DNA of 53,505 nucleotides from Actinomycetota bacterium (GTDB taxonomy: Bacteria; Actinomycetota; Acidimicrobiia; Acidimicrobiales; Ilumatobacteraceae). Position 1 is the first letter of the stretch. Each line of letters starts with the position of its first letter. The DNA is taken from NCBI GenBank assembly GCA_026393535.1, contig JAPKZY010000031.1:1-53505 (forward strand), written 5' to 3'. The notes beneath the pieces are model-generated. The model ran no database searches, was not told the origin of the DNA, and was given only the letters and a program-made list of their open reading frames with translations. Shown here one piece after another: positions 1 to 53,505 of the stretch. A program made the position numbers and the translations under genes.

Positions 1-50
1 CAGCTGGCGTATCAATGGTGATTGCAGATGTCACCATGAGCGGGGCGTAA
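1..50 (+). CDS. C-terminal tail of an upstream gene (partial)
   Basis: An open frame enters from the left edge and stops with TAA at 48-50. It encodes only about 15 residues (ending VIADVTMSGA), too few to assign a family. It lies 6 nt before the PHP gene start, so the two could be co-transcribed. The evidence is only the open frame and the tight spacing. Confidence 0.3.
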   Translation, partial: AGVSMVIADVTMSGA

Positions 51-56
51 CTGCTC

Positions 57-785
57 ATGGGCAATGCGGCCGCGGCTGCAATAGAGCGCCATCCGCACCT
101 GGCAATGCCATGCCGTGATGGTTATGTGCGTGTGGATATGCATTCACACACCATGTTTTCTGGTGACTCCACCACAACGCTTGACGAAATTATTGAATCA
201 GTAGTGGAAGCTGGCATTGATGTGCTGTGTGTAACGGACCACAACGCCATTGAAGGCGCAGTGCGGTTACAACGCGAACTAGAAGGCGACGGAATATGTC
301 GCGTGATTGTTGGCGAAGAAGTGCGTACGCACACGGGTGAGATTATTGGTCTATTTCTCACCGAACGTATTTCGTTTGGTGACAATGCCATAGATACTGC
401 GACACAAATTCGTACACAGGGTGGGGTTATGTATGTTCCGCACCCGTTTGACCCAATGCGTCGCAATCTCACTGAAGCATCATTGATTGAACTGACAGAC
501 CTTGGGTTGGTGGACGCAATTGAAGCGCACAACTCAAAGACCTCGTTGCAGTCGTTGAACAAACGGGCACGTGAGTTTGGTGAATCACACGGGTTGGCAT
601 TGGGTGCTGGCAGCGATGCACACGTGCCACACGCATTGGGCAGTGCCTTCGTGGAAATGCCCGACTTTGATGGGCCAACTGATTTCTTGGCAAAGCTTGG
701 CGATGGCGTTTTAGTAGGCCATCACTGGGATATGCATCGTCCGTGGAGCGCACGCATTGTGCCCTCGGTGACAGAAGAGTATTAG
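57..785 (+). CDS. PHP-domain metal-dependent phosphoesterase-like protein
   Basis: A 242-residue protein with the metal-binding pattern of the PHP superfamily (DNA polymerase III alpha / histidinol phosphatase type): HSHTMFSGDS (His29, His31), TDHN (Asp61, His62), GEEV (Glu87), VPHPFD (His129), EAHNSK (His158) and GSDAH (Asp187, His189). These residues normally bind two or three metal ions and hydrolyse a phosphoester or nucleotide. The substrate cannot be inferred. The conserved part starts near residue 25 (RVDMHSHT), so the first 24 residues may be untranslated and an internal start is possible. The stop overlaps the convergent P450 stop by 4 nt. Confidence 0.8.
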   Translation: MGNAAAAAIERHPHLAMPCRDGYVRVDMHSHTMFSGDSTTTLDEIIESVVEAGIDVLCVTDHNAIEGAVRLQRELEGDGICRVIVGEEVRTHTGEIIGLFLTERISFGDNAIDTATQIRTQGGVMYVPHPFDPMRRNLTEASLIELTDLGLVDAIEAHNSKTSLQSLNKRAREFGESHGLALGAGSDAHVPHALGSAFVEMPDFDGPTDFLAKLGDGVLVGHHWDMHRPWSARIVPSVTEEY

Positions 786-1999
786 CGGTTCAGTAGAACA
801 GGAAGAACGCGTGGGCCGCGTACTTGACCGTTTGCCCACGTAGTCTTCTTTGACTTATCGAGCGAGTAGTTCGGGAATGCGCGAAGCCATTCCTGAAACG
901 CCACCAACATTTCCAAGCGTGCAAGGTTTGAGCCAGCGCAACGATGAATGCCGACACCAAACGCCACGTGGCGATTGTCTTGACGATCAAGTTGGAAGAT
1001 GTGTGCGTCTTCGAATGCTGCAGGGTCGTGGTTTGCAGCAGGGAAGGTGACAAGTGTTTGTTCACCGGCGCGCATTGGGCAACCAGCAATTTCAACATCG
1101 TTGATGACTTTTCGCGCCATGGTGACAGGTGCGTAGTAACGAAGAACTTCTTCGTTTGCGGTGTTCCATAGTGGATCATCATTCGGAACTGCAACGAGGC
1201 GTTGCACTTCATCGTTGTGTTGTGCGAAGTGCCAGAGGCCTGAACCAATTGCGCTCCAGGTTGTATCGATGCCCGCAATGATTTGCAGACGGATGTAACC
1301 AATCTTGATATCCCAGTCGACTTCTTTGCCATCAATTTCCGCAGTAGCGATTGTGGTGAGAAGGTCGTCTTTCGGATTAACGAGACGTTCTTTCAAGATG
1401 ACGTCGATGTACTGAGTCATCTCTGTGAGCACTTGCAAACGCACTGCGTTGTCTTTCGGAGCTAACTGGAAATTCTTGTAGATCCAGTCGCGGAATAAGT
1501 CAGCATCTTCTTCTGGCAGGCCGGTGAGAAGACAAATTCCGTGCACGGGAATATGTTGCGTGTATTGCACAGCAGCATCAACAGCATCGAGGCCGTCTAA
1601 GTCTTTGATGAGCTTGCGGCAATAGTCACGCATTTCTTGTTCTACAGCTGCAACAGCTTTGGGGTTGAACGCGGGGAGAATGACGCGGCGGTGTCCGTGA
1701 TGGTCTGGTGGGTCAGACGTAATAGGTGGCGCTGCTGCGCGTGGTGCATCGGGGCGGCTGACATTGACCCAGATAGAAGAGAAGTCTTCAGTGTTGTTTG
1801 CAATGTCGCGCACTGCTTCCATGGTGACGGGCATGAATGCGCGGCCATAACGTTCGGTGGAACCGACGGGGCATTGCTCGCGCACACTGTTCCAGATGTC
1901 GATGGCGTTTTCGCCCCAACCGTCATCAAGCCAGTCCCAGTCATTCACCCAGTCTCTGACAGGTGCTGATTCGATTTTGTCGTTTGATCCGTATGCCAT
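782..1999 (-). CDS. Cytochrome P450
   Basis: A soluble bacterial class I P450 of about 405 residues. It shows the I-helix oxygen-activation motif (AGIDTT), the K-helix ExxR pair (EEVLRYYAP) and the heme loop FGVGIHRCAGSN with its cysteine thiolate ligand near residue 350. Such enzymes hydroxylate hydrophobic substrates using electrons from a ferredoxin and reductase, neither of which is nearby. The chosen start, MAYGSNDKIE, is 28 codons inside the longest frame; the extra N-terminus is hydrophobic, but this subgroup has no signal peptide. The substrate is unknown. The neighbourhood is not a recognisable P450 operon. Confidence 0.92.
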   Translation of the reverse strand: MAYGSNDKIESAPVRDWVNDWDWLDDGWGENAIDIWNSVREQCPVGSTERYGRAFMPVTMEAVRDIANNTEDFSSIWVNVSRPDAPRAAAPPITSDPPDHHGHRRVILPAFNPKAVAAVEQEMRDYCRKLIKDLDGLDAVDAAVQYTQHIPVHGICLLTGLPEEDADLFRDWIYKNFQLAPKDNAVRLQVLTEMTQYIDVILKERLVNPKDDLLTTIATAEIDGKEVDWDIKIGYIRLQIIAGIDTTWSAIGSGLWHFAQHNDEVQRLVAVPNDDPLWNTANEEVLRYYAPVTMARKVINDVEIAGCPMRAGEQTLVTFPAANHDPAAFEDAHIFQLDRQDNRHVAFGVGIHRCAGSNLARLEMLVAFQEWLRAFPNYSLDKSKKTTWANGQVRGPRVLPVLLNR

Positions 2000-2072
2000 G
2001 ACAATTCCCGTTGGTAGAGGTGCTGAGCAAAGAATAGTCAGGAAAATCAGTCGGTACGACTTGGACGGGGGC

Positions 2073-2702
2073 TTAGGTAGCAAGCACTAGTGAGGCGTCG
2101 CCATTGCGTGATGCGGTGGCCACAACTGCTGCCGATTCTGCTGGAACAGCAATGGTGATGCCGTTGGTAGGCGATACCTCTATTACAAGGGCTCCAGCGG
2201 CAATCACCGTGTCTGCGGTGACGACATCAACATGGTCGCCAGCAATGACTGTGGGTGCCACAAGATCGGTAGGCATGGCTACCCCTCGCCAGCCAGAAGG
2301 GATCTGAATACGGGCATTGTCGCCAATAATCATGGATGTAGATAGTGCAGTGCGAGATGTCAGTGCGATTCGTACGCGTGCATCAGTGGGAATTTTCGTG
2401 AGCGAATCAGGCGGCTGAATTGCTAGTGGTAGTGCGATGCGATGTGTGTTTGCGTTTGTCAGTGATTCACCAGCAGCAATATTGCGTGACGTGACTAGGA
2501 CTGACACCTTTGATGCCCACTGACGTTGTGTGGCACGGGTTGAATGCATGGTTCGTGCCACGAGAAAACCAATGACGACAGACACAACGAGAACTGCAAT
2601 GAGTTGAGCACGACGTTGAATTTGCAATGCACGAATGAGTGCGTTGAAAAGTGTGGTGAATTGCGCAAGTGCTGTGCGCAGAAAAAAAGTGAGTGATTTC
2701 AT
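2073..2702 (-). CDS. SAF-domain membrane protein, CpaB/RcpC-like
   Basis: A 209-residue protein with one membrane segment (about residues 34-50, LIAVLVVSVVIGFLVA) followed by an extracytoplasmic SAF-type domain: VLVTSRNIAAGESLT, then GDHVDVV and a C-terminal beta-rich region. CpaB/RcpC proteins guide Flp/Tad pilus secretion, and isolated SAF proteins are common in Acidimicrobiia. No other tad gene is in the window, so a pilus role is only suggested. A good Shine-Dalgarno sequence (GAAAGG, 6 nt before ATG) supports the start. The 3' end overlaps the longest P450 frame but not the P450 start chosen here. Confidence 0.7.
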   Translation of the reverse strand: MKSLTFFLRTALAQFTTLFNALIRALQIQRRAQLIAVLVVSVVIGFLVARTMHSTRATQRQWASKVSVLVTSRNIAAGESLTNANTHRIALPLAIQPPDSLTKIPTDARVRIALTSRTALSTSMIIGDNARIQIPSGWRGVAMPTDLVAPTVIAGDHVDVVTADTVIAAGALVIEVSPTNGITIAVPAESAAVVATASRNGDASLVLAT

Positions 2703-2735
2703 AGGAACCCTTTCAGATACCTATGTGTGCACTAC

Positions 2736-3029
2736 CTAGTCAGAAGAGGAAGATGACGGCGCAGGTGACGCTGCTGGCGTAGGAGCTGCGGCGCTGGAGG
2801 ACGAATCACTAGACGAGCTAGGTGCAGGAGTGCTGCCCGACTTGCCGCTATCTGTTTTGTAGAACCCGCCACCTTTGAAGGTGATGCCGACCGGAAGGAA
2901 GACTTTTTTGACGGGACGCATGGTGCCGTCGACAGGGTGAAGGGCTTCAGTGAGTGAATCTTCCGAGAAATCTTGGAAAATCTCGACTGTTTCGCCTGTT
3001 TCAACGAATTTATATACGTATGTGGGCAT
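2736..3029 (-). CDS. FmdB-family / Ruc-like small protein lacking the zinc cysteines
   Basis: A 97-residue protein whose first 60 residues align with the FmdB family (MPTYVYKF at the N-terminus, ITFKGGGFYKTD at the end of the domain), followed by a low-complexity Ser/Ala/Pro tail. In M. tuberculosis the homologue Rv0991c (Ruc) is an oxidation-activated chaperone that holds zinc with four cysteines and sits beside galU, as here. This copy has no cysteine at all: the expected CxxC positions read FVET and ALHP. It may be a constitutively active or redesigned version. The start MPTYV has a GGAG ribosome site just upstream, and the extra PPPETP residues are unlikely to be translated. Confidence 0.78.
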   Translation of the reverse strand: MPTYVYKFVETGETVEIFQDFSEDSLTEALHPVDGTMRPVKKVFLPVGITFKGGGFYKTDSGKSGSTPAPSSSSDSSSSAAAPTPAASPAPSSSSSD

Positions 3030-3082
3030 TGGGGTCTCCGGGGGTGGCACTCAGGTCCATCGAGTGCCAAATGGTATCTGGC

Positions 3083-3088
3083 TAGCGT
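3083..3088 (+). promoter_or_regulatory. -10 element (TAGCGT) of galU
   Basis: TAGCGT lies 8 nt before the ATG at 3097, matching the TANNNT spacing seen at about 20 starts here. It suggests a leaderless or nearly leaderless galU mRNA and supports the ATG over the 49-codon upstream extension. Confidence 0.45.
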
Positions 3089-3096
3089 GGGATTTC

Positions 3097-3966
3097 ATGA
3101 GATCGCGTACCGCTGTTATTCCCGCCGCGGGCCTCGGGACCCGTTTCTATCCGGTCACAAAGGCCGTACCGAAGGAATTGTTGCCGATTGTGGATGTGCC
3201 TGTCCTACAGCTGGTGATGGACGAAGCGATTGCGGCGGGGGCTGAGCACATTGTGTTGGTGTCTCACGTGTCGAAGACTCCTGTTGAGGCGTACGTTGCG
3301 CCGTCGGCTGCCGTGATTGACAAGGTACGTGCCAGTGGGCGCGAGGAACTTGCGAACAGGTTGGCACGCATCGGTACTGATGTGCGCGTGAGTGTGGTGT
3401 ATCAAGATGCACCGCGCGGGCTTGGACATGCAGTGGGGTGCGCGCGTAGTGCAGTGGGCGATGAACCGTTCTCTGTGTTGTTGCCAGACGAAATTATGGG
3501 TGATGCAGTGTTGCTGAATGCGCTGGTTGATTCGTGTGAGAAAAAAGGTGTGGGCGCTGTTGGCCTGATGCGTGTGCCGATGGAACAGGTATCTGCATAT
3601 GGAGTGATTACGCCGTCGGCTACATCGCCTGATGAAGGGCCATACGACATTATTGATGTGGTGGAAAAACCTGCGCAAGCTGATGCGCCGAGCAACTTGA
3701 TCATTATTGGTCGCTACGTATTGACACCTGACGTGTTTGACGCCATTGATGCGTTGAAGCCACATGCAAACGGGGAACTGCAACTGACCGATGCGTTGCG
3801 TGCGCAGTCACAGCGTTCGCCGTTAACCGGCATGTTGAACCGTTCTCAGCGATGGGATACGGGCACGCCAATGGGTTGGCTGACTGCTGTTGTAGATATC
3901 GCCTTATCGCGACCTGACATTGAGCCAGGGTTTCGTGCGTGGCTAACGCAGCGCCTCGGCGACTAA
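3097..3966 (+). CDS. galU: UTP-glucose-1-phosphate uridylyltransferase
   Basis: Makes UDP-glucose from UTP and glucose-1-phosphate for cell-envelope glycans. The 289-residue protein starts MRSRTAVIPAAGLGTRF, the nucleotide-binding signature, followed by TKAVPKELLPIVDVP with the conserved lysine. It also has the LPDEI metal loop, DVVEKP and a GELQLTD region, all typical of bacterial GalU. Length is normal for the family. The ATG start is chosen because the signature begins at once and a TANNNT element sits 8 nt upstream. The neighbours (Ruc-like gene divergent, moeA downstream) match the mycobacterial order. The stop overlaps the convergent DUF1089-like gene by 4 nt. Confidence 0.93.
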   Translation: MRSRTAVIPAAGLGTRFYPVTKAVPKELLPIVDVPVLQLVMDEAIAAGAEHIVLVSHVSKTPVEAYVAPSAAVIDKVRASGREELANRLARIGTDVRVSVVYQDAPRGLGHAVGCARSAVGDEPFSVLLPDEIMGDAVLLNALVDSCEKKGVGAVGLMRVPMEQVSAYGVITPSATSPDEGPYDIIDVVEKPAQADAPSNLIIIGRYVLTPDVFDAIDALKPHANGELQLTDALRAQSQRSPLTGMLNRSQRWDTGTPMGWLTAVVDIALSRPDIEPGFRAWLTQRLGD

Positions 3967-4526
3967 TTATTGCGGTTACGACGAAACGTATTGTGCTCGT
4001 CGAGAACTAAACCAAATTCATCAACCGTTGCTGCGTGTTGATCGCCTGTGAGCAACGACGTGTATTCCCATGAGTGTTCATCATGACGTGTGTAGCGCTG
4101 CGGAGTTTTCACCACACCAAGAGTGTCAACGTTGATGGTGATTATCTGCAGATCAGCTGTGTGGCCAACGTGTAATGGCAGACGATGCGTGATGATGGAA
4201 TTGGTAAACGGAGTACCTGCAAAGTCGATATCAACACAGCCGTCAAGTTCGGTGCGATGCTCGCCATTCATTTCGCCCCATTGGCCATGACCGTCTGTTG
4301 CAAGCCATAAGTCGGGTTCTGGTAAATCACGAAACAACAACATCTGTTGCACCACCCACGAAGCAGACATACGAACAACGGCGACTGCTTTGTCAGCAAG
4401 CAATCCGATTTCTGCAGTCCAGCCTTCGTTTTCCCAACGCAAGTCAACAGAACTGCCAGGCGAGCCATCCCACCGAGTCCATGCGGCCTGATGCCCTGAA
4501 GCAGATGGGGCCTTGTACAACGACAT
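3963..4526 (-). CDS. Putative glycolipid-binding domain protein (DUF1089/PF06475-like)
   Basis: A 187-residue protein resembling the putative glycolipid-binding family: an N-terminal WENEGWTAEIGLL region, the hallmark LDGCVDIDFAGTPFTN followed by HRLPL, and a C-terminal QRYTRHDEHSWEYTSL plus FGLVLDEHNTFRRN. The biochemical role of this family is not established. The start MSLYKAPS is chosen over a 58-codon extension of unnatural composition; the hexamer TATACC, 6 nt upstream, weakly fits the local -10 pattern. It is inserted between galU and moeA, convergent with the first and divergent from the second. Confidence 0.62.
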   Translation of the reverse strand: MSLYKAPSASGHQAAWTRWDGSPGSSVDLRWENEGWTAEIGLLADKAVAVVRMSASWVVQQMLLFRDLPEPDLWLATDGHGQWGEMNGEHRTELDGCVDIDFAGTPFTNSIITHRLPLHVGHTADLQIITINVDTLGVVKTPQRYTRHDEHSWEYTSLLTGDQHAATVDEFGLVLDEHNTFRRNRNN

Positions 4527-4582
4527 GTAATAGGTATATCGCAGGAATGGGCTGAAAAGTGGTGGGTGGCTTCGTTCACAGG

Positions 4583-4588
4583 TACCGT
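4583..4588 (+). promoter_or_regulatory. -10 element (TACCGT) of moeA
   Basis: TACCGT is followed by 7 nt and then ATG at 4596. The spacing fits leaderless transcription and decides the start: ATG 4596 rather than the in-frame GTG at 4566. Confidence 0.5.
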
Positions 4589-4595
4589 TTCGCCC

Positions 4596-5700
4596 ATGAC
4601 TCCACTGCACGACGTTCGCGCCATGGTGCTGGCCCGTTGTTCGGTTGCCACCCCTGTGCGTGTTGCGCGTGCAGATGCAGCCAATTGCATTGTTGCGCAC
4701 GATGTCGTGGCCACTGAACAGGTGCCACCGTTTGCGAATACCGCGGTTGATGGTTATGCCGTGCGATCAGAAGATGTTGCAAATGTTCCTGTCGAGTTGC
4801 GAGTCATTGGTGAACTTGCTGCTGGGGCTGCACCCACTATTGCGGTGACTGCGGGTACTGCGATTCGCATTATGACGGGTGCACCAATTCCTGATGGTTG
4901 CGATTGCGTTGTGATGGTGGAAGATACCGAACGTGTTGGCACTGACGGCGTGAACATTCTGAAATCAGTTCCTGCTGGTGCTGCAATTCGCGCAGCAGGT
5001 TCTGATGTTGTTGTGGGTGCCACTGTGGTTACCGCTGGCATGCGTGTAACGCCGATGATTGAAGGCGTGCTTGCCAGTATCAATGCAACACATGTTGTGG
5101 TGTATCCGCGCGTAAAGGTGGGAGTCATTTCAACTGGTGATGAATTGGTGGATGATGGTTCGCCACTGGGTGCTGGGCAGATTCGTGAATCAAATCGCAC
5201 CATGCTTGTGCGCATTGTGGAAGAAGCTGGCGCAACAGCAATTGACCTTGGCATTATTCGTGACAATGAAGATGAACTGGAAGCTGCATTGCGCAGTGCA
5301 GTGAGTACTGGCGGATGCGACGCACTTGTAACAAGCGGTGGCGTCAGCATGGGCGACTACGACATTGTGAAAGCTGTGCTGTCACGTATTGCAGATATGA
5401 ACTGGGTGCAGGTTGCAATGAAGCCAGCGAAACCGTTTGCGTTTGGCACACTGTTGAATCCGGCTGGAGTATCGATTCCTATTTTTGGTTTGCCAGGAAA
5501 CTGATCGGGTGCATGCATCGTGGGGTTCTGATGGTCGAGTGCATGTCAGTCGCAAGAGTGAACAGAGCAGCCATCAGTTGGCTACAACGGCTGTTGCGAA
5601 CGCCCTGATGATGGTTCCAGATGGCAATGGGTTAACAGCAGGGGACAATGTGATGGTCACATTCCTTGGTGCTGATGCTGGGCCAACGGCTGCCCAGTAG
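4596..5700 (+). pseudogene. moeA: Molybdopterin molybdenumtransferase, interrupted by a frameshifting deletion
   Basis: MoeA inserts molybdate into adenylylated molybdopterin. The first 302 residues (4596-5504) are intact: VPPFANTAVDGYAVR, the GAGQIRESNR loop, TSGGVSMGDYDIV and the turn FGLPGN. The reading frame then ends at TGA (5502-5504) exactly where other MoeA proteins continue PVS. The missing C-terminal beta-barrel domain reappears in the +1 frame (about 5520-5697), with DGRVHVSRKSEQSSHQLA and ANALMMVPDG, ending at 5700. By family length about 45-50 codons are lost. This is either a real inactivating deletion or an assembly fault. The neighbours moaA and moaC still look functional, and the Mo-enzyme island in the same window would need a working MoeA. 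Confidence 0.82.
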
Positions 5701-5719
5701 TCACAGGTTGATTACTGCG

Positions 5720-5725
5720 TAGGAT
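5720..5725 (+). promoter_or_regulatory. -10 element (TAGGAT) of moaA
   Basis: TAGGAT, then 6 nt, then ATG at 5732. This is the local leaderless pattern, and it gives moaA its own promoter downstream of the broken moeA. Confidence 0.5.
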
Positions 5726-5731
5726 TGCCAT

Positions 5732-6730
5732 ATGGATCTTGTTGACAGCTTCGGACGTGTAGTGCGTGACCTGCGTATCTCTGTCACTGACCGCTGCAAT
5801 TTCCGTTGTACGTATTGCATGCCAGAAGAAGGCTTGAAGTGGCTAGACCGTTCTGAAGTACTGACATACGAAGAGATTGAACGTGTTGCTCGCATTTGTG
5901 TTGAACAATTCGGCGTTGATAGTTTGCGTTTGACTGGTGGGGAACCAACCGTGCGTGCACACCTGCCACAGCTCATTGCAAAGCTTGCAGCATTGCGTTT
6001 GCCTGATGGCACGAAGCCTGATATTGCTCTCACCACTAATGGTGCAACCTTGCGCAACGTCGCTGGTGAATTGCGTGATGCCGGCCTTGACCGCATCAAC
6101 GTAAGTCTTGACAGCCTGAAGCCAGAACGATTCTTTGCCATGACACGTCGTGATGAACTACACAATGTGCTGGCCGGAATTGCAGAAGCGCAAGTAGCTG
6201 GGTTTTCGCCAATGAAGGTGAACGCAGTTGTTGAGCGTGGCACCAATGACGACGAGATTCTTGATCTTGTTCGCTACGGCCGCGACAACAATGTCGAAGT
6301 GCGCTTTATTGAGTTCATGCCGCTTGATGCCACCAACGAATGGGAACGCAACAAGGTCGTGAGCCAAGATGAAATTGTTGCAACTATTGCAGCGGAGTTC
6401 CCACTCGAGATAATGCCGTCTCGCGGTGCAGCACCAGCAGATCGTTGGCGCTTCGTTGATGGCAAGGGAACTGTCGGTGTGATCCCTAGCGTCACGCATC
6501 CGTTCTGTGGTGATTGTGACCGCGTGCGGCTCACGTCAGACGGACAATTCCGCACATGCCTCTTTGCTACTGATGAATCCGACATCCGTGCGTTGTTACG
6601 CAATGGCGGCACTGATGCAGAAATTGCTGAACTGATTAAAATTGCTGTCGGGGCAAAATGGGCCGGACACCAAATCAATCAAGTGAATTTCATTCGGCCT
6701 AATCGGTCAATGAGCCAAATAGGCGGGTAA
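5732..6730 (+). CDS. moaA: GTP 3',8-cyclase, radical SAM
   Basis: The first enzyme of molybdopterin synthesis, converting GTP to 3',8-cyclo-GTP. The 332-residue protein has the N-terminal radical SAM cluster motif DRCNFRCTYC (Cys22, Cys26, Cys29), the SAM-binding LTGGEPT, and the C-terminal second cluster in HPFCGDCDRVRLT plus a later FRTC. It lacks the usual C-terminal GG tail in exact form but ends SQIGG, close to the activating di-glycine. Length and domain order are typical. It is followed after 4 nt by an enoyl-CoA hydratase, probably in one transcript. Confidence 0.95.
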   Translation: MDLVDSFGRVVRDLRISVTDRCNFRCTYCMPEEGLKWLDRSEVLTYEEIERVARICVEQFGVDSLRLTGGEPTVRAHLPQLIAKLAALRLPDGTKPDIALTTNGATLRNVAGELRDAGLDRINVSLDSLKPERFFAMTRRDELHNVLAGIAEAQVAGFSPMKVNAVVERGTNDDEILDLVRYGRDNNVEVRFIEFMPLDATNEWERNKVVSQDEIVATIAAEFPLEIMPSRGAAPADRWRFVDGKGTVGVIPSVTHPFCGDCDRVRLTSDGQFRTCLFATDESDIRALLRNGGTDAEIAELIKIAVGAKWAGHQINQVNFIRPNRSMSQIGG

Positions 6731-6734
6731 CCCC

Positions 6735-7532
6735 ATGTCGCAGGACACAACAGGGGAATTAGCAAATATTCGGGTGTTGGTTGAAGTCAATGGCCCTGTT
6801 GCAACGTTGATATTGAATCGGCCAGACAAGCGCAACGCCATCAACATGGGTATGTGGGCAAGCATTGATGCGCATGTCAGCGCTCTTGCTGCTCAACCAG
6901 ACATTCGAGTTCTTGTAGTACGTGGTAGCGGCGATCACTTCTGTGCAGGTGCTGACATTACGGAACTTACGAACGGCCCAGGCGGCGAATATGCACGCAT
7001 CAATTGGGCAGCAGAAGAAGCATTGGCGAATTTCCCTGGCCCAACCATTGCAGTCATTCGTGGCAATTGTGTGGGCGGCGGAGTTTCTATTGCAACAGCC
7101 TGTGATATTCGACTGAGTAGCGACGACGCGGTGTTTGGCATTACGCCTGCCAAGTTGGGAATTGTGTACCCGACCAACGCACTCGAGCGAGCTGTGCGCG
7201 TCATTGGCGGATCAGCCGCCAAGCATCTGATGTTTACCGGCGAACTCATTGATGCAGCACGTGCATTACGTATCGGGCTTATTGATGAGTTGCTGACTGT
7301 CGCTGCGCTTGATGCACGTGTTGATCAACTAGTTGCAGTTCTGCTTGAGCGTTCGTCATTAACGCAAGTAGCAAGTAAAGCCATGATTGATGAAGTGGTA
7401 CGCGAAGGCAAAGTCAAGCCAAAGACCACCTTGCAGTGGGAAACTGAGATGGATAAGAGCGGCGAGGTGCGCGAGGGCGTTGCTGCGTTCTTAGCCAAGC
7501 GTGCTGTGCGCTGGCCGTGGCACCGTCACTAG
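6735..7532 (+). CDS. Enoyl-CoA hydratase/isomerase family protein
   Basis: A 265-residue crotonase-fold protein. It shows the N-terminal LILNRPDKRNAIN, the first oxyanion-hole segment HFCAGADITEL, the second GNCVGGGVSIATACDIR, and a GITPAKLGIVYP active-site region. Crotonases hydrate or isomerise acyl-CoA thioesters. The acid residue usually found as Glu in the second half (position of Glu164 in rat hydratase) is not obvious here, so isomerase or another crotonase chemistry is possible. It starts 4 nt after moaA and ends in a 4-nt overlap with the convergent coiled-coil gene. The link to moaA is probably positional only. Confidence 0.85.
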   Translation: MSQDTTGELANIRVLVEVNGPVATLILNRPDKRNAINMGMWASIDAHVSALAAQPDIRVLVVRGSGDHFCAGADITELTNGPGGEYARINWAAEEALANFPGPTIAVIRGNCVGGGVSIATACDIRLSSDDAVFGITPAKLGIVYPTNALERAVRVIGGSAAKHLMFTGELIDAARALRIGLIDELLTVAALDARVDQLVAVLLERSSLTQVASKAMIDEVVREGKVKPKTTLQWETEMDKSGEVREGVAAFLAKRAVRWPWHRH

Positions 7533-7972
7533 TTGAGCGACGCCACCATAAAGGTGACAAGTGCGCCAAGTATTCCGATGCCGTAGGTGATTGAAATACC
7601 AATCATCCATTTGGTGTTGGTCTCAATTTTCTGAGTCAGGTCAGCGATCTGCTTGGAGAACTTTGCATCGAGCTTGTCGATTCGATCGTCGAGCCTTGCT
7701 TCGAGCCCATCGAGCCTGTTGTGAAGGCCAATGATGTCCGCACGTAGGTTGCCAACCTCTGAGCGCATGGTGCCTACTTCTGAGCGCAGCAGTGAAACGT
7801 CATCGCGGACACGATCGATATCGGCGCGCAGATGGTCAATATCGCCCGTGCGAGCTACGTCGTACCATCCGCCTGGTGGCAGATGTTCCATCAATGTGTT
7901 CGCCACTGCTTCTCCGACGTGAGTTCGTAATCCGGCAAGCATGTCTAGCCGGGCTGTCTCGCTAATTGCCAT
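7529..7972 (-). CDS. Coiled-coil protein with C-terminal membrane anchor
   Basis: 147 residues. The N-terminal 45 residues (ending EHLPPGGWYDVA) resemble a small actinobacterial family of unknown function. The middle, about residues 45-115, is a long heptad-repeat coiled coil (IDHLRADIDRVRDDVSLL, VGNLRADIIGLHNRLDGL), and residues 120-143 form one membrane helix (MIGISITYGIGILGALVTFM). It is likely an anchored cytoplasmic coiled coil. A strong Shine-Dalgarno (GAAAGGA) precedes ATG. It stands divergent from moaC with 71 nt between. Confidence 0.75.
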   Translation of the reverse strand: MAISETARLDMLAGLRTHVGEAVANTLMEHLPPGGWYDVARTGDIDHLRADIDRVRDDVSLLRSEVGTMRSEVGNLRADIIGLHNRLDGLEARLDDRIDKLDAKFSKQIADLTQKIETNTKWMIGISITYGIGILGALVTFMVASLN

Positions 7973-8031
7973 AGTAAATCCTTTCTAGGATCTGTCAAAT
8001 GCGATGTGTGCGGGAGTGCAAGATTTCGGCA

Positions 8032-8037
8032 TAACCT
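8032..8037 (+). promoter_or_regulatory. -10 element (TAACCT) of moaC
   Basis: TAACCT, then 6 nt (GACCAG), then ATG at 8044. It fits leaderless initiation; there is no purine-rich ribosome site between hexamer and start. Confidence 0.55.
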
Positions 8038-8043
8038 GACCAG

Positions 8044-8523
8044 ATGAGCGAGCCAACCTTTAGCCATCTCAATGAATCTGGCCAGGCGCACATGGTCAAT
8101 GTGGGCGGCAAGGACATCACGAGTCGTCGGGCAGTTGCCCGGTGCAACGTACAGATGTTGCCCGCCACGTCAGCTGCCATCGCCTCGTCTTCGTTGCCGA
8201 AGGGGGACGTCATCGCTACTGCCCGCATCGCTGGTATCCAGGCCGCAAAGAAAACGAGCGATCTGATTCCTCTCTGCCACCCGCTGATGCTCAGCGCAGT
8301 CACCGTCAATATTGCGGTGGGCGAGGGCGTCGTCTCTATCGAAGCAATTGTCGAAACCACTGGACAGACCGGTGTCGAGATGGAAGCACTCACCGCGTGT
8401 TCGGTTGCAGCTCTCACCATCTATGACATGTGCAAGAGTGCAGACAAGACCATGGTGATCGGCGAACTGGCCCTCTGGGAGAAGTCGGGTGGACGCTCTG
8501 GCACCTTCCAGCGACCCGACTAA
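8044..8523 (+). CDS. moaC: Cyclic pyranopterin monophosphate synthase
   Basis: Works after MoaA to convert 3',8-cyclo-GTP to cyclic pyranopterin monophosphate. The 159-residue protein has all family blocks: [42 protein letters not shown] (catalytic Lys and His region), [27 protein letters not shown] and a final GGRSG. Length is normal. The start is set by the TAACCT element 6 nt upstream. It is separated from moaA by two unrelated genes, unlike the compact galU-moeA-moaC order in Streptomyces, so the cofactor genes appear to have been spread by insertions. Confidence 0.95.
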
Positions 8524-8702
8524 AATCCAATTACGACTTGTGAAAAAGGTTCTAATTGAGTATTTTTCCCAATTTCGAGCCAAAACTGCCTTTTTTGTTT
8601 GTATGTAAGGCCTCAAAGGTCGCAGTGCTGACAAAACCTCACTAGGCTTTCAGAAGTGTCTTTTGACGCCACCGTTCTCTACTCAAGGTAATTTTTTTCT
8701 AC
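8524..8702 (+). other. Intergenic region between moaC and the SepX-like gene
   Basis: This 179-nt stretch is AT-rich with several T runs, probably the moaC transcript end, and no open frame with a recognisable product. A possible promoter lies at its right end: TTGACG at 8663-8668 and TAATTT at 8689-8694, 8 nt before the ATG, although the 20-nt spacer is long. Confidence 0.35.
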
Positions 8703-9272
8703 ATGAGTCAACTTGTTCTTTTAATTGTCGGCGCAATGTGGATGGCAGTCTTGCTGCCTCCTCTTCTTCGCTCACGCTTTGATACTGGCGCAGTGTCGTC
8801 CGTGTCTGATTTTCGTCGTCAGTTGCACACGCTCCAGCGCTCACAAGCTCCAGGTACTCAATCGCCCATGCGCGCCATGGCTCGACCATTGTCGTCTCCT
8901 CGTCTCTCAGCCCCAATGGCTCGCCCGCAGGCTCAAGCACCTCGCCTGATAGCAAGCGACGGCGTTTTTGCCGCCGAGCCTCGCCACCGTCGCACTCACC
9001 ACACTGCTGAATTGCCTCGCACGCACTTTGCTGCCGAGACAGCCTTTATGTCATCTCGTGAAGTTGTGCGTCGTCGTCGCGTCAATGTTCTGTACGGAAT
9101 GGTGGCCGCTACTGGCATCTCATTGTTCCTTGGTCTCACCACCGGCAGTACAGCCATGCTGTACCTGTTCACGGTTTCATTCCTTGGTCTTGCGGCCTAC
9201 TGCTACATCCTTGTGCAGATCCGTAACCAGGAATACCTGCGCCGTTATTACGGCCAACGCCAAGCCGCATAA
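8703..9272 (+). CDS. SepX/GlpR-like actinobacterial divisome membrane protein (putative)
   Basis: 189 residues with an N-terminal membrane helix (residues 2-20, QLVLLIVGAMWMAVLLPPLL, followed by RSR). A Pro/Ser/Arg-rich cytoplasmic linker follows (about 25-120), then two C-terminal helices (about 129-150 and 152-172) and a basic tail. This layout, plus a location beside moaC/moeA/galU, matches SepX of Streptomyces and GlpR of Corynebacteriales, membrane proteins of the cell-division machinery; GlpR partners a MoeA-like protein called Glp. The primary sequence similarity is limited to the N-terminal helix and the general plan, so the call rests mainly on architecture and synteny. Confidence 0.55.
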   Translation: MSQLVLLIVGAMWMAVLLPPLLRSRFDTGAVSSVSDFRRQLHTLQRSQAPGTQSPMRAMARPLSSPRLSAPMARPQAQAPRLIASDGVFAAEPRHRRTHHTAELPRTHFAAETAFMSSREVVRRRRVNVLYGMVAATGISLFLGLTTGSTAMLYLFTVSFLGLAAYCYILVQIRNQEYLRRYYGQRQAA

Positions 9273-9354
9273 TTCTCGTCGTCCGGAACGGACTGTGACG
9301 CATGACGCATGCGCCTCTAGACTTTATTCTTCGTAACTCACGGGGGATTTTCAC

Positions 9355-11061
9355 ATGGCACTTTCATGGATAGAAGCACAAACAAAAGTTTTGGCCGCAG
9401 GGTCAGGTACTCCGTTTGAATTAATGGAAGCCGATATTCGTGGCGTGAAGATGGACGTCTTCAAGAACTGCCCTCCAAACCTTGCACTTGTATTGCAAAA
9501 TGCACGCAACTTTGGCGACGCCACGTTCATTATCTATGAGGGCGAGAAGTGGACCTTTGAAAAGACCATGGACCAGGTTGATGGTCTGTGCGACTTGCTG
9601 GTGAACACCTATGGCGTGAAGAAGGGCGATCGTGTTGCCGTTGCCATGCGTAACTTCCCTGAATGGATCATGGCATTTGCTGCCATCATTTCCGTCGGTG
9701 CAGTCAACGTGTCATTTAATGCATGGTGGACCGAAGACGAGATGGACTTCGCGTTGCAAGACTCTGGCGCAAAGGTACTGATTGGTGACCAACAGCGCAT
9801 TGATACCGCTCATGCATCATGTCGCAAGCACGGCATCAAGATGTTGTGTGTTCGCCCAGAGCGCGAACTTGGCGCCGATGTTGATGATTGGGCTGCCGTT
9901 GTGAAAACTGGACTCGGGCCATTGGTCGCAGACATCTCACTTGATGACGATGCAACAATTTTGTACACCTCTGGTACCACCGGTCGTCCAAAGGGTGCAG
10001 TGTCAACACATCGTGCAGTTCTGAGTGCGTTGATGGCGTTCTCGGCACGTAACTCCGTACTGAAGTTGGCATCTGATGAGCCAGAAGCCCCTGCAGATCC
10101 GTTTCCACCATCGTTCATTCTGATCGTGCCTCTTTTCCACGTCACCGGTTGTGTTCCGGTGATGCTCAGCTGTTTCATGGGCGGACTCAAACTCGTCATC
10201 ATGTACAAGTGGGATGCTGGCAAGGCATTGCCCATCATCGCTGAAGAGAACATCACGAACTTTGTTGGCGTGCCGACACAGTCATGGGACCTTGTGAACC
10301 ATCCAGATTTCGAAAAGTACGACACCAGCAGCCTTCGAGCAGTTGGTGGAGGGGGTGCACCTGCGCCTGCAGCGCTTGTTGACAAAGTTGATAAGGCCAT
10401 CAAAAAAGGAAGTCCTCAGTTGGGATACGGCATGACCGAAACCAACGCGTATGGTCCTGGCAACGTCGGTAAGTTCTACACAGATCGTCCCACAAGCACC
10501 GGCCGAGCAACATGGCCAATGCGCTTAGAAATTCGCGACCCTGAAACGTTCAAGACACTCGGACCAAATGAGATGGGCGAGATCTGCATGTTCGGCCCAA
10601 TGTTGATTCGTGGCTACTGGAATCGCCCTGATGCAACTGCTGAGACAATTGTTGACGGTTGGTTGCGCACCGGTGACGGTGGCTACATCGACGATGAAGG
10701 TTTCTTGTTCATAAAGGACCGCATCAAAGACATGATTCTTCGCGGTGGCGAAAACATTTACTGCGTTGAAGTTGAAGGTGCAATCTACGAGCACCCCGCT
10801 GTGTACGAAGCGGCAGTCTTTGGTGTTCTTCACGAGCGTCTCGGTGAAGAAGTTGGCGTTGCTATTTTCCCTAAAGAAGGCGTTTCGCTCACGGCTGATG
10901 ATTTGTGGAAGTTCCTTGACGGAAAGATTTCGTCATTCAAGGTTCCGAATCACGTTGTCATCATGAATGAGCCACTGCCGCGTAACGCTGCAGGAAAGTT
11001 CTTGAAGACCGAATTGCGTGACCTTGTTGGTAAGGGCACTCTTAAAGCCGAAACTCGCTAA
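9355..11061 (+). CDS. Acyl-CoA synthetase (AMP-forming), FadD-type
   Basis: Activates a carboxylic acid to its CoA thioester through an acyl-adenylate. The 568-residue protein carries the P-loop ILYTSGTTGRPKGA, the YGMTETNAYGPG motif, GWLRTGDGGYIDDEGF and the hinge KDRIKDMILRGGENIY. The C-terminal catalytic lysine is in RNAAGKFLKTELR. Length and motifs fit medium- or long-chain fatty acid ligases; the acyl substrate cannot be read from sequence. A G-rich ribosome site (GGGGG, 9 nt before ATG) supports the start. The stop overlaps the convergent DUF433 gene by 4 nt. With the nearby enoyl-CoA hydratases it suggests acyl-CoA catabolism. Confidence 0.92.
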   Translation: MALSWIEAQTKVLAAGSGTPFELMEADIRGVKMDVFKNCPPNLALVLQNARNFGDATFIIYEGEKWTFEKTMDQVDGLCDLLVNTYGVKKGDRVAVAMRNFPEWIMAFAAIISVGAVNVSFNAWWTEDEMDFALQDSGAKVLIGDQQRIDTAHASCRKHGIKMLCVRPERELGADVDDWAAVVKTGLGPLVADISLDDDATILYTSGTTGRPKGAVSTHRAVLSALMAFSARNSVLKLASDEPEAPADPFPPSFILIVPLFHVTGCVPVMLSCFMGGLKLVIMYKWDAGKALPIIAEENITNFVGVPTQSWDLVNHPDFEKYDTSSLRAVGGGGAPAPAALVDKVDKAIKKGSPQLGYGMTETNAYGPGNVGKFYTDRPTSTGRATWPMRLEIRDPETFKTLGPNEMGEICMFGPMLIRGYWNRPDATAETIVDGWLRTGDGGYIDDEGFLFIKDRIKDMILRGGENIYCVEVEGAIYEHPAVYEAAVFGVLHERLGEEVGVAIFPKEGVSLTADDLWKFLDGKISSFKVPNHVVIMNEPLPRNAAGKFLKTELRDLVGKGTLKAETR

Positions 11062-11255
11062 CTAAGAGCGGCCTCTTCAACAGCAGCTCGAATGTGAGCT
11101 TCAGTGAGTTCTGGAAAGTCAACGATGATTTCATCAGATGACATTCCGGATGCAAGGTAGTCGAGGACATCTTTGACGGAGATGCGAGTACCGGCAAAGC
11201 AAGGCTGTCCGCCGCGCACTCCTGGCTGCATGTGGATAATCGATGTCTGATCCAT
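11058..11255 (-). CDS. DUF433 / VapB45-type antitoxin-like protein
   Basis: A 65-residue protein matching the DUF433 family: GVRGGQPCFAGTRISVKDVLDYLASG and EIIVDFPELTEAHIRAAVE, a small winged-helix-like DNA-binding fold. Family members usually pair with a DUF5615 PIN-like toxin encoded immediately downstream. Here the downstream neighbour is the convergent acyl-CoA synthetase with a 4-nt stop overlap, and the upstream neighbour is a transporter remnant, so no toxin is present. It may be an orphan antitoxin or a transcription factor. The start is supported by a -10 element 6 nt upstream. Confidence 0.8.
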   Translation of the reverse strand: MDQTSIIHMQPGVRGGQPCFAGTRISVKDVLDYLASGMSSDEIIVDFPELTEAHIRAAVEEAALS

Positions 11256-11261
11256 GTGAGT

Positions 11262-11292
11262 ACCTTACCTAATGGGTCTGTCACTTTGTCAA
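11262..11292 (-). promoter_or_regulatory. Promoter of the DUF433 gene (TTGACA ... TAAGGT)
   Basis: On the minus strand a TTGACA hexamer (11287-11292) and TAAGGT (11262-11267) are separated by 19 nt. An alternative TAGGTA gives 15 nt. TAAGGT is 6 nt before the ATG, the leaderless spacing. It is one of few sites here with a clear -35 box. Confidence 0.45.
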
Positions 11293-11299
11293 GCAATAA

Positions 11300-12466
11300 T
11301 TAGGTTTTGGCGGTCTCTTCTGGGGGCCGCACGTTGCGAAACATCATCAGCAACAGCAAGTCGTAGGTAATTTTGCATGCCGCACAAATAAGAAGTGGCC
11401 AGGCGAAGTTTGATTGATCAAGCATCCATCCGGCTGCAAGTGGCGGCAATGCTGATGCGAGGCTGCGCGGAACATTAGTGATGCTTGCGGCTGCTGCGCG
11501 TTCGTGCGGCTGTACTACTGCCATCACATAACTAGTGCGTACGGGTACATCCATTTGCGATAACAAGCCGCGCAGAATGAATCATCCCATTGCCCACCAC
11601 ACATTTGGTGCAAGCACAACTGCGGCTAACAACACACTGGCGGGAATATGGGTGAACACCATGGTGCGCACGAGTCCGATACGTCGAGACACTCGTACTG
11701 CTAGCAATGATGAAAACGCTGACAAAATGCCGGCCGAGAAAAAGATAACGCCGAGAGTTCCAGGGGACAGATCAAATCGTCGGTACACCCACAATGCGAA
11801 GATGGCTTGAGTTGCAAAGCCTCCGCCAAATGAATCCAGGCTGAACAGCGCAGCAAGTGTGTAGACGGTCTTGCGAGATTCTGTGCCAAGTGCTGAATCG
11901 GCTTTAGTGGAACGCGAGCGACTTGCTGGCGACAAACGTGAATAGATGGCAAGCAGCAACAGCCCGGCGATGCCGTACAGCACGAAAGCAGCGCGACGGC
12001 CGACTTCTGCATCGTGTCCCATTGAAGTAGCAAGCCAAATTGGGATACCCGCGCACAGTGCGCCGACTGCACCAACAAGAGAGCCCACCAAGTTGAAGAC
12101 TGCAAAGACACCTGTGCGATCAGTGTCAGAGACGGTGCTAGACAGCGTTGCTTGTTCAAGCGGTAGGAACACGCTGACATCACCTGCGCTTGGGTTCATA
12201 GTGCCGATGGCGGCCACGATGAGCAGAACAATGAATGGCGTGCTGAGACCAAAGGCGATTCCGGTGACAACCATTAGCCACGATGAATAGGCGAGCAAGC
12301 GTTCGATAGAGAAACGATGAGAGGTGACGCCTACTGCCAATGTGAGTGCTGCGGAACCTAAGAGTGATGCAGTGACAACGGCGCCTACCTGAACGCCAGA
12401 GAACCCAAGGTGCAACAGGAATGCAGGCAACACCACATATGCGATGCCGTCAACGAATGCCCGCAC
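11300..12466 (-). pseudogene. Major facilitator superfamily transporter, interrupted by an in-frame TGA
   Basis: The first part (12466-11585) encodes about 294 residues of an MFS permease: FVDGIAYVVLPAFLLHLGF at the start, many hydrophobic helices and the loop RVSRRIGLVRTMVF. A TGA at 11584-11582 interrupts it after WWAMG. The same frame continues without shift (FILRGLLSQMDVPVRTSYV) through the last helices to 11300, so a single point change would restore a protein of about 390 residues. The N-terminus is also defective: the only standard start is GTG 12466, although similarity-like sequence (KLLIATRG) extends upstream to the pepN stop. It probably represents a decaying transporter. Confidence 0.8.
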
Positions 12467-12527
12467 ACCACGAGTAGCGATGAGGAGCTTTGCATCAGAG
12501 CTTGCAGAGGCGGGAAGAAAGGCGATG

Positions 12528-15053
12528 TTATGCCTTTAGTGCATCAGCAACGATGTCTGCTTCACGACGGCGAAGACCCGTATTGACGCGTTGACGCTCA
12601 AGGACTTGATCAAGCGTCTTGCTGGCCTGTGCGATGGGATGTTCGGAGAAGAACGACTGGATATCTATTTCCATTGCATCTGAGTTCAACGTAGACGTTG
12701 CGCTTGCCATACGAATGATGGTGTTGCCAGGGAATGCATCATTTGCGTGCTGCCAGTTCTGACGAACAAAGTTCCATGCCTGTTCTCCGTGCTTACGGTT
12801 TGCAATACAACGATTCAGCAAGAACGGGGCATTCTGAGTCTTTACTTCACTGGTGAGTGCGAAATCACATGTGCGGGCGATCAGCCCGGCACTGTCAAAC
12901 TCGGCAAGTGCGTACAGCATGCGAATTTGTTCTTGTGGTGTCGATGGGTCGCGGTAACGACCAAGGAACCATTCGTAATCTGTGGCATCGCCAGTAGCTG
13001 CCACCACGTTTGTTGCAGCAGCGACAAGTTCTGGTTCAGTGACGGTGTCGTTGAACAAGATGTCACGGCATTGGCGCTGTGCATCGGCATCTTTTCCATA
13101 GATGGCCAAAAGTTGAACAATGAGGCCACGTAGTTTTGCTACTAAATCTTCCTCGCCAATTACTGGCTTCCATCCGAAGTGGGCGAGTGCAGGAGTAACC
13201 AACGTCTTGACGAAAGATGCAAATGCAGGCTCTGATTCTGTTGGCACAATGCGTGACAACGACTTGAGTGATGCTGCAATTGTTTGCCACACAGCAAGGT
13301 CACGTTCGTTTACGAAGCCCTGCAGGAATGTGATGTAGGCATCTGAACCCATGGCGCCCGCAACGACGGCGTTCCATGCATCGTCAACCAAGTTGTAGCG
13401 CTCGAGAGTGTCGAGCGAAGACAATGTTGACCCAGTGATACGCAGCAAGAGGTCCGCTGAGTATTCAACGCGGAAGAATCCTGGGCCGTTGGCGTTAACC
13501 ACAATTGTGGCTGTGGTGTCTGAGAGTGGGATACGCATTTCGTCTGTCTCAAGCAGAACCTTGCTCGTTGCATTGCCGATTCGCACGTGGATGGGTACAA
13601 CCCACAATGTGGCATCAGGGCTGTTGTCGAAGGTGAACTGACGTTGAGACAGCACCAATTCTTTTCCGTCAATGCGTACTGATATCAATGGGTATCCGGC
13701 TTGCCAGATCCATGAGTCCATCAGGCGTCGTACCGGCACGATAGGGCCACCATCAGTGGTGACGACATGCTCAATTGCATCCCACAGGTCATTGGTCTCT
13801 GTGTTGCCGTATGCGTGAGTCTTCAAATAGTGGCTAACACCTGCGCGAAACCTGTCGGGCCCAATGTATTGCTCGAGCATGCGCAAGATGGCGCCGCCCT
13901 TTTGATACGTGAGTACATCGAACATGCCATCTGCATCAGCAGGGGAGTTAACGGGAAACTCGATGGTGCGCGTTGAGTGCAACGAGTCAACATCGAAAGC
14001 GGCACTGCGGTCAAGACCAAATGTGGTCCATAGTTGCCACTGCGGCATGAATGCATCGCATGCTGCATATTCCATAAATGTTGCAAATGCTTCGTTCAGC
14101 CAGATGCCATTCCACCAACGCATGGTGACAAGGTCACCGAACCACATGTGTGCAAGTTCATGGGCTACAACTAGCGCAACAAGTTCTTGTTCGACTTGTG
14201 TTGATGTTTCAGGGTCAACCAGCAGTAGCACTTCACGGAACGTGATGCATCCGACGTTCTCCATTGCACCAGCAGCAAAGTCTGGCAGTGCAAGAAGATC
14301 TACCTTGTCGCTTGGGTAGGGAACTCCGTAGTAGGTCTGAAACCAATCAAGGGCAAAGGTGCCGGCGCGCATACCGAATTCGGTGAGGTGCGATTTTCCG
14401 GGCACATGAATGATGCGCACTGCGATGTCGCCCACCATTTCTGTTGCGGTTGCCTCTAATTGCCCAACAACAAACGCCACTAAATAAGTGGACATGATCA
14501 TGGTGTCTGCAAACCAAATACGTGTGAGGCCATTTGCAAGAACTTCACGTTTTGTTTCGCTGCTATTTGACACAGCAAGGAACTCACTCTTGATTGTGAG
14601 GTCAATAGCGAACACGGCTTTGAAATCAGGCTCATCGAAGCAGGGGAATGCACGGCGGCAATCGGTGGATTGCATTTGAGTAGTGGCAATGGTGCGAACA
14701 ACACCAGAGTCGTCAGTAAATGTTGACCGGTAAAAGCCACGCAACTTGTCGTTCAGAATGCCAATGAATGAAATTGCGATGTCACAAGGGCCTTGCGCAA
14801 CGTCTGCACTAATAATGAGGCGCTCTGATTCTTCATGCAATGTGAACGAGGCAGCGGTGCCATTGACGGTGACCGATGCAATCTCTAGTTCAATCGCATT
14901 AACAACAATTTCGGATACTGCTTCTGTTGCCTGAGCAGAGATGAGAACAGTGCCCGTAAATGACGCTGCATCAAGATCTGGGGTCAGAGACACCTCGTAG
15001 CGCGAAGGCATAACGGTGCGGGGGAGGCGAAAGGGATTATTAAGGTGGCTCAC
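12528..15053 (-). CDS. pepN: Aminopeptidase N, M1 family zinc metallopeptidase
   Basis: Removes N-terminal amino acids from peptides in the cytoplasm. The 841-residue protein has the exopeptidase motif GAMEN (residues 262-266) and the zinc site HELAH (His298, Glu299, His302) with Glu321 in NEAF 18 residues later. The C-terminal ERAP1-like helical domain is full length, ending near residue 835. Size is typical of actinobacterial PepN. It starts with GTG, and a TAACCT element 7 nt upstream suggests a leaderless message. It is divergent from the PfkB kinase, with 46 nt between the starts. Confidence 0.95.
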   Translation of the reverse strand: MSHLNNPFRLPRTVMPSRYEVSLTPDLDAASFTGTVLISAQATEAVSEIVVNAIELEIASVTVNGTAASFTLHEESERLIISADVAQGPCDIAISFIGILNDKLRGFYRSTFTDDSGVVRTIATTQMQSTDCRRAFPCFDEPDFKAVFAIDLTIKSEFLAVSNSSETKREVLANGLTRIWFADTMIMSTYLVAFVVGQLEATATEMVGDIAVRIIHVPGKSHLTEFGMRAGTFALDWFQTYYGVPYPSDKVDLLALPDFAAGAMENVGCITFREVLLLVDPETSTQVEQELVALVVAHELAHMWFGDLVTMRWWNGIWLNEAFATFMEYAACDAFMPQWQLWTTFGLDRSAAFDVDSLHSTRTIEFPVNSPADADGMFDVLTYQKGGAILRMLEQYIGPDRFRAGVSHYLKTHAYGNTETNDLWDAIEHVVTTDGGPIVPVRRLMDSWIWQAGYPLISVRIDGKELVLSQRQFTFDNSPDATLWVVPIHVRIGNATSKVLLETDEMRIPLSDTTATIVVNANGPGFFRVEYSADLLLRITGSTLSSLDTLERYNLVDDAWNAVVAGAMGSDAYITFLQGFVNERDLAVWQTIAASLKSLSRIVPTESEPAFASFVKTLVTPALAHFGWKPVIGEEDLVAKLRGLIVQLLAIYGKDADAQRQCRDILFNDTVTEPELVAAATNVVAATGDATDYEWFLGRYRDPSTPQEQIRMLYALAEFDSAGLIARTCDFALTSEVKTQNAPFLLNRCIANRKHGEQAWNFVRQNWQHANDAFPGNTIIRMASATSTLNSDAMEIDIQSFFSEHPIAQASKTLDQVLERQRVNTGLRRREADIVADALKA

Positions 15054-15060
15054 CCAATAA

Positions 15061-15066
15061 AGGTTA
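15061..15066 (-). promoter_or_regulatory. -10 element (TAACCT) of pepN
   Basis: On the minus strand TAACCT, then 7 nt, then the GTG start at 15053. It fits the leaderless pattern and confirms the GTG start. Confidence 0.55.
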
Positions 15067-15085
15067 GTGGGGCGGCCACTGCGAC

Positions 15086-15091
15086 TACCGT
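15086..15091 (+). promoter_or_regulatory. -10 element (TACCGT) of the PfkB kinase gene
   Basis: TACCGT, then 8 nt, then GTG at 15100. It lies 20 nt from the divergent pepN -10 element, so the two promoters are nearly back to back. Confidence 0.45.
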
Positions 15092-15099
15092 AGAGAACC

Positions 15100-16140
15100 G
15101 TGCCACGTAGTCATCCTTTCACCGCCCATATTCCTTCTCTCACCAATAAAGAGGGAATTCTGTACGACGTTGTCGGGGTGGGCAATGCTCTTGTTGACAT
15201 GATTGCCATGGTTGATGACGCTTTTCTTGCCTCACACGACATGGTGAAGGGTTCGATGGCCCTTATAGAAACAGATAGAGCTGTTCAGTTATCGACTGCG
15301 GTCGGTGCCAGCACACGAACCAGTGGGGGTTCGGGTGCAAACACAATTGCTGGGATTGCAAGCCTTGGCGGAGACGTTGCGTTTATTGGCAAGGTTGCCA
15401 ACGATGAATTCGGCGATGTTTTCGCAACTGACATGAAAACTGTTGGTGTTGATTTCCGTAGCGGAGCACCAGACTCTTCAGTGCCAACAGGACGTTGCAT
15501 TATTGCGGTCACACCTGATGCGCAGCGCACGATGAACACATTCCTCGGCATTTCTACTCAGTTATCTTTCTCAGACCTTGATGCGGACATTATTTCTGCA
15601 GGTGCAGTGTTGTATCTCGAGGGGTACTTGTTCGATCGTGATGAAGCAAAAGATGCATTCCGCCAAGCTGCAGCAGTTGCGCACGCGCATGGCCGAGTGG
15701 TTTCTTTGACATTGTCCGACTCGTTCTGTGTTGATCGCCATCGTGCAGATTTCCAATCATTGGTGCGCAGCGACATTGACATCTTGTTTGCCAATGAGGA
15801 TGAGTTGAAGTCTCTCTATGAGACAGCGGATTTTGATGAAGCAGTAGAACTCTTGCGTCGTGATTGCCACATTGCTGCTATCACGCGCAGTGAAAAAGGA
15901 TCAGTTGTGGTGACTCGCGATGACATTCACACAGTTCCTGCAGCGCCAGTTGCAAGTGTGGTGGACACCACTGGTGCTGGTGACCTCTTTGCTGCCGGGT
16001 TCTTGCGTGGATTGACGCAGGGCAAAGACCTCACCAGTTGTGCTCGCATTGGCGCCATTGCCGCCGCAGAAGTGATTTCACACGTTGGCCCACGGCCATT
16101 GGTGTCATTGTCGTCTCTGTTGCCAGCTGATTTGCAGTAA
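15100..16140 (+). CDS. PfkB-family carbohydrate/adenosine kinase
   Basis: A 346-residue ribokinase-fold enzyme that phosphorylates a sugar or nucleoside. It has the N-terminal DVVGVGNALVDMIA, the substrate loop TSGGSGANTIAGIASLGG, and the C-terminal PfkB signature DTTGAGDLFAAGFLRG with its catalytic aspartate. The N-terminal phrase and the GGSGANT loop are closest to bacterial adenosine kinase-like proteins, so adenosine or a related nucleoside is a likely substrate. The GTG start adds about 20 poorly conserved residues, so an internal start is possible, but the TACCGT element fits the GTG. queF follows after 19 nt. Confidence 0.88.
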   Translation: MPRSHPFTAHIPSLTNKEGILYDVVGVGNALVDMIAMVDDAFLASHDMVKGSMALIETDRAVQLSTAVGASTRTSGGSGANTIAGIASLGGDVAFIGKVANDEFGDVFATDMKTVGVDFRSGAPDSSVPTGRCIIAVTPDAQRTMNTFLGISTQLSFSDLDADIISAGAVLYLEGYLFDRDEAKDAFRQAAAVAHAHGRVVSLTLSDSFCVDRHRADFQSLVRSDIDILFANEDELKSLYETADFDEAVELLRRDCHIAAITRSEKGSVVVTRDDIHTVPAAPVASVVDTTGAGDLFAAGFLRGLTQGKDLTSCARIGAIAAAEVISHVGPRPLVSLSSLLPADLQ

Positions 16141-16146
16141 CCCCCG

Positions 16147-16152
16147 TAGCCT
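16147..16152 (+). promoter_or_regulatory. -10 element (TAGCCT) of queF
   Basis: TAGCCT, then 7 nt, then ATG at 16160. It selects this ATG rather than the out-of-frame ATG 5 nt earlier. Confidence 0.5.
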
Positions 16153-16159
16153 TTATGGC

Positions 16160-16552
16160 ATGAGCGATACCTCTGCACTCACCGTTCTCGGTCAAACAGT
16201 TCACCATGCCATTGCGCACGTGGAAGTGTTTCCAGCACCTGCACATGTTTCTTCTGTCACGTTTACTACTGATGAATTGTCATCAATCTGTCCAGTAACG
16301 CAACAGCCAGATATTGCAACAGTCGTAATTGAATACGAACCAAATGAATTTTGCATCGAGTCAAAGAGCCTCAAGTTGTACTTGTGGGGTTTCCGTGATC
16401 GCGCCGTGTTTGCTGAAGCGTTAGCTGCTGAAATTGCAGCCGAAGTGATGGAAACCGCCAAGCCATATGCCGTGCGAGTTCACCTTACGCAACGCCCGCG
16501 TGGTGGTATTGAAGTTAGTGCTGTTGCTGAAATGTTCAGCGACGCCGAATAG
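16160..16552 (+). CDS. queF: NADPH-dependent 7-cyano-7-deazaguanine reductase
   Basis: Reduces preQ0 to preQ1 in the synthesis of queuosine, a tRNA wobble base. The 130-residue protein matches the short (type I) QueF: TDELSSICPVTQQPDIAT with the nucleophile Cys44 and Asp51, and the NADPH-binding ESKSLKLYLWGFRD. Length is right for type I. No queC, queD, queE or tgt is in the window, so the rest of the pathway must be elsewhere or preQ0 is imported. It is cleanly placed between the PfkB kinase and a convergent enoyl-CoA hydratase whose stop is 3 nt away. Confidence 0.93.
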   Translation: MSDTSALTVLGQTVHHAIAHVEVFPAPAHVSSVTFTTDELSSICPVTQQPDIATVVIEYEPNEFCIESKSLKLYLWGFRDRAVFAEALAAEIAAEVMETAKPYAVRVHLTQRPRGGIEVSAVAEMFSDAE

Positions 16553-16555
16553 CAA

Positions 16556-17338
16556 TTATTGCTTGCGTCCGCGTTCCATAATTTTGGCGCGACGCTCTTC
16601 AACCTTTTTCGGATCAAATTGCGCTTTACGCCACACGCGACCATCTTCTGATTCGCGTTCCCACTTCTTCTTCTCAGCTGCATGGCCTGCATATGTGGAA
16701 CGAATCTGACGTACGCCGTCTTGCTCGTTACCAATAATGTCAAGGGCGATGGAACGAGTGAAAGACATGAGATCAACGTGTGGGACCACATGATTGACAA
16801 GCCCGTATGCCAATGCTTCGTCAGCCAACATGAAGTTGCCTGTGAAACTCATTTCGCGAGCACGGCGAACACCAATTGCTTGAGGCAACAACACGGTGAG
16901 ACCCCAACCTGGCATCACGCCAACGCGGGAATGAGTGTCGCCAAATTTTGCGTTCTCTGATGCGATGAGAAAGTCGCAATTCAACGCCAGTTCAAAACCA
17001 CCGGTGATGGCAACTCCGTTAATTGCGCCGATGAGTGGTTTCTTCACGTGAGGAAAGGGACCACGGGCTCCCGATGAATTCTTTGAGCCATCTGCACCGG
17101 TGCCGCGCAAATTGCCACCAGTGTCTCCGAGTTCTTTGAGGTCGAGACCTGCACAAAACGCTGGGTCTGTACCCGTGAGGATTATGACATCGACAGAGTC
17201 GTCTTTATCGGCTGTCTTCATGAGCGCCGGAAGCATCTTGAGCACTTCGCTACTGAGAGCATTGCGGGAATCTGGGCGATTCATGGTGATGGTGGCGATG
17301 CGCTCGCTCACCTCGTATAAAACAACGTCTGTAGTCAT
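16556..17338 (-). CDS. Enoyl-CoA hydratase/isomerase family protein
   Basis: A 260-residue crotonase-family protein: ITMNRPDSRNALS, the oxyanion segment AFCAGLDLKELG, then GAINGVAITGGFELALNCD and GDTHSRVGVMPGWG. A C-terminal basic tail ends ERRAKIMERGRKQ. An insertion of about 20 residues after DLKELG (GGNLRGTGADGSKNSSG) is unusual. It resembles hydratases of actinobacterial beta-oxidation, but the substrate is unknown. It is divergent from another crotonase gene with 60 nt between; the two are not close copies. The -10 element 6 nt upstream supports the start. Confidence 0.88.
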   Translation of the reverse strand: MTTDVVLYEVSERIATITMNRPDSRNALSSEVLKMLPALMKTADKDDSVDVIILTGTDPAFCAGLDLKELGDTGGNLRGTGADGSKNSSGARGPFPHVKKPLIGAINGVAITGGFELALNCDFLIASENAKFGDTHSRVGVMPGWGLTVLLPQAIGVRRAREMSFTGNFMLADEALAYGLVNHVVPHVDLMSFTRSIALDIIGNEQDGVRQIRSTYAGHAAEKKKWERESEDGRVWRKAQFDPKKVEERRAKIMERGRKQ

Positions 17339-17344
17339 GGCTTT

Positions 17345-17350
17345 ACCGTA
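17345..17350 (-). promoter_or_regulatory. -10 element (TACGGT) of the minus-strand enoyl-CoA hydratase
   Basis: TACGGT on the minus strand, then 6 nt, then ATG at 17338. This is leaderless spacing. Confidence 0.45.
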
Positions 17351-17398
17351 GGCGACCGAAGGGGAAATTACCTAGGCCGGTGTGCGAAACTAGCAACC

Positions 17399-18154
17399 AT
17401 GAGCCTTGTATTACTGACCGTTACTGACGGTGTCGCAACCCTGACCTTGAACAACCCCGATGAGCGAAACACATTGACAGCACCGATGGTGGCTGAAATT
17501 CTCGCCGCCATGGACACGATTGAAGGCGACCCTTCCATCGGCGCAATTGTTGTTACCGGAACCGCACCGGCATTCTGTGCTGGCGCGAACCTCGGCAACC
17601 TTGCCACAGCATCAGGTAACAGCCTTGGCACGATTTATGAAGGTTTCTTGCGCATTGCTCGCAGTCCACTGCCAACAATTGCAGCAGTGAATGGTGCTGC
17701 TGTTGGTGCAGGAATGAACTTGGCTCTTGGCTGTGATGTGCGCATTGCTGCACGCCGCGCAAAGTTTGATACGCGCTTTTTGCAAATCGGTATTCACCCA
17801 GGTGGCGGACACACATGGATGTTGCGTCGTATTACGGGTCCACAGAATACTTTTGCCACTGTGATGTTTGGCGAAGTGCTTGATGGCGCCGAAGCAGAGC
17901 GAATTGGTCTTGTCTGGAAATGCGTTGACGATGATCAGTTGTTGATCGAAGCACAAAAGATGGCAGCTCGTGCCGCAAGCGTGCCTCGTCCGCTATTGGA
18001 GAGCGTCAAGAAAACCATTCAAGATATGGCAGATGTGGTCACGCACCCTGAAGCAGTCGAGCGTGAACTCGTGCCTCAGCTATGGAGCACTAAGCAGCCG
18101 TGGTTTGCAGAGAAAATTGCCGCGATGCAAGCAAAGATTTCTAAGAAAGCGTGA
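17399..18154 (+). CDS. Enoyl-CoA hydratase/isomerase family protein
   Basis: A 251-residue crotonase: LTLNNPDERNTLT, AFCAGANLGNL, AAVNGAAVGAGMNLALGCDVR, and TRFLQIGIHPGGGHTWML as the active-site region. No Glu is evident at the usual catalytic positions, so the activity may be isomerase or other crotonase chemistry. The C-terminus (WSTKQPWFAEKIAAM) is typical of actinobacterial members. It starts at ATG with no clear Shine-Dalgarno sequence. Its 3' end overlaps the convergent secreted-protein gene by 14 nt, the longest overlap in the window. Confidence 0.88.
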   Translation: MSLVLLTVTDGVATLTLNNPDERNTLTAPMVAEILAAMDTIEGDPSIGAIVVTGTAPAFCAGANLGNLATASGNSLGTIYEGFLRIARSPLPTIAAVNGAAVGAGMNLALGCDVRIAARRAKFDTRFLQIGIHPGGGHTWMLRRITGPQNTFATVMFGEVLDGAEAERIGLVWKCVDDDQLLIEAQKMAARAASVPRPLLESVKKTIQDMADVVTHPEAVERELVPQLWSTKQPWFAEKIAAMQAKISKKA

Positions 18155-19982
18155 TGCGAATCTTCTGAGCTGAGTTTCCGCCTGGGCCTGATGGCTCAAC
18201 CTGGATATCAAAGTCGCTCGGGGTAGGAGCCCACGCAATGTTCTTTGGTGCCACTCCGTAACACTTTGATCCGATTGCCCACTGCAAAATGATCACAGGT
18301 GGGTTTGCGGTATCAATTGGTGTATCCGATGTCATCGTTGTGTCAGTGCTGGTGAGTGCATCGCACTTACCGACTGATGGAGATCCATTCGGAATATCGG
18401 GTGTGAACTTGAAACCACCGAGGTCATAGAACTCACCGGCTTCACCGTCCATTGCTAAACGTTGTGGGCGATACACCTTCAGGTACAGCGTTTGTGATTG
18501 CGTGACACTGATTGTTGGCTCGGTAATACGAGCCCCCTCAGGGCCAATCGTTGATTTTGTGTAGTCGATGTTTGTGTAGTTGGTTCCATCGTTGCTGTAG
18601 GCGATGAACATGGGGTGAGTCACAAACACAAAGCCTGGGCTTGACGTGAACTCGTAACTCTTACCATCAGCTGTTTCTACTTTCATAGAAAAGGTGTCTT
18701 GACCAGTGGGAAGATCTGTTGCGCCGAATGTGTAGGCAGATCCGAATGAGAAGCCGCTCGCGTCAGTGCCGCACATCTTTCCTGCACCAATGATCCATTG
18801 GTAGTCGCCTGTACCGCATGGCTTACCGAGTTCTACGTAGTCCGTTGGCGCATAGGACACATCAACACCCTTGAGGAATGAACGAGTCACCGATGAACCA
18901 CACACTTGAGTAATGGGGGAGAACACCATGCTCATTGTCTTTGTGATGGTTGATGCGATATTTGTTTTGTCTGCTTTGAAAGGACCAACACCGTATGCAT
19001 TGATTGTTCCGGCATAACCACCTTGTGTGGCTTTGTAGTTGGTGAAGATTTTGAAATCAACTGCACCGCATGTTGTGGTGCCATCATCGGCTGCAACTTT
19101 CGGTGCTGGCGTGCTGGTGTCTGCTGAGTCAAGGACAGCATCGCCGTCATCGTTCACGTCGAAGGCATTGGGGATTCCGTCGTCGTCTGCGTCGCCGCCT
19201 AGTGTTTCATCTTTATTGAGAACTGCACCTTGTTGCGCTGTTGGCTGCCCAGTAGTTGGCTGACCTGTTGCTGGGGTACCTGGCTGACCGTTGGTTGGTG
19301 TGTTCACTGCAGGGCCCGTTGGTGATCCGATTACTTTTCCGTCAGGACCACATGTTGCAGTGTTAGATGGAGAACATGGATCACCAGCGGCAGCAGCACT
19401 GACGCCGTATGACTTAATAGCAACTCCTGATGTCTTTCCGAATGTGCCGACCCCGGTAGGACGTCCCTTCGATGCACTGACTTGTGCGCCAACTGAAGTG
19501 TCAGCACTAGATGAGTTAGTGCTTGCAACGGCATAGCCCTGCTTGCCAGCGCCAACTTTCTTAATTGTGAGAGTGCCGAGTTTGACCGACGTAGAAATTG
19601 ACTGTTTGAGTTGGGTGTAGACGCGAGATGCGCTACTTGAGCTTTTTCCCTTATGACCAATTGTTACCGGACCGAAATATGCACCCTTTGAAGCACCAGC
19701 GCTATTCACTAACTGAAGTGATGTGCCACCAATCGATGCAGTTGCTGGTGACTTAAGAGTGATGCTTTGACTTGTGCCCGTCACTTTCTTTGAAGCAAGA
19801 AGACGCCCACTTCCAGAGATCAGAAGAACGGTGAGGTTCTTGCCGCCTTTTACGGTGGCCGTGACCGTGTAGGTTTTGCCGAATGAACGCACCGCTGCCG
19901 CAACGGGCGATGCAAGCGCCATGGAAGCAGTAATTGCAGTGACTGCAAGAACAGAGCTGAATTTACGAGAGAGAGCGTTCAT
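18141..19982 (-). CDS. Large secreted or cell-surface protein of unknown function
   Basis: 613 residues beginning with a signal peptide (MNALSRKFSSVLAVTAITAS, cut likely after SPVAAA). An N-terminal beta-rich region of about 170 residues follows, then a Pro/Thr/Gln/Gly linker (NGQPGTPATGQPTTGQPTAQ), then the acidic DADDDGIPNAFDVNDDGD, which resembles a thrombospondin type 3 calcium repeat. A large C-terminal region of about 300 residues with several cysteines has no family I recognise. A good ribosome site (AAGGA, 8 nt before ATG) fixes the start. It is divergent from a secreted subtilisin-like protease. It may be a surface adhesin or a structural protein, but no function is assigned. Confidence 0.75.
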   Translation of the reverse strand: MNALSRKFSSVLAVTAITASMALASPVAAAVRSFGKTYTVTATVKGGKNLTVLLISGSGRLLASKKVTGTSQSITLKSPATASIGGTSLQLVNSAGASKGAYFGPVTIGHKGKSSSSASRVYTQLKQSISTSVKLGTLTIKKVGAGKQGYAVASTNSSSADTSVGAQVSASKGRPTGVGTFGKTSGVAIKSYGVSAAAAGDPCSPSNTATCGPDGKVIGSPTGPAVNTPTNGQPGTPATGQPTTGQPTAQQGAVLNKDETLGGDADDDGIPNAFDVNDDGDAVLDSADTSTPAPKVAADDGTTTCGAVDFKIFTNYKATQGGYAGTINAYGVGPFKADKTNIASTITKTMSMVFSPITQVCGSSVTRSFLKGVDVSYAPTDYVELGKPCGTGDYQWIIGAGKMCGTDASGFSFGSAYTFGATDLPTGQDTFSMKVETADGKSYEFTSSPGFVFVTHPMFIAYSNDGTNYTNIDYTKSTIGPEGARITEPTISVTQSQTLYLKVYRPQRLAMDGEAGEFYDLGGFKFTPDIPNGSPSVGKCDALTSTDTTMTSDTPIDTANPPVIILQWAIGSKCYGVAPKNIAWAPTPSDFDIQVEPSGPGGNSAQKIRITLS

Positions 19983-20031
19983 TGCAATTTCCTTTTCGAT
20001 GACCATTGAGACCTTGAAACTTATTCAACGG

Positions 20032-20037
20032 TAGCAT
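20032..20037 (+). promoter_or_regulatory. -10 element (TAGCAT) of the secreted protease gene
   Basis: TAGCAT, then 8 nt of mostly T, then GTG at 20046. No ribosome site is present, which suggests a leaderless message. Confidence 0.45.
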
Positions 20038-20045
20038 TTCTTTTT

Positions 20046-21530
20046 GTGAGTGTGAAGCGATTGTTTGCTCTGTGCATCGTCGCAGCCGGGGTAGGTCAGA
20101 TCTCCGCTTCCCTCGCTCTCACGGCCCCTGTAGGCACTGCATGGCACCTTGACCGCATCAATCAGGCTCAACTGCCATTGGATGGAAATAGCGCCCATGG
20201 TCCTCTCACGGGCCAGGGGATCGATATCTACATTGTGGATACCGGCGTCAGGGGCACTCACGAACAAATCCTTGGCAGGGTGCTGCCAGGAATCGATATT
20301 CCTACGGATAACGGTTTATCGAAGGTAAACCCCGTGACGTCTGATTGCGATGGACACGGCACTCATGTCGCAGCGTTATCTGCAGGATCGACAGTCGGAG
20401 TCGCAACGCAGGCGCGTGTTATCGCGGTGCGCGTTCTTGACTGCAAAGGAGACGGGGAAGTCGCAGACGTTGTGAATGCGTTGCAATGGGTACGAGCGCA
20501 TCATCGTTCGGGAGTTGCAGCGGTTGTGAATTTGAGTTTTGGAGTTGATCTGGGAGATGACGGAACGTCGATTGACTATGAAGTGCAAGCGTTGATAGAT
20601 GAAGGGGTCGTGGTTACTGTTGCATCAGGAAATGGCGATGCCGCTGGACGTCCCATTAATGCATGCAAAATTGCACCAGGCGATGTGCCCGACGCTTTGA
20701 CTGTTGGTGCAACAGGAATTTCTGATGCAGTGGCTTATTACTCAAATAACGGACCGTGTGTTGACTTGTATGCACCGGGTGGCGACAGAACTCGAGGACT
20801 TGAGTCAGCATGGAAAGATTCTGATTCGGATTATGAATTCGATGTCGGTACGTCAATGGCGTCACCGTTGGTCGCAGGGTATGCAGCGTTGCTGGCACAA
20901 CAACAACCTGGCTTGTGTGCCACCTCAATATCAAAAGCCATCGTTGATCGTTCAACTAAAGGTGTGATTACCGGATTAACTGCTGATTCTCTCAACCGTT
21001 TGTTGTTCATTGACACTACGCCAATTGCTACAACCGCCCCCGGTGAAGCATCGCATGTCCTTATCACGACTGATTCGCAGTCGTTGGTCGTGAGTTGGGA
21101 TTCGCCCTGTGATGGCGGTTCTGCTCTGACAGGTACAAGAGTTTCTCTGTTGCGAAATGGGAAAGTTGTGAAACGAATGGACGTACCAGCAGGTACTAAT
21201 GCTGTTCGCTTCACTGGGCTTGCTGTAGGAAGAAAATATCAAGTTGTTATTAAAGCAAGCAATGCAATCGGTGACGGAATTGCAACCTCGCGTATCACGA
21301 CAATGGCTGTTCGAAAAATAACTGTGGGCCAGTCGGTGGCGCCAGATGCACTCGGTTCTCTGACAAGTGAATTGCCGTTACTTTGGTCGGTGTCTCAAGG
21401 GTCACGGAAAATCTGTCGTTTGCAGGCAGAACCGCTCCGTTTGGTCGCCATGCGCAGGGGCGTATGTCGGGTGGGGCTTCGCGGAATTGTTGGCCAAGAT
21501 CCCGTTATCCGAAGTGTACGCATTGACTAA
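20046..21530 (+). CDS. Secreted subtilisin-like serine protease (S8) with fibronectin type III domain
   Basis: 494 residues. A short signal peptide (to about residue 25) is followed by an S8 catalytic domain with Asp65 (IVDTGV), His104 (DGHGTHVA), the oxyanion Asn196 (ASGNGD) and Ser270 (GTSMASPLVAG). A fibronectin type III domain (about 328-415: PGEASHVLITT to SRITTMAV) and a C-terminal beta segment with two cysteines follow. No separate inhibitor propeptide is apparent, unlike classical subtilisins. It is likely exported and acts outside the cell. The divergent neighbour is the large secreted protein, a possible substrate or partner. Confidence 0.92.
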   Translation: MSVKRLFALCIVAAGVGQISASLALTAPVGTAWHLDRINQAQLPLDGNSAHGPLTGQGIDIYIVDTGVRGTHEQILGRVLPGIDIPTDNGLSKVNPVTSDCDGHGTHVAALSAGSTVGVATQARVIAVRVLDCKGDGEVADVVNALQWVRAHHRSGVAAVVNLSFGVDLGDDGTSIDYEVQALIDEGVVVTVASGNGDAAGRPINACKIAPGDVPDALTVGATGISDAVAYYSNNGPCVDLYAPGGDRTRGLESAWKDSDSDYEFDVGTSMASPLVAGYAALLAQQQPGLCATSISKAIVDRSTKGVITGLTADSLNRLLFIDTTPIATTAPGEASHVLITTDSQSLVVSWDSPCDGGSALTGTRVSLLRNGKVVKRMDVPAGTNAVRFTGLAVGRKYQVVIKASNAIGDGIATSRITTMAVRKITVGQSVAPDALGSLTSELPLLWSVSQGSRKICRLQAEPLRLVAMRRGVCRVGLRGIVGQDPVIRSVRID

Positions 21531-21556
21531 TTCTCCCGTTAATAAATAGGGAAGAA
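21531..21556 (+). terminator. Possible hairpin terminator after the protease gene
   Basis: TTCTCCC (21531-21537) can pair with GGGAAGAA (21549-21556) across an AT-rich loop, with one bulged base. It begins just after the protease stop codon. No strong T run follows, so the call is weak. Confidence 0.3.
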
Positions 21557-21641
21557 AGCGGTACCCCGCACGTCTGACGAGGTGTACATTTCGAGCAGGG
21601 AACCATTGTGATTTCCTCTTGGACTCCTTAAGGGGGCAGCG

Positions 21642-21950
21642 GTGAGTAATCGAAATCGCAACCAGGATCGTGCACCTGCACCGCGTGAAGAATTGCGGGC
21701 ACATGCCCACAATGAACGTCACCGCGTGCACAGCGAACTTCACTTAGCGGAAGAAGCATTACGGCACGGCATCGAAGCACTAGATGTGGAAGAGCCAGGT
21801 CCTGAATGGAAACCGGTTCATCATCATGATCCGCTTGTTGGCATTGAAAAGAGTCGCAAGCACGTGTTGAAGCACTGGAAGACAAAAGAATGGAAGCGAC
21901 GAAAGACAGTGCGTCGTGAACGCGCTATTGCGTTCAATTCTCCGCTCTAA
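21642..21950 (+). CDS. Small, highly charged basic protein of unknown function
   Basis: 102 residues, rich in Arg, His, Glu and Lys (for example HNERHRVHSELHLAEEALRHG, then HHHDPLVGIEKSRKHVLKHW and KRRKTVRRERA). No membrane segment or signal is visible. The strong ribosome site AAGGGGG, 5 nt before GTG, supports translation. It may bind nucleic acid or ribosomes, but I recognise no family. It overlaps the convergent acetyltransferase stop by 4 nt. Confidence 0.65.
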   Translation: MSNRNRNQDRAPAPREELRAHAHNERHRVHSELHLAEEALRHGIEALDVEEPGPEWKPVHHHDPLVGIEKSRKHVLKHWKTKEWKRRKTVRRERAIAFNSPL

Positions 21951-22576
21951 GGAGTAATCCAACCTTCAAGAAAGTCTTCACGGCGTTCGTTCCATTCTTC
22001 AATGGTGATTCCGTAACGCACGTGGTCTTCCCACGTGCCGTTGATTTCAAGAAATCGCTCGGCTACGCCTTCAGTGCGGATATCAAGTTTTTCCATGACA
22101 CGACGTGAATTGCTATTGCGTGGAATGATGCAAATTTCAAGCCGATGCAAATGAAGATTTTCAAATGCATATTGTGCCAGCACGACTAACGCTTCAGCCA
22201 TGAGTGAACGACCTGCTCGCGACTTATCGATCCAGTAGCCGATGGTGGCAGATTGAAATGCACCACGAACAACATTGTTCAAATTGATTTCTCCAGCGAA
22301 TGCACCGTCGACAAAAATACCGAATGCGTATTGCGAACCGGCAAGCCGTTCACGGTCTCGTGCGCCACACCGGGCTGCAAATACATCACGATTTTGTTCA
22401 GGGTCTGGGTGATGCACCATGCGGATCGGTTCCCATACCGTGAGCCATTCGCCGTTACGACGGCGCACTTCGCTCCATCCGTTGAAATCTTGCGGAACCA
22501 ACGGTCGCAACACCACGCGACGTCCATACAAGCGAAGCCCAACGTTGGAAGGTCGTGCTGGATGGACAGCGGTCAT
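21947..22576 (-). CDS. GNAT N-acetyltransferase, RimJ/RimL-like
   Basis: A 209-residue acetyltransferase of the RimJ/RimL type: the N-terminal LRLYGRRVVLRPLVPQDFNGW, the central AGEINLNNVVRGAFQSATIGYW, and the acetyl-CoA loop region DKSRAGRSLMAEALVVL, then LHRLEICIIPRNSNSRRVMEKL. The family acetylates N-termini of ribosomal or other proteins. It follows ppx with an ATGA overlap, so it is translationally coupled. In M. tuberculosis a rimJ-like gene lies beside moeA1, so this may be the relocated homologue, although paralogues are common. Confidence 0.85.
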   Translation of the reverse strand: MTAVHPARPSNVGLRLYGRRVVLRPLVPQDFNGWSEVRRRNGEWLTVWEPIRMVHHPDPEQNRDVFAARCGARDRERLAGSQYAFGIFVDGAFAGEINLNNVVRGAFQSATIGYWIDKSRAGRSLMAEALVVLAQYAFENLHLHRLEICIIPRNSNSRRVMEKLDIRTEGVAERFLEINGTWEDHVRYGITIEEWNERREDFLEGWITP

Positions 22577-23487
22577 GAATTCAGTCTGACACGATGAGCG
22601 ACCCCATCGAGAAGTCCACGGGTTGACACGGTGATCTCTGCGAGGCGCAGACGGCGCATGGTGGCAACAAGAATGCAACAGCCGGCCACAATGATGTCTG
22701 CTCGGTCTGGACCAAGGCCTGGGTTCTTTACACGAAGCGCCAGTGGCTCGGTTGCCATAGTGCGAAACACATCTTCCACAGCCTCGCGAGACAAGGCCAT
22801 GCCATGCAGTGCAGAATCATCAAACTCGTGAAGCCCCAGTTCGACAGCTGCAATAGTGACGATGGTGCCAGCAACGCCCACTGTACGAATTGGAGTGCCG
22901 ACGATGGGGTGGTCACGAGTGATATCTTCAAGCTCATCGGACACCGCACCAATGAGATTGGTGAGGTCTTCGGGGCGAGGCAGATCTGACGAAATATGAG
23001 AGTCAGTTGAGGTAACTGCGCCGAACGGGATGCTGGCGTAGACGTCGATTGATTCTGTTCCCACTGTGTATTCAGTGCTGCCTCCACCGATATCAATGAC
23101 CAAGGTTGGTGTATCGATGACGGGAAGTCCGATGAGTGCCCCAGAAAATGTCAACGCAGCTTCGTCTGATTCGGATAACACCTCAACAGTCAATTGAGTT
23201 TTCTCTCGTAGCAATTCGCTGAAGCTGGCGGCATTGCGGGCCCGTCGACACGCGGCAGTTCCTACTATTTGAATGTTGGTCACGCCAAGTGATTGTGCGG
23301 TAGTCACGAACGACGCAATAACTTCGACAGTTCGCGTCATGGCTTCGAGTGAAAGCTCGCCAGTTGATTGCAGGCCTTCGCCAAGTCGCGTTGAGGTGAT
23401 GGTACGTGTTAGTTCCGTGCCGTGCTCATCAATGACAAGGAGGTTCGTAGAATTTGTACCTACGTCGATAGCTGCAACGCGTGTCAT
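22573..23487 (-). CDS. ppx: Exopolyphosphatase / pppGpp phosphohydrolase family
   Basis: A 304-residue member of the Ppx/GppA family, which cleaves polyphosphate or pppGpp. The phosphate-1 loop AAIDVGTNSTNLLVID starts the protein and the second nucleotide loop VIDIGGGSTEYTVG is around residue 125. The short two-domain form matches mycobacterial Ppx1 (Rv0496/Rv1026 type) rather than the long E. coli enzyme. The start MTRVAAIDVG is inside the longest frame and overlaps the DUF501 stop by 4 nt. It belongs to the mocA-coxG-DUF501-ppx-GNAT gene string. Confidence 0.92.
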   Translation of the reverse strand: MTRVAAIDVGTNSTNLLVIDEHGTELTRTITSTRLGEGLQSTGELSLEAMTRTVEVIASFVTTAQSLGVTNIQIVGTAACRRARNAASFSELLREKTQLTVEVLSESDEAALTFSGALIGLPVIDTPTLVIDIGGGSTEYTVGTESIDVYASIPFGAVTSTDSHISSDLPRPEDLTNLIGAVSDELEDITRDHPIVGTPIRTVGVAGTIVTIAAVELGLHEFDDSALHGMALSREAVEDVFRTMATEPLALRVKNPGLGPDRADIIVAGCCILVATMRRLRLAEITVSTRGLLDGVAHRVRLNS

Positions 23488-23972
23488 AACGGCTGTGCGT
23501 ACGTAACGCCACGTTCGTCGAGTTGATCTGCAACCCATTTTCCAACGGAGTCATCGCCACCTGCAAGCCAATGCGCGAAATGAGCGTGCAGACATTTAAC
23601 GCCACGCCGTGTGCCACCGACTCCGGCTGATGGGCGGGGGCCTTCATGAGTGGCGGGAATCATTGCGTCACGTTGTTCTTGGTAACGCACATGGATTGCA
23701 TCAATTGCATCAAGGCCAATGATGGCTTCAACTGTGTTCACACCGCCGTCAGCTTCAAGTGTGCTGACAGCATGAACTTCTGTACCGCCGACAAGCCAGT
23801 ACAACGTTGGCATGGGTGTGCCGTCTTCTAACAGGGGGGCATTCATAAGAACAACAGGAGCACCATCAGTAGAGCGAACCACAACGCGAAAATCGCCTTG
23901 AGGAGTACGCCCAATCAGAGCAGTGACCGCGGCGAGATCTTCAGGTGAAGGGGAAGCGCCAGGCAGTTGCAT
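23484..23972 (-). CDS. DUF501 family protein
   Basis: A 162-residue protein of the actinobacterial DUF501 family (homologue of Rv1025): VTALIGRTPQGDFRVVVR, MPTLYWLVGGTEVHAVSTLEADGGV, and the C-terminal GPRPSAGVGGTRRGVKCLHAHFAHWLAGGDD with conserved Cys and His residues. No function has been established. In other actinobacteria it lies directly between ftsB and ppx. Here ppx remains next to it, but ftsB is 11.3 kb away beyond the cox island. Its start is 3 nt after the coxG stop. Confidence 0.92.
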   Translation of the reverse strand: MQLPGASPSPEDLAAVTALIGRTPQGDFRVVVRSTDGAPVVLMNAPLLEDGTPMPTLYWLVGGTEVHAVSTLEADGGVNTVEAIIGLDAIDAIHVRYQEQRDAMIPATHEGPRPSAGVGGTRRGVKCLHAHFAHWLAGGDDSVGKWVADQLDERGVTYAQPL

Positions 23973-23975
23973 AAA

Positions 23976-24599
23976 TTAGCGAACAGCAAGCCACACAAGA
24001 ACAGCAACGACAACGACGACAACAGGTATGGCGCGCTTAAGAATAGGGCTACCAGCTGCGCTGAGAAGATTAAGTGGTGCAACGTCTGCGCTCTCGATGG
24101 TGCGAACACCTTCTGTTGGTGCTGGCGCTGCTGCAGGTGCTGCTGCGGCTGGTTGTTCTGCAATCAGAGTGTTCAGATTGACAACAAACTGGGCAAGCAG
24201 TTTGTCGCTGATGTCTGCCATTGCACCGCGACCAAATTGCGCAACTTTTCCTGTGACAGAAAGATCTGTGTTGACAGTGACAGAGGTATTGGATGCGTCG
24301 ACTGCGGTCATCTCGGCTGTGATAACTGCTGCCGCATTGCCCTTGCCTGTGGTGTCACGTCCTTCGCCTTTGAGTACAACTTTGTGAGCAACGTCGTCGC
24401 GCTCGATAAAACTTGCCTGGCCCTTGAACTGTGCCTGAATTGGTCCGACTTTGACTTTGACTACTCCGCGGTATGTGTCGCCTTCAATTTCTTGTAACTG
24501 GGCGCCAGGGAGGCAGGGTGCAATGCGCTCAACGTCGGTAAGAATGCGCCACGCATCCTCAACAGGAACTGCAACTGTGAATTGATGATTTAGGTCCAT
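23976..24599 (-). CDS. coxG: CoxG-like SRPBCC protein with C-terminal membrane anchor
   Basis: 207 residues. The N-terminal 145 residues are a CoxG-type SRPBCC domain: NHQFTVAVPVEDAWRILTD, then CLPGAQLQEIEGDTYRGVVKVKVGP, then GKVAQFGRGAMADISDKLLAQF. An Ala/Pro linker and a C-terminal membrane helix (VVVVVVAVLVWLAV) follow. CoxG recruits CO dehydrogenase-type enzymes to the inner membrane and may carry a quinone. It sits between mocA (10-nt overlap) and DUF501 (3-nt gap), so it links the island to the housekeeping operon. Confidence 0.92.
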   Translation of the reverse strand: MDLNHQFTVAVPVEDAWRILTDVERIAPCLPGAQLQEIEGDTYRGVVKVKVGPIQAQFKGQASFIERDDVAHKVVLKGEGRDTTGKGNAAAVITAEMTAVDASNTSVTVNTDLSVTGKVAQFGRGAMADISDKLLAQFVVNLNTLIAEQPAAAAPAAAPAPTEGVRTIESADVAPLNLLSAAGSPILKRAIPVVVVVVAVLVWLAVR

Positions 24600-25168
24600 G
24601 TGTCGAGATCCTCTGTAGTGTCGATATCTGCTGAATTGCCTTCACAGGCTACTTCCCGAACGAGTTCAGGATGCAGGTGAATGAGACTTCGTGCCCCAGC
24701 ATCTGGGTCTGCGTCGAGATCTTCAAACGTGTCCCAGACGCTTGAGTGAAGTCGTACAGGGTTGCCACGTGTGCCGTTGTATGCGGCAATCGCTATGGGT
24801 GCAGTTGAAGACGCAACATTGCTCCATGCCTGAGATGTGAGAAATGGTTGGTCAGCTAATCCGACAACAATGGCGCCATAGCCGTGACTGCGTGCGAACT
24901 TCACTGCTGTGATCACGGAACTGCGTTGACCCGTTTTCCAATCTGGATTGTGCACTTCCTCAACGTCGCCGATGTGGTTGCTGAGGTCGAGAGCACCTGA
25001 GACAACAATGAATCCATCAAGGTCTGCACCAATCATTGCGGTGAGTGAACGCGAGATGATTGTTTGCCCGTCAACATGCGACAACAATTTGTGTTGAGAA
25101 CCCAAAAAACGCGTGCCAGAGCCAGCAGCCAGAAGGACTCCGAGGGTGGTGCTGTGATGTGCTTCCAT
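24590..25168 (-). CDS. mocA: Molybdenum cofactor cytidylyltransferase (MocA-like)
   Basis: Transfers CMP to molybdopterin to give the dinucleotide form used by xanthine/CO dehydrogenase-family enzymes. The 192-residue protein begins TLGVLLAAGSGTRFLGSQHK with the Rossmann-like nucleotidyltransferase loop, has NPDWKTGQRSSV and VVGLADQPFLT, and ends DIDTTEDLDTW. It matches the MobA/MocA group; the cox genes nearby favour MocA. The start MEAHH is 54 codons inside the longest frame. Divergent from the NlpC/P60 gene with only 19 nt between starts. Confidence 0.9.
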   Translation of the reverse strand: MEAHHSTTLGVLLAAGSGTRFLGSQHKLLSHVDGQTIISRSLTAMIGADLDGFIVVSGALDLSNHIGDVEEVHNPDWKTGQRSSVITAVKFARSHGYGAIVVGLADQPFLTSQAWSNVASSTAPIAIAAYNGTRGNPVRLHSSVWDTFEDLDADPDAGARSLIHLHPELVREVACEGNSADIDTTEDLDTWT

Positions 25169-25174
25169 TCGTAA

Positions 25175-25180
25175 TAGCCT
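25175..25180 (+). promoter_or_regulatory. -10 element (TAGCCT) of the NlpC/P60 gene
   Basis: TAGCCT, then 7 nt, then ATG at 25188. It is packed into the 19-nt gap between the divergent mocA and NlpC/P60 starts. Confidence 0.5.
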
Positions 25181-25187
25181 GCCTGAA

Positions 25188-25877
25188 ATGAAACGGGTTG
25201 GCACATTTCTCCGCGGGGTAGCCGTTACAGGGCTTCTCAGTGCATTTCTCACTGTCGGGCCAGCCAGTGCAGTAAGCAATTCTGGCAAAGACGCTTCGTC
25301 GCGCTCTATGCAGATGCCTGGTGAGCGCATCCGTCAACGCCCTCAAATTTCGATTAACGCCATCCGCGCTCTGAGTCTCATCATGCGTACAGAGAATAAA
25401 GAGGACCCTACGTATCTGGTTTCTCGCCGTGTTGTTTCAGATGGCGTTGCAACACGTCTTTCGCTAGACCCGACTGAACTGAATCGAGCATGGTCGCGAG
25501 CACCACGTGATCATCAAATTGCTGTGTTGTCGGCACTCACGCAACTTGATGTTCCCTATCTCGAGGGCAAAGAAGACTCGTACGTCAAGATGGATTGTTC
25601 AGGACTGATGTGGTTTGCATGGCGTACTGCTGGCGTCGACATGCCTCGTCAAGCTGTGTCACAACTTGATCGCCGCATGCGTGTTGACCGCGAAGATGCA
25701 ATTGCGGGAGACATCACCGGTGAGGGAACTCATGTGCAGATATATCTCGGTATAGGGCTAGCAATGATTCATGCACCGTTTGGTGGCAAGTTTGTGAAAT
25801 TTAAAATCATGTCAGCTGAACAAGCTGCACGTGTTGTATGGACAAACCCCAGCAATATTGCAACGTTCCGCTTGTAG
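25188..25877 (+). CDS. Secreted NlpC/P60 family cell-wall peptidase
   Basis: 229 residues: a signal peptide (LRGVAVTGLLSAFLTVGPAS, cut near residue 28), then about 90 residues without known domain, then an NlpC/P60 domain. The catalytic Cys137 is in DCSGLMWFAWRTAG and His182 in GTHVQIYLG. Such enzymes cut gamma-glutamyl-meso-diaminopimelate bonds in peptidoglycan. A peptidoglycan enzyme inside a molybdoenzyme island is unexpected; it faces opposite to the genes on both sides. The stop is 3 nt from the convergent XdhC-type gene. Confidence 0.88.
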   Translation: MKRVGTFLRGVAVTGLLSAFLTVGPASAVSNSGKDASSRSMQMPGERIRQRPQISINAIRALSLIMRTENKEDPTYLVSRRVVSDGVATRLSLDPTELNRAWSRAPRDHQIAVLSALTQLDVPYLEGKEDSYVKMDCSGLMWFAWRTAGVDMPRQAVSQLDRRMRVDREDAIAGDITGEGTHVQIYLGIGLAMIHAPFGGKFVKFKIMSAEQAARVVWTNPSNIATFRL

Positions 25878-25880
25878 CAG

Positions 25881-26690
25881 TTAGTGAATTGCGCCGTCGC
25901 TGGCGCCAAGGGGTGAAGCATTACGCCCGGTACGAGTAGCGATAATTTCGCCCACAATTGAAATAGCGGTTTCTTCAGGCGTACGGCCGCCGAGGTCCAG
26001 GCCGATTGGTGAATGAATACGGGCTAAATCAGCTGCACTGGTGATTCCGACTTCTGCCATTCGTTCGAGACGTTTTGCATGGGTTTTACGGCTACCCATC
26101 ACGCCGATGTATCCGGCGGACGTTGCAAGCGCGCCTTGAATTGCTGGTACATCAAACTTTGGGTCGTGCGTCAAAATACATACGGCATCACGCGACGATA
26201 AGCGGTGGCCATTTTCTGTAAACATTGGTGTTGGCCATGTGACTTTGACATCGTCTGCCATGGGAAACCGACGGCGTGTTGCAAATACTTCACGCGCATC
26301 ACATACGGTGACGTGATAGCCAAGAACTTTTGCAACGCGAGCCAAGGCTGCTGTGAAATCAACTGCACCAAAGATCCACATCAGTGGTGGCGGTGAAAAA
26401 CTCTCAATGAAGATACGTACTGTTTCTGTATCAATGAGATCTTCTGGGGTTGATTCACCGTGAGGTCCGTAATGACGTACCAACGTGCGGCCCGCTTCAA
26501 GCTCTCCCAATGCATCACGACCGACGACACGGTCAATGTCTGAGTTGCCGAGCGAGCCACCGACAATGCCAACAGGTGTGACGACCATGGTTGAGCCAAC
26601 ATGCGGGCCTTCGATGACAGTGACGAGAGCAACAGGCGAATTGTCGCGAACATGCGCAGAAAAAGTTTGGTACGAACCCATGGTCACCAT
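25881..26690 (-). CDS. XdhC/CoxF-type molybdoenzyme maturation protein, C-terminal Rossmann part
   Basis: 269 residues. The first 100 residues form an XdhC N-terminal-like module (ALVTVIEGPHVGSTMVV, VGGSLGNSDIDRVV). The rest is the XdhC C-terminal Rossmann domain (MWIFGAVDFTAALARVAKVL, VTVCDARE, AVCILTHDPKFD, GYIGVMGSRKTHAKR, and GLDLGGRTPEETAISIVGEI). XdhC binds and sulfurates the molybdenum cofactor before insertion. The gene overlaps the previous short XdhC-N gene by 7 nt, so the two are coupled. It also resembles CoxF. The cysteine expected near the CGG motif is in the partner gene. Confidence 0.88.
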   Translation of the reverse strand: MVTMGSYQTFSAHVRDNSPVALVTVIEGPHVGSTMVVTPVGIVGGSLGNSDIDRVVGRDALGELEAGRTLVRHYGPHGESTPEDLIDTETVRIFIESFSPPPLMWIFGAVDFTAALARVAKVLGYHVTVCDAREVFATRRRFPMADDVKVTWPTPMFTENGHRLSSRDAVCILTHDPKFDVPAIQGALATSAGYIGVMGSRKTHAKRLERMAEVGITSAADLARIHSPIGLDLGGRTPEETAISIVGEIIATRTGRNASPLGASDGAIH

Positions 26691-27001
26691 TCAAGTGGCT
26701 GAATGAAGAGGTGAATAATGCCACCACATGTGAGACCGACAGCGAACGCTTCATCATCTGAATAGCCAAATGTGACAACACGGCTGGGCTGCTCACCCGA
26801 AAGAATTGCCAACGCTTCTGAGACAACAGCGCTTTCTACGCAACCACCACTAACGGAACCGCTGACTTCACCGTCTTGATTGACAGCCATTGCTGCGCCC
26901 GCCCCGCGTGGCCCAGAGCCTTCAATGTCAACAACGCGTGCAATGGCGACTCGTTTACCATCGGTTTGCCAACGATCGATGTCGGAAAGAAGTTCACGCA
27001 T
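26684..27001 (-). CDS. Standalone XdhC N-terminal domain protein (CoxI-like)
   Basis: 105 residues covering only the XdhC/CoxI N-terminal domain: VAIARVVDIEGSGPRGAGAA, GEVSGSVSGGCVESAV and AVGLTCGGIIHLFIQ. The GGCVE and CGG cysteines, implicated in cofactor sulfur handling, are kept. It overlaps coxE upstream by 8 nt and the longer XdhC-type gene downstream by 7 nt, an order coxD-coxE-xdhC-N-xdhC. The split two-gene arrangement is known from cox clusters (CoxI/CoxF). Confidence 0.86.
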   Translation of the reverse strand: MRELLSDIDRWQTDGKRVAIARVVDIEGSGPRGAGAAMAVNQDGEVSGSVSGGCVESAVVSEALAILSGEQPSRVVTFGYSDDEAFAVGLTCGGIIHLFIQPLEW

Positions 27002-28121
27002 GATTAATGACCTTAGTCAGTTGCTCGAGGGCATCAAGAGAATGACCCTCCACGAAGTCATCAACATACGGCAGCGCAGCTGCCATTCCTCGGGCAAGTG
27101 GGGCATATCCCGGCGTGACTTTCAGTGGGTTCACCCACACAATGCGAAATGCGACACGATGAAGGCGTTCCATTTGTTCGGCCAACACGATGGGGTCTCC
27201 GCGATCCCAACCATCGGACAACACCACAACGATTGCCCCACGGGCCATTCCGCGAACGCCCCATTCGTTATTGAATAATCGCAATGTCTCTCCGAGGCGT
27301 GTTCCACCGCTCCAGTCACGCACATTTTCACCTGCGGCACGTAATGCACGATCAGGATCTTTTGAAGAAAGTTCTCGCGTAATGCGGGTGAGTCGAGTGC
27401 CCAATGTGAACGCCTCAACACGCTGGCGACCGGCAACGCCTGCATGAACGAACCGAACAAGCGCACGTGCATACGGCTCCATCGAGCCACTGATGTCGAG
27501 AAGGAACACAATGCGTCGTGGCTTGTCACCTTTTTCTACCCAATGACGGCGCATCGGCTCTCCGCTTGCAGCAAGAGACGCACGTACGGTTGCGCGCATG
27601 TCTGGGCGCTTTCCACGTGAACGAGTTGGCTTCATGCGCAGTGATGGGCGAGGAGGGCCAGCAACGCGCAATGACTGCATGAACATTTGTGCTTGTTGCA
27701 TCTCGTCATTCGAGTAATCAGCAAAGTCTTTGTCACGCAAAGTTTCAACGCCAGAGAATCGCAACGTGATGGTTGGGTCGTCTGATGCATCAGCGTTTCC
27801 GTCTGCACTGCCTTCCTCTTCATCAGAGTCCAGAGCAAGTGTGACCTTCAGTTGTTCCTCTTCGTCAGCGTCTACTGATTCTCGATGTTCCCAAAAAACA
27901 TTGAATGCTTTGTCAAACATTGCAATGTCTTCAGGACGTCGTACCAGAGTGGTGCGACCAGCCCAGTACACAGAATCGCGGTCTTCGATACCGACTAATG
28001 ACAGCGCGTTGATAAAAGTCAGAACAGAATCAAGTGGCGTTGCAATATCGAGACGGCGAAGAACGCGTGCGAATCCGACTGCGAGTCGGTCAGGGTTTGA
28101 CTCAACCGTGAAGGAGGCCAC
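26994..28121 (-). CDS. coxE: CoxE, von Willebrand factor A domain protein
   Basis: About 375 residues with a C-terminal VWA domain: RRIVFLLDISGSMEPYARAL (DxSxS metal site), TLGTRLTRITREL, DWSGGTRLGETLRLF and VVVLSDGWDRGDP. The N-terminal half is acidic in the middle (DADEEEQLKVTLALDSDEEE). CoxE works with the CoxD ATPase in maturing the copper or molybdenum site of CO dehydrogenase-type enzymes. The GTG start at 28121 lies inside the coxD gene, overlapping it by 20 nt. Confidence 0.9.
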   Translation of the reverse strand: MASFTVESNPDRLAVGFARVLRRLDIATPLDSVLTFINALSLVGIEDRDSVYWAGRTTLVRRPEDIAMFDKAFNVFWEHRESVDADEEEQLKVTLALDSDEEEGSADGNADASDDPTITLRFSGVETLRDKDFADYSNDEMQQAQMFMQSLRVAGPPRPSLRMKPTRSRGKRPDMRATVRASLAASGEPMRRHWVEKGDKPRRIVFLLDISGSMEPYARALVRFVHAGVAGRQRVEAFTLGTRLTRITRELSSKDPDRALRAAGENVRDWSGGTRLGETLRLFNNEWGVRGMARGAIVVVLSDGWDRGDPIVLAEQMERLHRVAFRIVWVNPLKVTPGYAPLARGMAAALPYVDDFVEGHSLDALEQLTKVINHA

Positions 28122-29025
28122 GGTCGAATGCCTGTTGTACAACGCCAGCGATTCCGTGATCGCGCACACGACTGTGATCTTCGCGATATTTCAACACCGT
28201 GCCGAGCGTGCGGTCGAGAACTGTTTCATCGATTTCTGTGATGCCAAGTCGGCCAAGTGCTGCTGCCCAGTCAATAGTTTCTGCAACCCCAGGAGGCTTG
28301 TACAGATTGATGGCGCGAAGTGCTTCGACTGCGCCTGCAACTTGACGAGCAAGAACTTCGCTCGCTTCTGGAACGCGCATACGCACAATTTCGACTTCAC
28401 GATCAAACGATGGGTGTTCCACCCAGTGATACAGACAACGACGCTTTAATGCATCGTGAACATCGCGGGTGCGGTTTGAGGTGAGAATCACAATGGGCGG
28501 GTTGTCAGTGCGAAATGTTCCGATTTCAGGAACTGTTACTTGAAAATCTGACAATACTTCTAAGAGATACGCCTCGAACTCGTCATCGGCACGGTCGATC
28601 TCGTCAATCAGCAAGACAGGAGGAGTGGCATGTCCGTGGTCGATTGCACGAAGCAGGGCGCGCTTCAGTAAAAACTTCTCGTCGTACAGTTGGCCTTCTA
28701 GTTCTGCAGTGCCCGTTTGTGCTGCTTCGCCAGACGCTTCGGCTGCACGTAGGTGCAATAACTGGCGCGAGTAATCCCAGTCGTACACGGCTTGTGCTGC
28801 ATCAATTCCTTCATAACACTGCAAACGAATGAGTTCGGCATTCTGCCAACGAGCGATGCTCTTTGCTAGTTCGGTTTTACCAACACCTGCTTCGCCTTCA
28901 AGGAACAGAGGGCGGTGCAACGTGAGTGCAAGAAAGACAGCAGTGACAAGACCCTCGTCAGCTAGGTATCCGTGTGCGGCAAGTCCGTCAGCGACTTCTT
29001 GAGTGGTTTTCGGCTCGTAAGACAC
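28102..29025 (-). CDS. coxD: CoxD, MoxR-type AAA+ ATPase
   Basis: A 307-residue AAA+ ATPase of the MoxR class with Walker A GEAGVGKT (residues 44-51), Walker B VLLIDEIDRAD, sensor 1 VILTSNRT and arginine finger LKRRCLYHWVEHP. In Oligotropha the CoxD protein is a partly unfolding chaperone for CO dehydrogenase maturation. It is followed by coxE. A leaderless-type -10 element lies 6 nt before its GTG start, so the coxD-coxE-xdhC string likely forms its own transcript, separate from coxLSM. Confidence 0.92.
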   Translation of the reverse strand: MSYEPKTTQEVADGLAAHGYLADEGLVTAVFLALTLHRPLFLEGEAGVGKTELAKSIARWQNAELIRLQCYEGIDAAQAVYDWDYSRQLLHLRAAEASGEAAQTGTAELEGQLYDEKFLLKRALLRAIDHGHATPPVLLIDEIDRADDEFEAYLLEVLSDFQVTVPEIGTFRTDNPPIVILTSNRTRDVHDALKRRCLYHWVEHPSFDREVEIVRMRVPEASEVLARQVAGAVEALRAINLYKPPGVAETIDWAAALGRLGITEIDETVLDRTLGTVLKYREDHSRVRDHGIAGVVQQAFDRGLLHG

Positions 29026-29031
29026 GTATAG

Positions 29032-29037
29032 AGCGTA
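29032..29037 (-). promoter_or_regulatory. -10 element (TACGCT) of coxD
   Basis: TACGCT on the minus strand, then 6 nt, then the GTG start of coxD at 29025. It indicates a promoter inside the island between the flavin oxidoreductase gene and coxD. Confidence 0.45.
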
Positions 29038-29049
29038 GGGGATAAAGCC

Positions 29050-30456
29050 CTATGAGTCCCATCCGAGACCGAATCGGTCAAGGGTGCGTAGCCATGTATT
29101 GCGTGTTCCGGTCTTGTCTTCATGATTAAGAGACCATCGAGTGGCTTGAATGCCGATAAACCGAAATGGTTCTGGTGGAAACGGCACAGGCTTTGTGCGT
29201 ACAAATTCGGTTGCTGTTGCTCGAGTGCGTCGACCATCGATGAGATCAAGCATGACTTCAGCTCCGAATCGAGATGCAGCCACGCCAAGCCCGGTGTAGC
29301 CAAGCGCGTACGACACACGGCCGCCCATTGCCTTACCCCAGAACACGCAGTAACGACTGCATGTGTCGATGACGCCACCCCACATGTGTGAGAAACGCGC
29401 GCCTTCTAGTTGCGGAAAGGTCTCAAAGAAATGCTTTGACAACATCGCCCACGATTCTGGACGTGATTCGTTCTCTTGGCGCACTTTGCCTGCAAAGAAA
29501 TACACCGCGTCGTAGCCGCCCCACAAGATGCGATTGTCTTCTGTGAGTCGGTAGTAGTGAAATTGATTCGGAATGTCGCTGAGACCTTGACGATTCTTCC
29601 AGCCAATGGATTCAAGTTGGGCCGGAGTCAGTGGTTCTGTCACCATGCAATAGTCATAGACAGGAGCAACATAGTTACCGAGGCGTTTCAGCACTGGCTT
29701 GAAAGCGTTTGTTGCAAGTGCAACTTTGCCCGCACGAATACGACCGAGTGGAGTCGTGACAAGCACGCCAACCCCATCTCGTTCCATTGACAACGCTTTC
29801 GAGTCTTCATAGATACGAACACCTAAAGATTCGGCAGCAGCCTTTAAGCCCCACACCAATCGTGCAGGGTCAATTAATGCAACAGAGTCGTGGCGCCATA
29901 AGCCACCGGTGTAGAGCGGTGAATGAACTTGATCTTGAACGGCATCGCGATCAAGCCATGTAACTTTTTGCCCTAACTTGCGCAAGTGTGCGTAATCGTC
30001 ACGTAGTTCATCGAGATATGACGTTGGGTGTGTTGTCATGGCAACATCAATCGAGCCTGTGCGCTCCCAGTCACAATCAATGTTGTATTTCTTGATGGCG
30101 CTTTCGATGTCATCGAGATTCTTTAATCCCAACTCTTCAAGAATTGCTACTTCGTCAGGGAATCGTGCTTGAGCATTTGCAATGCCGTGCGTTAGTGACG
30201 ATTCAACAAAGCCACCGTTTCGACCACTGGCAGCAGAACCGACTTCGTGGGCTTCGATGAGAATCACGTCGCGCGATGGGTCACGTTCTTTAGCCAGGAT
30301 TGCAGTCCAGAGGCCTGTGTAGCCACCGCCAATAATGCAGAGGTCGCAACTTTCAGTGCGGACCAAGGTTGGGTTCGAATCGGGTTCGTCTACGTCTTCA
30401 TACCAGTAGGGATATGTATCTGCGTCGGCGATCGCGTCGAGATGACGCTCGTCCAT
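29050..30456 (-). CDS. FAD-dependent oxidoreductase (DAO family, PuuB-like)
   Basis: A 468-residue flavoprotein of the D-amino-acid oxidase fold: the FAD-binding motif DLCIIGGGYTGLWTAILA near residue 39, IEAHEVGSAASGRNGGFVES, and the C-terminal GRVSYALGYTGLGVAASRFGAE. The SGRNGG phrase is typical of oxidases acting on amines or gamma-glutamyl-putrescine. The substrate is not known. A ribosome site (AAGGTGG) precedes ATG. It lies between coxM's cluster and coxD on the same strand and could be part of the pathway that the Mo-enzyme serves. Confidence 0.88.
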   Translation of the reverse strand: MDERHLDAIADADTYPYWYEDVDEPDSNPTLVRTESCDLCIIGGGYTGLWTAILAKERDPSRDVILIEAHEVGSAASGRNGGFVESSLTHGIANAQARFPDEVAILEELGLKNLDDIESAIKKYNIDCDWERTGSIDVAMTTHPTSYLDELRDDYAHLRKLGQKVTWLDRDAVQDQVHSPLYTGGLWRHDSVALIDPARLVWGLKAAAESLGVRIYEDSKALSMERDGVGVLVTTPLGRIRAGKVALATNAFKPVLKRLGNYVAPVYDYCMVTEPLTPAQLESIGWKNRQGLSDIPNQFHYYRLTEDNRILWGGYDAVYFFAGKVRQENESRPESWAMLSKHFFETFPQLEGARFSHMWGGVIDTCSRYCVFWGKAMGGRVSYALGYTGLGVAASRFGAEVMLDLIDGRRTRATATEFVRTKPVPFPPEPFRFIGIQATRWSLNHEDKTGTRNTWLRTLDRFGLGWDS

Positions 30457-30500
30457 GGTTTCACCACCTTGTGACAGTCAGGCTAGCCGAGCCCTATGGC

Positions 30501-30506
30501 TACTGT
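30501..30506 (+). promoter_or_regulatory. -10 element (TACTGT) of the SDR gene
   Basis: TACTGT, then 6 nt, then ATG at 30513. It supports this start over a 48-codon upstream extension. Confidence 0.45.
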
Positions 30507-30512
30507 TGGCGT

Positions 30513-31259
30513 ATGGAACTTGGACTAACAGGAAAAACAGCAGCAGTAGCGGCCGGAACTGCCGGATTGGGCCTTGGCACCGCCAAGGCGCTTGCAGTTG
30601 ACGGTGTGCGCGTTCTTGTATGTGGTCGCGATGAGAATCGCTTACAGAAGGCGCTTGTCGAAATTGGCCATGGGGCTATCGGATTTGTGTGCGATGTGTC
30701 CACTGATGTTGGTGGACGAGAGTTTGCAGAACGAGCTATTGCAATGCTCGGGTCTGTTGACATTCTTGTCGCCAATGGCGGCGGTCCGCCTCCTGGTGGT
30801 TTTGCCCAGACCCCTGAAGCGCAATATTTGGAAGCATTGCAAAAGAACTTACTCAGCGTTGTTGCAATGTGTCAGGTAGCAGTTCCGCCCATGCGTGAAC
30901 GCGGGTGGGGTCGCGTGCTTGCCATTACATCTGTTGCAGTGCGCCAGCCAATGAACAACCTGATCTTGTCAAATACGGCTCGTGCAGGTGTTACGGGGTT
31001 CTTGAAGACTCTTGCGCGCGAAGTTGCTGGCGACGGCGTCACTGTGAACTCCATTCAGCCAGGAACACATGCCACTGATCGCATCACGCAGTTGTACGGA
31101 GCAAACCCCGATGTCAAAGCGATGGGCATACCAGCTGGTGTCATGGGTGATGCAGATGACTTCGGCCGAATCGGAGCGTTCATGTGTAGTGATTCTGCAA
31201 AGTTCATGACTGGTGTGCAGTTGCACATTGATGGCGGTTCATACGCCGGTTTGCTATAG
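30513..31259 (+). CDS. Short-chain dehydrogenase/reductase, atypical catalytic motif
   Basis: 248 residues with the NAD(P)-binding turn AGTAGLGLGTAKALA, CDVSTDVG, NGGGPPPGGF in place of NNAG, a serine in ITSVAVRQPM and the C-terminal MTGVQLHIDGGSY. The usual YxxxK is replaced by SNTARAG, so Tyr and Lys are not at their usual positions. This matches a known divergent SDR subgroup with LSNxxRAG, annotated as oxoacyl reductase-like but not shown to be one. It forms a small plus-strand pair with the Dabb gene inside the cox island. Confidence 0.87.
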   Translation: MELGLTGKTAAVAAGTAGLGLGTAKALAVDGVRVLVCGRDENRLQKALVEIGHGAIGFVCDVSTDVGGREFAERAIAMLGSVDILVANGGGPPPGGFAQTPEAQYLEALQKNLLSVVAMCQVAVPPMRERGWGRVLAITSVAVRQPMNNLILSNTARAGVTGFLKTLAREVAGDGVTVNSIQPGTHATDRITQLYGANPDVKAMGIPAGVMGDADDFGRIGAFMCSDSAKFMTGVQLHIDGGSYAGLL

Positions 31260-31262
31260 GTT
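31257..31262 (+). promoter_or_regulatory. -10 element (TAGGTT) of the Dabb gene, fused to the SDR stop codon
   Basis: The SDR stop codon TAG (31257-31259) forms the first half of TAGGTT, which is 6 nt before the Dabb ATG at 31269. Confidence 0.4.
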
Positions 31263-31268
31263 CATTTC

Positions 31269-31562
31269 ATGCTTCATCACATCGTGTTATTTACGTGGAA
31301 CGACAAAGTTCCTGCTGGTCATCCAGAAGTTGCGGCCAATGTGCTTCGCAAGTACGCAACAACCCTTGATGGTCTTGTGTCGTACAACTGTGGGCCAAAC
31401 GCGGGGCACACATCTACCGCAGCGGACTTTGCAGTGTCAGCAGTGTTTGAAGATGTTGCGGCGTGGCATGCCTATGACACAGCCGATGAGCACAACAGAA
31501 TTAGAGCTGAAGTATTCGGCCCGTACGTAGCGAACCGCGCAGTTATTCAATTTGAGAGTTAA
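31269..31562 (+). CDS. Dabb (stress-responsive A/B barrel) family protein
   Basis: A 97-residue single Dabb domain: MLHHIVLFTWNDKVPAGH, YNCGPNAG, FAVSAVFEDVAAWHAYDTADEHN and FGPYVANRAVIQFE. These small dimeric ferredoxin-like proteins occur as enzymes or stress proteins, and their role here is unknown. It follows the SDR gene after 9 nt. Its stop is 26 nt from the convergent coxM stop. Confidence 0.88.
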   Translation: MLHHIVLFTWNDKVPAGHPEVAANVLRKYATTLDGLVSYNCGPNAGHTSTAADFAVSAVFEDVAAWHAYDTADEHNRIRAEVFGPYVANRAVIQFES

Positions 31563-31588
31563 GACTCTCCACGGATAATCCGTGTGAA

Positions 31589-32413
31589 CTAATGACTGGT
31601 TGACTCGAGTGCTCTGCGCACCAAAACCTCTGCGAGGTGAACGCGATATTGCGCACTTGCATTGAGGTCTGATTGCGGCTCTGCTTCTGCGCCAGCAAGT
31701 TTTGCTGCATCACCGATGCTTGCGCCGCCTGCAATTGCATTTGCCACGCTTGTTGCCAATACCGGAACTGATCCCATGTTGACAAGGCCAACACCAGACT
31801 CTGTGCCGCGCTTCCATGCTGCGACTCCGACAATTGCCCAGTCTTGAGCACGACGGTTGAACTTCTGAAAGCCCCACGTTGCGCCATTCATTTTCGGAAC
31901 GCGAATCTCCGTGAGCATTTCATCAGGAGCAAGTGCTGATTCAAGGAAACCCAAGTAAAAATCAGCCGCTGCAATTTCACGTGTGCCGTTCGGACCTTGC
32001 ACAACATACGTTGCACCAAGTGCCAAGGTTGTTGCGGGCAAGTCAGATGCTGAGTCTGCGTGAGCAATAGAACCACCGATGGTGCCGCGATGGCGTACCT
32101 GTGGGTCACCAACATGGCTTGCTGCAAACGACAGCAGGGGAGCATGCTCGGCAAGGATTGGTGATTTTTCAACGTCCATGTGGCGTGTGAGTGCGCCAAT
32201 TGCGATGTGGTTACCCGCATCACGGATGTATGACAAGTCTTCAATACGAGCAATGTCAATCAGGACTGCTGGTTGAGCAAGGCGCAACTTCATCAGTGGC
32301 AACAAGCTGTGTCCACCAGCAAGGAACTTTGCGTCTTCGCCATACTCACTTACAAGTGAGATTGCTTCAGCGGCAGAAGATGCGCGCTTGTAATCGAATG
32401 GTGCAGGAATCAT
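31589..32413 (-). CDS. coxM: Molybdenum hydroxylase FAD-binding subunit (CoxM-like)
   Basis: A 274-residue medium subunit that passes electrons from the iron-sulfur subunit to FAD and then to the acceptor. It begins IPAPFDYKRASSAAEAISL, has the FAD motif KFLAGGHSLLPLMKLRL and the second TIGGSIAHADSASDLPA, and ends with the CoxM C-terminal domain (GFQKFNRRAQDWAIVGVAA). The start MIPAPF is 96 codons inside the longest frame and follows the coxS stop by 13 nt, a tight operon. Confidence 0.93.
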   Translation of the reverse strand: MIPAPFDYKRASSAAEAISLVSEYGEDAKFLAGGHSLLPLMKLRLAQPAVLIDIARIEDLSYIRDAGNHIAIGALTRHMDVEKSPILAEHAPLLSFAASHVGDPQVRHRGTIGGSIAHADSASDLPATTLALGATYVVQGPNGTREIAAADFYLGFLESALAPDEMLTEIRVPKMNGATWGFQKFNRRAQDWAIVGVAAWKRGTESGVGLVNMGSVPVLATSVANAIAGGASIGDAAKLAGAEAEPQSDLNASAQYRVHLAEVLVRRALESTSH

Positions 32414-32426
32414 GTGTGTCTCCGAC

Positions 32427-32885
32427 TTACTTGTTGTTGGCGCATGCGAGCACCGACTTGATGATGTTGTGATAACCGGTGCAGCGGCACAGGTTGCCTT
32501 CAAGACCAATACGAACTTGCTCTTCAGTTGGAGACGGGTTCTCATCCAGAAGGCTAATTGCTGCCATGACCATGCCAGGTGTGCAATAACCGCACTGCAA
32601 ACCATGGTTCTCCATGAATGCCTGCTGCATTGGGTGCATGACGCCATCTTTGGCGAGTCCTTCGATGGTTGTGACTGTGCCACCATCAGCCTGAACAGCA
32701 AGAACGGTGCAGCTCTTTACTGATTCGCCGTTGAGGTGCAATGAGCATGCGCCACAACTTGATGTATCACAACCAATGTTGGTTCCGGTAAGGCCGAGTG
32801 ATTCGCGCACGTACTGAACAAGCAGGGTGCGTGGTTCGACATCACTTTGGTGTGTGGTTCCGTTGACGGTAATGGTGACCTTCAT
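32427..32885 (-). CDS. coxS: Molybdenum hydroxylase 2Fe-2S subunit (CoxS-like)
   Basis: 152 residues with two 2Fe-2S clusters: the plant-type cluster at Cys39, Cys44, Cys47 and Cys59 (GCDTSSCGAC and later SC), and the second cluster at Cys98, Cys101, Cys133 and Cys135 (QCGYCTPG and LCRC). The small subunit carries electrons between the molybdenum site and FAD. All eight cysteines are present, so the subunit looks functional. It lies between coxL and coxM. Confidence 0.95.
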   Translation of the reverse strand: MKVTITVNGTTHQSDVEPRTLLVQYVRESLGLTGTNIGCDTSSCGACSLHLNGESVKSCTVLAVQADGGTVTTIEGLAKDGVMHPMQQAFMENHGLQCGYCTPGMVMAAISLLDENPSPTEEQVRIGLEGNLCRCTGYHNIIKSVLACANNK

Positions 32886-32927
32886 GTTGGCTTCCTTTGT
32901 GTGTAGTTCTGAGTAAGAAGTAGTTGG

Positions 32928-35213
32928 TTATCGTGCGGACTGAATTGCAGCCCACACCTTTTCTGCAGTGGTTGGCATGTCGATGTGCTTGACGCCAAAT
33001 TGTGAAACGGCATCAATCACTGCTGATTGCACCGCAGGGGTAGATCCGATGGTTCCGGATTCGCCGATTCCTTTTGCGCCAATCAAGTTGATAGGAGTTG
33101 GTGTTTCCATGTGCACAACCGTGACGCTTGGGAGTTCTGCAGCCGAGATGAATGCATAGTCAGCAAGGTTTGACGTAATGGGGTTGCCATCTGGGTCGTA
33201 ACACACTTCTTCAAGCAGTGCTTGAGCAACACCTTGAGCGACGCCGCCATGAATTTGACCTTCAAGCAACATTGGGTTCAGCACTTTTCCAGCATCGTCA
33301 CACGCCGTGTGAGCAATGTGAGTCACTTTGCCTGTCTCAACATCAACTTCGACAACTGCAACGTGTGCACCGAATGGGAACGTAGCGCCAGAGACATTGA
33401 TGACATCAGAATGAACAAGTCCACCTGATTGCTTTTCAGCCATCGCAAGGTCTGCCCAAGTCTTTGCTACTGCTGGAGTACCTGCAACGTGGAAACTTGC
33501 GGAATCTTTGTCGAGAACAATGTCTTCCTCGCTTGCTTCAAGCAAACGAGCAGCAACCGATTTTGCTTTGTTCACTAATTCAGCAGCAACTGCGAATACA
33601 GCATTACCACCCTGTTGCAATGAGCGTGATCCCATTGTTCCGGTACCGATTGGTACAAGGTCAGTGTCGCCCCACACCAATTCAATGTTCTCAATGGGGA
33701 TACCTGTTTGTTCGTTGGCGAGCATGGCCCATGATGTGGCATGGCCTTGTCCGTGTGGCGAAGTACCGGTGTAAATGAGTGCGTGTCCGTTGTCGAGAAC
33801 TTCCACTTTTGCTGATTCACCATTGCCAACGCCACCGGTGATTTCTACATAGACGCTGACGCCGATTCCGATTTGCTTTGCGGCTCTACTGTCACGTGCT
33901 GCTTTCTGCTTTGCACGCCAACCCTTGTAATCAGCTGCATCGAGAACCTTATTCAATGATGTTTCGTAGTCACCAACGTCGTATGTCTGACCAACAACTG
34001 TGGTGTGTGGTGTCATGAACTTCGGAATGAGGTTCTTACGACGCACTTCAACAGCATCAATGCCGATTTCAAGAGCAAACATGTCCATAGCGCGTTCAAT
34101 GGCAGCTGTTGCCTCTGGTCGACCAGCACCGCGGTATGCAACGGTTGGTGTTGTGTTTGTAACAACAGATGTTGTGCGGCATTCGATGTTTGGAATGGCA
34201 TAAACACCTGAAGACATTGGGCGTGTCATGAACGGAGCAAGGATTGTTCCCATGTCAACCCAACCACCCGAGTCTTGAATTGCCCAGAGTTGGTAGTGAG
34301 TCACGGTGCCGTCGCGCTTGCCGCCAATAGTGACGTATTGCAATTGCGCACGGCCGTGACCAAGGCCCACCATTGACTCACTGCGAGTTTCGCGCCAACG
34401 CACTGGCTTGCCAACGCGCTTTGCAATGACACCCAACAAGAGTTCTTCTGGGTACGCACCGATTTTTGCGCCGAAGCCTCCACCAACATCTGGAGTCTTG
34501 ACATGAACCATGCTTGGGTCAACACCGTTTGCAGCAGCAAGTGGCGCCACGGCACCTTGTGCATGTTGTGTTGAGAGCCATTCAGTGAGGCGGCCGTCTT
34601 TGCCCCACGCTGCAGCAGCACCACGCACTTCGAGTGGGCATGGAGCAACGCGCTGGTTCAAGTAGCGACCTTTGACGACCACTTCGCAGTCTGCAAAGTA
34701 CGCATCGCCGGTGTTGTCGGGAAGTCCGAGAACCATGGAGTCAAAAACAACGTTGCTTCCACATGCCTCATACAACAAGGTAGAACTGGCCATTGCTTCT
34801 TCAAGATCGATGAGTGCAGGAAGCACGTCGTAATCAATGATGACAGCGTCAATGGCGTCTTCGCCTTGTTCGCGCGTGTTGCTGACAATGGCAACAATCG
34901 GTTCACCTACATAGCGCACTTTCTCGATGGCAAGAAGAGTGCGAGTCGCAGCAGGATTAAATGCGGACGGTACTGGTTCAAGTCCGAGGTCTTTGCCTGT
35001 GAGCACCACAACGATGCCTGGCATTGACGCCGCATCGGAAGTATCTATGGCTGTGATGTTGCCGTGTGCAACAGTGCTGCGAACATACGTGACGTGAAGT
35101 GCGCCCACTAATGCAGGCTCGCTCAATAGGTCATCGACGTATACGCCGCCTGTTGTAAGAAATTTTGGATCTTCTTTACGAAGAACCCGATTTCCAAGAA
35201 TGCTTCCACCCAT
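32928..35213 (-). CDS. coxL: Molybdenum hydroxylase large subunit, form II CoxL-like
   Basis: The 761-residue catalytic subunit that binds molybdopterin cytosine dinucleotide. The family motif at residues 359-365 is AYRGAGR, the form II signature, and not AYXCSFR of true CO dehydrogenase (form I), so the substrate is probably an aldehyde, purine or aromatic N-heterocycle, or CO with low affinity. Other motifs are VGGGFGAKIGAYPEE, a GxGGNAVF-type loop and the catalytic glutamate in GIGESGTIGSTPA. The gene order here is L-S-M. It starts ATG with a GGGGG run upstream. Confidence 0.93.
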   Translation of the reverse strand: MGGSILGNRVLRKEDPKFLTTGGVYVDDLLSEPALVGALHVTYVRSTVAHGNITAIDTSDAASMPGIVVVLTGKDLGLEPVPSAFNPAATRTLLAIEKVRYVGEPIVAIVSNTREQGEDAIDAVIIDYDVLPALIDLEEAMASSTLLYEACGSNVVFDSMVLGLPDNTGDAYFADCEVVVKGRYLNQRVAPCPLEVRGAAAAWGKDGRLTEWLSTQHAQGAVAPLAAANGVDPSMVHVKTPDVGGGFGAKIGAYPEELLLGVIAKRVGKPVRWRETRSESMVGLGHGRAQLQYVTIGGKRDGTVTHYQLWAIQDSGGWVDMGTILAPFMTRPMSSGVYAIPNIECRTTSVVTNTTPTVAYRGAGRPEATAAIERAMDMFALEIGIDAVEVRRKNLIPKFMTPHTTVVGQTYDVGDYETSLNKVLDAADYKGWRAKQKAARDSRAAKQIGIGVSVYVEITGGVGNGESAKVEVLDNGHALIYTGTSPHGQGHATSWAMLANEQTGIPIENIELVWGDTDLVPIGTGTMGSRSLQQGGNAVFAVAAELVNKAKSVAARLLEASEEDIVLDKDSASFHVAGTPAVAKTWADLAMAEKQSGGLVHSDVINVSGATFPFGAHVAVVEVDVETGKVTHIAHTACDDAGKVLNPMLLEGQIHGGVAQGVAQALLEEVCYDPDGNPITSNLADYAFISAAELPSVTVVHMETPTPINLIGAKGIGESGTIGSTPAVQSAVIDAVSQFGVKHIDMPTTAEKVWAAIQSAR

Positions 35214-35229
35214 TTCAAAACCCCCATAG

Positions 35230-35259
35230 TCGGTAAGACAGTAAAAGGAACACTACCGA
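35230..35259 (-). promoter_or_regulatory. Possible promoter/operator region of coxL
   Basis: Upstream of coxL there is a 6-bp inverted repeat, TCGGTA (35230-35235) and TACCGA (35254-35259), with 18 nt between. It lies at the place where a promoter for the cox genes must be. No known operator is recognised. Confidence 0.25.
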
Positions 35260-35303
35260 GTGAAATTGGGTGGGCTCGCATGGAGCCATTGAGGCCGATC
35301 CTG

Positions 35304-35843
35304 TTACGGGGCTAAGGGAGCGAGCGGAGAAGCCGGGGTGGCGTTGATGGCATTGCGCACGGTCAAGATGTCGGTAATCAACGTGTACGGCCACATTGCC
35401 GGCAGGTTGGTTGGCAGTTTGGGCATCGGGACTAGCGAGAGGCGTTGTTCACCCGGTAGGACATAACCCAATTGGGCGCGCGCCGCATTGCGGATGCCTT
35501 CGGGCGTTTGAAGAGCGTTGACTTCGGTCTGCAATTGCTCGTTTGCATCAGCAAGGGCAGAGAACTCTGAATTTCTTTCAGCAATTGCCGAGCGTTGCGT
35601 CACGAAGTCCATTAAGGGGAAAAAGAATAAGGACGTGCCGCCGGCAACGACCACGGTGGCAAGTGCGAGGCGGGCTATCCAGCGAGTTAACGGATTGCGT
35701 GCGATGCGCTGATCGATGGGGGTGGGGCGCACGAGTGAACCTGTGACATCGCGCGTGCGTGAGCGCAGTCGCGAGAGGGGGTTCAAGAAACGTGGAGCCA
35801 CGTCTCTATTGTGGCGTGAAACACGGAGCGAACCGTGGCACAC
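35304..35843 (-). CDS. ftsB: Septum formation initiator FtsB/DivIC-like protein
   Basis: 179 residues in the longest form. A membrane helix (about 57-78, RLALATVVVAGGTSLFFFPL) is followed by a coiled coil (AIAERNSEFSALADANEQLQ) and the FtsB-type phrase EGIRNAARAQLGYVLPGE. It belongs to the FtsB/DivIC family, which joins FtsL and FtsQ in the divisome. GTG at 35843 (used here) or GTG at 35801 could be the start. It follows eno by 13 nt, the conserved actinobacterial order, and a LexA-type palindrome sits in this gap. Confidence 0.88.
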   Translation of the reverse strand: MCHGSLRVSRHNRDVAPRFLNPLSRLRSRTRDVTGSLVRPTPIDQRIARNPLTRWIARLALATVVVAGGTSLFFFPLMDFVTQRSAIAERNSEFSALADANEQLQTEVNALQTPEGIRNAARAQLGYVLPGEQRLSLVPMPKLPTNLPAMWPYTLITDILTVRNAINATPASPLAPLAP

Positions 35844-35856
35844 GAACAGATGTTCG
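35843..35856. promoter_or_regulatory. LexA-type SOS box
   Basis: CGAACAGATGTTCG is a perfect 14-nt palindrome except for its central 4 nt. It matches the Gram-positive/actinobacterial SOS box CGAAC-N4-GTTCG and its preferred inner bases (A, then any, then A, then T). It fills the gap between the eno stop and the first ftsB start codon. A LexA site at a division gene would couple septation to DNA damage. Confidence 0.55.
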
Positions 35857-38592
<2,736 letters not shown>

Positions 38593-38593
<1 letters not shown>

Positions 38594-39504
38594 TAGCTAA
38601 TGGTGGCGGTTGCGCCGTTCCAAACTCCGTATGTGGAACTGACTTTGATGTCAGCTGTTGACATGTAGCCAGCAAGGAGAGTGGTGCCGGGGTTTTCGGC
38701 GATAACAGTTGCGACAGAATCTTTCACGTCAGCAAATGGCGTGCTCAAAATGATGTGGTATCCAAATGAGCTTTTCACTGGTCCCGTGGGCACACCAGGT
38801 TTTGCAGCAACTGCGCCGATCATGAAATCTTTGTCAAAAGAAGTTTGCAAGTTTGCGAGCGCTTGGCACGGCTGGGTGCCGTTGGCCAATGAGCCACCTG
38901 ACTTATCAGCGCCTGGTTCGATGGACTTCTTAGCTGCTTCATCTGCGAACTTGGTACCTGATTTGAGGTCAGCGAGGACTGTCTGTGCTTCTGCTTCAGT
39001 TTTTACAAGAATATGACTAAGGCACAGAACTCCAGATGTTGCAGGAGAATCTGAATACAGTTTTTCAATCTTGCCGATTGCTGGGGGAGTCATTTTCCTC
39101 AAAGTGACATCTGCAATATTAAAGTCGACGAGGACATCTTGAAGTTGTTTGGGGTAGGTCGGGAATTTTTCGTCTGCATTGGCATTCTTTAGAACTTCAG
39201 CTTTGTCAGCCTCAAGAATTTTCACGTCGTTATCTTTTGTGAATTGAAGAAATGCTTCGTAGCGAATCAGTGTGCGCAATACGACAATCGCATCTGCGGC
39301 TTTGATCTTGCCGTTGATGGCCGTGAATTGTCCGGCAGTAATCAATACCTCTGACAACTTGTTGAAGTCGTCTTGTGTGTATCCGGCGCCATTGACGCTG
39401 AATGCGTCTGACGATGATGACACGCTGCCGCAGGCAGTCAGGCCGAGAAGGCAGGTAGCTGCAAGTGCAGCGACGAAACGGGAAGTACGGGGGCTCTTAA
39501 TCAC
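38593..39504 (-). CDS. SurA/PpiC-type peptidyl-prolyl isomerase lipoprotein
   Basis: 303 residues with a lipoprotein signal (LLGLTAC, lipid on Cys25). A SurA-like helical N-terminal region follows, then a parvulin/PpiC domain (LCLSHILVKTEAEAQTVLAD, GTKFADEAAKKSIEPGADKS, GGSLAN, and FGYHIILSTPF). It likely folds exported proteins at the outer face of the cytoplasmic membrane. It lies between mfd and mazG. It starts with GTG, and a TAAGGT element that overlaps the mfd stop codon lies 6 nt upstream. Confidence 0.9.
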
Positions 39505-39510
39505 AGATAA

Positions 39511-39516
39511 ACCTTA
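39511..39516 (-). promoter_or_regulatory. -10 element (TAAGGT) of the SurA-like gene, fused to the mfd stop codon
   Basis: The mfd stop TAA (39516-39514) is the first half of TAAGGT on the minus strand; 6 nt later comes the GTG start at 39504. Confidence 0.5.
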
Positions 39517-42500
39517 GTCGTCTGACGGGTCAAAAAGCCCTTGCAACAGTGCGATGACCGCCACGGCAGGATTAGTCCCACGAGGAACGGGTAGGGATAT
39601 GAAGCCCGGCTCCTCTTTATAGACGGCCACTGATGCGAGGCGTCGCAGTGTCATGGTCTGGCTGGCGCGAAGTTTTACTGGGGAAATCCGGATGGTGTTT
39701 GCGTTGGTCACAATCTCTGTGATTCCAAGGCGCAGACATTCGACGCGCAGTGCTCCGACCGAAATGAGGGCCTGGGCTGGTTCTGGCAATTGCCCAAAAC
39801 GATCTCGCCATTCAGTTTCGATGTCGGCCAATGCTTCAGACGTACGCACGGTTGCGAGGCGTCGGTAGGCCTCAAGGCGTAGATCTTGGCTGGGGACATA
39901 GTCATCGGGAAGATGGGCGTCAATTGTGATGTCAACTTTGATCTCGGCGTCTTCGCCAACGGACTCACCCTTCATCTCAGATACGGCTTCGGTGACAAGT
40001 TGGCAGTACAGGTCATAGCCGACTGCAGCGATGTGACCACTTTGCGATTCCCCGAGAAGATTTCCGGCTCCGCGAATTTCGAGGTCGCGCATGGCGATTT
40101 TGAATCCGCTTCCCAAGTCAGTTGATTCACCAATGGTGCGTAGGCGTTCGTATGCCTCATGTGACAGCACCTTGTCGCGCGGATGAAAAAGGTAGGCATA
40201 TGCACGATGTCCACTGCGTCCAACACGTCCACGCAATTGATGCATCTGTCCGAGACCAAGTAAGTCTGCTCGTTCGACTACAAGAGTGTTCACAGTCGGC
40301 ATGTCGATGCCGCTTTCAATAATGGTGGTGCACACCAACACGTCGAAGTTGCCTTCCCAGAAGTCAAGAACAATTTGTTCAAGGTTCGCTTCATCCATTT
40401 GGCCGTGGGCAACTGCAACACGAGCTTCTGGAACCCATTCACGAATTTCTGCTGCTCGTTCTTCAATGGATTGCACACGGTTATGCACCCAGAACACCTG
40501 GCCCTCACGAAGTAGTTCGCGTCGAATTGCTTCAATAGCAACTTGTTCGCTTTGTTCACCCACAAAAGTAAGAATCGGTTGACGATCAGCTGGAGGAGTC
40601 TGCAAGAGAGACAAATCACGAATTCCGACAAGGCTCATTTCGAGTGTTCGCGGAATAGGTGTTGCCGACATTGACAACACGTCCACGTTTGTCTTCATGC
40701 GTTTCATGGCTTCTTTGTGTTGCACACCGAATCGTTGTTCTTCGTCGACGATAAGAAGTCCAAGATTTTTGAATTCGATGCTGTCCTGCAAGAGACGGTG
40801 AGTTCCGATCACACAATCAATCTCGCCAGACTTCAAGCCAGCTACAACTTTCTTGGCTTCGGCATTGGTGAGAAAGCGAGAGAGCACTTCAACTTTGATG
40901 GGGTAGCCAGCAAATCGTTCGGAAAATGTATTGCCGTGCTGTGTGGCAAGGAGAGTAGTGGGCACAAGTACAGCCACTTGTTTGCCGTCTTGAATTGCTT
41001 TGAATGTTGCGCGCACAGCAACTTCTGTTTTTCCAAAGCCAACGTCACCGCACAACAGGCGGTCCATTGGTACTTCGCTTTCCATGTCGGTCTTGATTGC
41101 TGCAATTGCATCTAATTGATCAGGAGTTTCAATGAACGGGAAAGCGTTTTCCATCTCTGATTGCCATGGAGTGTCTGGCGGAAAAGCGTGACCCACTGCA
41201 GAAACGCGTCGCTGATACAACAGCACCAACTCTTGTGCCACTTCACGAACAGCAGACCGCACCCGAGACTTGGCGCGGGCAAAGTCTGAACCACCCATGC
41301 GATGCAACGTGGGTGCTTCGCCGCCGACGTATTGACGAATGACCCCAATTTGTTCTGTCGGAACGTAGAGCTTGTCGCCACCCTTGTATGCAATGAGCAA
41401 GTAGTCACGTTCGACGCCACCAATGGAACGCTTGACCATGCCTTCGTACTTGCCGACTCCGTGATGCGCATGCACCACGTAGCCACCCGGCTGCAAGTCT
41501 TCAAAAACTGTGCCAGATGAACGTGCTTGGGTGTGTCGCGATGAACGGGTGCGGCGGCGACCACTGAGATCAGCCTCACAAATAATTGCGACACGCGAAT
41601 TCGGAAGCGATGCACCGCGTGATTGTGGGGCAAAGGTAACCCATGCACCTGGAGTGGCGATCTTCTTTGCGTCATTGGTAGCTGTGAAGTCAATTCCGTG
41701 ACCGCGCATCATGTCAACTAACCGCGGAATTGATTCAGGAGTTTCTGCTGTAACGACAATGCTCCACTTTTCACTGAGCATTTCGTTGATACGGCGAACA
41801 AACGATGCGGGGTCATGAACAATTGGTCCCCAGCCAGACGCCGGCACCGTGGGACCATCAACTGATTCCGCTGTGGGAATCAAGGAGATGGTGGGGGTGC
41901 GATTGCTGCTAGAGAAAATGCGCTCTGCTTCAACGTGTAGTCGCGGGAATGACACATTTTCATCGCGCGCCCAGGAGGTGGCCAATGCTTTTGCGAGATC
42001 ATCTTCTTCTGCCAGAAGGTCACGCGCACGTTCGCCCATGCGTCGTGGTTCCACCATGATGACCAATGCATCATCGCCAAGGTGATCTGTCAGTAAGTCA
42101 TCAGACTCCGTGAGCCACGGAAGCCAACTTTCCATGCCATCAAATATTTGACCCTCTGACAGACGTTCCCATTGCTCGCGACCCCATGGTTCTGCGGCAA
42201 TCAGTTCACGTGCACGATCTTGCACTCCGTCTACGTACAGCAATTCTCGTGCAGGGAAAATCTCAATCGATGTGATGTCATCGGTGCTGCGCTGATCAGC
42301 CACAGTGAAGTGAGTGAGTCGATCAACATCGTCTCCCCACATGTCAACACGGATTGGTTCGTCGTCTGTGCTTGGGAAAATATCAACAATGGCACCACGG
42401 CGAGCAAATTCACCGCGGTGTTCCACGATGGTCTCCCTGCGATATCCACAATGCACCAGCTGTTCGCAGAGTGCATCAATGTTGAGGGAGCTACCAACAG

Positions 42501-42945
42501 CAATGTGAATAGGCTCAAGCGTTGTGGAACCTGGAGCAAGTTTCTGCAATAACGCCCGAGTGCCTGCAACAATGACAGACGGTGCATTCTTACCCTGACG
42601 CATTCGCCACATGGTTCGCATGCGTGAGCCCATTGTGAGAACTGCTGGGCTAACACGTTCGAAGGGGAGTGTTTCCCATGATGGGAAAAACTCAATTGCA
42701 TCAGAGCCGAGAAATGCTGCGAGATCTTCTGCGATTGATTGCGCCATTGTTCCGGTTGGAGTTGCAATGACGATGGGGCGACGGGTTGTGTTGTTGATGA
42801 GAGCTGCAAGAACAGTTGCTCGTGCAACTTCCGGGACTGCAAGAACTGCATCTCTCTGGCCTGCAATTGCATCAATGCCTGGCTCGTTCGCTACCTGTGT
42901 CGCGAGGGTACCAAGTGGATGCAGTGTGGGAAAAGAAGTGCTCAC
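39514..42945 (-). CDS. mfd: Transcription-repair coupling factor
   Basis: The 1143-residue ATPase that removes stalled RNA polymerase and recruits UvrA to DNA lesions. The N-terminal UvrB-like domains (IATPTGTMAQSIAEDL, FPSWETLPFERVSP) are followed by the CarD-like RNA-polymerase-interacting domain (GGYVVHAHHGVGKYEGM, DKLYVPTEQIGVI). The helicase core follows, with Walker A GDVGFGKTEVAVRA, DEEQRFGVQHKEAMK, MSATPIPRTLEMSLV and the RAD loop LRGRVGRSGHRAYAYLF. The C-terminal TRCF domain is complete. GTG start overlaps the pth stop (GTGA). Confidence 0.97.
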   Translation of the reverse strand: MSTSFPTLHPLGTLATQVANEPGIDAIAGQRDAVLAVPEVARATVLAALINNTTRRPIVIATPTGTMAQSIAEDLAAFLGSDAIEFFPSWETLPFERVSPAVLTMGSRMRTMWRMRQGKNAPSVIVAGTRALLQKLAPGSTTLEPIHIAVGSSLNIDALCEQLVHCGYRRETIVEHRGEFARRGAIVDIFPSTDDEPIRVDMWGDDVDRLTHFTVADQRSTDDITSIEIFPARELLYVDGVQDRARELIAAEPWGREQWERLSEGQIFDGMESWLPWLTESDDLLTDHLGDDALVIMVEPRRMGERARDLLAEEDDLAKALATSWARDENVSFPRLHVEAERIFSSSNRTPTISLIPTAESVDGPTVPASGWGPIVHDPASFVRRINEMLSEKWSIVVTAETPESIPRLVDMMRGHGIDFTATNDAKKIATPGAWVTFAPQSRGASLPNSRVAIICEADLSGRRRTRSSRHTQARSSGTVFEDLQPGGYVVHAHHGVGKYEGMVKRSIGGVERDYLLIAYKGGDKLYVPTEQIGVIRQYVGGEAPTLHRMGGSDFARAKSRVRSAVREVAQELVLLYQRRVSAVGHAFPPDTPWQSEMENAFPFIETPDQLDAIAAIKTDMESEVPMDRLLCGDVGFGKTEVAVRATFKAIQDGKQVAVLVPTTLLATQHGNTFSERFAGYPIKVEVLSRFLTNAEAKKVVAGLKSGEIDCVIGTHRLLQDSIEFKNLGLLIVDEEQRFGVQHKEAMKRMKTNVDVLSMSATPIPRTLEMSLVGIRDLSLLQTPPADRQPILTFVGEQSEQVAIEAIRRELLREGQVFWVHNRVQSIEERAAEIREWVPEARVAVAHGQMDEANLEQIVLDFWEGNFDVLVCTTIIESGIDMPTVNTLVVERADLLGLGQMHQLRGRVGRSGHRAYAYLFHPRDKVLSHEAYERLRTIGESTDLGSGFKIAMRDLEIRGAGNLLGESQSGHIAAVGYDLYCQLVTEAVSEMKGESVGEDAEIKVDITIDAHLPDDYVPSQDLRLEAYRRLATVRTSEALADIETEWRDRFGQLPEPAQALISVGALRVECLRLGITEIVTNANTIRISPVKLRASQTMTLRRLASVAVYKEEPGFISLPVPRGTNPAVAVIALLQGLFDPSDD

Positions 42946-43514
42946 CGGCCGTTGAAGTCCTGCATTGCAGCTGCAATTCCGCCTGAAATGATGCTCTCAA
43001 TCGCGTCAACAGCGACTTCAACAGCAACGTCAAGAATGCGACGTTCTGCTGCGGGAATAGATGACAACACATGGTCAACTCCGACATCTTTCGATGACGG
43101 TTTACCAACTCCGATGCGCACTCGTACGTAATCATCGGTGTGAAGGAGCGATGAAATTGATTTCAGTCCGTTGTGTCCGGCTAATCCACCGCCAACTTTG
43201 AGACGAAGAATGCCTGGCTCGAGATCAAGTTCGTCATGGACAACAATGATGTGTGCAGGATTATCAATTTTGTAACGACGTGCCAGCGGACCGACGGCCT
43301 CACCAGAGTCATTCATGTACGTGGTGGGAATTGCAAGGACAACTGCATGGCCGTTGATACGGGTTTCTGCAATTTGTGCTCGGTCGCGACCTACTTTGAG
43401 CGAGACTCCAAGGCGCTTTGCAAGAACTTCAATTGCATCAGTACCAACATTGTGTCGAGTGCGTGCATATTTCTTGCCAGGATTGCCAAGACCGACAATG
43501 AGTATGCGTTCCAT
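42942..43514 (-). CDS. pth: Peptidyl-tRNA hydrolase
   Basis: Releases tRNA from peptidyl-tRNA that drops off the ribosome. The 190-residue protein has ILIVGLGNPGKKYARTRHNVG with the catalytic His, TYMNDSGEAVGPL, VVHDELDLEPGILRLKVGG and GHNGLKSI, all family hallmarks. Length is normal. It follows rplY, with 68 nt between, as in M. tuberculosis, and its TGA overlaps the mfd GTG. No promoter motif is obvious, so it is probably transcribed with rplY. Confidence 0.97.
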   Translation of the reverse strand: MERILIVGLGNPGKKYARTRHNVGTDAIEVLAKRLGVSLKVGRDRAQIAETRINGHAVVLAIPTTYMNDSGEAVGPLARRYKIDNPAHIIVVHDELDLEPGILRLKVGGGLAGHNGLKSISSLLHTDDYVRVRIGVGKPSSKDVGVDHVLSSIPAAERRILDVAVEVAVDAIESIISGGIAAAMQDFNGR

Positions 43515-43582
43515 GTCGCCTTGTCGGGAAGCCGATCGGCGCAACATGGTGTAAAAGTAAGAAACGACCCGCGAGTCGCGAC

Positions 43583-44221
43583 TTAGTTGCTGGTTTCGGA
43601 AGCTGCTTCACCAGCTGCTGCATCGCCAGCGACTGCTGCTGCAGCTGCGTCAGCGGTTGAACCGCGTGACATCAGAACTGTTGCAATGAGCATGTCTGGA
43701 TCGCCAACGGCAACGACGCCTGCAGGCAACTTGATGTCAGCCAAGTGAATGACGGATTCAGGTGTGAGGTCTGTGACGTCGATAACGATTTCGTTCGGAA
43801 CATTTGCAGGAGTAGTACGAACTTCAATGGAGTCAACTGCTGCGTCAACAAGTCCGCCAGCAGCAACAACTGCTTTTGCAACACCTGAAAGGTGAACTGG
43901 AACGTGCATGACGATTTCTTCTGTGAGGTTGATCTGTACGAAGTCAATGTGGCTGACGTTGCGGCGAACTGGGTGACGCTGCATCTCTTTCACAACTGCG
44001 TTGTATGACGAACCGTCAACGGACAAATTCAAAATGGTGTTCTGACCAGCAGGACCTGACAATGCAACGCGAAGGTCACGGCGAGCCACCGACAAGATGA
44101 CGGGTGTCATGCCATGGCCATAGAGGATGCCAGGAATGCGATCGGCTGCGCGCAGACGACGCGATGCTGGGCTTCCGGTTACACGACCGGCTTCGGCTGA
44201 GAGAGTTGCTGTATTCGACAC
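43583..44221 (-). CDS. rplY: Ribosomal protein bL25 (CTC form)
   Basis: A 212-residue bL25/Ctc protein, which binds 5S rRNA in the large subunit. The N-terminal L25 part (GRVTGSPASRRLRAADRIPG, ILYG) is followed by the Ctc C-terminal beta domain (EEIVMHVPVHLSG, RTTPANVPNEIVIDVTDLT) and an Ala-rich tail. The long form is usual in actinobacteria. The GTG start is supported by a TAGACT element 8 nt upstream. It lies between prs and pth. Confidence 0.95.
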   Translation of the reverse strand: MSNTATLSAEAGRVTGSPASRRLRAADRIPGILYGHGMTPVILSVARRDLRVALSGPAGQNTILNLSVDGSSYNAVVKEMQRHPVRRNVSHIDFVQINLTEEIVMHVPVHLSGVAKAVVAAGGLVDAAVDSIEVRTTPANVPNEIVIDVTDLTPESVIHLADIKLPAGVVAVGDPDMLIATVLMSRGSTADAAAAAVAGDAAAGEAASETSN

Positions 44222-44229
44222 GGCTACGA

Positions 44230-44235
44230 AGTCTA
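44230..44235 (-). promoter_or_regulatory. -10 element (TAGACT) of rplY
   Basis: TAGACT on the minus strand, then 8 nt, then GTG at 44221. This gives rplY-pth a promoter separate from prs. Confidence 0.45.
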
Positions 44236-44277
44236 TGACCTGAACCGGCTACTGCCACAGGGGTCGAACTGATGGGG

Positions 44278-44295
44278 GCGGGTTTTTCGGCCCGC
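44278..44295 (-). terminator. GC-rich hairpin between prs and rplY
   Basis: GCGGG and CCCGC (44278-44282, 44291-44295) can form a 5-bp stem around an 8-nt loop that is A-rich on the transcribed strand. It lies after the prs stop and before the rplY -10 element. A following T run is lacking, so an intrinsic terminator is uncertain. Confidence 0.35.
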
Positions 44296-44303
44296 GGGGC
44301 CAT

Positions 44304-45311
44304 TTAGGACTGGTTTTCGCCGTCGAAGAGTTCTGACACGCTGGTCTCGTCAAAGACTGCAGCAAGGGCATCGGCGATGATTTTTGCGACCGAGAGCACT
44401 TCGACCTTGTCGAACATCTTGTCGGCAGCCAAGGGAAGTGTGTTGGTGAGAACGACGCGCGAGATGGGGGACTTTGACAGGCGCTCAACGGCAGGGCCTG
44501 ACAGGACGCCGTGAGTGGCCATAGCCCACACTTCTTTTGCGCCCCGCTCGAGCAACAATTCAGCCGCCGACACGATGGTGCCACCGGTATCGATCATGTC
44601 GTCGGTGAGGATGCACAGGCGGCCGTCAACATCACCAATGACTTCTTTTGCGATGGCAACGTTGGTTGTGCCTTTTGGTCGGCGCTTATTAATGAATGCA
44701 ACATCTGCATTGCGGTCTGACAAGTGCTGTGCAAAACGCTCGGCAACTTTTACGCGACCAGCATCTGGCGACACAATGACCAGATCTTCGGGCGCATGTT
44801 CGCGCACGTATCGCTCGAGCACGGGAAGTGCCGTGAGGTGGTCAACCGGGCCCGAAAAGAAACCCTGAATCTGACCGCTGTGAAGGTCGAGTGACACCAT
44901 GCGCGTTGCTCCTGCTGCTTTGAACAAGTCAGCGATGAGTCGAGCAGTGATTGGTTCACGACCTTCTGCTTTGCGATCTTGACGTGCGTATCCGTAGAAC
45001 GGGCACACTGCGGTAATGCGCTTTGCTGATGCACGTTGTGCGGCATCAATCATGATGAGTTGTTCCATGATGGAGTCGTTGATGGAACCTGCATCAGTTC
45101 CGAAGTGCGACTGCATGATGAAAACATCGCCACCGCGAATGCTGTCGGTAAACCGAGGGCGAATTTCGCCGTTAGCGAATTCAACGATGTTCGCGTCGCC
45201 AAGAGTGATGCCGAGGTGTTCTGCGACTTCTAGTGCAAGAGACGGGTGTGTTCGACCCGTGTACAGCGACAGTCTCTTCGTAGTGACCTTCTCCATCGAC
45301 CGCGCGTTCAT
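44304..45311 (-). CDS. prs: Ribose-phosphate pyrophosphokinase
   Basis: Makes PRPP from ribose-5-phosphate and ATP for nucleotide, His and Trp synthesis. The 335-residue protein has SLYTGRTHPSLALEVAEHLG, ANGEIRPRFTDSIRG, the catalytic AVCPFYGYARQDRKAEGREP, DLHSGQIQGFF, VIVSPDAGRVKVAERFAQ and the PRPP loop LTDDMIDTGGTIV. All are intact. The ATG at 45311 is supported by a TACCAT element 8 nt upstream; ATG 45296 is an alternative. It is preceded by glmU, as in other actinobacteria. Confidence 0.96.
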   Translation of the reverse strand: MNARSMEKVTTKRLSLYTGRTHPSLALEVAEHLGITLGDANIVEFANGEIRPRFTDSIRGGDVFIMQSHFGTDAGSINDSIMEQLIMIDAAQRASAKRITAVCPFYGYARQDRKAEGREPITARLIADLFKAAGATRMVSLDLHSGQIQGFFSGPVDHLTALPVLERYVREHAPEDLVIVSPDAGRVKVAERFAQHLSDRNADVAFINKRRPKGTTNVAIAKEVIGDVDGRLCILTDDMIDTGGTIVSAAELLLERGAKEVWAMATHGVLSGPAVERLSKSPISRVVLTNTLPLAADKMFDKVEVLSVAKIIADALAAVFDETSVSELFDGENQS

Positions 45312-45319
45312 ATGAGCCA

Positions 45320-45325
45320 ATGGTA
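45320..45325 (-). promoter_or_regulatory. -10 element (TACCAT) of prs
   Basis: TACCAT on the minus strand, then 8 nt, then ATG at 45311. It favours this start over the ATG five codons downstream. Confidence 0.4.
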
Positions 45326-45366
45326 GAACACGCGGGCCGCTTGGGCACCTTCGCATGCTGGACGAA

Positions 45367-46158
45367 TCAGCAGGCCGCGTTTCGCCTGAGCATTTCTCGC
45401 TCAGCCTCTGCCAATTGCAGTGGGTCATTGACTCCGGCGGTCTCTTCGGCTGGTGCAATGACTGACCCAACAGAGTGGCCAGTCGATGCCAGTACTGCTA
45501 TGACATCGGTCAGGTAGTACTCGGCTTGGCTGTTATTCGTGCCGATTCCTTTGAGTGCCGGACCAAACAATTCGAAATCGAAAAGGTAAATACCTGTGTT
45601 GATCTCACGAATGTTCAGTTCATCGGGTGATGCGTCCTTGTGCTCAACAATGCCGACAACGTTTCCATTGGAATCTCGCACGATGCGGCCGTATCCGGCG
45701 GGGTCATCAAGAACTGCGGTCAGAACAGTGGCTGCACTTTTAGATGTCATATGTTCGGTGATGAGTCGATTGATGGTGTGCGATGTCAGTAACGGTGTAT
45801 CGCCAGGCATAACCAACACTGCAGAAGTATGCGAACTGATATCTGCAGACAATCCAGTAAGGCCAGCTGCTGCTGCGTCGCCTGTGCCGTTTTGGTCATG
45901 TTGTGTCGCAAATTGAATGCGGGCCCACTCGGGTGCGTTGAGTTGCACATGCGCAGTTACTTCAGGTGCCCGATGGCCGACAACAACCACAGTTGCAACA
46001 AGTGAGATTGATTCAAGTGAGTGCACAACATGCATCACCATGGATCTGCCACACACTTCGTGCAATGGCTTTGGAAGATCTGACTTCATGCGCGAGCCTT
46101 CGCCCGCGGCAAGGATGATGGCGCAGACCCCGCCCGAGGGCAATGGAGTGGCTGTCAC
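45367..46158 (-). CDS. glmU: GlmU N-terminal uridylyltransferase domain only
   Basis: 263 residues covering the pyrophosphorylase domain that makes UDP-GlcNAc from GlcNAc-1-phosphate: IILAAGEGSRMKSDLPKPLHEV, QNGTGDAAAAGL (for the usual GT/H loop), VMPGDTPLL, GYGRIVRD, EINTGIYLFD and NSQAEYYLTDVIAVL. It ends ETAGVNDPLQLAEAEREMLR plus a few residues, the exact linker where bifunctional GlmU continues into the left-handed beta-helix acetyltransferase domain. That half (about 200 residues) is absent, with no remnant in the 55 nt before prs. It starts GTG, 27 nt after tRNA-Gln. The acetyltransferase must be a separate protein elsewhere, or the enzyme is used differently. Confidence 0.9.
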   Translation of the reverse strand: MTATPLPSGGVCAIILAAGEGSRMKSDLPKPLHEVCGRSMVMHVVHSLESISLVATVVVVGHRAPEVTAHVQLNAPEWARIQFATQHDQNGTGDAAAAGLTGLSADISSHTSAVLVMPGDTPLLTSHTINRLITEHMTSKSAATVLTAVLDDPAGYGRIVRDSNGNVVGIVEHKDASPDELNIREINTGIYLFDFELFGPALKGIGTNNSQAEYYLTDVIAVLASTGHSVGSVIAPAEETAGVNDPLQLAEAEREMLRRNAAC

Positions 46159-46185
46159 TTCGTGGCTCGACTGCTTGTCATTTTG

Positions 46186-46256
46186 TTCCGGGGAGAGGAC
46201 TCGAACCCCTATTCACGGGATCAAAACCCGTTGTCCTGCCTTTGAACGACCCCGGA
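46186..46256 (-). tRNA. tRNA-Gln (anticodon TTG)
   Basis: A 71-nt cloverleaf folds on the minus strand: acceptor TCCGGGG/CCCCGGA, D stem GTTC/GGAC, anticodon stem ACGGG/CCCGT with loop TTTTGAT (anticodon TTG), variable GAAT, and T arm AGGGG-TTCGAGT-CCTCT. The 3' CCA is not encoded. It is just upstream of glmU on the same strand, an arrangement I recall from other actinobacteria. It was found by hand folding, so ends are accurate to about 1 nt. Confidence 0.92.
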
Positions 46257-46319
46257 CCGTGCGCAATACGGTATCGGGATTTTTGTTTTCGTCATTGTCC
46301 CGATAGGTTCATATGCCTT

Positions 46320-46412
46320 ATGAGTTCGCTGATCAAGAAGCGCCGCAAGCGCATGCGCAAGAAGAAGCACAAAAAAATGCTTCGTCGCACACGCCACCAG
46401 CGTCGCAAATAA
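46320..46412 (+). CDS. Small ribosomal subunit protein bS22 (AURKAIP1/COX24-like)
   Basis: A 30-residue, extremely basic protein: MSSLIKKRRKRMRKKKHKKM followed by LRRTRHQRRK. This matches the tiny actinobacterial protein bS22 seen in mycobacterial ribosomes, related to the mitochondrial AURKAIP1/mS38 family. It is easily missed by gene callers because of its size. A TAGGTT element lies 10 nt upstream. Orientation is opposite to the neighbours ispE and tRNA-Gln. Confidence 0.88.
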   Translation: MSSLIKKRRKRMRKKKHKKMLRRTRHQRRK

Positions 46413-46448
46413 ACATTTCTAACTAGAAGTCCGTTACTTCTCGGTCCC

Positions 46449-47177
46449 TCAGGGGCGGGTTGTTGCGTAGACCACCTGGACGTCAGGTATCTGATCTAAC
46501 CCTTGGTGTACATGGCCGTCCACGAACCAAGTGCTGCCAGAACCCGCCAGGTGAAGTGTAGATCCAATGGCCGATTCAACGCGATCGCGCCAGATTCCTA
46601 AATCGGGAAATGCGCTGACTGCAGCAGGTTCAAGATCGTTTCCATGTGGCCCTTTTGGCCCGCCCATGGTGTCCCATTCCCGGTACACGGCGGGTGTGGA
46701 TACTGATATCGGCGGAAGAAACAGGGTGACGTTCCTGTCTTCGTGGGGCAACGGAGTGACTATTTCTCCGATCCCTGTGACAAGTGCCCGACCACCAACA
46801 AAACAAAACGGAATGTCTGCACCAAGTCGTGCTGTTGCGGACACATCAGACCACTGCGCCCACTTCAACACAGCGGCTGCGTCTGTTGAACCACCCCCAA
46901 GACCACCTCCGTGGGGAATGTTTTTCTCAATGTGAACCCGCGCTGTGCGGCCTGCAAGAACGAGCGCCCGAGATACAAGATTTGTTTCATCAGTAGGAAC
47001 TCCGATTGCATACGGACCAGACATAGTGAGTGTGGTTGTTGCTGCATCACTGATGTCGATGATGTCTGCGATATCGAGTGACACCATTTCAGCTTCGATG
47101 AGATGAAAGCCATCGCTACGAACACCAGTGATCACGAGAGACAACGTGAGTTTGGCGGTCGCGATGATTTTTATCAC
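46449..47177 (-). CDS. ispE: 4-diphosphocytidyl-2-C-methyl-D-erythritol kinase
   Basis: A GHMP kinase of the non-mevalonate isoprenoid pathway. The 242-residue protein has IIATAKLTLSLVITGVRSDG (substrate loop with Lys), the phosphate loop IPHGGGLGGGSTDAAAVL and a C-terminal GSGSTWFVD. It is about 45-50 residues shorter than most IspE proteins, mainly in the C-terminal half, and the usual AKINL reads AKLTL. All key GHMP motifs remain, so it may be functional but trimmed. It follows rsmA with a 4-nt overlap. Confidence 0.9.
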   Translation of the reverse strand: MIKIIATAKLTLSLVITGVRSDGFHLIEAEMVSLDIADIIDISDAATTTLTMSGPYAIGVPTDETNLVSRALVLAGRTARVHIEKNIPHGGGLGGGSTDAAAVLKWAQWSDVSATARLGADIPFCFVGGRALVTGIGEIVTPLPHEDRNVTLFLPPISVSTPAVYREWDTMGGPKGPHGNDLEPAAVSAFPDLGIWRDRVESAIGSTLHLAGSGSTWFVDGHVHQGLDQIPDVQVVYATTRP

Positions 47178-48004
47178 TTGTGACTGTCTTCCAGAATGTG
47201 TGCAAGCCGCAGCCAGTCGTGAACGGAAAGTTCTTCTGCGCGTGCCGTTGGAGCAATGTTTGCTGCCTCAAAGTGATGCGCTTCCACACTGCCGGCTAAA
47301 GAACCACGCAACATCTTGCGTCGCTTTGCAAAGCCCATTCGGACCAGTGCAAAGAGTTTTGCTTTGTCAACAGATGCATCGAGCGGGGTAGTGCGGCGTG
47401 TGATTTCCACTAATGATGATTCAACATTGGGTCGCGGTAAAAACACAGATGCTGGAACTTGTCCGACAACACGCGCTGTTGCATAGAACGCAACTTTCAC
47501 GCTGAGTGCGCCGTATGCGCTGGTGGAAGGTGAGGCAGCAAATCGGTCAGCAACTTCTTTTTGCACCATCACCAACATGCGTGACACCTGCGGAACAAAG
47601 TCAAGAACGTCAGCAATTAGTGGGGTAGCAACGTTGTACGGAAGGTTTGCAACCAACACCCAGTCGGTGTGTTCGCCAAGAAGTGCCGGCCAATCGAGTT
47701 GCATGGCATCGGCGTGAACCACTGTGACATTGGCAAGCTCGCCAACGTTTTCATTAAGAAGTGGCAACAGTGCTTCATCAACTTCTATGGCAGTGACGCC
47801 AGTAGCAACTTCAGCTAGTGCAAGAGTGAGTGATCCGAGACCAGCGCCAATTTCTAAAACATGCGGGTGATTTTCAACGTCTGCAAGGCGCGCAATGCGT
47901 CGCACGGTATTTGCATCAACAACAAAGTTTTGCCCCAGCGCGCGCTTCGCGCGTAAACCAGCACCATCTAATTGGTGTGAAGCATCAGTGCGTGAAAGCG
48001 TCAC
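47174..48004 (-). CDS. rsmA: 16S rRNA dimethyladenosine transferase
   Basis: Dimethylates two adenosines near the 3' end of 16S rRNA. The 276-residue protein has RAKRALGQNFVVDANTVRRI, the SAM site VLEIGAGLGSLTLALAE, the catalytic VANLPYNVATPL and VQKEVADRFAASPST, all typical of KsgA/RsmA. Length is normal. It is followed by ispE and preceded by the RlpA-like gene, with 4-nt overlaps on both sides, so the three are co-translated. Confidence 0.96.
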   Translation of the reverse strand: MTLSRTDASHQLDGAGLRAKRALGQNFVVDANTVRRIARLADVENHPHVLEIGAGLGSLTLALAEVATGVTAIEVDEALLPLLNENVGELANVTVVHADAMQLDWPALLGEHTDWVLVANLPYNVATPLIADVLDFVPQVSRMLVMVQKEVADRFAASPSTSAYGALSVKVAFYATARVVGQVPASVFLPRPNVESSLVEITRRTTPLDASVDKAKLFALVRMGFAKRRKMLRGSLAGSVEAHHFEAANIAPTARAEELSVHDWLRLAHILEDSHK

Positions 48005-48507
48005 CAGGTCAGCTCCACTGGAAGTGGTGCATCAACGAGTTCAGCGATTGCTTCGAACACCGCGGTATTCAATGTGATGTCAAACGAGCCAGACATGGGG
48101 CCGATATTGATGTTGATGCAAGTGGCTTTTCGTCCATTGTTCAAATTCAAGACAGTGATGGTGGCTCCAAGCGGAACAAGAGTGGTTGAGCAACCGTTCT
48201 TCACTGAATCTGGCAAACGTTTGTAGGTGGCATTGCCGCGCACCATGCGACCTGAGTTGTCAGCGGGGTACGCAATCTGACCTTGCCCATTTGGGTCAGC
48301 ACTGACAGGGCCATCAAGGTTGGCAGGAGCATCAACATTTGAATCAAGTCCGAGGCCAAGGTCGTAGGTAGTAGACGTGACATCTGCGACCGTTGTGACA
48401 GTTTCATTGCCAGAGTTCCCCGATGCCATAAATGCCACGGCAAGGAAAATGGCTGTGGCAACCATGGCCACCGTCATGCGGTTCTTGTCGACGGGAGAGA
48501 TATCCAT
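48001..48507 (-). CDS. Membrane-anchored RlpA-like double-psi beta-barrel protein
   Basis: 168 residues with one N-terminal membrane helix (about 11-28, MTVAMVATAIFLAVAFMA), a low-complexity linker and a C-terminal double-psi beta-barrel region: NATYKRLPDSVKNGCSTTLV, then LGATITVLNLNNGRKATC and INIGPMSGSFDITLN. The pattern matches RlpA-like domains found in peptidoglycan-acting proteins. Its position between tatD and rsmA is where rpfB (a resuscitation-promoting factor) lies in mycobacteria, so it may be a functional substitute. The tatD stop is 4 nt away. Confidence 0.75.
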   Translation of the reverse strand: MDISPVDKNRMTVAMVATAIFLAVAFMASGNSGNETVTTVADVTSTTYDLGLGLDSNVDAPANLDGPVSADPNGQGQIAYPADNSGRMVRGNATYKRLPDSVKNGCSTTLVPLGATITVLNLNNGRKATCININIGPMSGSFDITLNTAVFEAIAELVDAPLPVELTW

Positions 48508-48511
48508 GTGC

Positions 48512-49288
48512 CTACGAATGTATGCGAGGAAATGCTGCGAGAGCATTCGCCGAGGTAATTGATGCAAACTCAGCCACATCGAGTCCACGAAGATCTGCAA
48601 TGGCGGTGCCAACAAGTCCAACGTGGGCTGGCTCGTTAGGGCGACCTCTGTGCGGAATCGGTGCCAAGAACGGGCTGTCTGTTTCGATGAGAATTTTGTC
48701 GAGAGGGCACAGCAACGCGGCCTCTCGTAGTTCATGTGCGGTCTTGAAAGTCACGATTCCGCTAAATGACAAATAGGCACCACGATTAAGACATTCTTGG
48801 GCCTCATTTGGGCCGCCAGAAAAGCAATGAATGATGGTGTTCTGGGGCATTCCCTCTGCATCTAGTACCGCATAGGTGTCATCCCATGCGTCGCGTGTGT
48901 GGATTACCAACGTGAGGTCATGTTGTTTTGCAAGTGCAATCTGTTCTGCAAAGACGCGCATCTGAACATCACGTGGAGAATGTTCGTAGTAGTAATCAAG
49001 CCCGCATTCACCAATGGCAACTACGCGTGGTTGAGAGATGTACGGAAGTATTGATTCTGTGCCTTGCGTTGCGTCGTGTGGGTGTAGTCCCACTGTTGCC
49101 CACACATCGTCGTGTTGCGATGCAATAGCGATTGCTTGCTCACACGTCGGAGCATCGGTGCCGATAACTACGAAGCGTTCGACTCCGGCATCGCGGGCTC
49201 GTTGCAAACTTTCGGCAGGCACTGAAGTCATTTTGTCGTCGTGGATATGACAGTGCGTATCTGTCCACCCGGTGATAGCGGTGCTCAT
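48512..49288 (-). CDS. tatD: TatD-family DNase
   Basis: A 258-residue metal-dependent hydrolase of the TatD family: GWTDTHCHIHDDKM (metal His pair), WATVGLHPHDA, AIGECGLDYYY with the bridging Glu, FAEQIALAKQHDLTLVIHTRDA, IIHCFSGGPNEAQE and LIETDSPFLAP. Complete and of normal length. It shares a 4-nt overlap with metG upstream and is followed by the RlpA-like gene. Confidence 0.95.
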   Translation of the reverse strand: MSTAITGWTDTHCHIHDDKMTSVPAESLQRARDAGVERFVVIGTDAPTCEQAIAIASQHDDVWATVGLHPHDATQGTESILPYISQPRVVAIGECGLDYYYEHSPRDVQMRVFAEQIALAKQHDLTLVIHTRDAWDDTYAVLDAEGMPQNTIIHCFSGGPNEAQECLNRGAYLSFSGIVTFKTAHELREAALLCPLDKILIETDSPFLAPIPHRGRPNEPAHVGLVGTAIADLRGLDVAEFASITSANALAAFPRIHS

Positions 49289-50793
49289 GCGATGGTGCGT
49301 CGAGGAAAGAGCGGTGTTCCTTTTTCAACAGGAGAGCCGGCGCGGTATAGGCCCCACGCAGTATCGACAGGAATGCGACATTGTTCAATGTCTGTTGTCA
49401 TTCCGATGCGACGCCAAATTTCACGAGCAGTGTCGGGAATGGCGGGGAATGCAAGAAGAGTCACGATGCGTAAAGCCTCGAGTGCATCGCCCATCACAGT
49501 GTTCAGCTGATCGCTTGGCTCTGCTTTCCATGGTTCATGATTCTCAAGATGTGCATTGGTGGCGCGAATGAGAGACCATGTTGCTTCAAGTGCGCGACTT
49601 GGCTGCACTAATTGCCAGCATGCAGACGTTTCGGCAACGGCATCTTTGGCTGATGCAGCCAATGGGCTATCTGGGTTTGGTGCGGTGCCAAGACCAGCAC
49701 ACTTTTTGTCAACAACAGACGCAATACGTGCTGCAAGGTTGCCGAGGTTGTTTGCAAGGTCAGAGTTGTAACGAGAGACAAGGCCTTCGTATGTGAAGTC
49801 TCCGTCATTGCCGTATGACGTATCACTAAGTACGTAATAACGGAAACCATCAACACCGAATTCGTCAACGAGATCAAGTGGGTTCACCACATTGCCAGAT
49901 GTCTTTGACATCTTTTCTCCGCCAACAAGCAGCCAGCCGCCGACTGCATAACCAGTTGGTGGTTCAATGCCCGCTGACATCAACATGGCAGGCCAGTACA
50001 CATTGTGAAAGCGAATGATGTCTTTTCCGATGAGATGGTGATCAACGGGCCACCATTTGTTGAACATTTCAGCGTCAGAGCCGTAACCGATTGCGGTGAT
50101 GTAGTTAGCAAGTGCGTCAAACCACACATAGGCAACGTGTGATGGGTCGAACGGAAGGGGAATTCCCCATGTCAGAGTTTTTCTGCTGACAGAAAAATCT
50201 TGAAGTCCTTGTTTGATGAATCCGAGAACTTCGTTGACACGGTGTTCCGGCACTACAGCGCTCGGGTGTGATGAATACCAATCAATGAGGCGTTGTTCAA
50301 AGCGTGACAAGCGGAAGAAGTAGTTCTCTTCTTCAACATGTTGTACGGGGCGTTTGTGGATGGGGCAGTTTTCCCCGTCAAGGTCATCTTCTGTGTAATA
50401 GGCCTCACAGGGAACGCAGTACAAACCGCTGTATTTGTCGAGTTCGATGTCGCCTGCATCAAAACACGCCTGCAATAACTTCTGCACGCCAACTTTGTGG
50501 CGAGCTTCCGTGGTACGAATGAAGTCATCATTCGAGATATTCAGTCGTTGCCATGCTTGTTGAAACAGGGGCGCTATGGAATCGGTGAATTCTTGTGGGG
50601 AAGTGCCAGCAGCTTCTGCAGCTTGTTGAATCTTGAGACCGTGCTCGTCTGTTCCAGTGAGGAAATGCACATCGTCACCAAGAAGACGATGCCACCTAGC
50701 TAATGCGTCAGCGACAATGGTCGTATACGCGTGACCAAGATGTGGTTGCGCGTTGACGTAATAGATCGGAGTGGTGAGGTAGTACTTTGCCAC
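49285..50793 (-). CDS. metG: Methionyl-tRNA synthetase
   Basis: A 502-residue class I synthetase. It has YYLTTPIYYVNAQPHLGHAYT (HIGH motif as HLGH), TGTDEHGLKIQQA, zinc-binding YCVPCEAYYTEDDL and CPIHKRP, WFDALANY, and the KMSKS loop GGEKMSKTSGN. It is the short form without the C-terminal tRNA-binding domain. The GTG start is supported by the TAGCCT element 6 nt upstream. It heads the metG-tatD-RlpA-rsmA-ispE gene string. Confidence 0.97.
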   Translation of the reverse strand: MAKYYLTTPIYYVNAQPHLGHAYTTIVADALARWHRLLGDDVHFLTGTDEHGLKIQQAAEAAGTSPQEFTDSIAPLFQQAWQRLNISNDDFIRTTEARHKVGVQKLLQACFDAGDIELDKYSGLYCVPCEAYYTEDDLDGENCPIHKRPVQHVEEENYFFRLSRFEQRLIDWYSSHPSAVVPEHRVNEVLGFIKQGLQDFSVSRKTLTWGIPLPFDPSHVAYVWFDALANYITAIGYGSDAEMFNKWWPVDHHLIGKDIIRFHNVYWPAMLMSAGIEPPTGYAVGGWLLVGGEKMSKTSGNVVNPLDLVDEFGVDGFRYYVLSDTSYGNDGDFTYEGLVSRYNSDLANNLGNLAARIASVVDKKCAGLGTAPNPDSPLAASAKDAVAETSACWQLVQPSRALEATWSLIRATNAHLENHEPWKAEPSDQLNTVMGDALEALRIVTLLAFPAIPDTAREIWRRIGMTTDIEQCRIPVDTAWGLYRAGSPVEKGTPLFPRRTIA

Positions 50794-50799
50794 CTAGAC

Positions 50800-50805
50800 A
50801 GGCTA
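50800..50805 (-). promoter_or_regulatory. -10 element (TAGCCT) of metG
   Basis: TAGCCT on the minus strand, then 6 nt, then GTG at 50793. It is 50 nt from the divergent thioesterase promoter. Confidence 0.5.
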
Positions 50806-50854
50806 CGCCACCACGCTTCTTGTCGTCGGTTCGTTTATTGCGACATTTACTTCG

Positions 50855-50860
50855 TAACCT
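50855..50860 (+). promoter_or_regulatory. -10 element (TAACCT) of the thioesterase gene
   Basis: TAACCT, then 7 nt, then ATG at 50868. It selects this ATG over the 27-codon upstream extension. Confidence 0.5.
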
Positions 50861-50867
50861 CGTACAG

Positions 50868-51671
50868 ATGTCTTTTGAGTTCGATCACGCCACACGCCCC
50901 ACCCCACTTGGCAATGGCGTGTACGACACACCAGTTGAAGATCGGTGGGATATCAATGGCAATGCAAATGGCGGATACCTGTTGGCATTGGTGGGCAACG
51001 CTATGCGTGCAGAGAGCGGTCGTGCTCATCCCATATCTATTTCGATGCATTATTTGTCGCCAGCACCCGAAGGTCCTGCAACAACCACATGCGAAGTGGT
51101 GAAAGCAGGCAAGCGGTTGTCAACAGTTGTTGCTTCGATGTCTCGTGACGGTCGTGATGTTGTTCGTTCAATCGGCACTTTTGGCGATGTTGATGCATCA
51201 ATTGGCGCACAGTCGAACACGTTGGTTCGCCCAGAGATGGTGGCGTTTGAGGATTGTCCTACTCGTCCGGCAAGCCCCGATATGAAACCGGGCCTTGGCT
51301 CACGCCTTGATATGCGTCTTCATCCGGATGATGTGAGCTTTGCAACAAATGAACCCTCTGGAATCGCACGCGTTCGCGGATACTTCGCATTTAAAGATGG
51401 TCGACCTGTTGACACGCTTTCGTTGTTACTTGCCGCTGATGCATTCCCACCCGTTACCTTCAACTTGTTTGGCATGAAGGGGTGGGTTCCCACCATTGAA
51501 TTCACTGTGCATGTGCGCGCAGTGCCAGTACCTGGACCAATTGTGTGTGAGTTCACCAGTGCTCTCACGCAAGGTGGATACTGGGAAGAAGATGGCGTGA
51601 TGTGGGACTCTGCAGGGAAGGTTGTTGCAATGAGTCGTCAATTAGCTCTGTCACCTTTAGGCGCAGATTAA
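50868..51671 (+). CDS. Acyl-CoA thioesterase family protein (double hotdog fold)
   Basis: 267 residues resembling the TesB-like thioesterase superfamily with two hotdog repeats: DRWDINGNANGGYLLALVGN with the first hotdog helix, ISISMHYLSPAPEGPATTTC, and a second repeat PVTFNLFGMKGWVPTIEFTV, then SALTQGGYWEEDG. It likely hydrolyses acyl-CoA esters. The actinobacterial members lack a settled substrate. It fits the lipid-degradation theme with FadD and the crotonases but is not linked to them. It shares stop bases with the convergent HAD gene. Confidence 0.83.
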   Translation: MSFEFDHATRPTPLGNGVYDTPVEDRWDINGNANGGYLLALVGNAMRAESGRAHPISISMHYLSPAPEGPATTTCEVVKAGKRLSTVVASMSRDGRDVVRSIGTFGDVDASIGAQSNTLVRPEMVAFEDCPTRPASPDMKPGLGSRLDMRLHPDDVSFATNEPSGIARVRGYFAFKDGRPVDTLSLLLAADAFPPVTFNLFGMKGWVPTIEFTVHVRAVPVPGPIVCEFTSALTQGGYWEEDGVMWDSAGKVVAMSRQLALSPLGAD

Positions 51672-52441
51672 GAACGTCTGCTGCTGCGTGCGCCGAGTGA
51701 GTACGAAATTGCCATACCGATAAGTGCAGCAGTAACTGTTGTTGTGCGTCGAACCAGCATCTTTGAACGTTGAGCAAATACAACAATGGGCCACCCGCGC
51801 GAACGTGCAAGCGCAGACAAATGAGTATCAGGGTTGACCGCAACTGCATTGCCGACTATTTCCATCATGGGGACATCACTCATGGAGTCTGAATACGACC
51901 AAGAATCAGCAAGGTTGATGTTGCGCTCCGCCGCAATGGCTGCAATTGCTTCTGCTTTACCTGGCCCGTAACAGAATGGGCCAGCAAGGCGGCCTGTGTA
52001 GACACCGTTATCAACTTCACCTCGAGTACCAATGCCGCCGGTCATCTCAAGTGCAATTGCGAGTGGTTCAACTATTTCGATAGGAGAGGCTGACACGATC
52101 CATGTTTCACGCCCAGCATTGCGATGTTGTTCAATGAGTGCTCGCGCTTCAGGACGAATGAGGCCTAGCAATTCTGGAAGTACCACTTCGTTTAGTGCCA
52201 ATAGGTCTGACTGTGTGGAACCACCAGCAGCTTCCAAGATGCGTTCACGAACATTTTTGCTTGATGTATCGCTTGAACCGATCAGTCGAAACTTCAAAGC
52301 AGCAAATGCATCAGTGGCAAAGTCACGTGGCCGAATAAGGCCAGCATCGTATGCAGCACGACCAAACACGAATGCAGATGAACCAGCAATAAGAGTGCGA
52401 TCAAGATCAAAAAATGCGGCTGTCTTATCAGGGGTGCTCAT
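51668..52441 (-). CDS. HAD-superfamily IB phosphatase with C-terminal membrane segment
   Basis: 257 residues: motif I AAFFDLDRTLIAGSS, motif II ETWIVSASP, motif III and IV LADSWSYSDSMSDVPMME. The HAD-IB family is SerB-like and hydrolyses phosphoserine or a glycerol-phosphate type substrate. A hydrophobic C-terminal stretch (about residues 228-248, TAALIGMAISYSLG) suggests membrane attachment, unusual for plain SerB. It overlaps rsmI by 4 nt, so the two are coupled. Confidence 0.88.
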   Translation of the reverse strand: MSTPDKTAAFFDLDRTLIAGSSAFVFGRAAYDAGLIRPRDFATDAFAALKFRLIGSSDTSSKNVRERILEAAGGSTQSDLLALNEVVLPELLGLIRPEARALIEQHRNAGRETWIVSASPIEIVEPLAIALEMTGGIGTRGEVDNGVYTGRLAGPFCYGPGKAEAIAAIAAERNINLADSWSYSDSMSDVPMMEIVGNAVAVNPDTHLSALARSRGWPIVVFAQRSKMLVRRTTTVTAALIGMAISYSLGARSSRRS

Positions 52442-53298
52442 AAGGCCACTGAGATTGCATAGACACGTTTGCGTGAGACACCTAGAGCCGCAGTTACTTC
52501 ATCAACTGCGCTGCGTTTTGAGATACCTGCAGATGTTCGCGAGGTCAGTTCACTACGAATGTCATCATCTGTAACGTCGACTGTTTCTGCAGTTACAGGT
52601 GCAATCACTAATGCGTATTCACCGCGGGGTTCAACTGTGCGTGAATGAACAACAGCGTCACCGAGCGTGCCGCGCCACATATCTTCATGAAGCTTGGTGA
52701 GTTCACGAGCAAGGACCACAAGGCGATCATTGCCGCACACGTCTGCCAAGTCAACAAGTGTCTTTTCAAGTCTGTGGGGTGCTTCGTACAACACCGTGGT
52801 GCGTCGTTCACGTGCAACCTCTGTCAGGCGCTCGCGACGCTCACTTCCACTGCGTGGCAAAAAGCCGTCGAAGGCAATACGTGCTGTTGGTAATCCGCTC
52901 ATAGCTACAGCCATAACAAAGGCAGCTGGCCCAGGGGTTGAATGCACGGTGTACCCGGCGTTAATTGTTGCCCGAACAAGGCGTTCACCTGGGTCGCTGA
53001 TGGCTGGAGTGCCTGCGTCGGAGATCAAAGCAACAACTGCGCCCGTAGACAAATACGACAAAACAGATTCGATGGCATCGTGTTCTGTGTGCTCGTTGGC
53101 AACAATCAGACGTTCCGGTGACGCACCAATGCGTTTGAGAAGCGACCCACTGTGTCGAGTGTCTTCACAACAAATAATAGTTGCCGCTCGTAATACTGCA
53201 GCTCCGCGAGGGGATAAGTCTTCGAGGTTTCCAATAGGTGTTGCAACCAACCACAAGCCTGCATGAATAGCAGAGGTGACATTGTCATCGTTCGACAT
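52438..53298 (-). CDS. rsmI: 16S rRNA (cytidine-2'-O)-methyltransferase
   Basis: Methylates C1402 of 16S rRNA. The 286-residue protein has GLWLVATPIGNLEDLSPR, CEDTRHSGSLLKRIG, ALISDAGTPAISDPG, GPAAFVMAVAMSGLPT and FDGFLPRSGSERRERL, the tetrapyrrole methylase-fold motifs of RsmI. The C-terminal helical extension (SKRSAVDEVTAALGVSRK) is also present. The start MSNDDN is 22 codons inside the longest frame. It overlaps the truncated DUF192 gene upstream by 14 nt. Confidence 0.95.
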   Translation of the reverse strand: MSNDDNVTSAIHAGLWLVATPIGNLEDLSPRGAAVLRAATIICCEDTRHSGSLLKRIGASPERLIVANEHTEHDAIESVLSYLSTGAVVALISDAGTPAISDPGERLVRATINAGYTVHSTPGPAAFVMAVAMSGLPTARIAFDGFLPRSGSERRERLTEVARERRTTVLYEAPHRLEKTLVDLADVCGNDRLVVLARELTKLHEDMWRGTLGDAVVHSRTVEPRGEYALVIAPVTAETVDVTDDDIRSELTSRTSAGISKRSAVDEVTAALGVSRKRVYAISVAL

Positions 53299-53505
53299 GG
53301 CGTACCTCAACTTCGTCACCCACACATAGGTTCCAGCGTTCGAAAGATCCGGCGGCAGCTTCAATAATTAGTGCTGCTGCAGGGATACGAGCACCAACTC
53401 GCCAGGGTTTCATGGTTGCAGTCTGTATCACGATGTTGTTCGAAGCAACGTAGGCAACATCAATTGTTGCTTTCATGCCGATCGTGTGCACCCAATTGCA
53501 TGGTG
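53285..53505 (-). CDS. DUF192 family protein, N-terminus beyond the window edge
   Basis: The visible C-terminal part of about 70 residues matches DUF192: VHTIGMKATIDVAYVA, PWRVGARIPAAALIIEAAAG, then FERWNLCVGDEVEV. DUF192 proteins are small beta-barrel-like, often exported, of unknown role. The frame continues upstream without a start (residues PCNW before VHTIGM), so the gene is cut by the right edge. It overlaps rsmI by 14 nt and is probably in the same transcript. Confidence 0.8.
   Translation of the reverse strand, partial: PCNWVHTIGMKATIDVAYVASNNIVIQTATMKPWRVGARIPAAALIIEAAAGSFERWNLCVGDEVEVRHVER

Follow-up and report, generated by a model that had tools for sequence, protein, structure and literature searches.

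Conserved TANNNT hexamers before start codons of an uncultured freshwater Acidimicrobiia lineage: probable leaderless promoters, some sharing bases with the upstream stop codon

Why does the same hexamer, TANNNT, stand at a nearly fixed short distance before so many start codons in one stretch of actinobacterial DNA? The window, that is the whole stretch of 53,505 nt that was analysed, had been reported in a first-pass annotation to contain 20 named starts with TANNNT followed by 6, 7 or 8 nt and then ATG or GTG, and all 20 are indeed present. When start codons were allowed to shift, 24 of the 57 called genes had TANNNT 6-9 nt before the start; with motif-blind starts the hexamer was in place at 17 of the 57. 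Four hexamer genes lie beyond the original 20, namely those starting at 8703, at 27001 (XdhC/CoxI, minus strand), at 48507 (minus strand) and at 43547 (pth, minus strand). The sites are listed below with the distance to the start codon and the fraction of examined orthologues that carry the hexamer; "predicted -10" marks the boxes read as promoter elements.

galU: predicted -10 TAGCGT, 3083..3088, plus strand, 8 nt to ATG 3097; 1/1.
moeA: predicted -10 TACCGT, 4583..4588, plus strand, 7 nt to ATG 4596; 4/4.
moaA: predicted -10 TAGGAT, 5720..5725, plus strand, 6 nt to ATG 5732; 5/5, with ATG and GTG exchanged.
moaC: predicted -10 TAACCT, 8032..8037, plus strand, 6 nt to ATG 8044; 6/6.
Gene 8703 (no Pfam match): TAATTT, 8689..8694, plus strand, 8 nt to ATG 8703; 3/6, one at the aligned start (weak).
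DUF433 gene (Pfam DUF433): predicted -10 TAAGGT, 11262..11267, minus strand, 6 nt to ATG 11255; 3/3.
pepN: predicted -10 TAACCT, 15061..15066, minus strand, 7 nt to GTG 15053; 14/14.
PfkB-family kinase: predicted -10 TACCGT, 15086..15091, plus strand, 8 nt to GTG 15100; 14/14.
queF-like: predicted -10 TAGCCT, 16147..16152, plus strand, 7 nt to ATG 16160; 14/14.
Enoyl-CoA hydratase: predicted -10 TACGGT, 17345..17350, minus strand, 6 nt to ATG 17338; 8/8, five at the aligned start.
S8 protease: predicted -10 TAGCAT, 20032..20037, plus strand, 8 nt to GTG 20046; 5/5, two at the aligned start.
NlpC/P60: predicted -10 TAGCCT, 25175..25180, plus strand, 7 nt to ATG 25188; 3/3, two at the aligned start.
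XdhC/CoxI-family: TAAGGT, 27010..27015, minus strand, 8 nt to ATG 27001; 3/7, the first T differing in four.
AAA ATPase gene (first annotated as coxD; AAA domain match): predicted -10 TACGCT, 29032..29037, minus strand, 6 nt to GTG 29025; 7/7.
SDR: predicted -10 TACTGT, 30501..30506, plus strand, 6 nt to ATG 30513; 9/9.
Dabb: predicted -10 TAGGTT, 31257..31262, plus strand, 6 nt to ATG 31269, TAG being the SDR stop; 6/6.
eno: predicted -10 TAGCAT, 37145..37150, minus strand, 7 nt to ATG 37137, TAG being the mazG stop; 12/13.
PPIase (SurA-like): predicted -10 TAAGGT, 39511..39516, minus strand, 6 nt to GTG 39504, TAA being the mfd stop; 13/13.
pth: TACTTT, 43554..43559, minus strand, 6 nt to ATG 43547; 4/18.
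rplY: predicted -10 TAGACT, 44230..44235, minus strand, 8 nt to GTG 44221; 14/18.
prs: predicted -10 TACCAT, 45320..45325, minus strand, 8 nt to ATG 45311; 9/11.
Gene 48507 (no Pfam match): TACATT, 48517..48522, minus strand, 9 nt to ATG 48507; 3/4.
metG: predicted -10 TAGCCT, 50800..50805, minus strand, 6 nt to GTG 50793; 3/3.
Acyl-CoA thioesterase: predicted -10 TAACCT, 50855..50860, plus strand, 7 nt to ATG 50868; 3/3.

Conservation is weak at three of the 24 sites (8703, 27001 and pth), and the pth hexamer is perhaps a chance match.

The count of TANNNT by distance that the first-pass annotation had proposed was carried out on 433 kb of the 1.96 Mb of the same genome, comprising 409 genes with starts picked blind to the upstream sequence. 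It gave a clear peak of 51, 35, 15 and 14 genes at 6, 7, 8 and 9 nt, with none at 3-5 nt and with positions from 12 nt outward averaging 2.3 each (top single value 8, at 24 nt). The peak falls on the proposed spacing of 6-8 nt, but 9 nt belongs to it as well. At 6-8 nt the hexamer precedes 101 of the 409 genes, compared with a mean of 13.2 (sd 3.4, maximum 26) in 200 shuffles. An equal peak was obtained with longest-ORF starts (51, 23, 16 and 16 of 407 at 6-9 nt), and random internal in-frame DTG codons gave 0, 1, 0 and 1 of 408 at the same distances. Annotation-free counts over the whole genome were 316 for TANNNT-N6-ATG versus 165 for TANNNT-N12-ATG; such pattern counts were made with N12 in five genomes and with N6 in one. 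The reversed pattern occurs 425 (N6) and 431 (N12) times in the whole genome, at face value no excess; this control was set aside because it represents a different motif.

The excess extends through the class. Each of 13 other Acidimicrobiia pools shows it, within a class range of 7.6-23.3% of genes, three genomes represented by one or two stretches apiece having been merged as a single "family" pool. At 26% of genes by the strict motif, the excess in the present genome is at the top of this range. The negative control consisted of 22 loci from an 80-locus set, which we take to belong to the order Bacillales; each surrounds eno, so that they sample similar genes, and no TANNNT peak was observed before their starts.

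Comparison of orthologues separates the two kinds of window genes sharply. We accepted orthologues whose match begins within the first 20 residues at an identity of at least 45%, and for which an in-frame start and sufficient sequence ahead of it were available. Among the loci, L021 and L023-L027 were used as relatives; L022 was left out since its contig equals in length that of G136, which was already included. The hexamer is found in 166 of 195 orthologues of window genes that have TANNNT, versus 3 of 199 where it is absent, and decoy spacings match 7-13 of the 195. In 112 aligned pairs, a set without the pth site and without orthologues of at least 88% identity, the T, A and last T columns are identical in 79%, 83% and 87% of pairs, compared with 37-60% for most flanking columns. 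ATG and GTG are swapped in 11 of these pairs with the alignment kept, and a TTG start occurs in one of the 112; in three of the eight enoyl-CoA hydratase orthologues the start codon has shifted and the hexamer has not moved. TANNNT is a short motif, and decoy spacings with flexible starts match ~2-10% of genes, but chance matches combined with freedom in start-codon choice are hardly credible as an explanation for the whole set, being refuted by the shuffles, the longest-ORF and internal-codon controls, the decoy spacings, the orthologues and the Bacillales loci.

The hexamer very probably represents the -10 element of sigma-A-type (housekeeping) promoters that drive leaderless transcription at the start codons. 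Placed 6-9 nt (usually 6-7) ahead of the start codon, the box would make RNA polymerase start at or beside the first base of that codon, A or G; the mRNA would therefore have no 5' UTR, and the ribosome would initiate directly on the 5'-terminal AUG or GUG. Both the polymerase start at these sites and the ribosomal use of a 5'-terminal codon are what we infer from genomic sequence. After background subtraction the strict motif would put the leaderless share at no less than ~26% of genes, and the mixture model would put it at perhaps 43%.

The alternative is that UANNNU acts at the RNA level as a translation signal, for example a contact for S1 or the ribosome, in leadered mRNAs that owe nothing to a promoter at this place. 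The hexamer does lie near the start codon, where a Shine-Dalgarno (SD) sequence is usually found, and U-rich S1 sites around -10 are discussed by Nakagawa et al. for phyla that, in the accessible text, include Actinobacteria. The first-pass annotation had stated that most hexamer genes have no SD, and this was borne out: an SD of at least 4 nt precedes 16 of 114 hexamer genes, against a background of 16-20%, and one of at least 5 nt precedes 3 of 114, versus 46 of 295 other genes (p = 1e-4). Such a background level of SD would suit a substitute translation signal. However, the hexamer precedes 51 of the 132 genes in divergent arrangement and only 9 of 106 same-strand, tightly packed operon-internal genes with a gap of at most 5 nt (p = 7e-8), a distribution that would be expected if it were a promoter but not if it were a translation signal. 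Start codons of the 114 hexamer genes comprise 90 ATG, 24 GTG and no TTG, versus 220, 61 and 14 for the 295 others (p = 0.014 for the TTG shortage). Together with the lack of any hexamer at 3-5 nt and with its agreement, in both sequence and distance, with the mapped actinobacterial -10 element as given in the accessible reports, this makes the translation-signal explanation very improbable. The leaderless interpretation proposed in the first-pass annotation is thus favored by the concordance of spacing, SD level, start codons, divergent-gene preference, orthologue conservation and negative controls.

Ordinary SD genes would exist alongside the leaderless ones. The converse claim, that genes without the hexamer have an SD, is valid as a tendency (102 of 295 with at least 4 nt, background 13-19%) but was put too strongly. 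Loss of the SD machinery was considered and rejected, as the 16S gene carries the anti-SD GGATCACCTCCTT, and SD initiation therefore coexists with leaderless initiation. In the mixture model the class "none" amounts to 25%; a part of the non-hexamer genes is also devoid of SD, so the two modes do not cover all starts. For start-codon correction in this lineage the hexamer provides a practical rule, as illustrated by galU, pepN, S8 protease, PPIase, DUF433 and prs, whose starts were shifted relative to the motif-blind caller.

In tight clusters some downstream genes may have their own leaderless promoter, the upstream TAA or TAG often providing the TA of the -10 box. We found 12 short junctions in the 433 kb where the stop codon of the upstream gene coincides with the TA of the downstream box, with mazG-eno, mfd-PPIase and SDR-Dabb as examples. 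A junction set looser than the orthologue set (E <= 1e-8, with the two genes required to share a locus) contains the fusion in 9 of 13 mazG-eno, 16 of 20 mfd-PPIase and 5 of 9 SDR-Dabb junctions. It can be argued that TA is here merely part of the upstream stop and that termination-reinitiation accounts for translation of the downstream gene: the gaps are short (9-12 nt), the stops are TAA or TAG, and reinitiation at close stop/start pairs is already known, as stated in the accessible literature. Against this, T occupies position 6 in 10 of 13 such junctions of this genome; where TAA/TAG junctions have a different gap, within 3-54 nt, it does so in 3 of 54. Moreover, TANNNT persists 6-8 nt before the start in 9 of 12 orthologous junctions that lack the fusion (three of four for mazG-eno, all four for mfd-PPIase and two of four for SDR-Dabb), the exceptions being eno in L023 and Dabb in L023 and L024; a decoy spacing matches 1 of the 12. 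Reinitiation without a promoter thus appears unlikely. We consider it probable that a TAA or TAG stop fused to a downstream leaderless -10 box is a recurrent and conserved design of operon junctions in Acidimicrobiia, in which stop, box and start lie within ~15 nt, genes of a cluster are independently transcribed without a UTR, and promoter selection acts both on the preference for TAA/TAG instead of TGA and on the third base downstream of the stop. We did not find such a fusion in print. If confirmed by 5'-end mapping, it would mean that a junction between genes can acquire a promoter at hardly any cost in sequence, and that the choice of stop codon can be a promoter matter.

Leaderless transcription is already described for actinobacteria; the present case extends it to an uncultured freshwater lineage of Acidimicrobiia. 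The literature values below are those in the accessible text of each report. Zheng et al. 2011 (PMC3160421) located TANNNT in Actinobacteria with its first T ~12 bp before the start, in ~20% of genes. The position is alike here; unlike that study, ours concerns a genome of 51% GC with a fairly GC-rich TANNNT middle, and the word "Acidimicrobium" does not appear in the main text of their paper as accessed. Mapped leaderless shares range over 17-33% in M. tuberculosis (PMC3898074; 26% among genes having a primary TSS), M. smegmatis (PMC6448022), C. glutamicum (PMC3890552; 33% of mRNAs) and S. lividans (PMC8079986). Accordingly, the density called notable in the first-pass annotation is high for the class but similar to that of TSS-mapped actinobacteria. 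These four transcriptomes share with our genome the TANNNT -10 and the ATG/GTG starts, ours being predicted from sequence. The ATG/GTG proportion is ~79/21% in C. glutamicum and 79/21% here (90 and 24 of 114), and the hexamer in S. lividans averages 6.3 nt before the TSS. A weak -35 element would be expected 15-19 nt upstream; we observed no clear TTG/TTGAC peak in 113 aligned sites, and a -35 consensus was not found in M. tuberculosis either, according to that report. Ribosomal protein genes are described there as never leaderless, whereas rplY has the hexamer here; metG presents no contrast, because half of the primary-TSS tRNA synthetase genes of M. tuberculosis are leaderless. StartLink (PMC9581028) predicted 21.6% of bacterial species to be leaderless users and named Actinobacteria as a leaderless-rich clade. 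GeneMarkS-2 and StartLink already pick starts by leaderless promoter patterns, as the correction rule above does; the accessible StartLink text is silent on the Acidimicrobiia lineage and on stop codons as parts of promoters.

Finally, avoidance of spurious internal leaderless starts was tried as an additional signature and rejected as incoherent. In-frame TANNNT inside genes of this genome, before ATG and GTG respectively, was counted 2 and 2 times at 6 nt, 9 and 10 at 7 nt, and 1 and 0 at 8 nt (in eight pools, 3 and 3, 13 and 18, and 3 and 2), a depletion at the 6-nt but not at the 7-nt distance. As to the box itself, TAGCCT and TAACCT recur as first noted (7 and 7 of 114), but TACCGT (13), TACGGT (10) and TAGCGT (8) are commoner. 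The middle of the box has 73% GC at 6-9 nt, compared with 62% in other upstream TANNNT; we give this little weight, since the difference is modest and the box middle is near background in two low-GC genomes (0.26 versus 0.24 and 0.30 versus 0.28).

TANNNT, read here as a putative -10 box, was counted at each distance upstream of blind starts, which a simple gene caller chose using nothing but coding potential and a start-codon prior. The sample comprised the window, which is contig 59 of a 1.96-Mb genome in 113 contigs (completeness estimate 94%, GC ~52%), and 20 further stretches of the same genome, giving 433 kb and 415 genes, 409 of them with 60 nt upstream. In 51, 35, 15 and 14 of these 409 genes the hexamer lies 6, 7, 8 and 9 nt upstream of the start codon, respectively; it never lies at 3-5 nt, and the background from 12 nt outward averages 2.3 per position (highest 8, at 24 nt). 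The enrichment proposed in the first-pass annotation holds across this 433-kb sample: 101 of 409 genes carry the hexamer at 6-8 nt, compared with a mean of 13.2 (sd 3.4, maximum 26) in 200 dinucleotide shuffles of the upstream sequence. The peak is independent of the start caller, since longest-ORF starts peak likewise (51, 23, 16 and 16 at 6-9 nt; 407 genes), whereas random internal in-frame DTG codons do not (0, 1, 0 and 1; 408 codons). Without any annotation, TANNNT-N6-ATG occurs 316 times in the whole genome versus 165 for TANNNT-N12-ATG; the pattern read backward, which is a different motif, shows no excess (425 and 431). The strict excess after background subtraction amounts to 26% of genes, and a mixture model with movable starts puts 43% of the 415 genes in the -10 class and 31% in the Shine-Dalgarno (SD) class, leaving 25% in neither. 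All 20 window starts originally listed as leaderless carry the hexamer in place, and four further genes (8703, 27001, 43547 and 48507, named by start coordinate) bring the total to 24 of 57; blind calling alone places it correctly in 17 of those 24.

Conservation was assessed in 25 genome sets of same-genus and nearby loci. Among orthologues of window genes with the hexamer, 166 of 195 have TANNNT 6-9 nt ahead of the start (7-13 at decoy spacings, i.e. at wrong distances from the start); among those of window genes without it, 3 of 199 do. Across 112 pairs with 45-88% protein identity, taken with no selection for hexamer matches, column identities are T 79, A 83, N 52, N 66, N 80 and T 87%, most flanking columns being at 37-60%; the other raised columns are -4 to -2 (70, 61 and 65%) and -27 (66%). 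In genes lacking the hexamer the raised columns are those of the SD position, -11 to -8 (60-72%, 114 pairs). ATG and GTG are exchanged at the start in 11 of the 112 pairs, and three enoyl-CoA hydratase orthologues keep the hexamer while their start codon is displaced.

The hexamer precedes 51 of 132 genes with an opposite-strand upstream neighbor versus 9 of 106 same-strand genes whose gap is at most 5 nt (p = 7e-8). In the mixture model, divergent genes have a mean leaderless probability of 59%, and genes with a 4-nt overlap one of 23%. SD matches of at least 5 nt lack this contrast (12/132 vs 13/106). No -35 box is visible upstream of the aligned hexamers. Judged from these sequence patterns, the hexamer is a predicted promoter rather than a translation signal, and the leaderless interpretation is right in kind.

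Of the accompanying claim, that hexamer genes mostly lack an SD and the remaining genes have one, the first half stands and the second describes a tendency. Hexamer genes are at the background level both for SD matches of at least 4 nt (16/114; shifted background 16-20%) and of at least 5 nt (3/114; 4-5%). The other genes exceed it (102/295 against 13-19%, and 46/295 against 3-4%; Fisher p between hexamer and other genes 3e-5 and 1e-4 for the two match lengths), but many of them are likewise without an SD. The anti-SD is retained in the 16S gene (GGATCACCTCCTT). The start codon of hexamer genes is ATG (90) or GTG (24) and never TTG, with which 14 of the 295 other genes begin (p = 0.014).

One less ordinary feature of the system is that the TAA or TAG stop codon of an upstream gene can supply the TA of the downstream hexamer. 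Of the 70 strict hexamers found before same-strand genes with refined starts, 12 coincide exactly with the stop codon of the preceding gene; between -40 and +20, no other offset is seen more than 3 times. With blind starts the coincidence is found for 10/58 hexamers in this genome, 11/33 in other genus members, 12/79 in 13 class pools, 1/14 in phylum genomes and 0/6 in Bacillales. This enrichment is partly expected, because the stop gives TA for free; the T at position 6, and the fact that it is conserved, make up the selected part. Where the gap is 9-12 nt, NNT follows TAA/TAG in 12 of 15 junctions with refined starts, versus 32 of 289 over all such stops. For TAA/TAG junctions the blind-start counts are 10/13 versus 3/54 at other gaps of 3-54 nt in this genome (p = 3e-7), 12/20 versus 13/67 in class pools (p = 0.001), 11/17 in other genus members, 1/5 in phylum genomes and 0/2 in Bacillales. 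Three window junctions were followed in relatives:

Fused junctions and their retention in orthologous junctions
mazG-eno, TAGCAT: fusion kept in 9 of 13
mfd-PPIase, TAAGGT: fusion kept in 16 of 20
SDR-Dabb, TAGGTT: fusion kept in 5 of 9

At such junctions the TA could be merely the upstream stop codon, with the downstream gene translated by reinitiation. We regard this as improbable, as TANNNT persists 6-8 nt ahead of the start codon in 9 of the 12 non-fused orthologous junctions (eno 3, PPIase 4, Dabb 2; 1/12 at the decoy spacing), the exceptions being one relative's locus at eno (L023) and two at Dabb (L023 and L024). Persistence of the hexamer where the fusion is lost argues for a function that does not depend on the stop codon. 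Fusion of stop codon and -10 box is probably a recurrent, conserved design of operon junctions in Acidimicrobiia.

Comparison genomes were drawn from the same genus, family, order, class and phylum. A hexamer excess is present in 13 of 13 other class pools (7.6% to 23.3%; 50-87 genes each) and in three of five genomes taken from other parts of the phylum (6%, 14% and 9.5%; 56-66 genes each), these percentages being rough because the samples are small. The peak is absent from the other two, G085 and G071 (1/56 and 2/63 genes at 6-9 nt), and the leaderless habit seems to be lost or absent in some lineages of the phylum. There is no peak in 22 Bacillales loci either (324 genes; 4, 2, 1 and 0 at 6-9 nt vs 8.8 per position further upstream).

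According to the parts of the literature covered, TANNNT-led leaderless genes were predicted in Actinobacteria in 2011 (PMC3160421), with maps available for several species (PMC3898074, PMC6448022, PMC3890552, PMC8079986), a 5'-end ATG or GTG suffices for initiation in mycobacteria (PMC4633059), and gene finders already include a leaderless model (PMC9581028). The matches listed, which span part of the literature and are weak evidence of absence, include no report on leaderless genes in Acidimicrobiia, Acidimicrobium, Ilumatobacter, Microthrix or freshwater actinobacteria, and none on stop codon/-10 fusion. The original observation was right. The system itself is of a known kind, and no description of it in this lineage was found in that literature. 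The rplY gene (hexamer at 44230-44235, 14/18 orthologues) is predicted to be of leaderless type here, whereas in the sources covered no ribosomal protein gene of M. tuberculosis is leaderless; gene classes may be sorted differently in different lineages.

Gene names were checked with NCBIfam and Pfam profiles. Curated NCBIfam cut-offs are passed by moaA, eno, bL25 and mfd; galU, moeA, pepN and the PfkB kinase score under equivalog cut-offs, so their labels are at the family level. Genes 8703 and 48507 have no Pfam match. The AAA ATPase gene at 29025 is the one initially called coxD, and a PPIC-type rotamase domain is present in the SurA-like gene. The nearest match of the window enolase (90%) is a 'LacPavin' Actinobacteria MAG, followed by Acidimicrobiaceae and Ilumatobacteraceae MAGs. 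Within 4596-5760, the moeA frame ends after GLPGN at a stop codon (5504), and a C-terminal part resembling moeA resumes in a different frame to ~5700, by deletion, frameshift or assembly fault. The divergent pepN (minus strand) and PfkB kinase (plus strand) genes, at 15053-15100, have 46 nt between their start codons, holding both predicted -10 hexamers, each present in 14/14 orthologues. The pepN orthologue at locus L209 (G150:C8:1809-4283) contains a single in-frame TGA.
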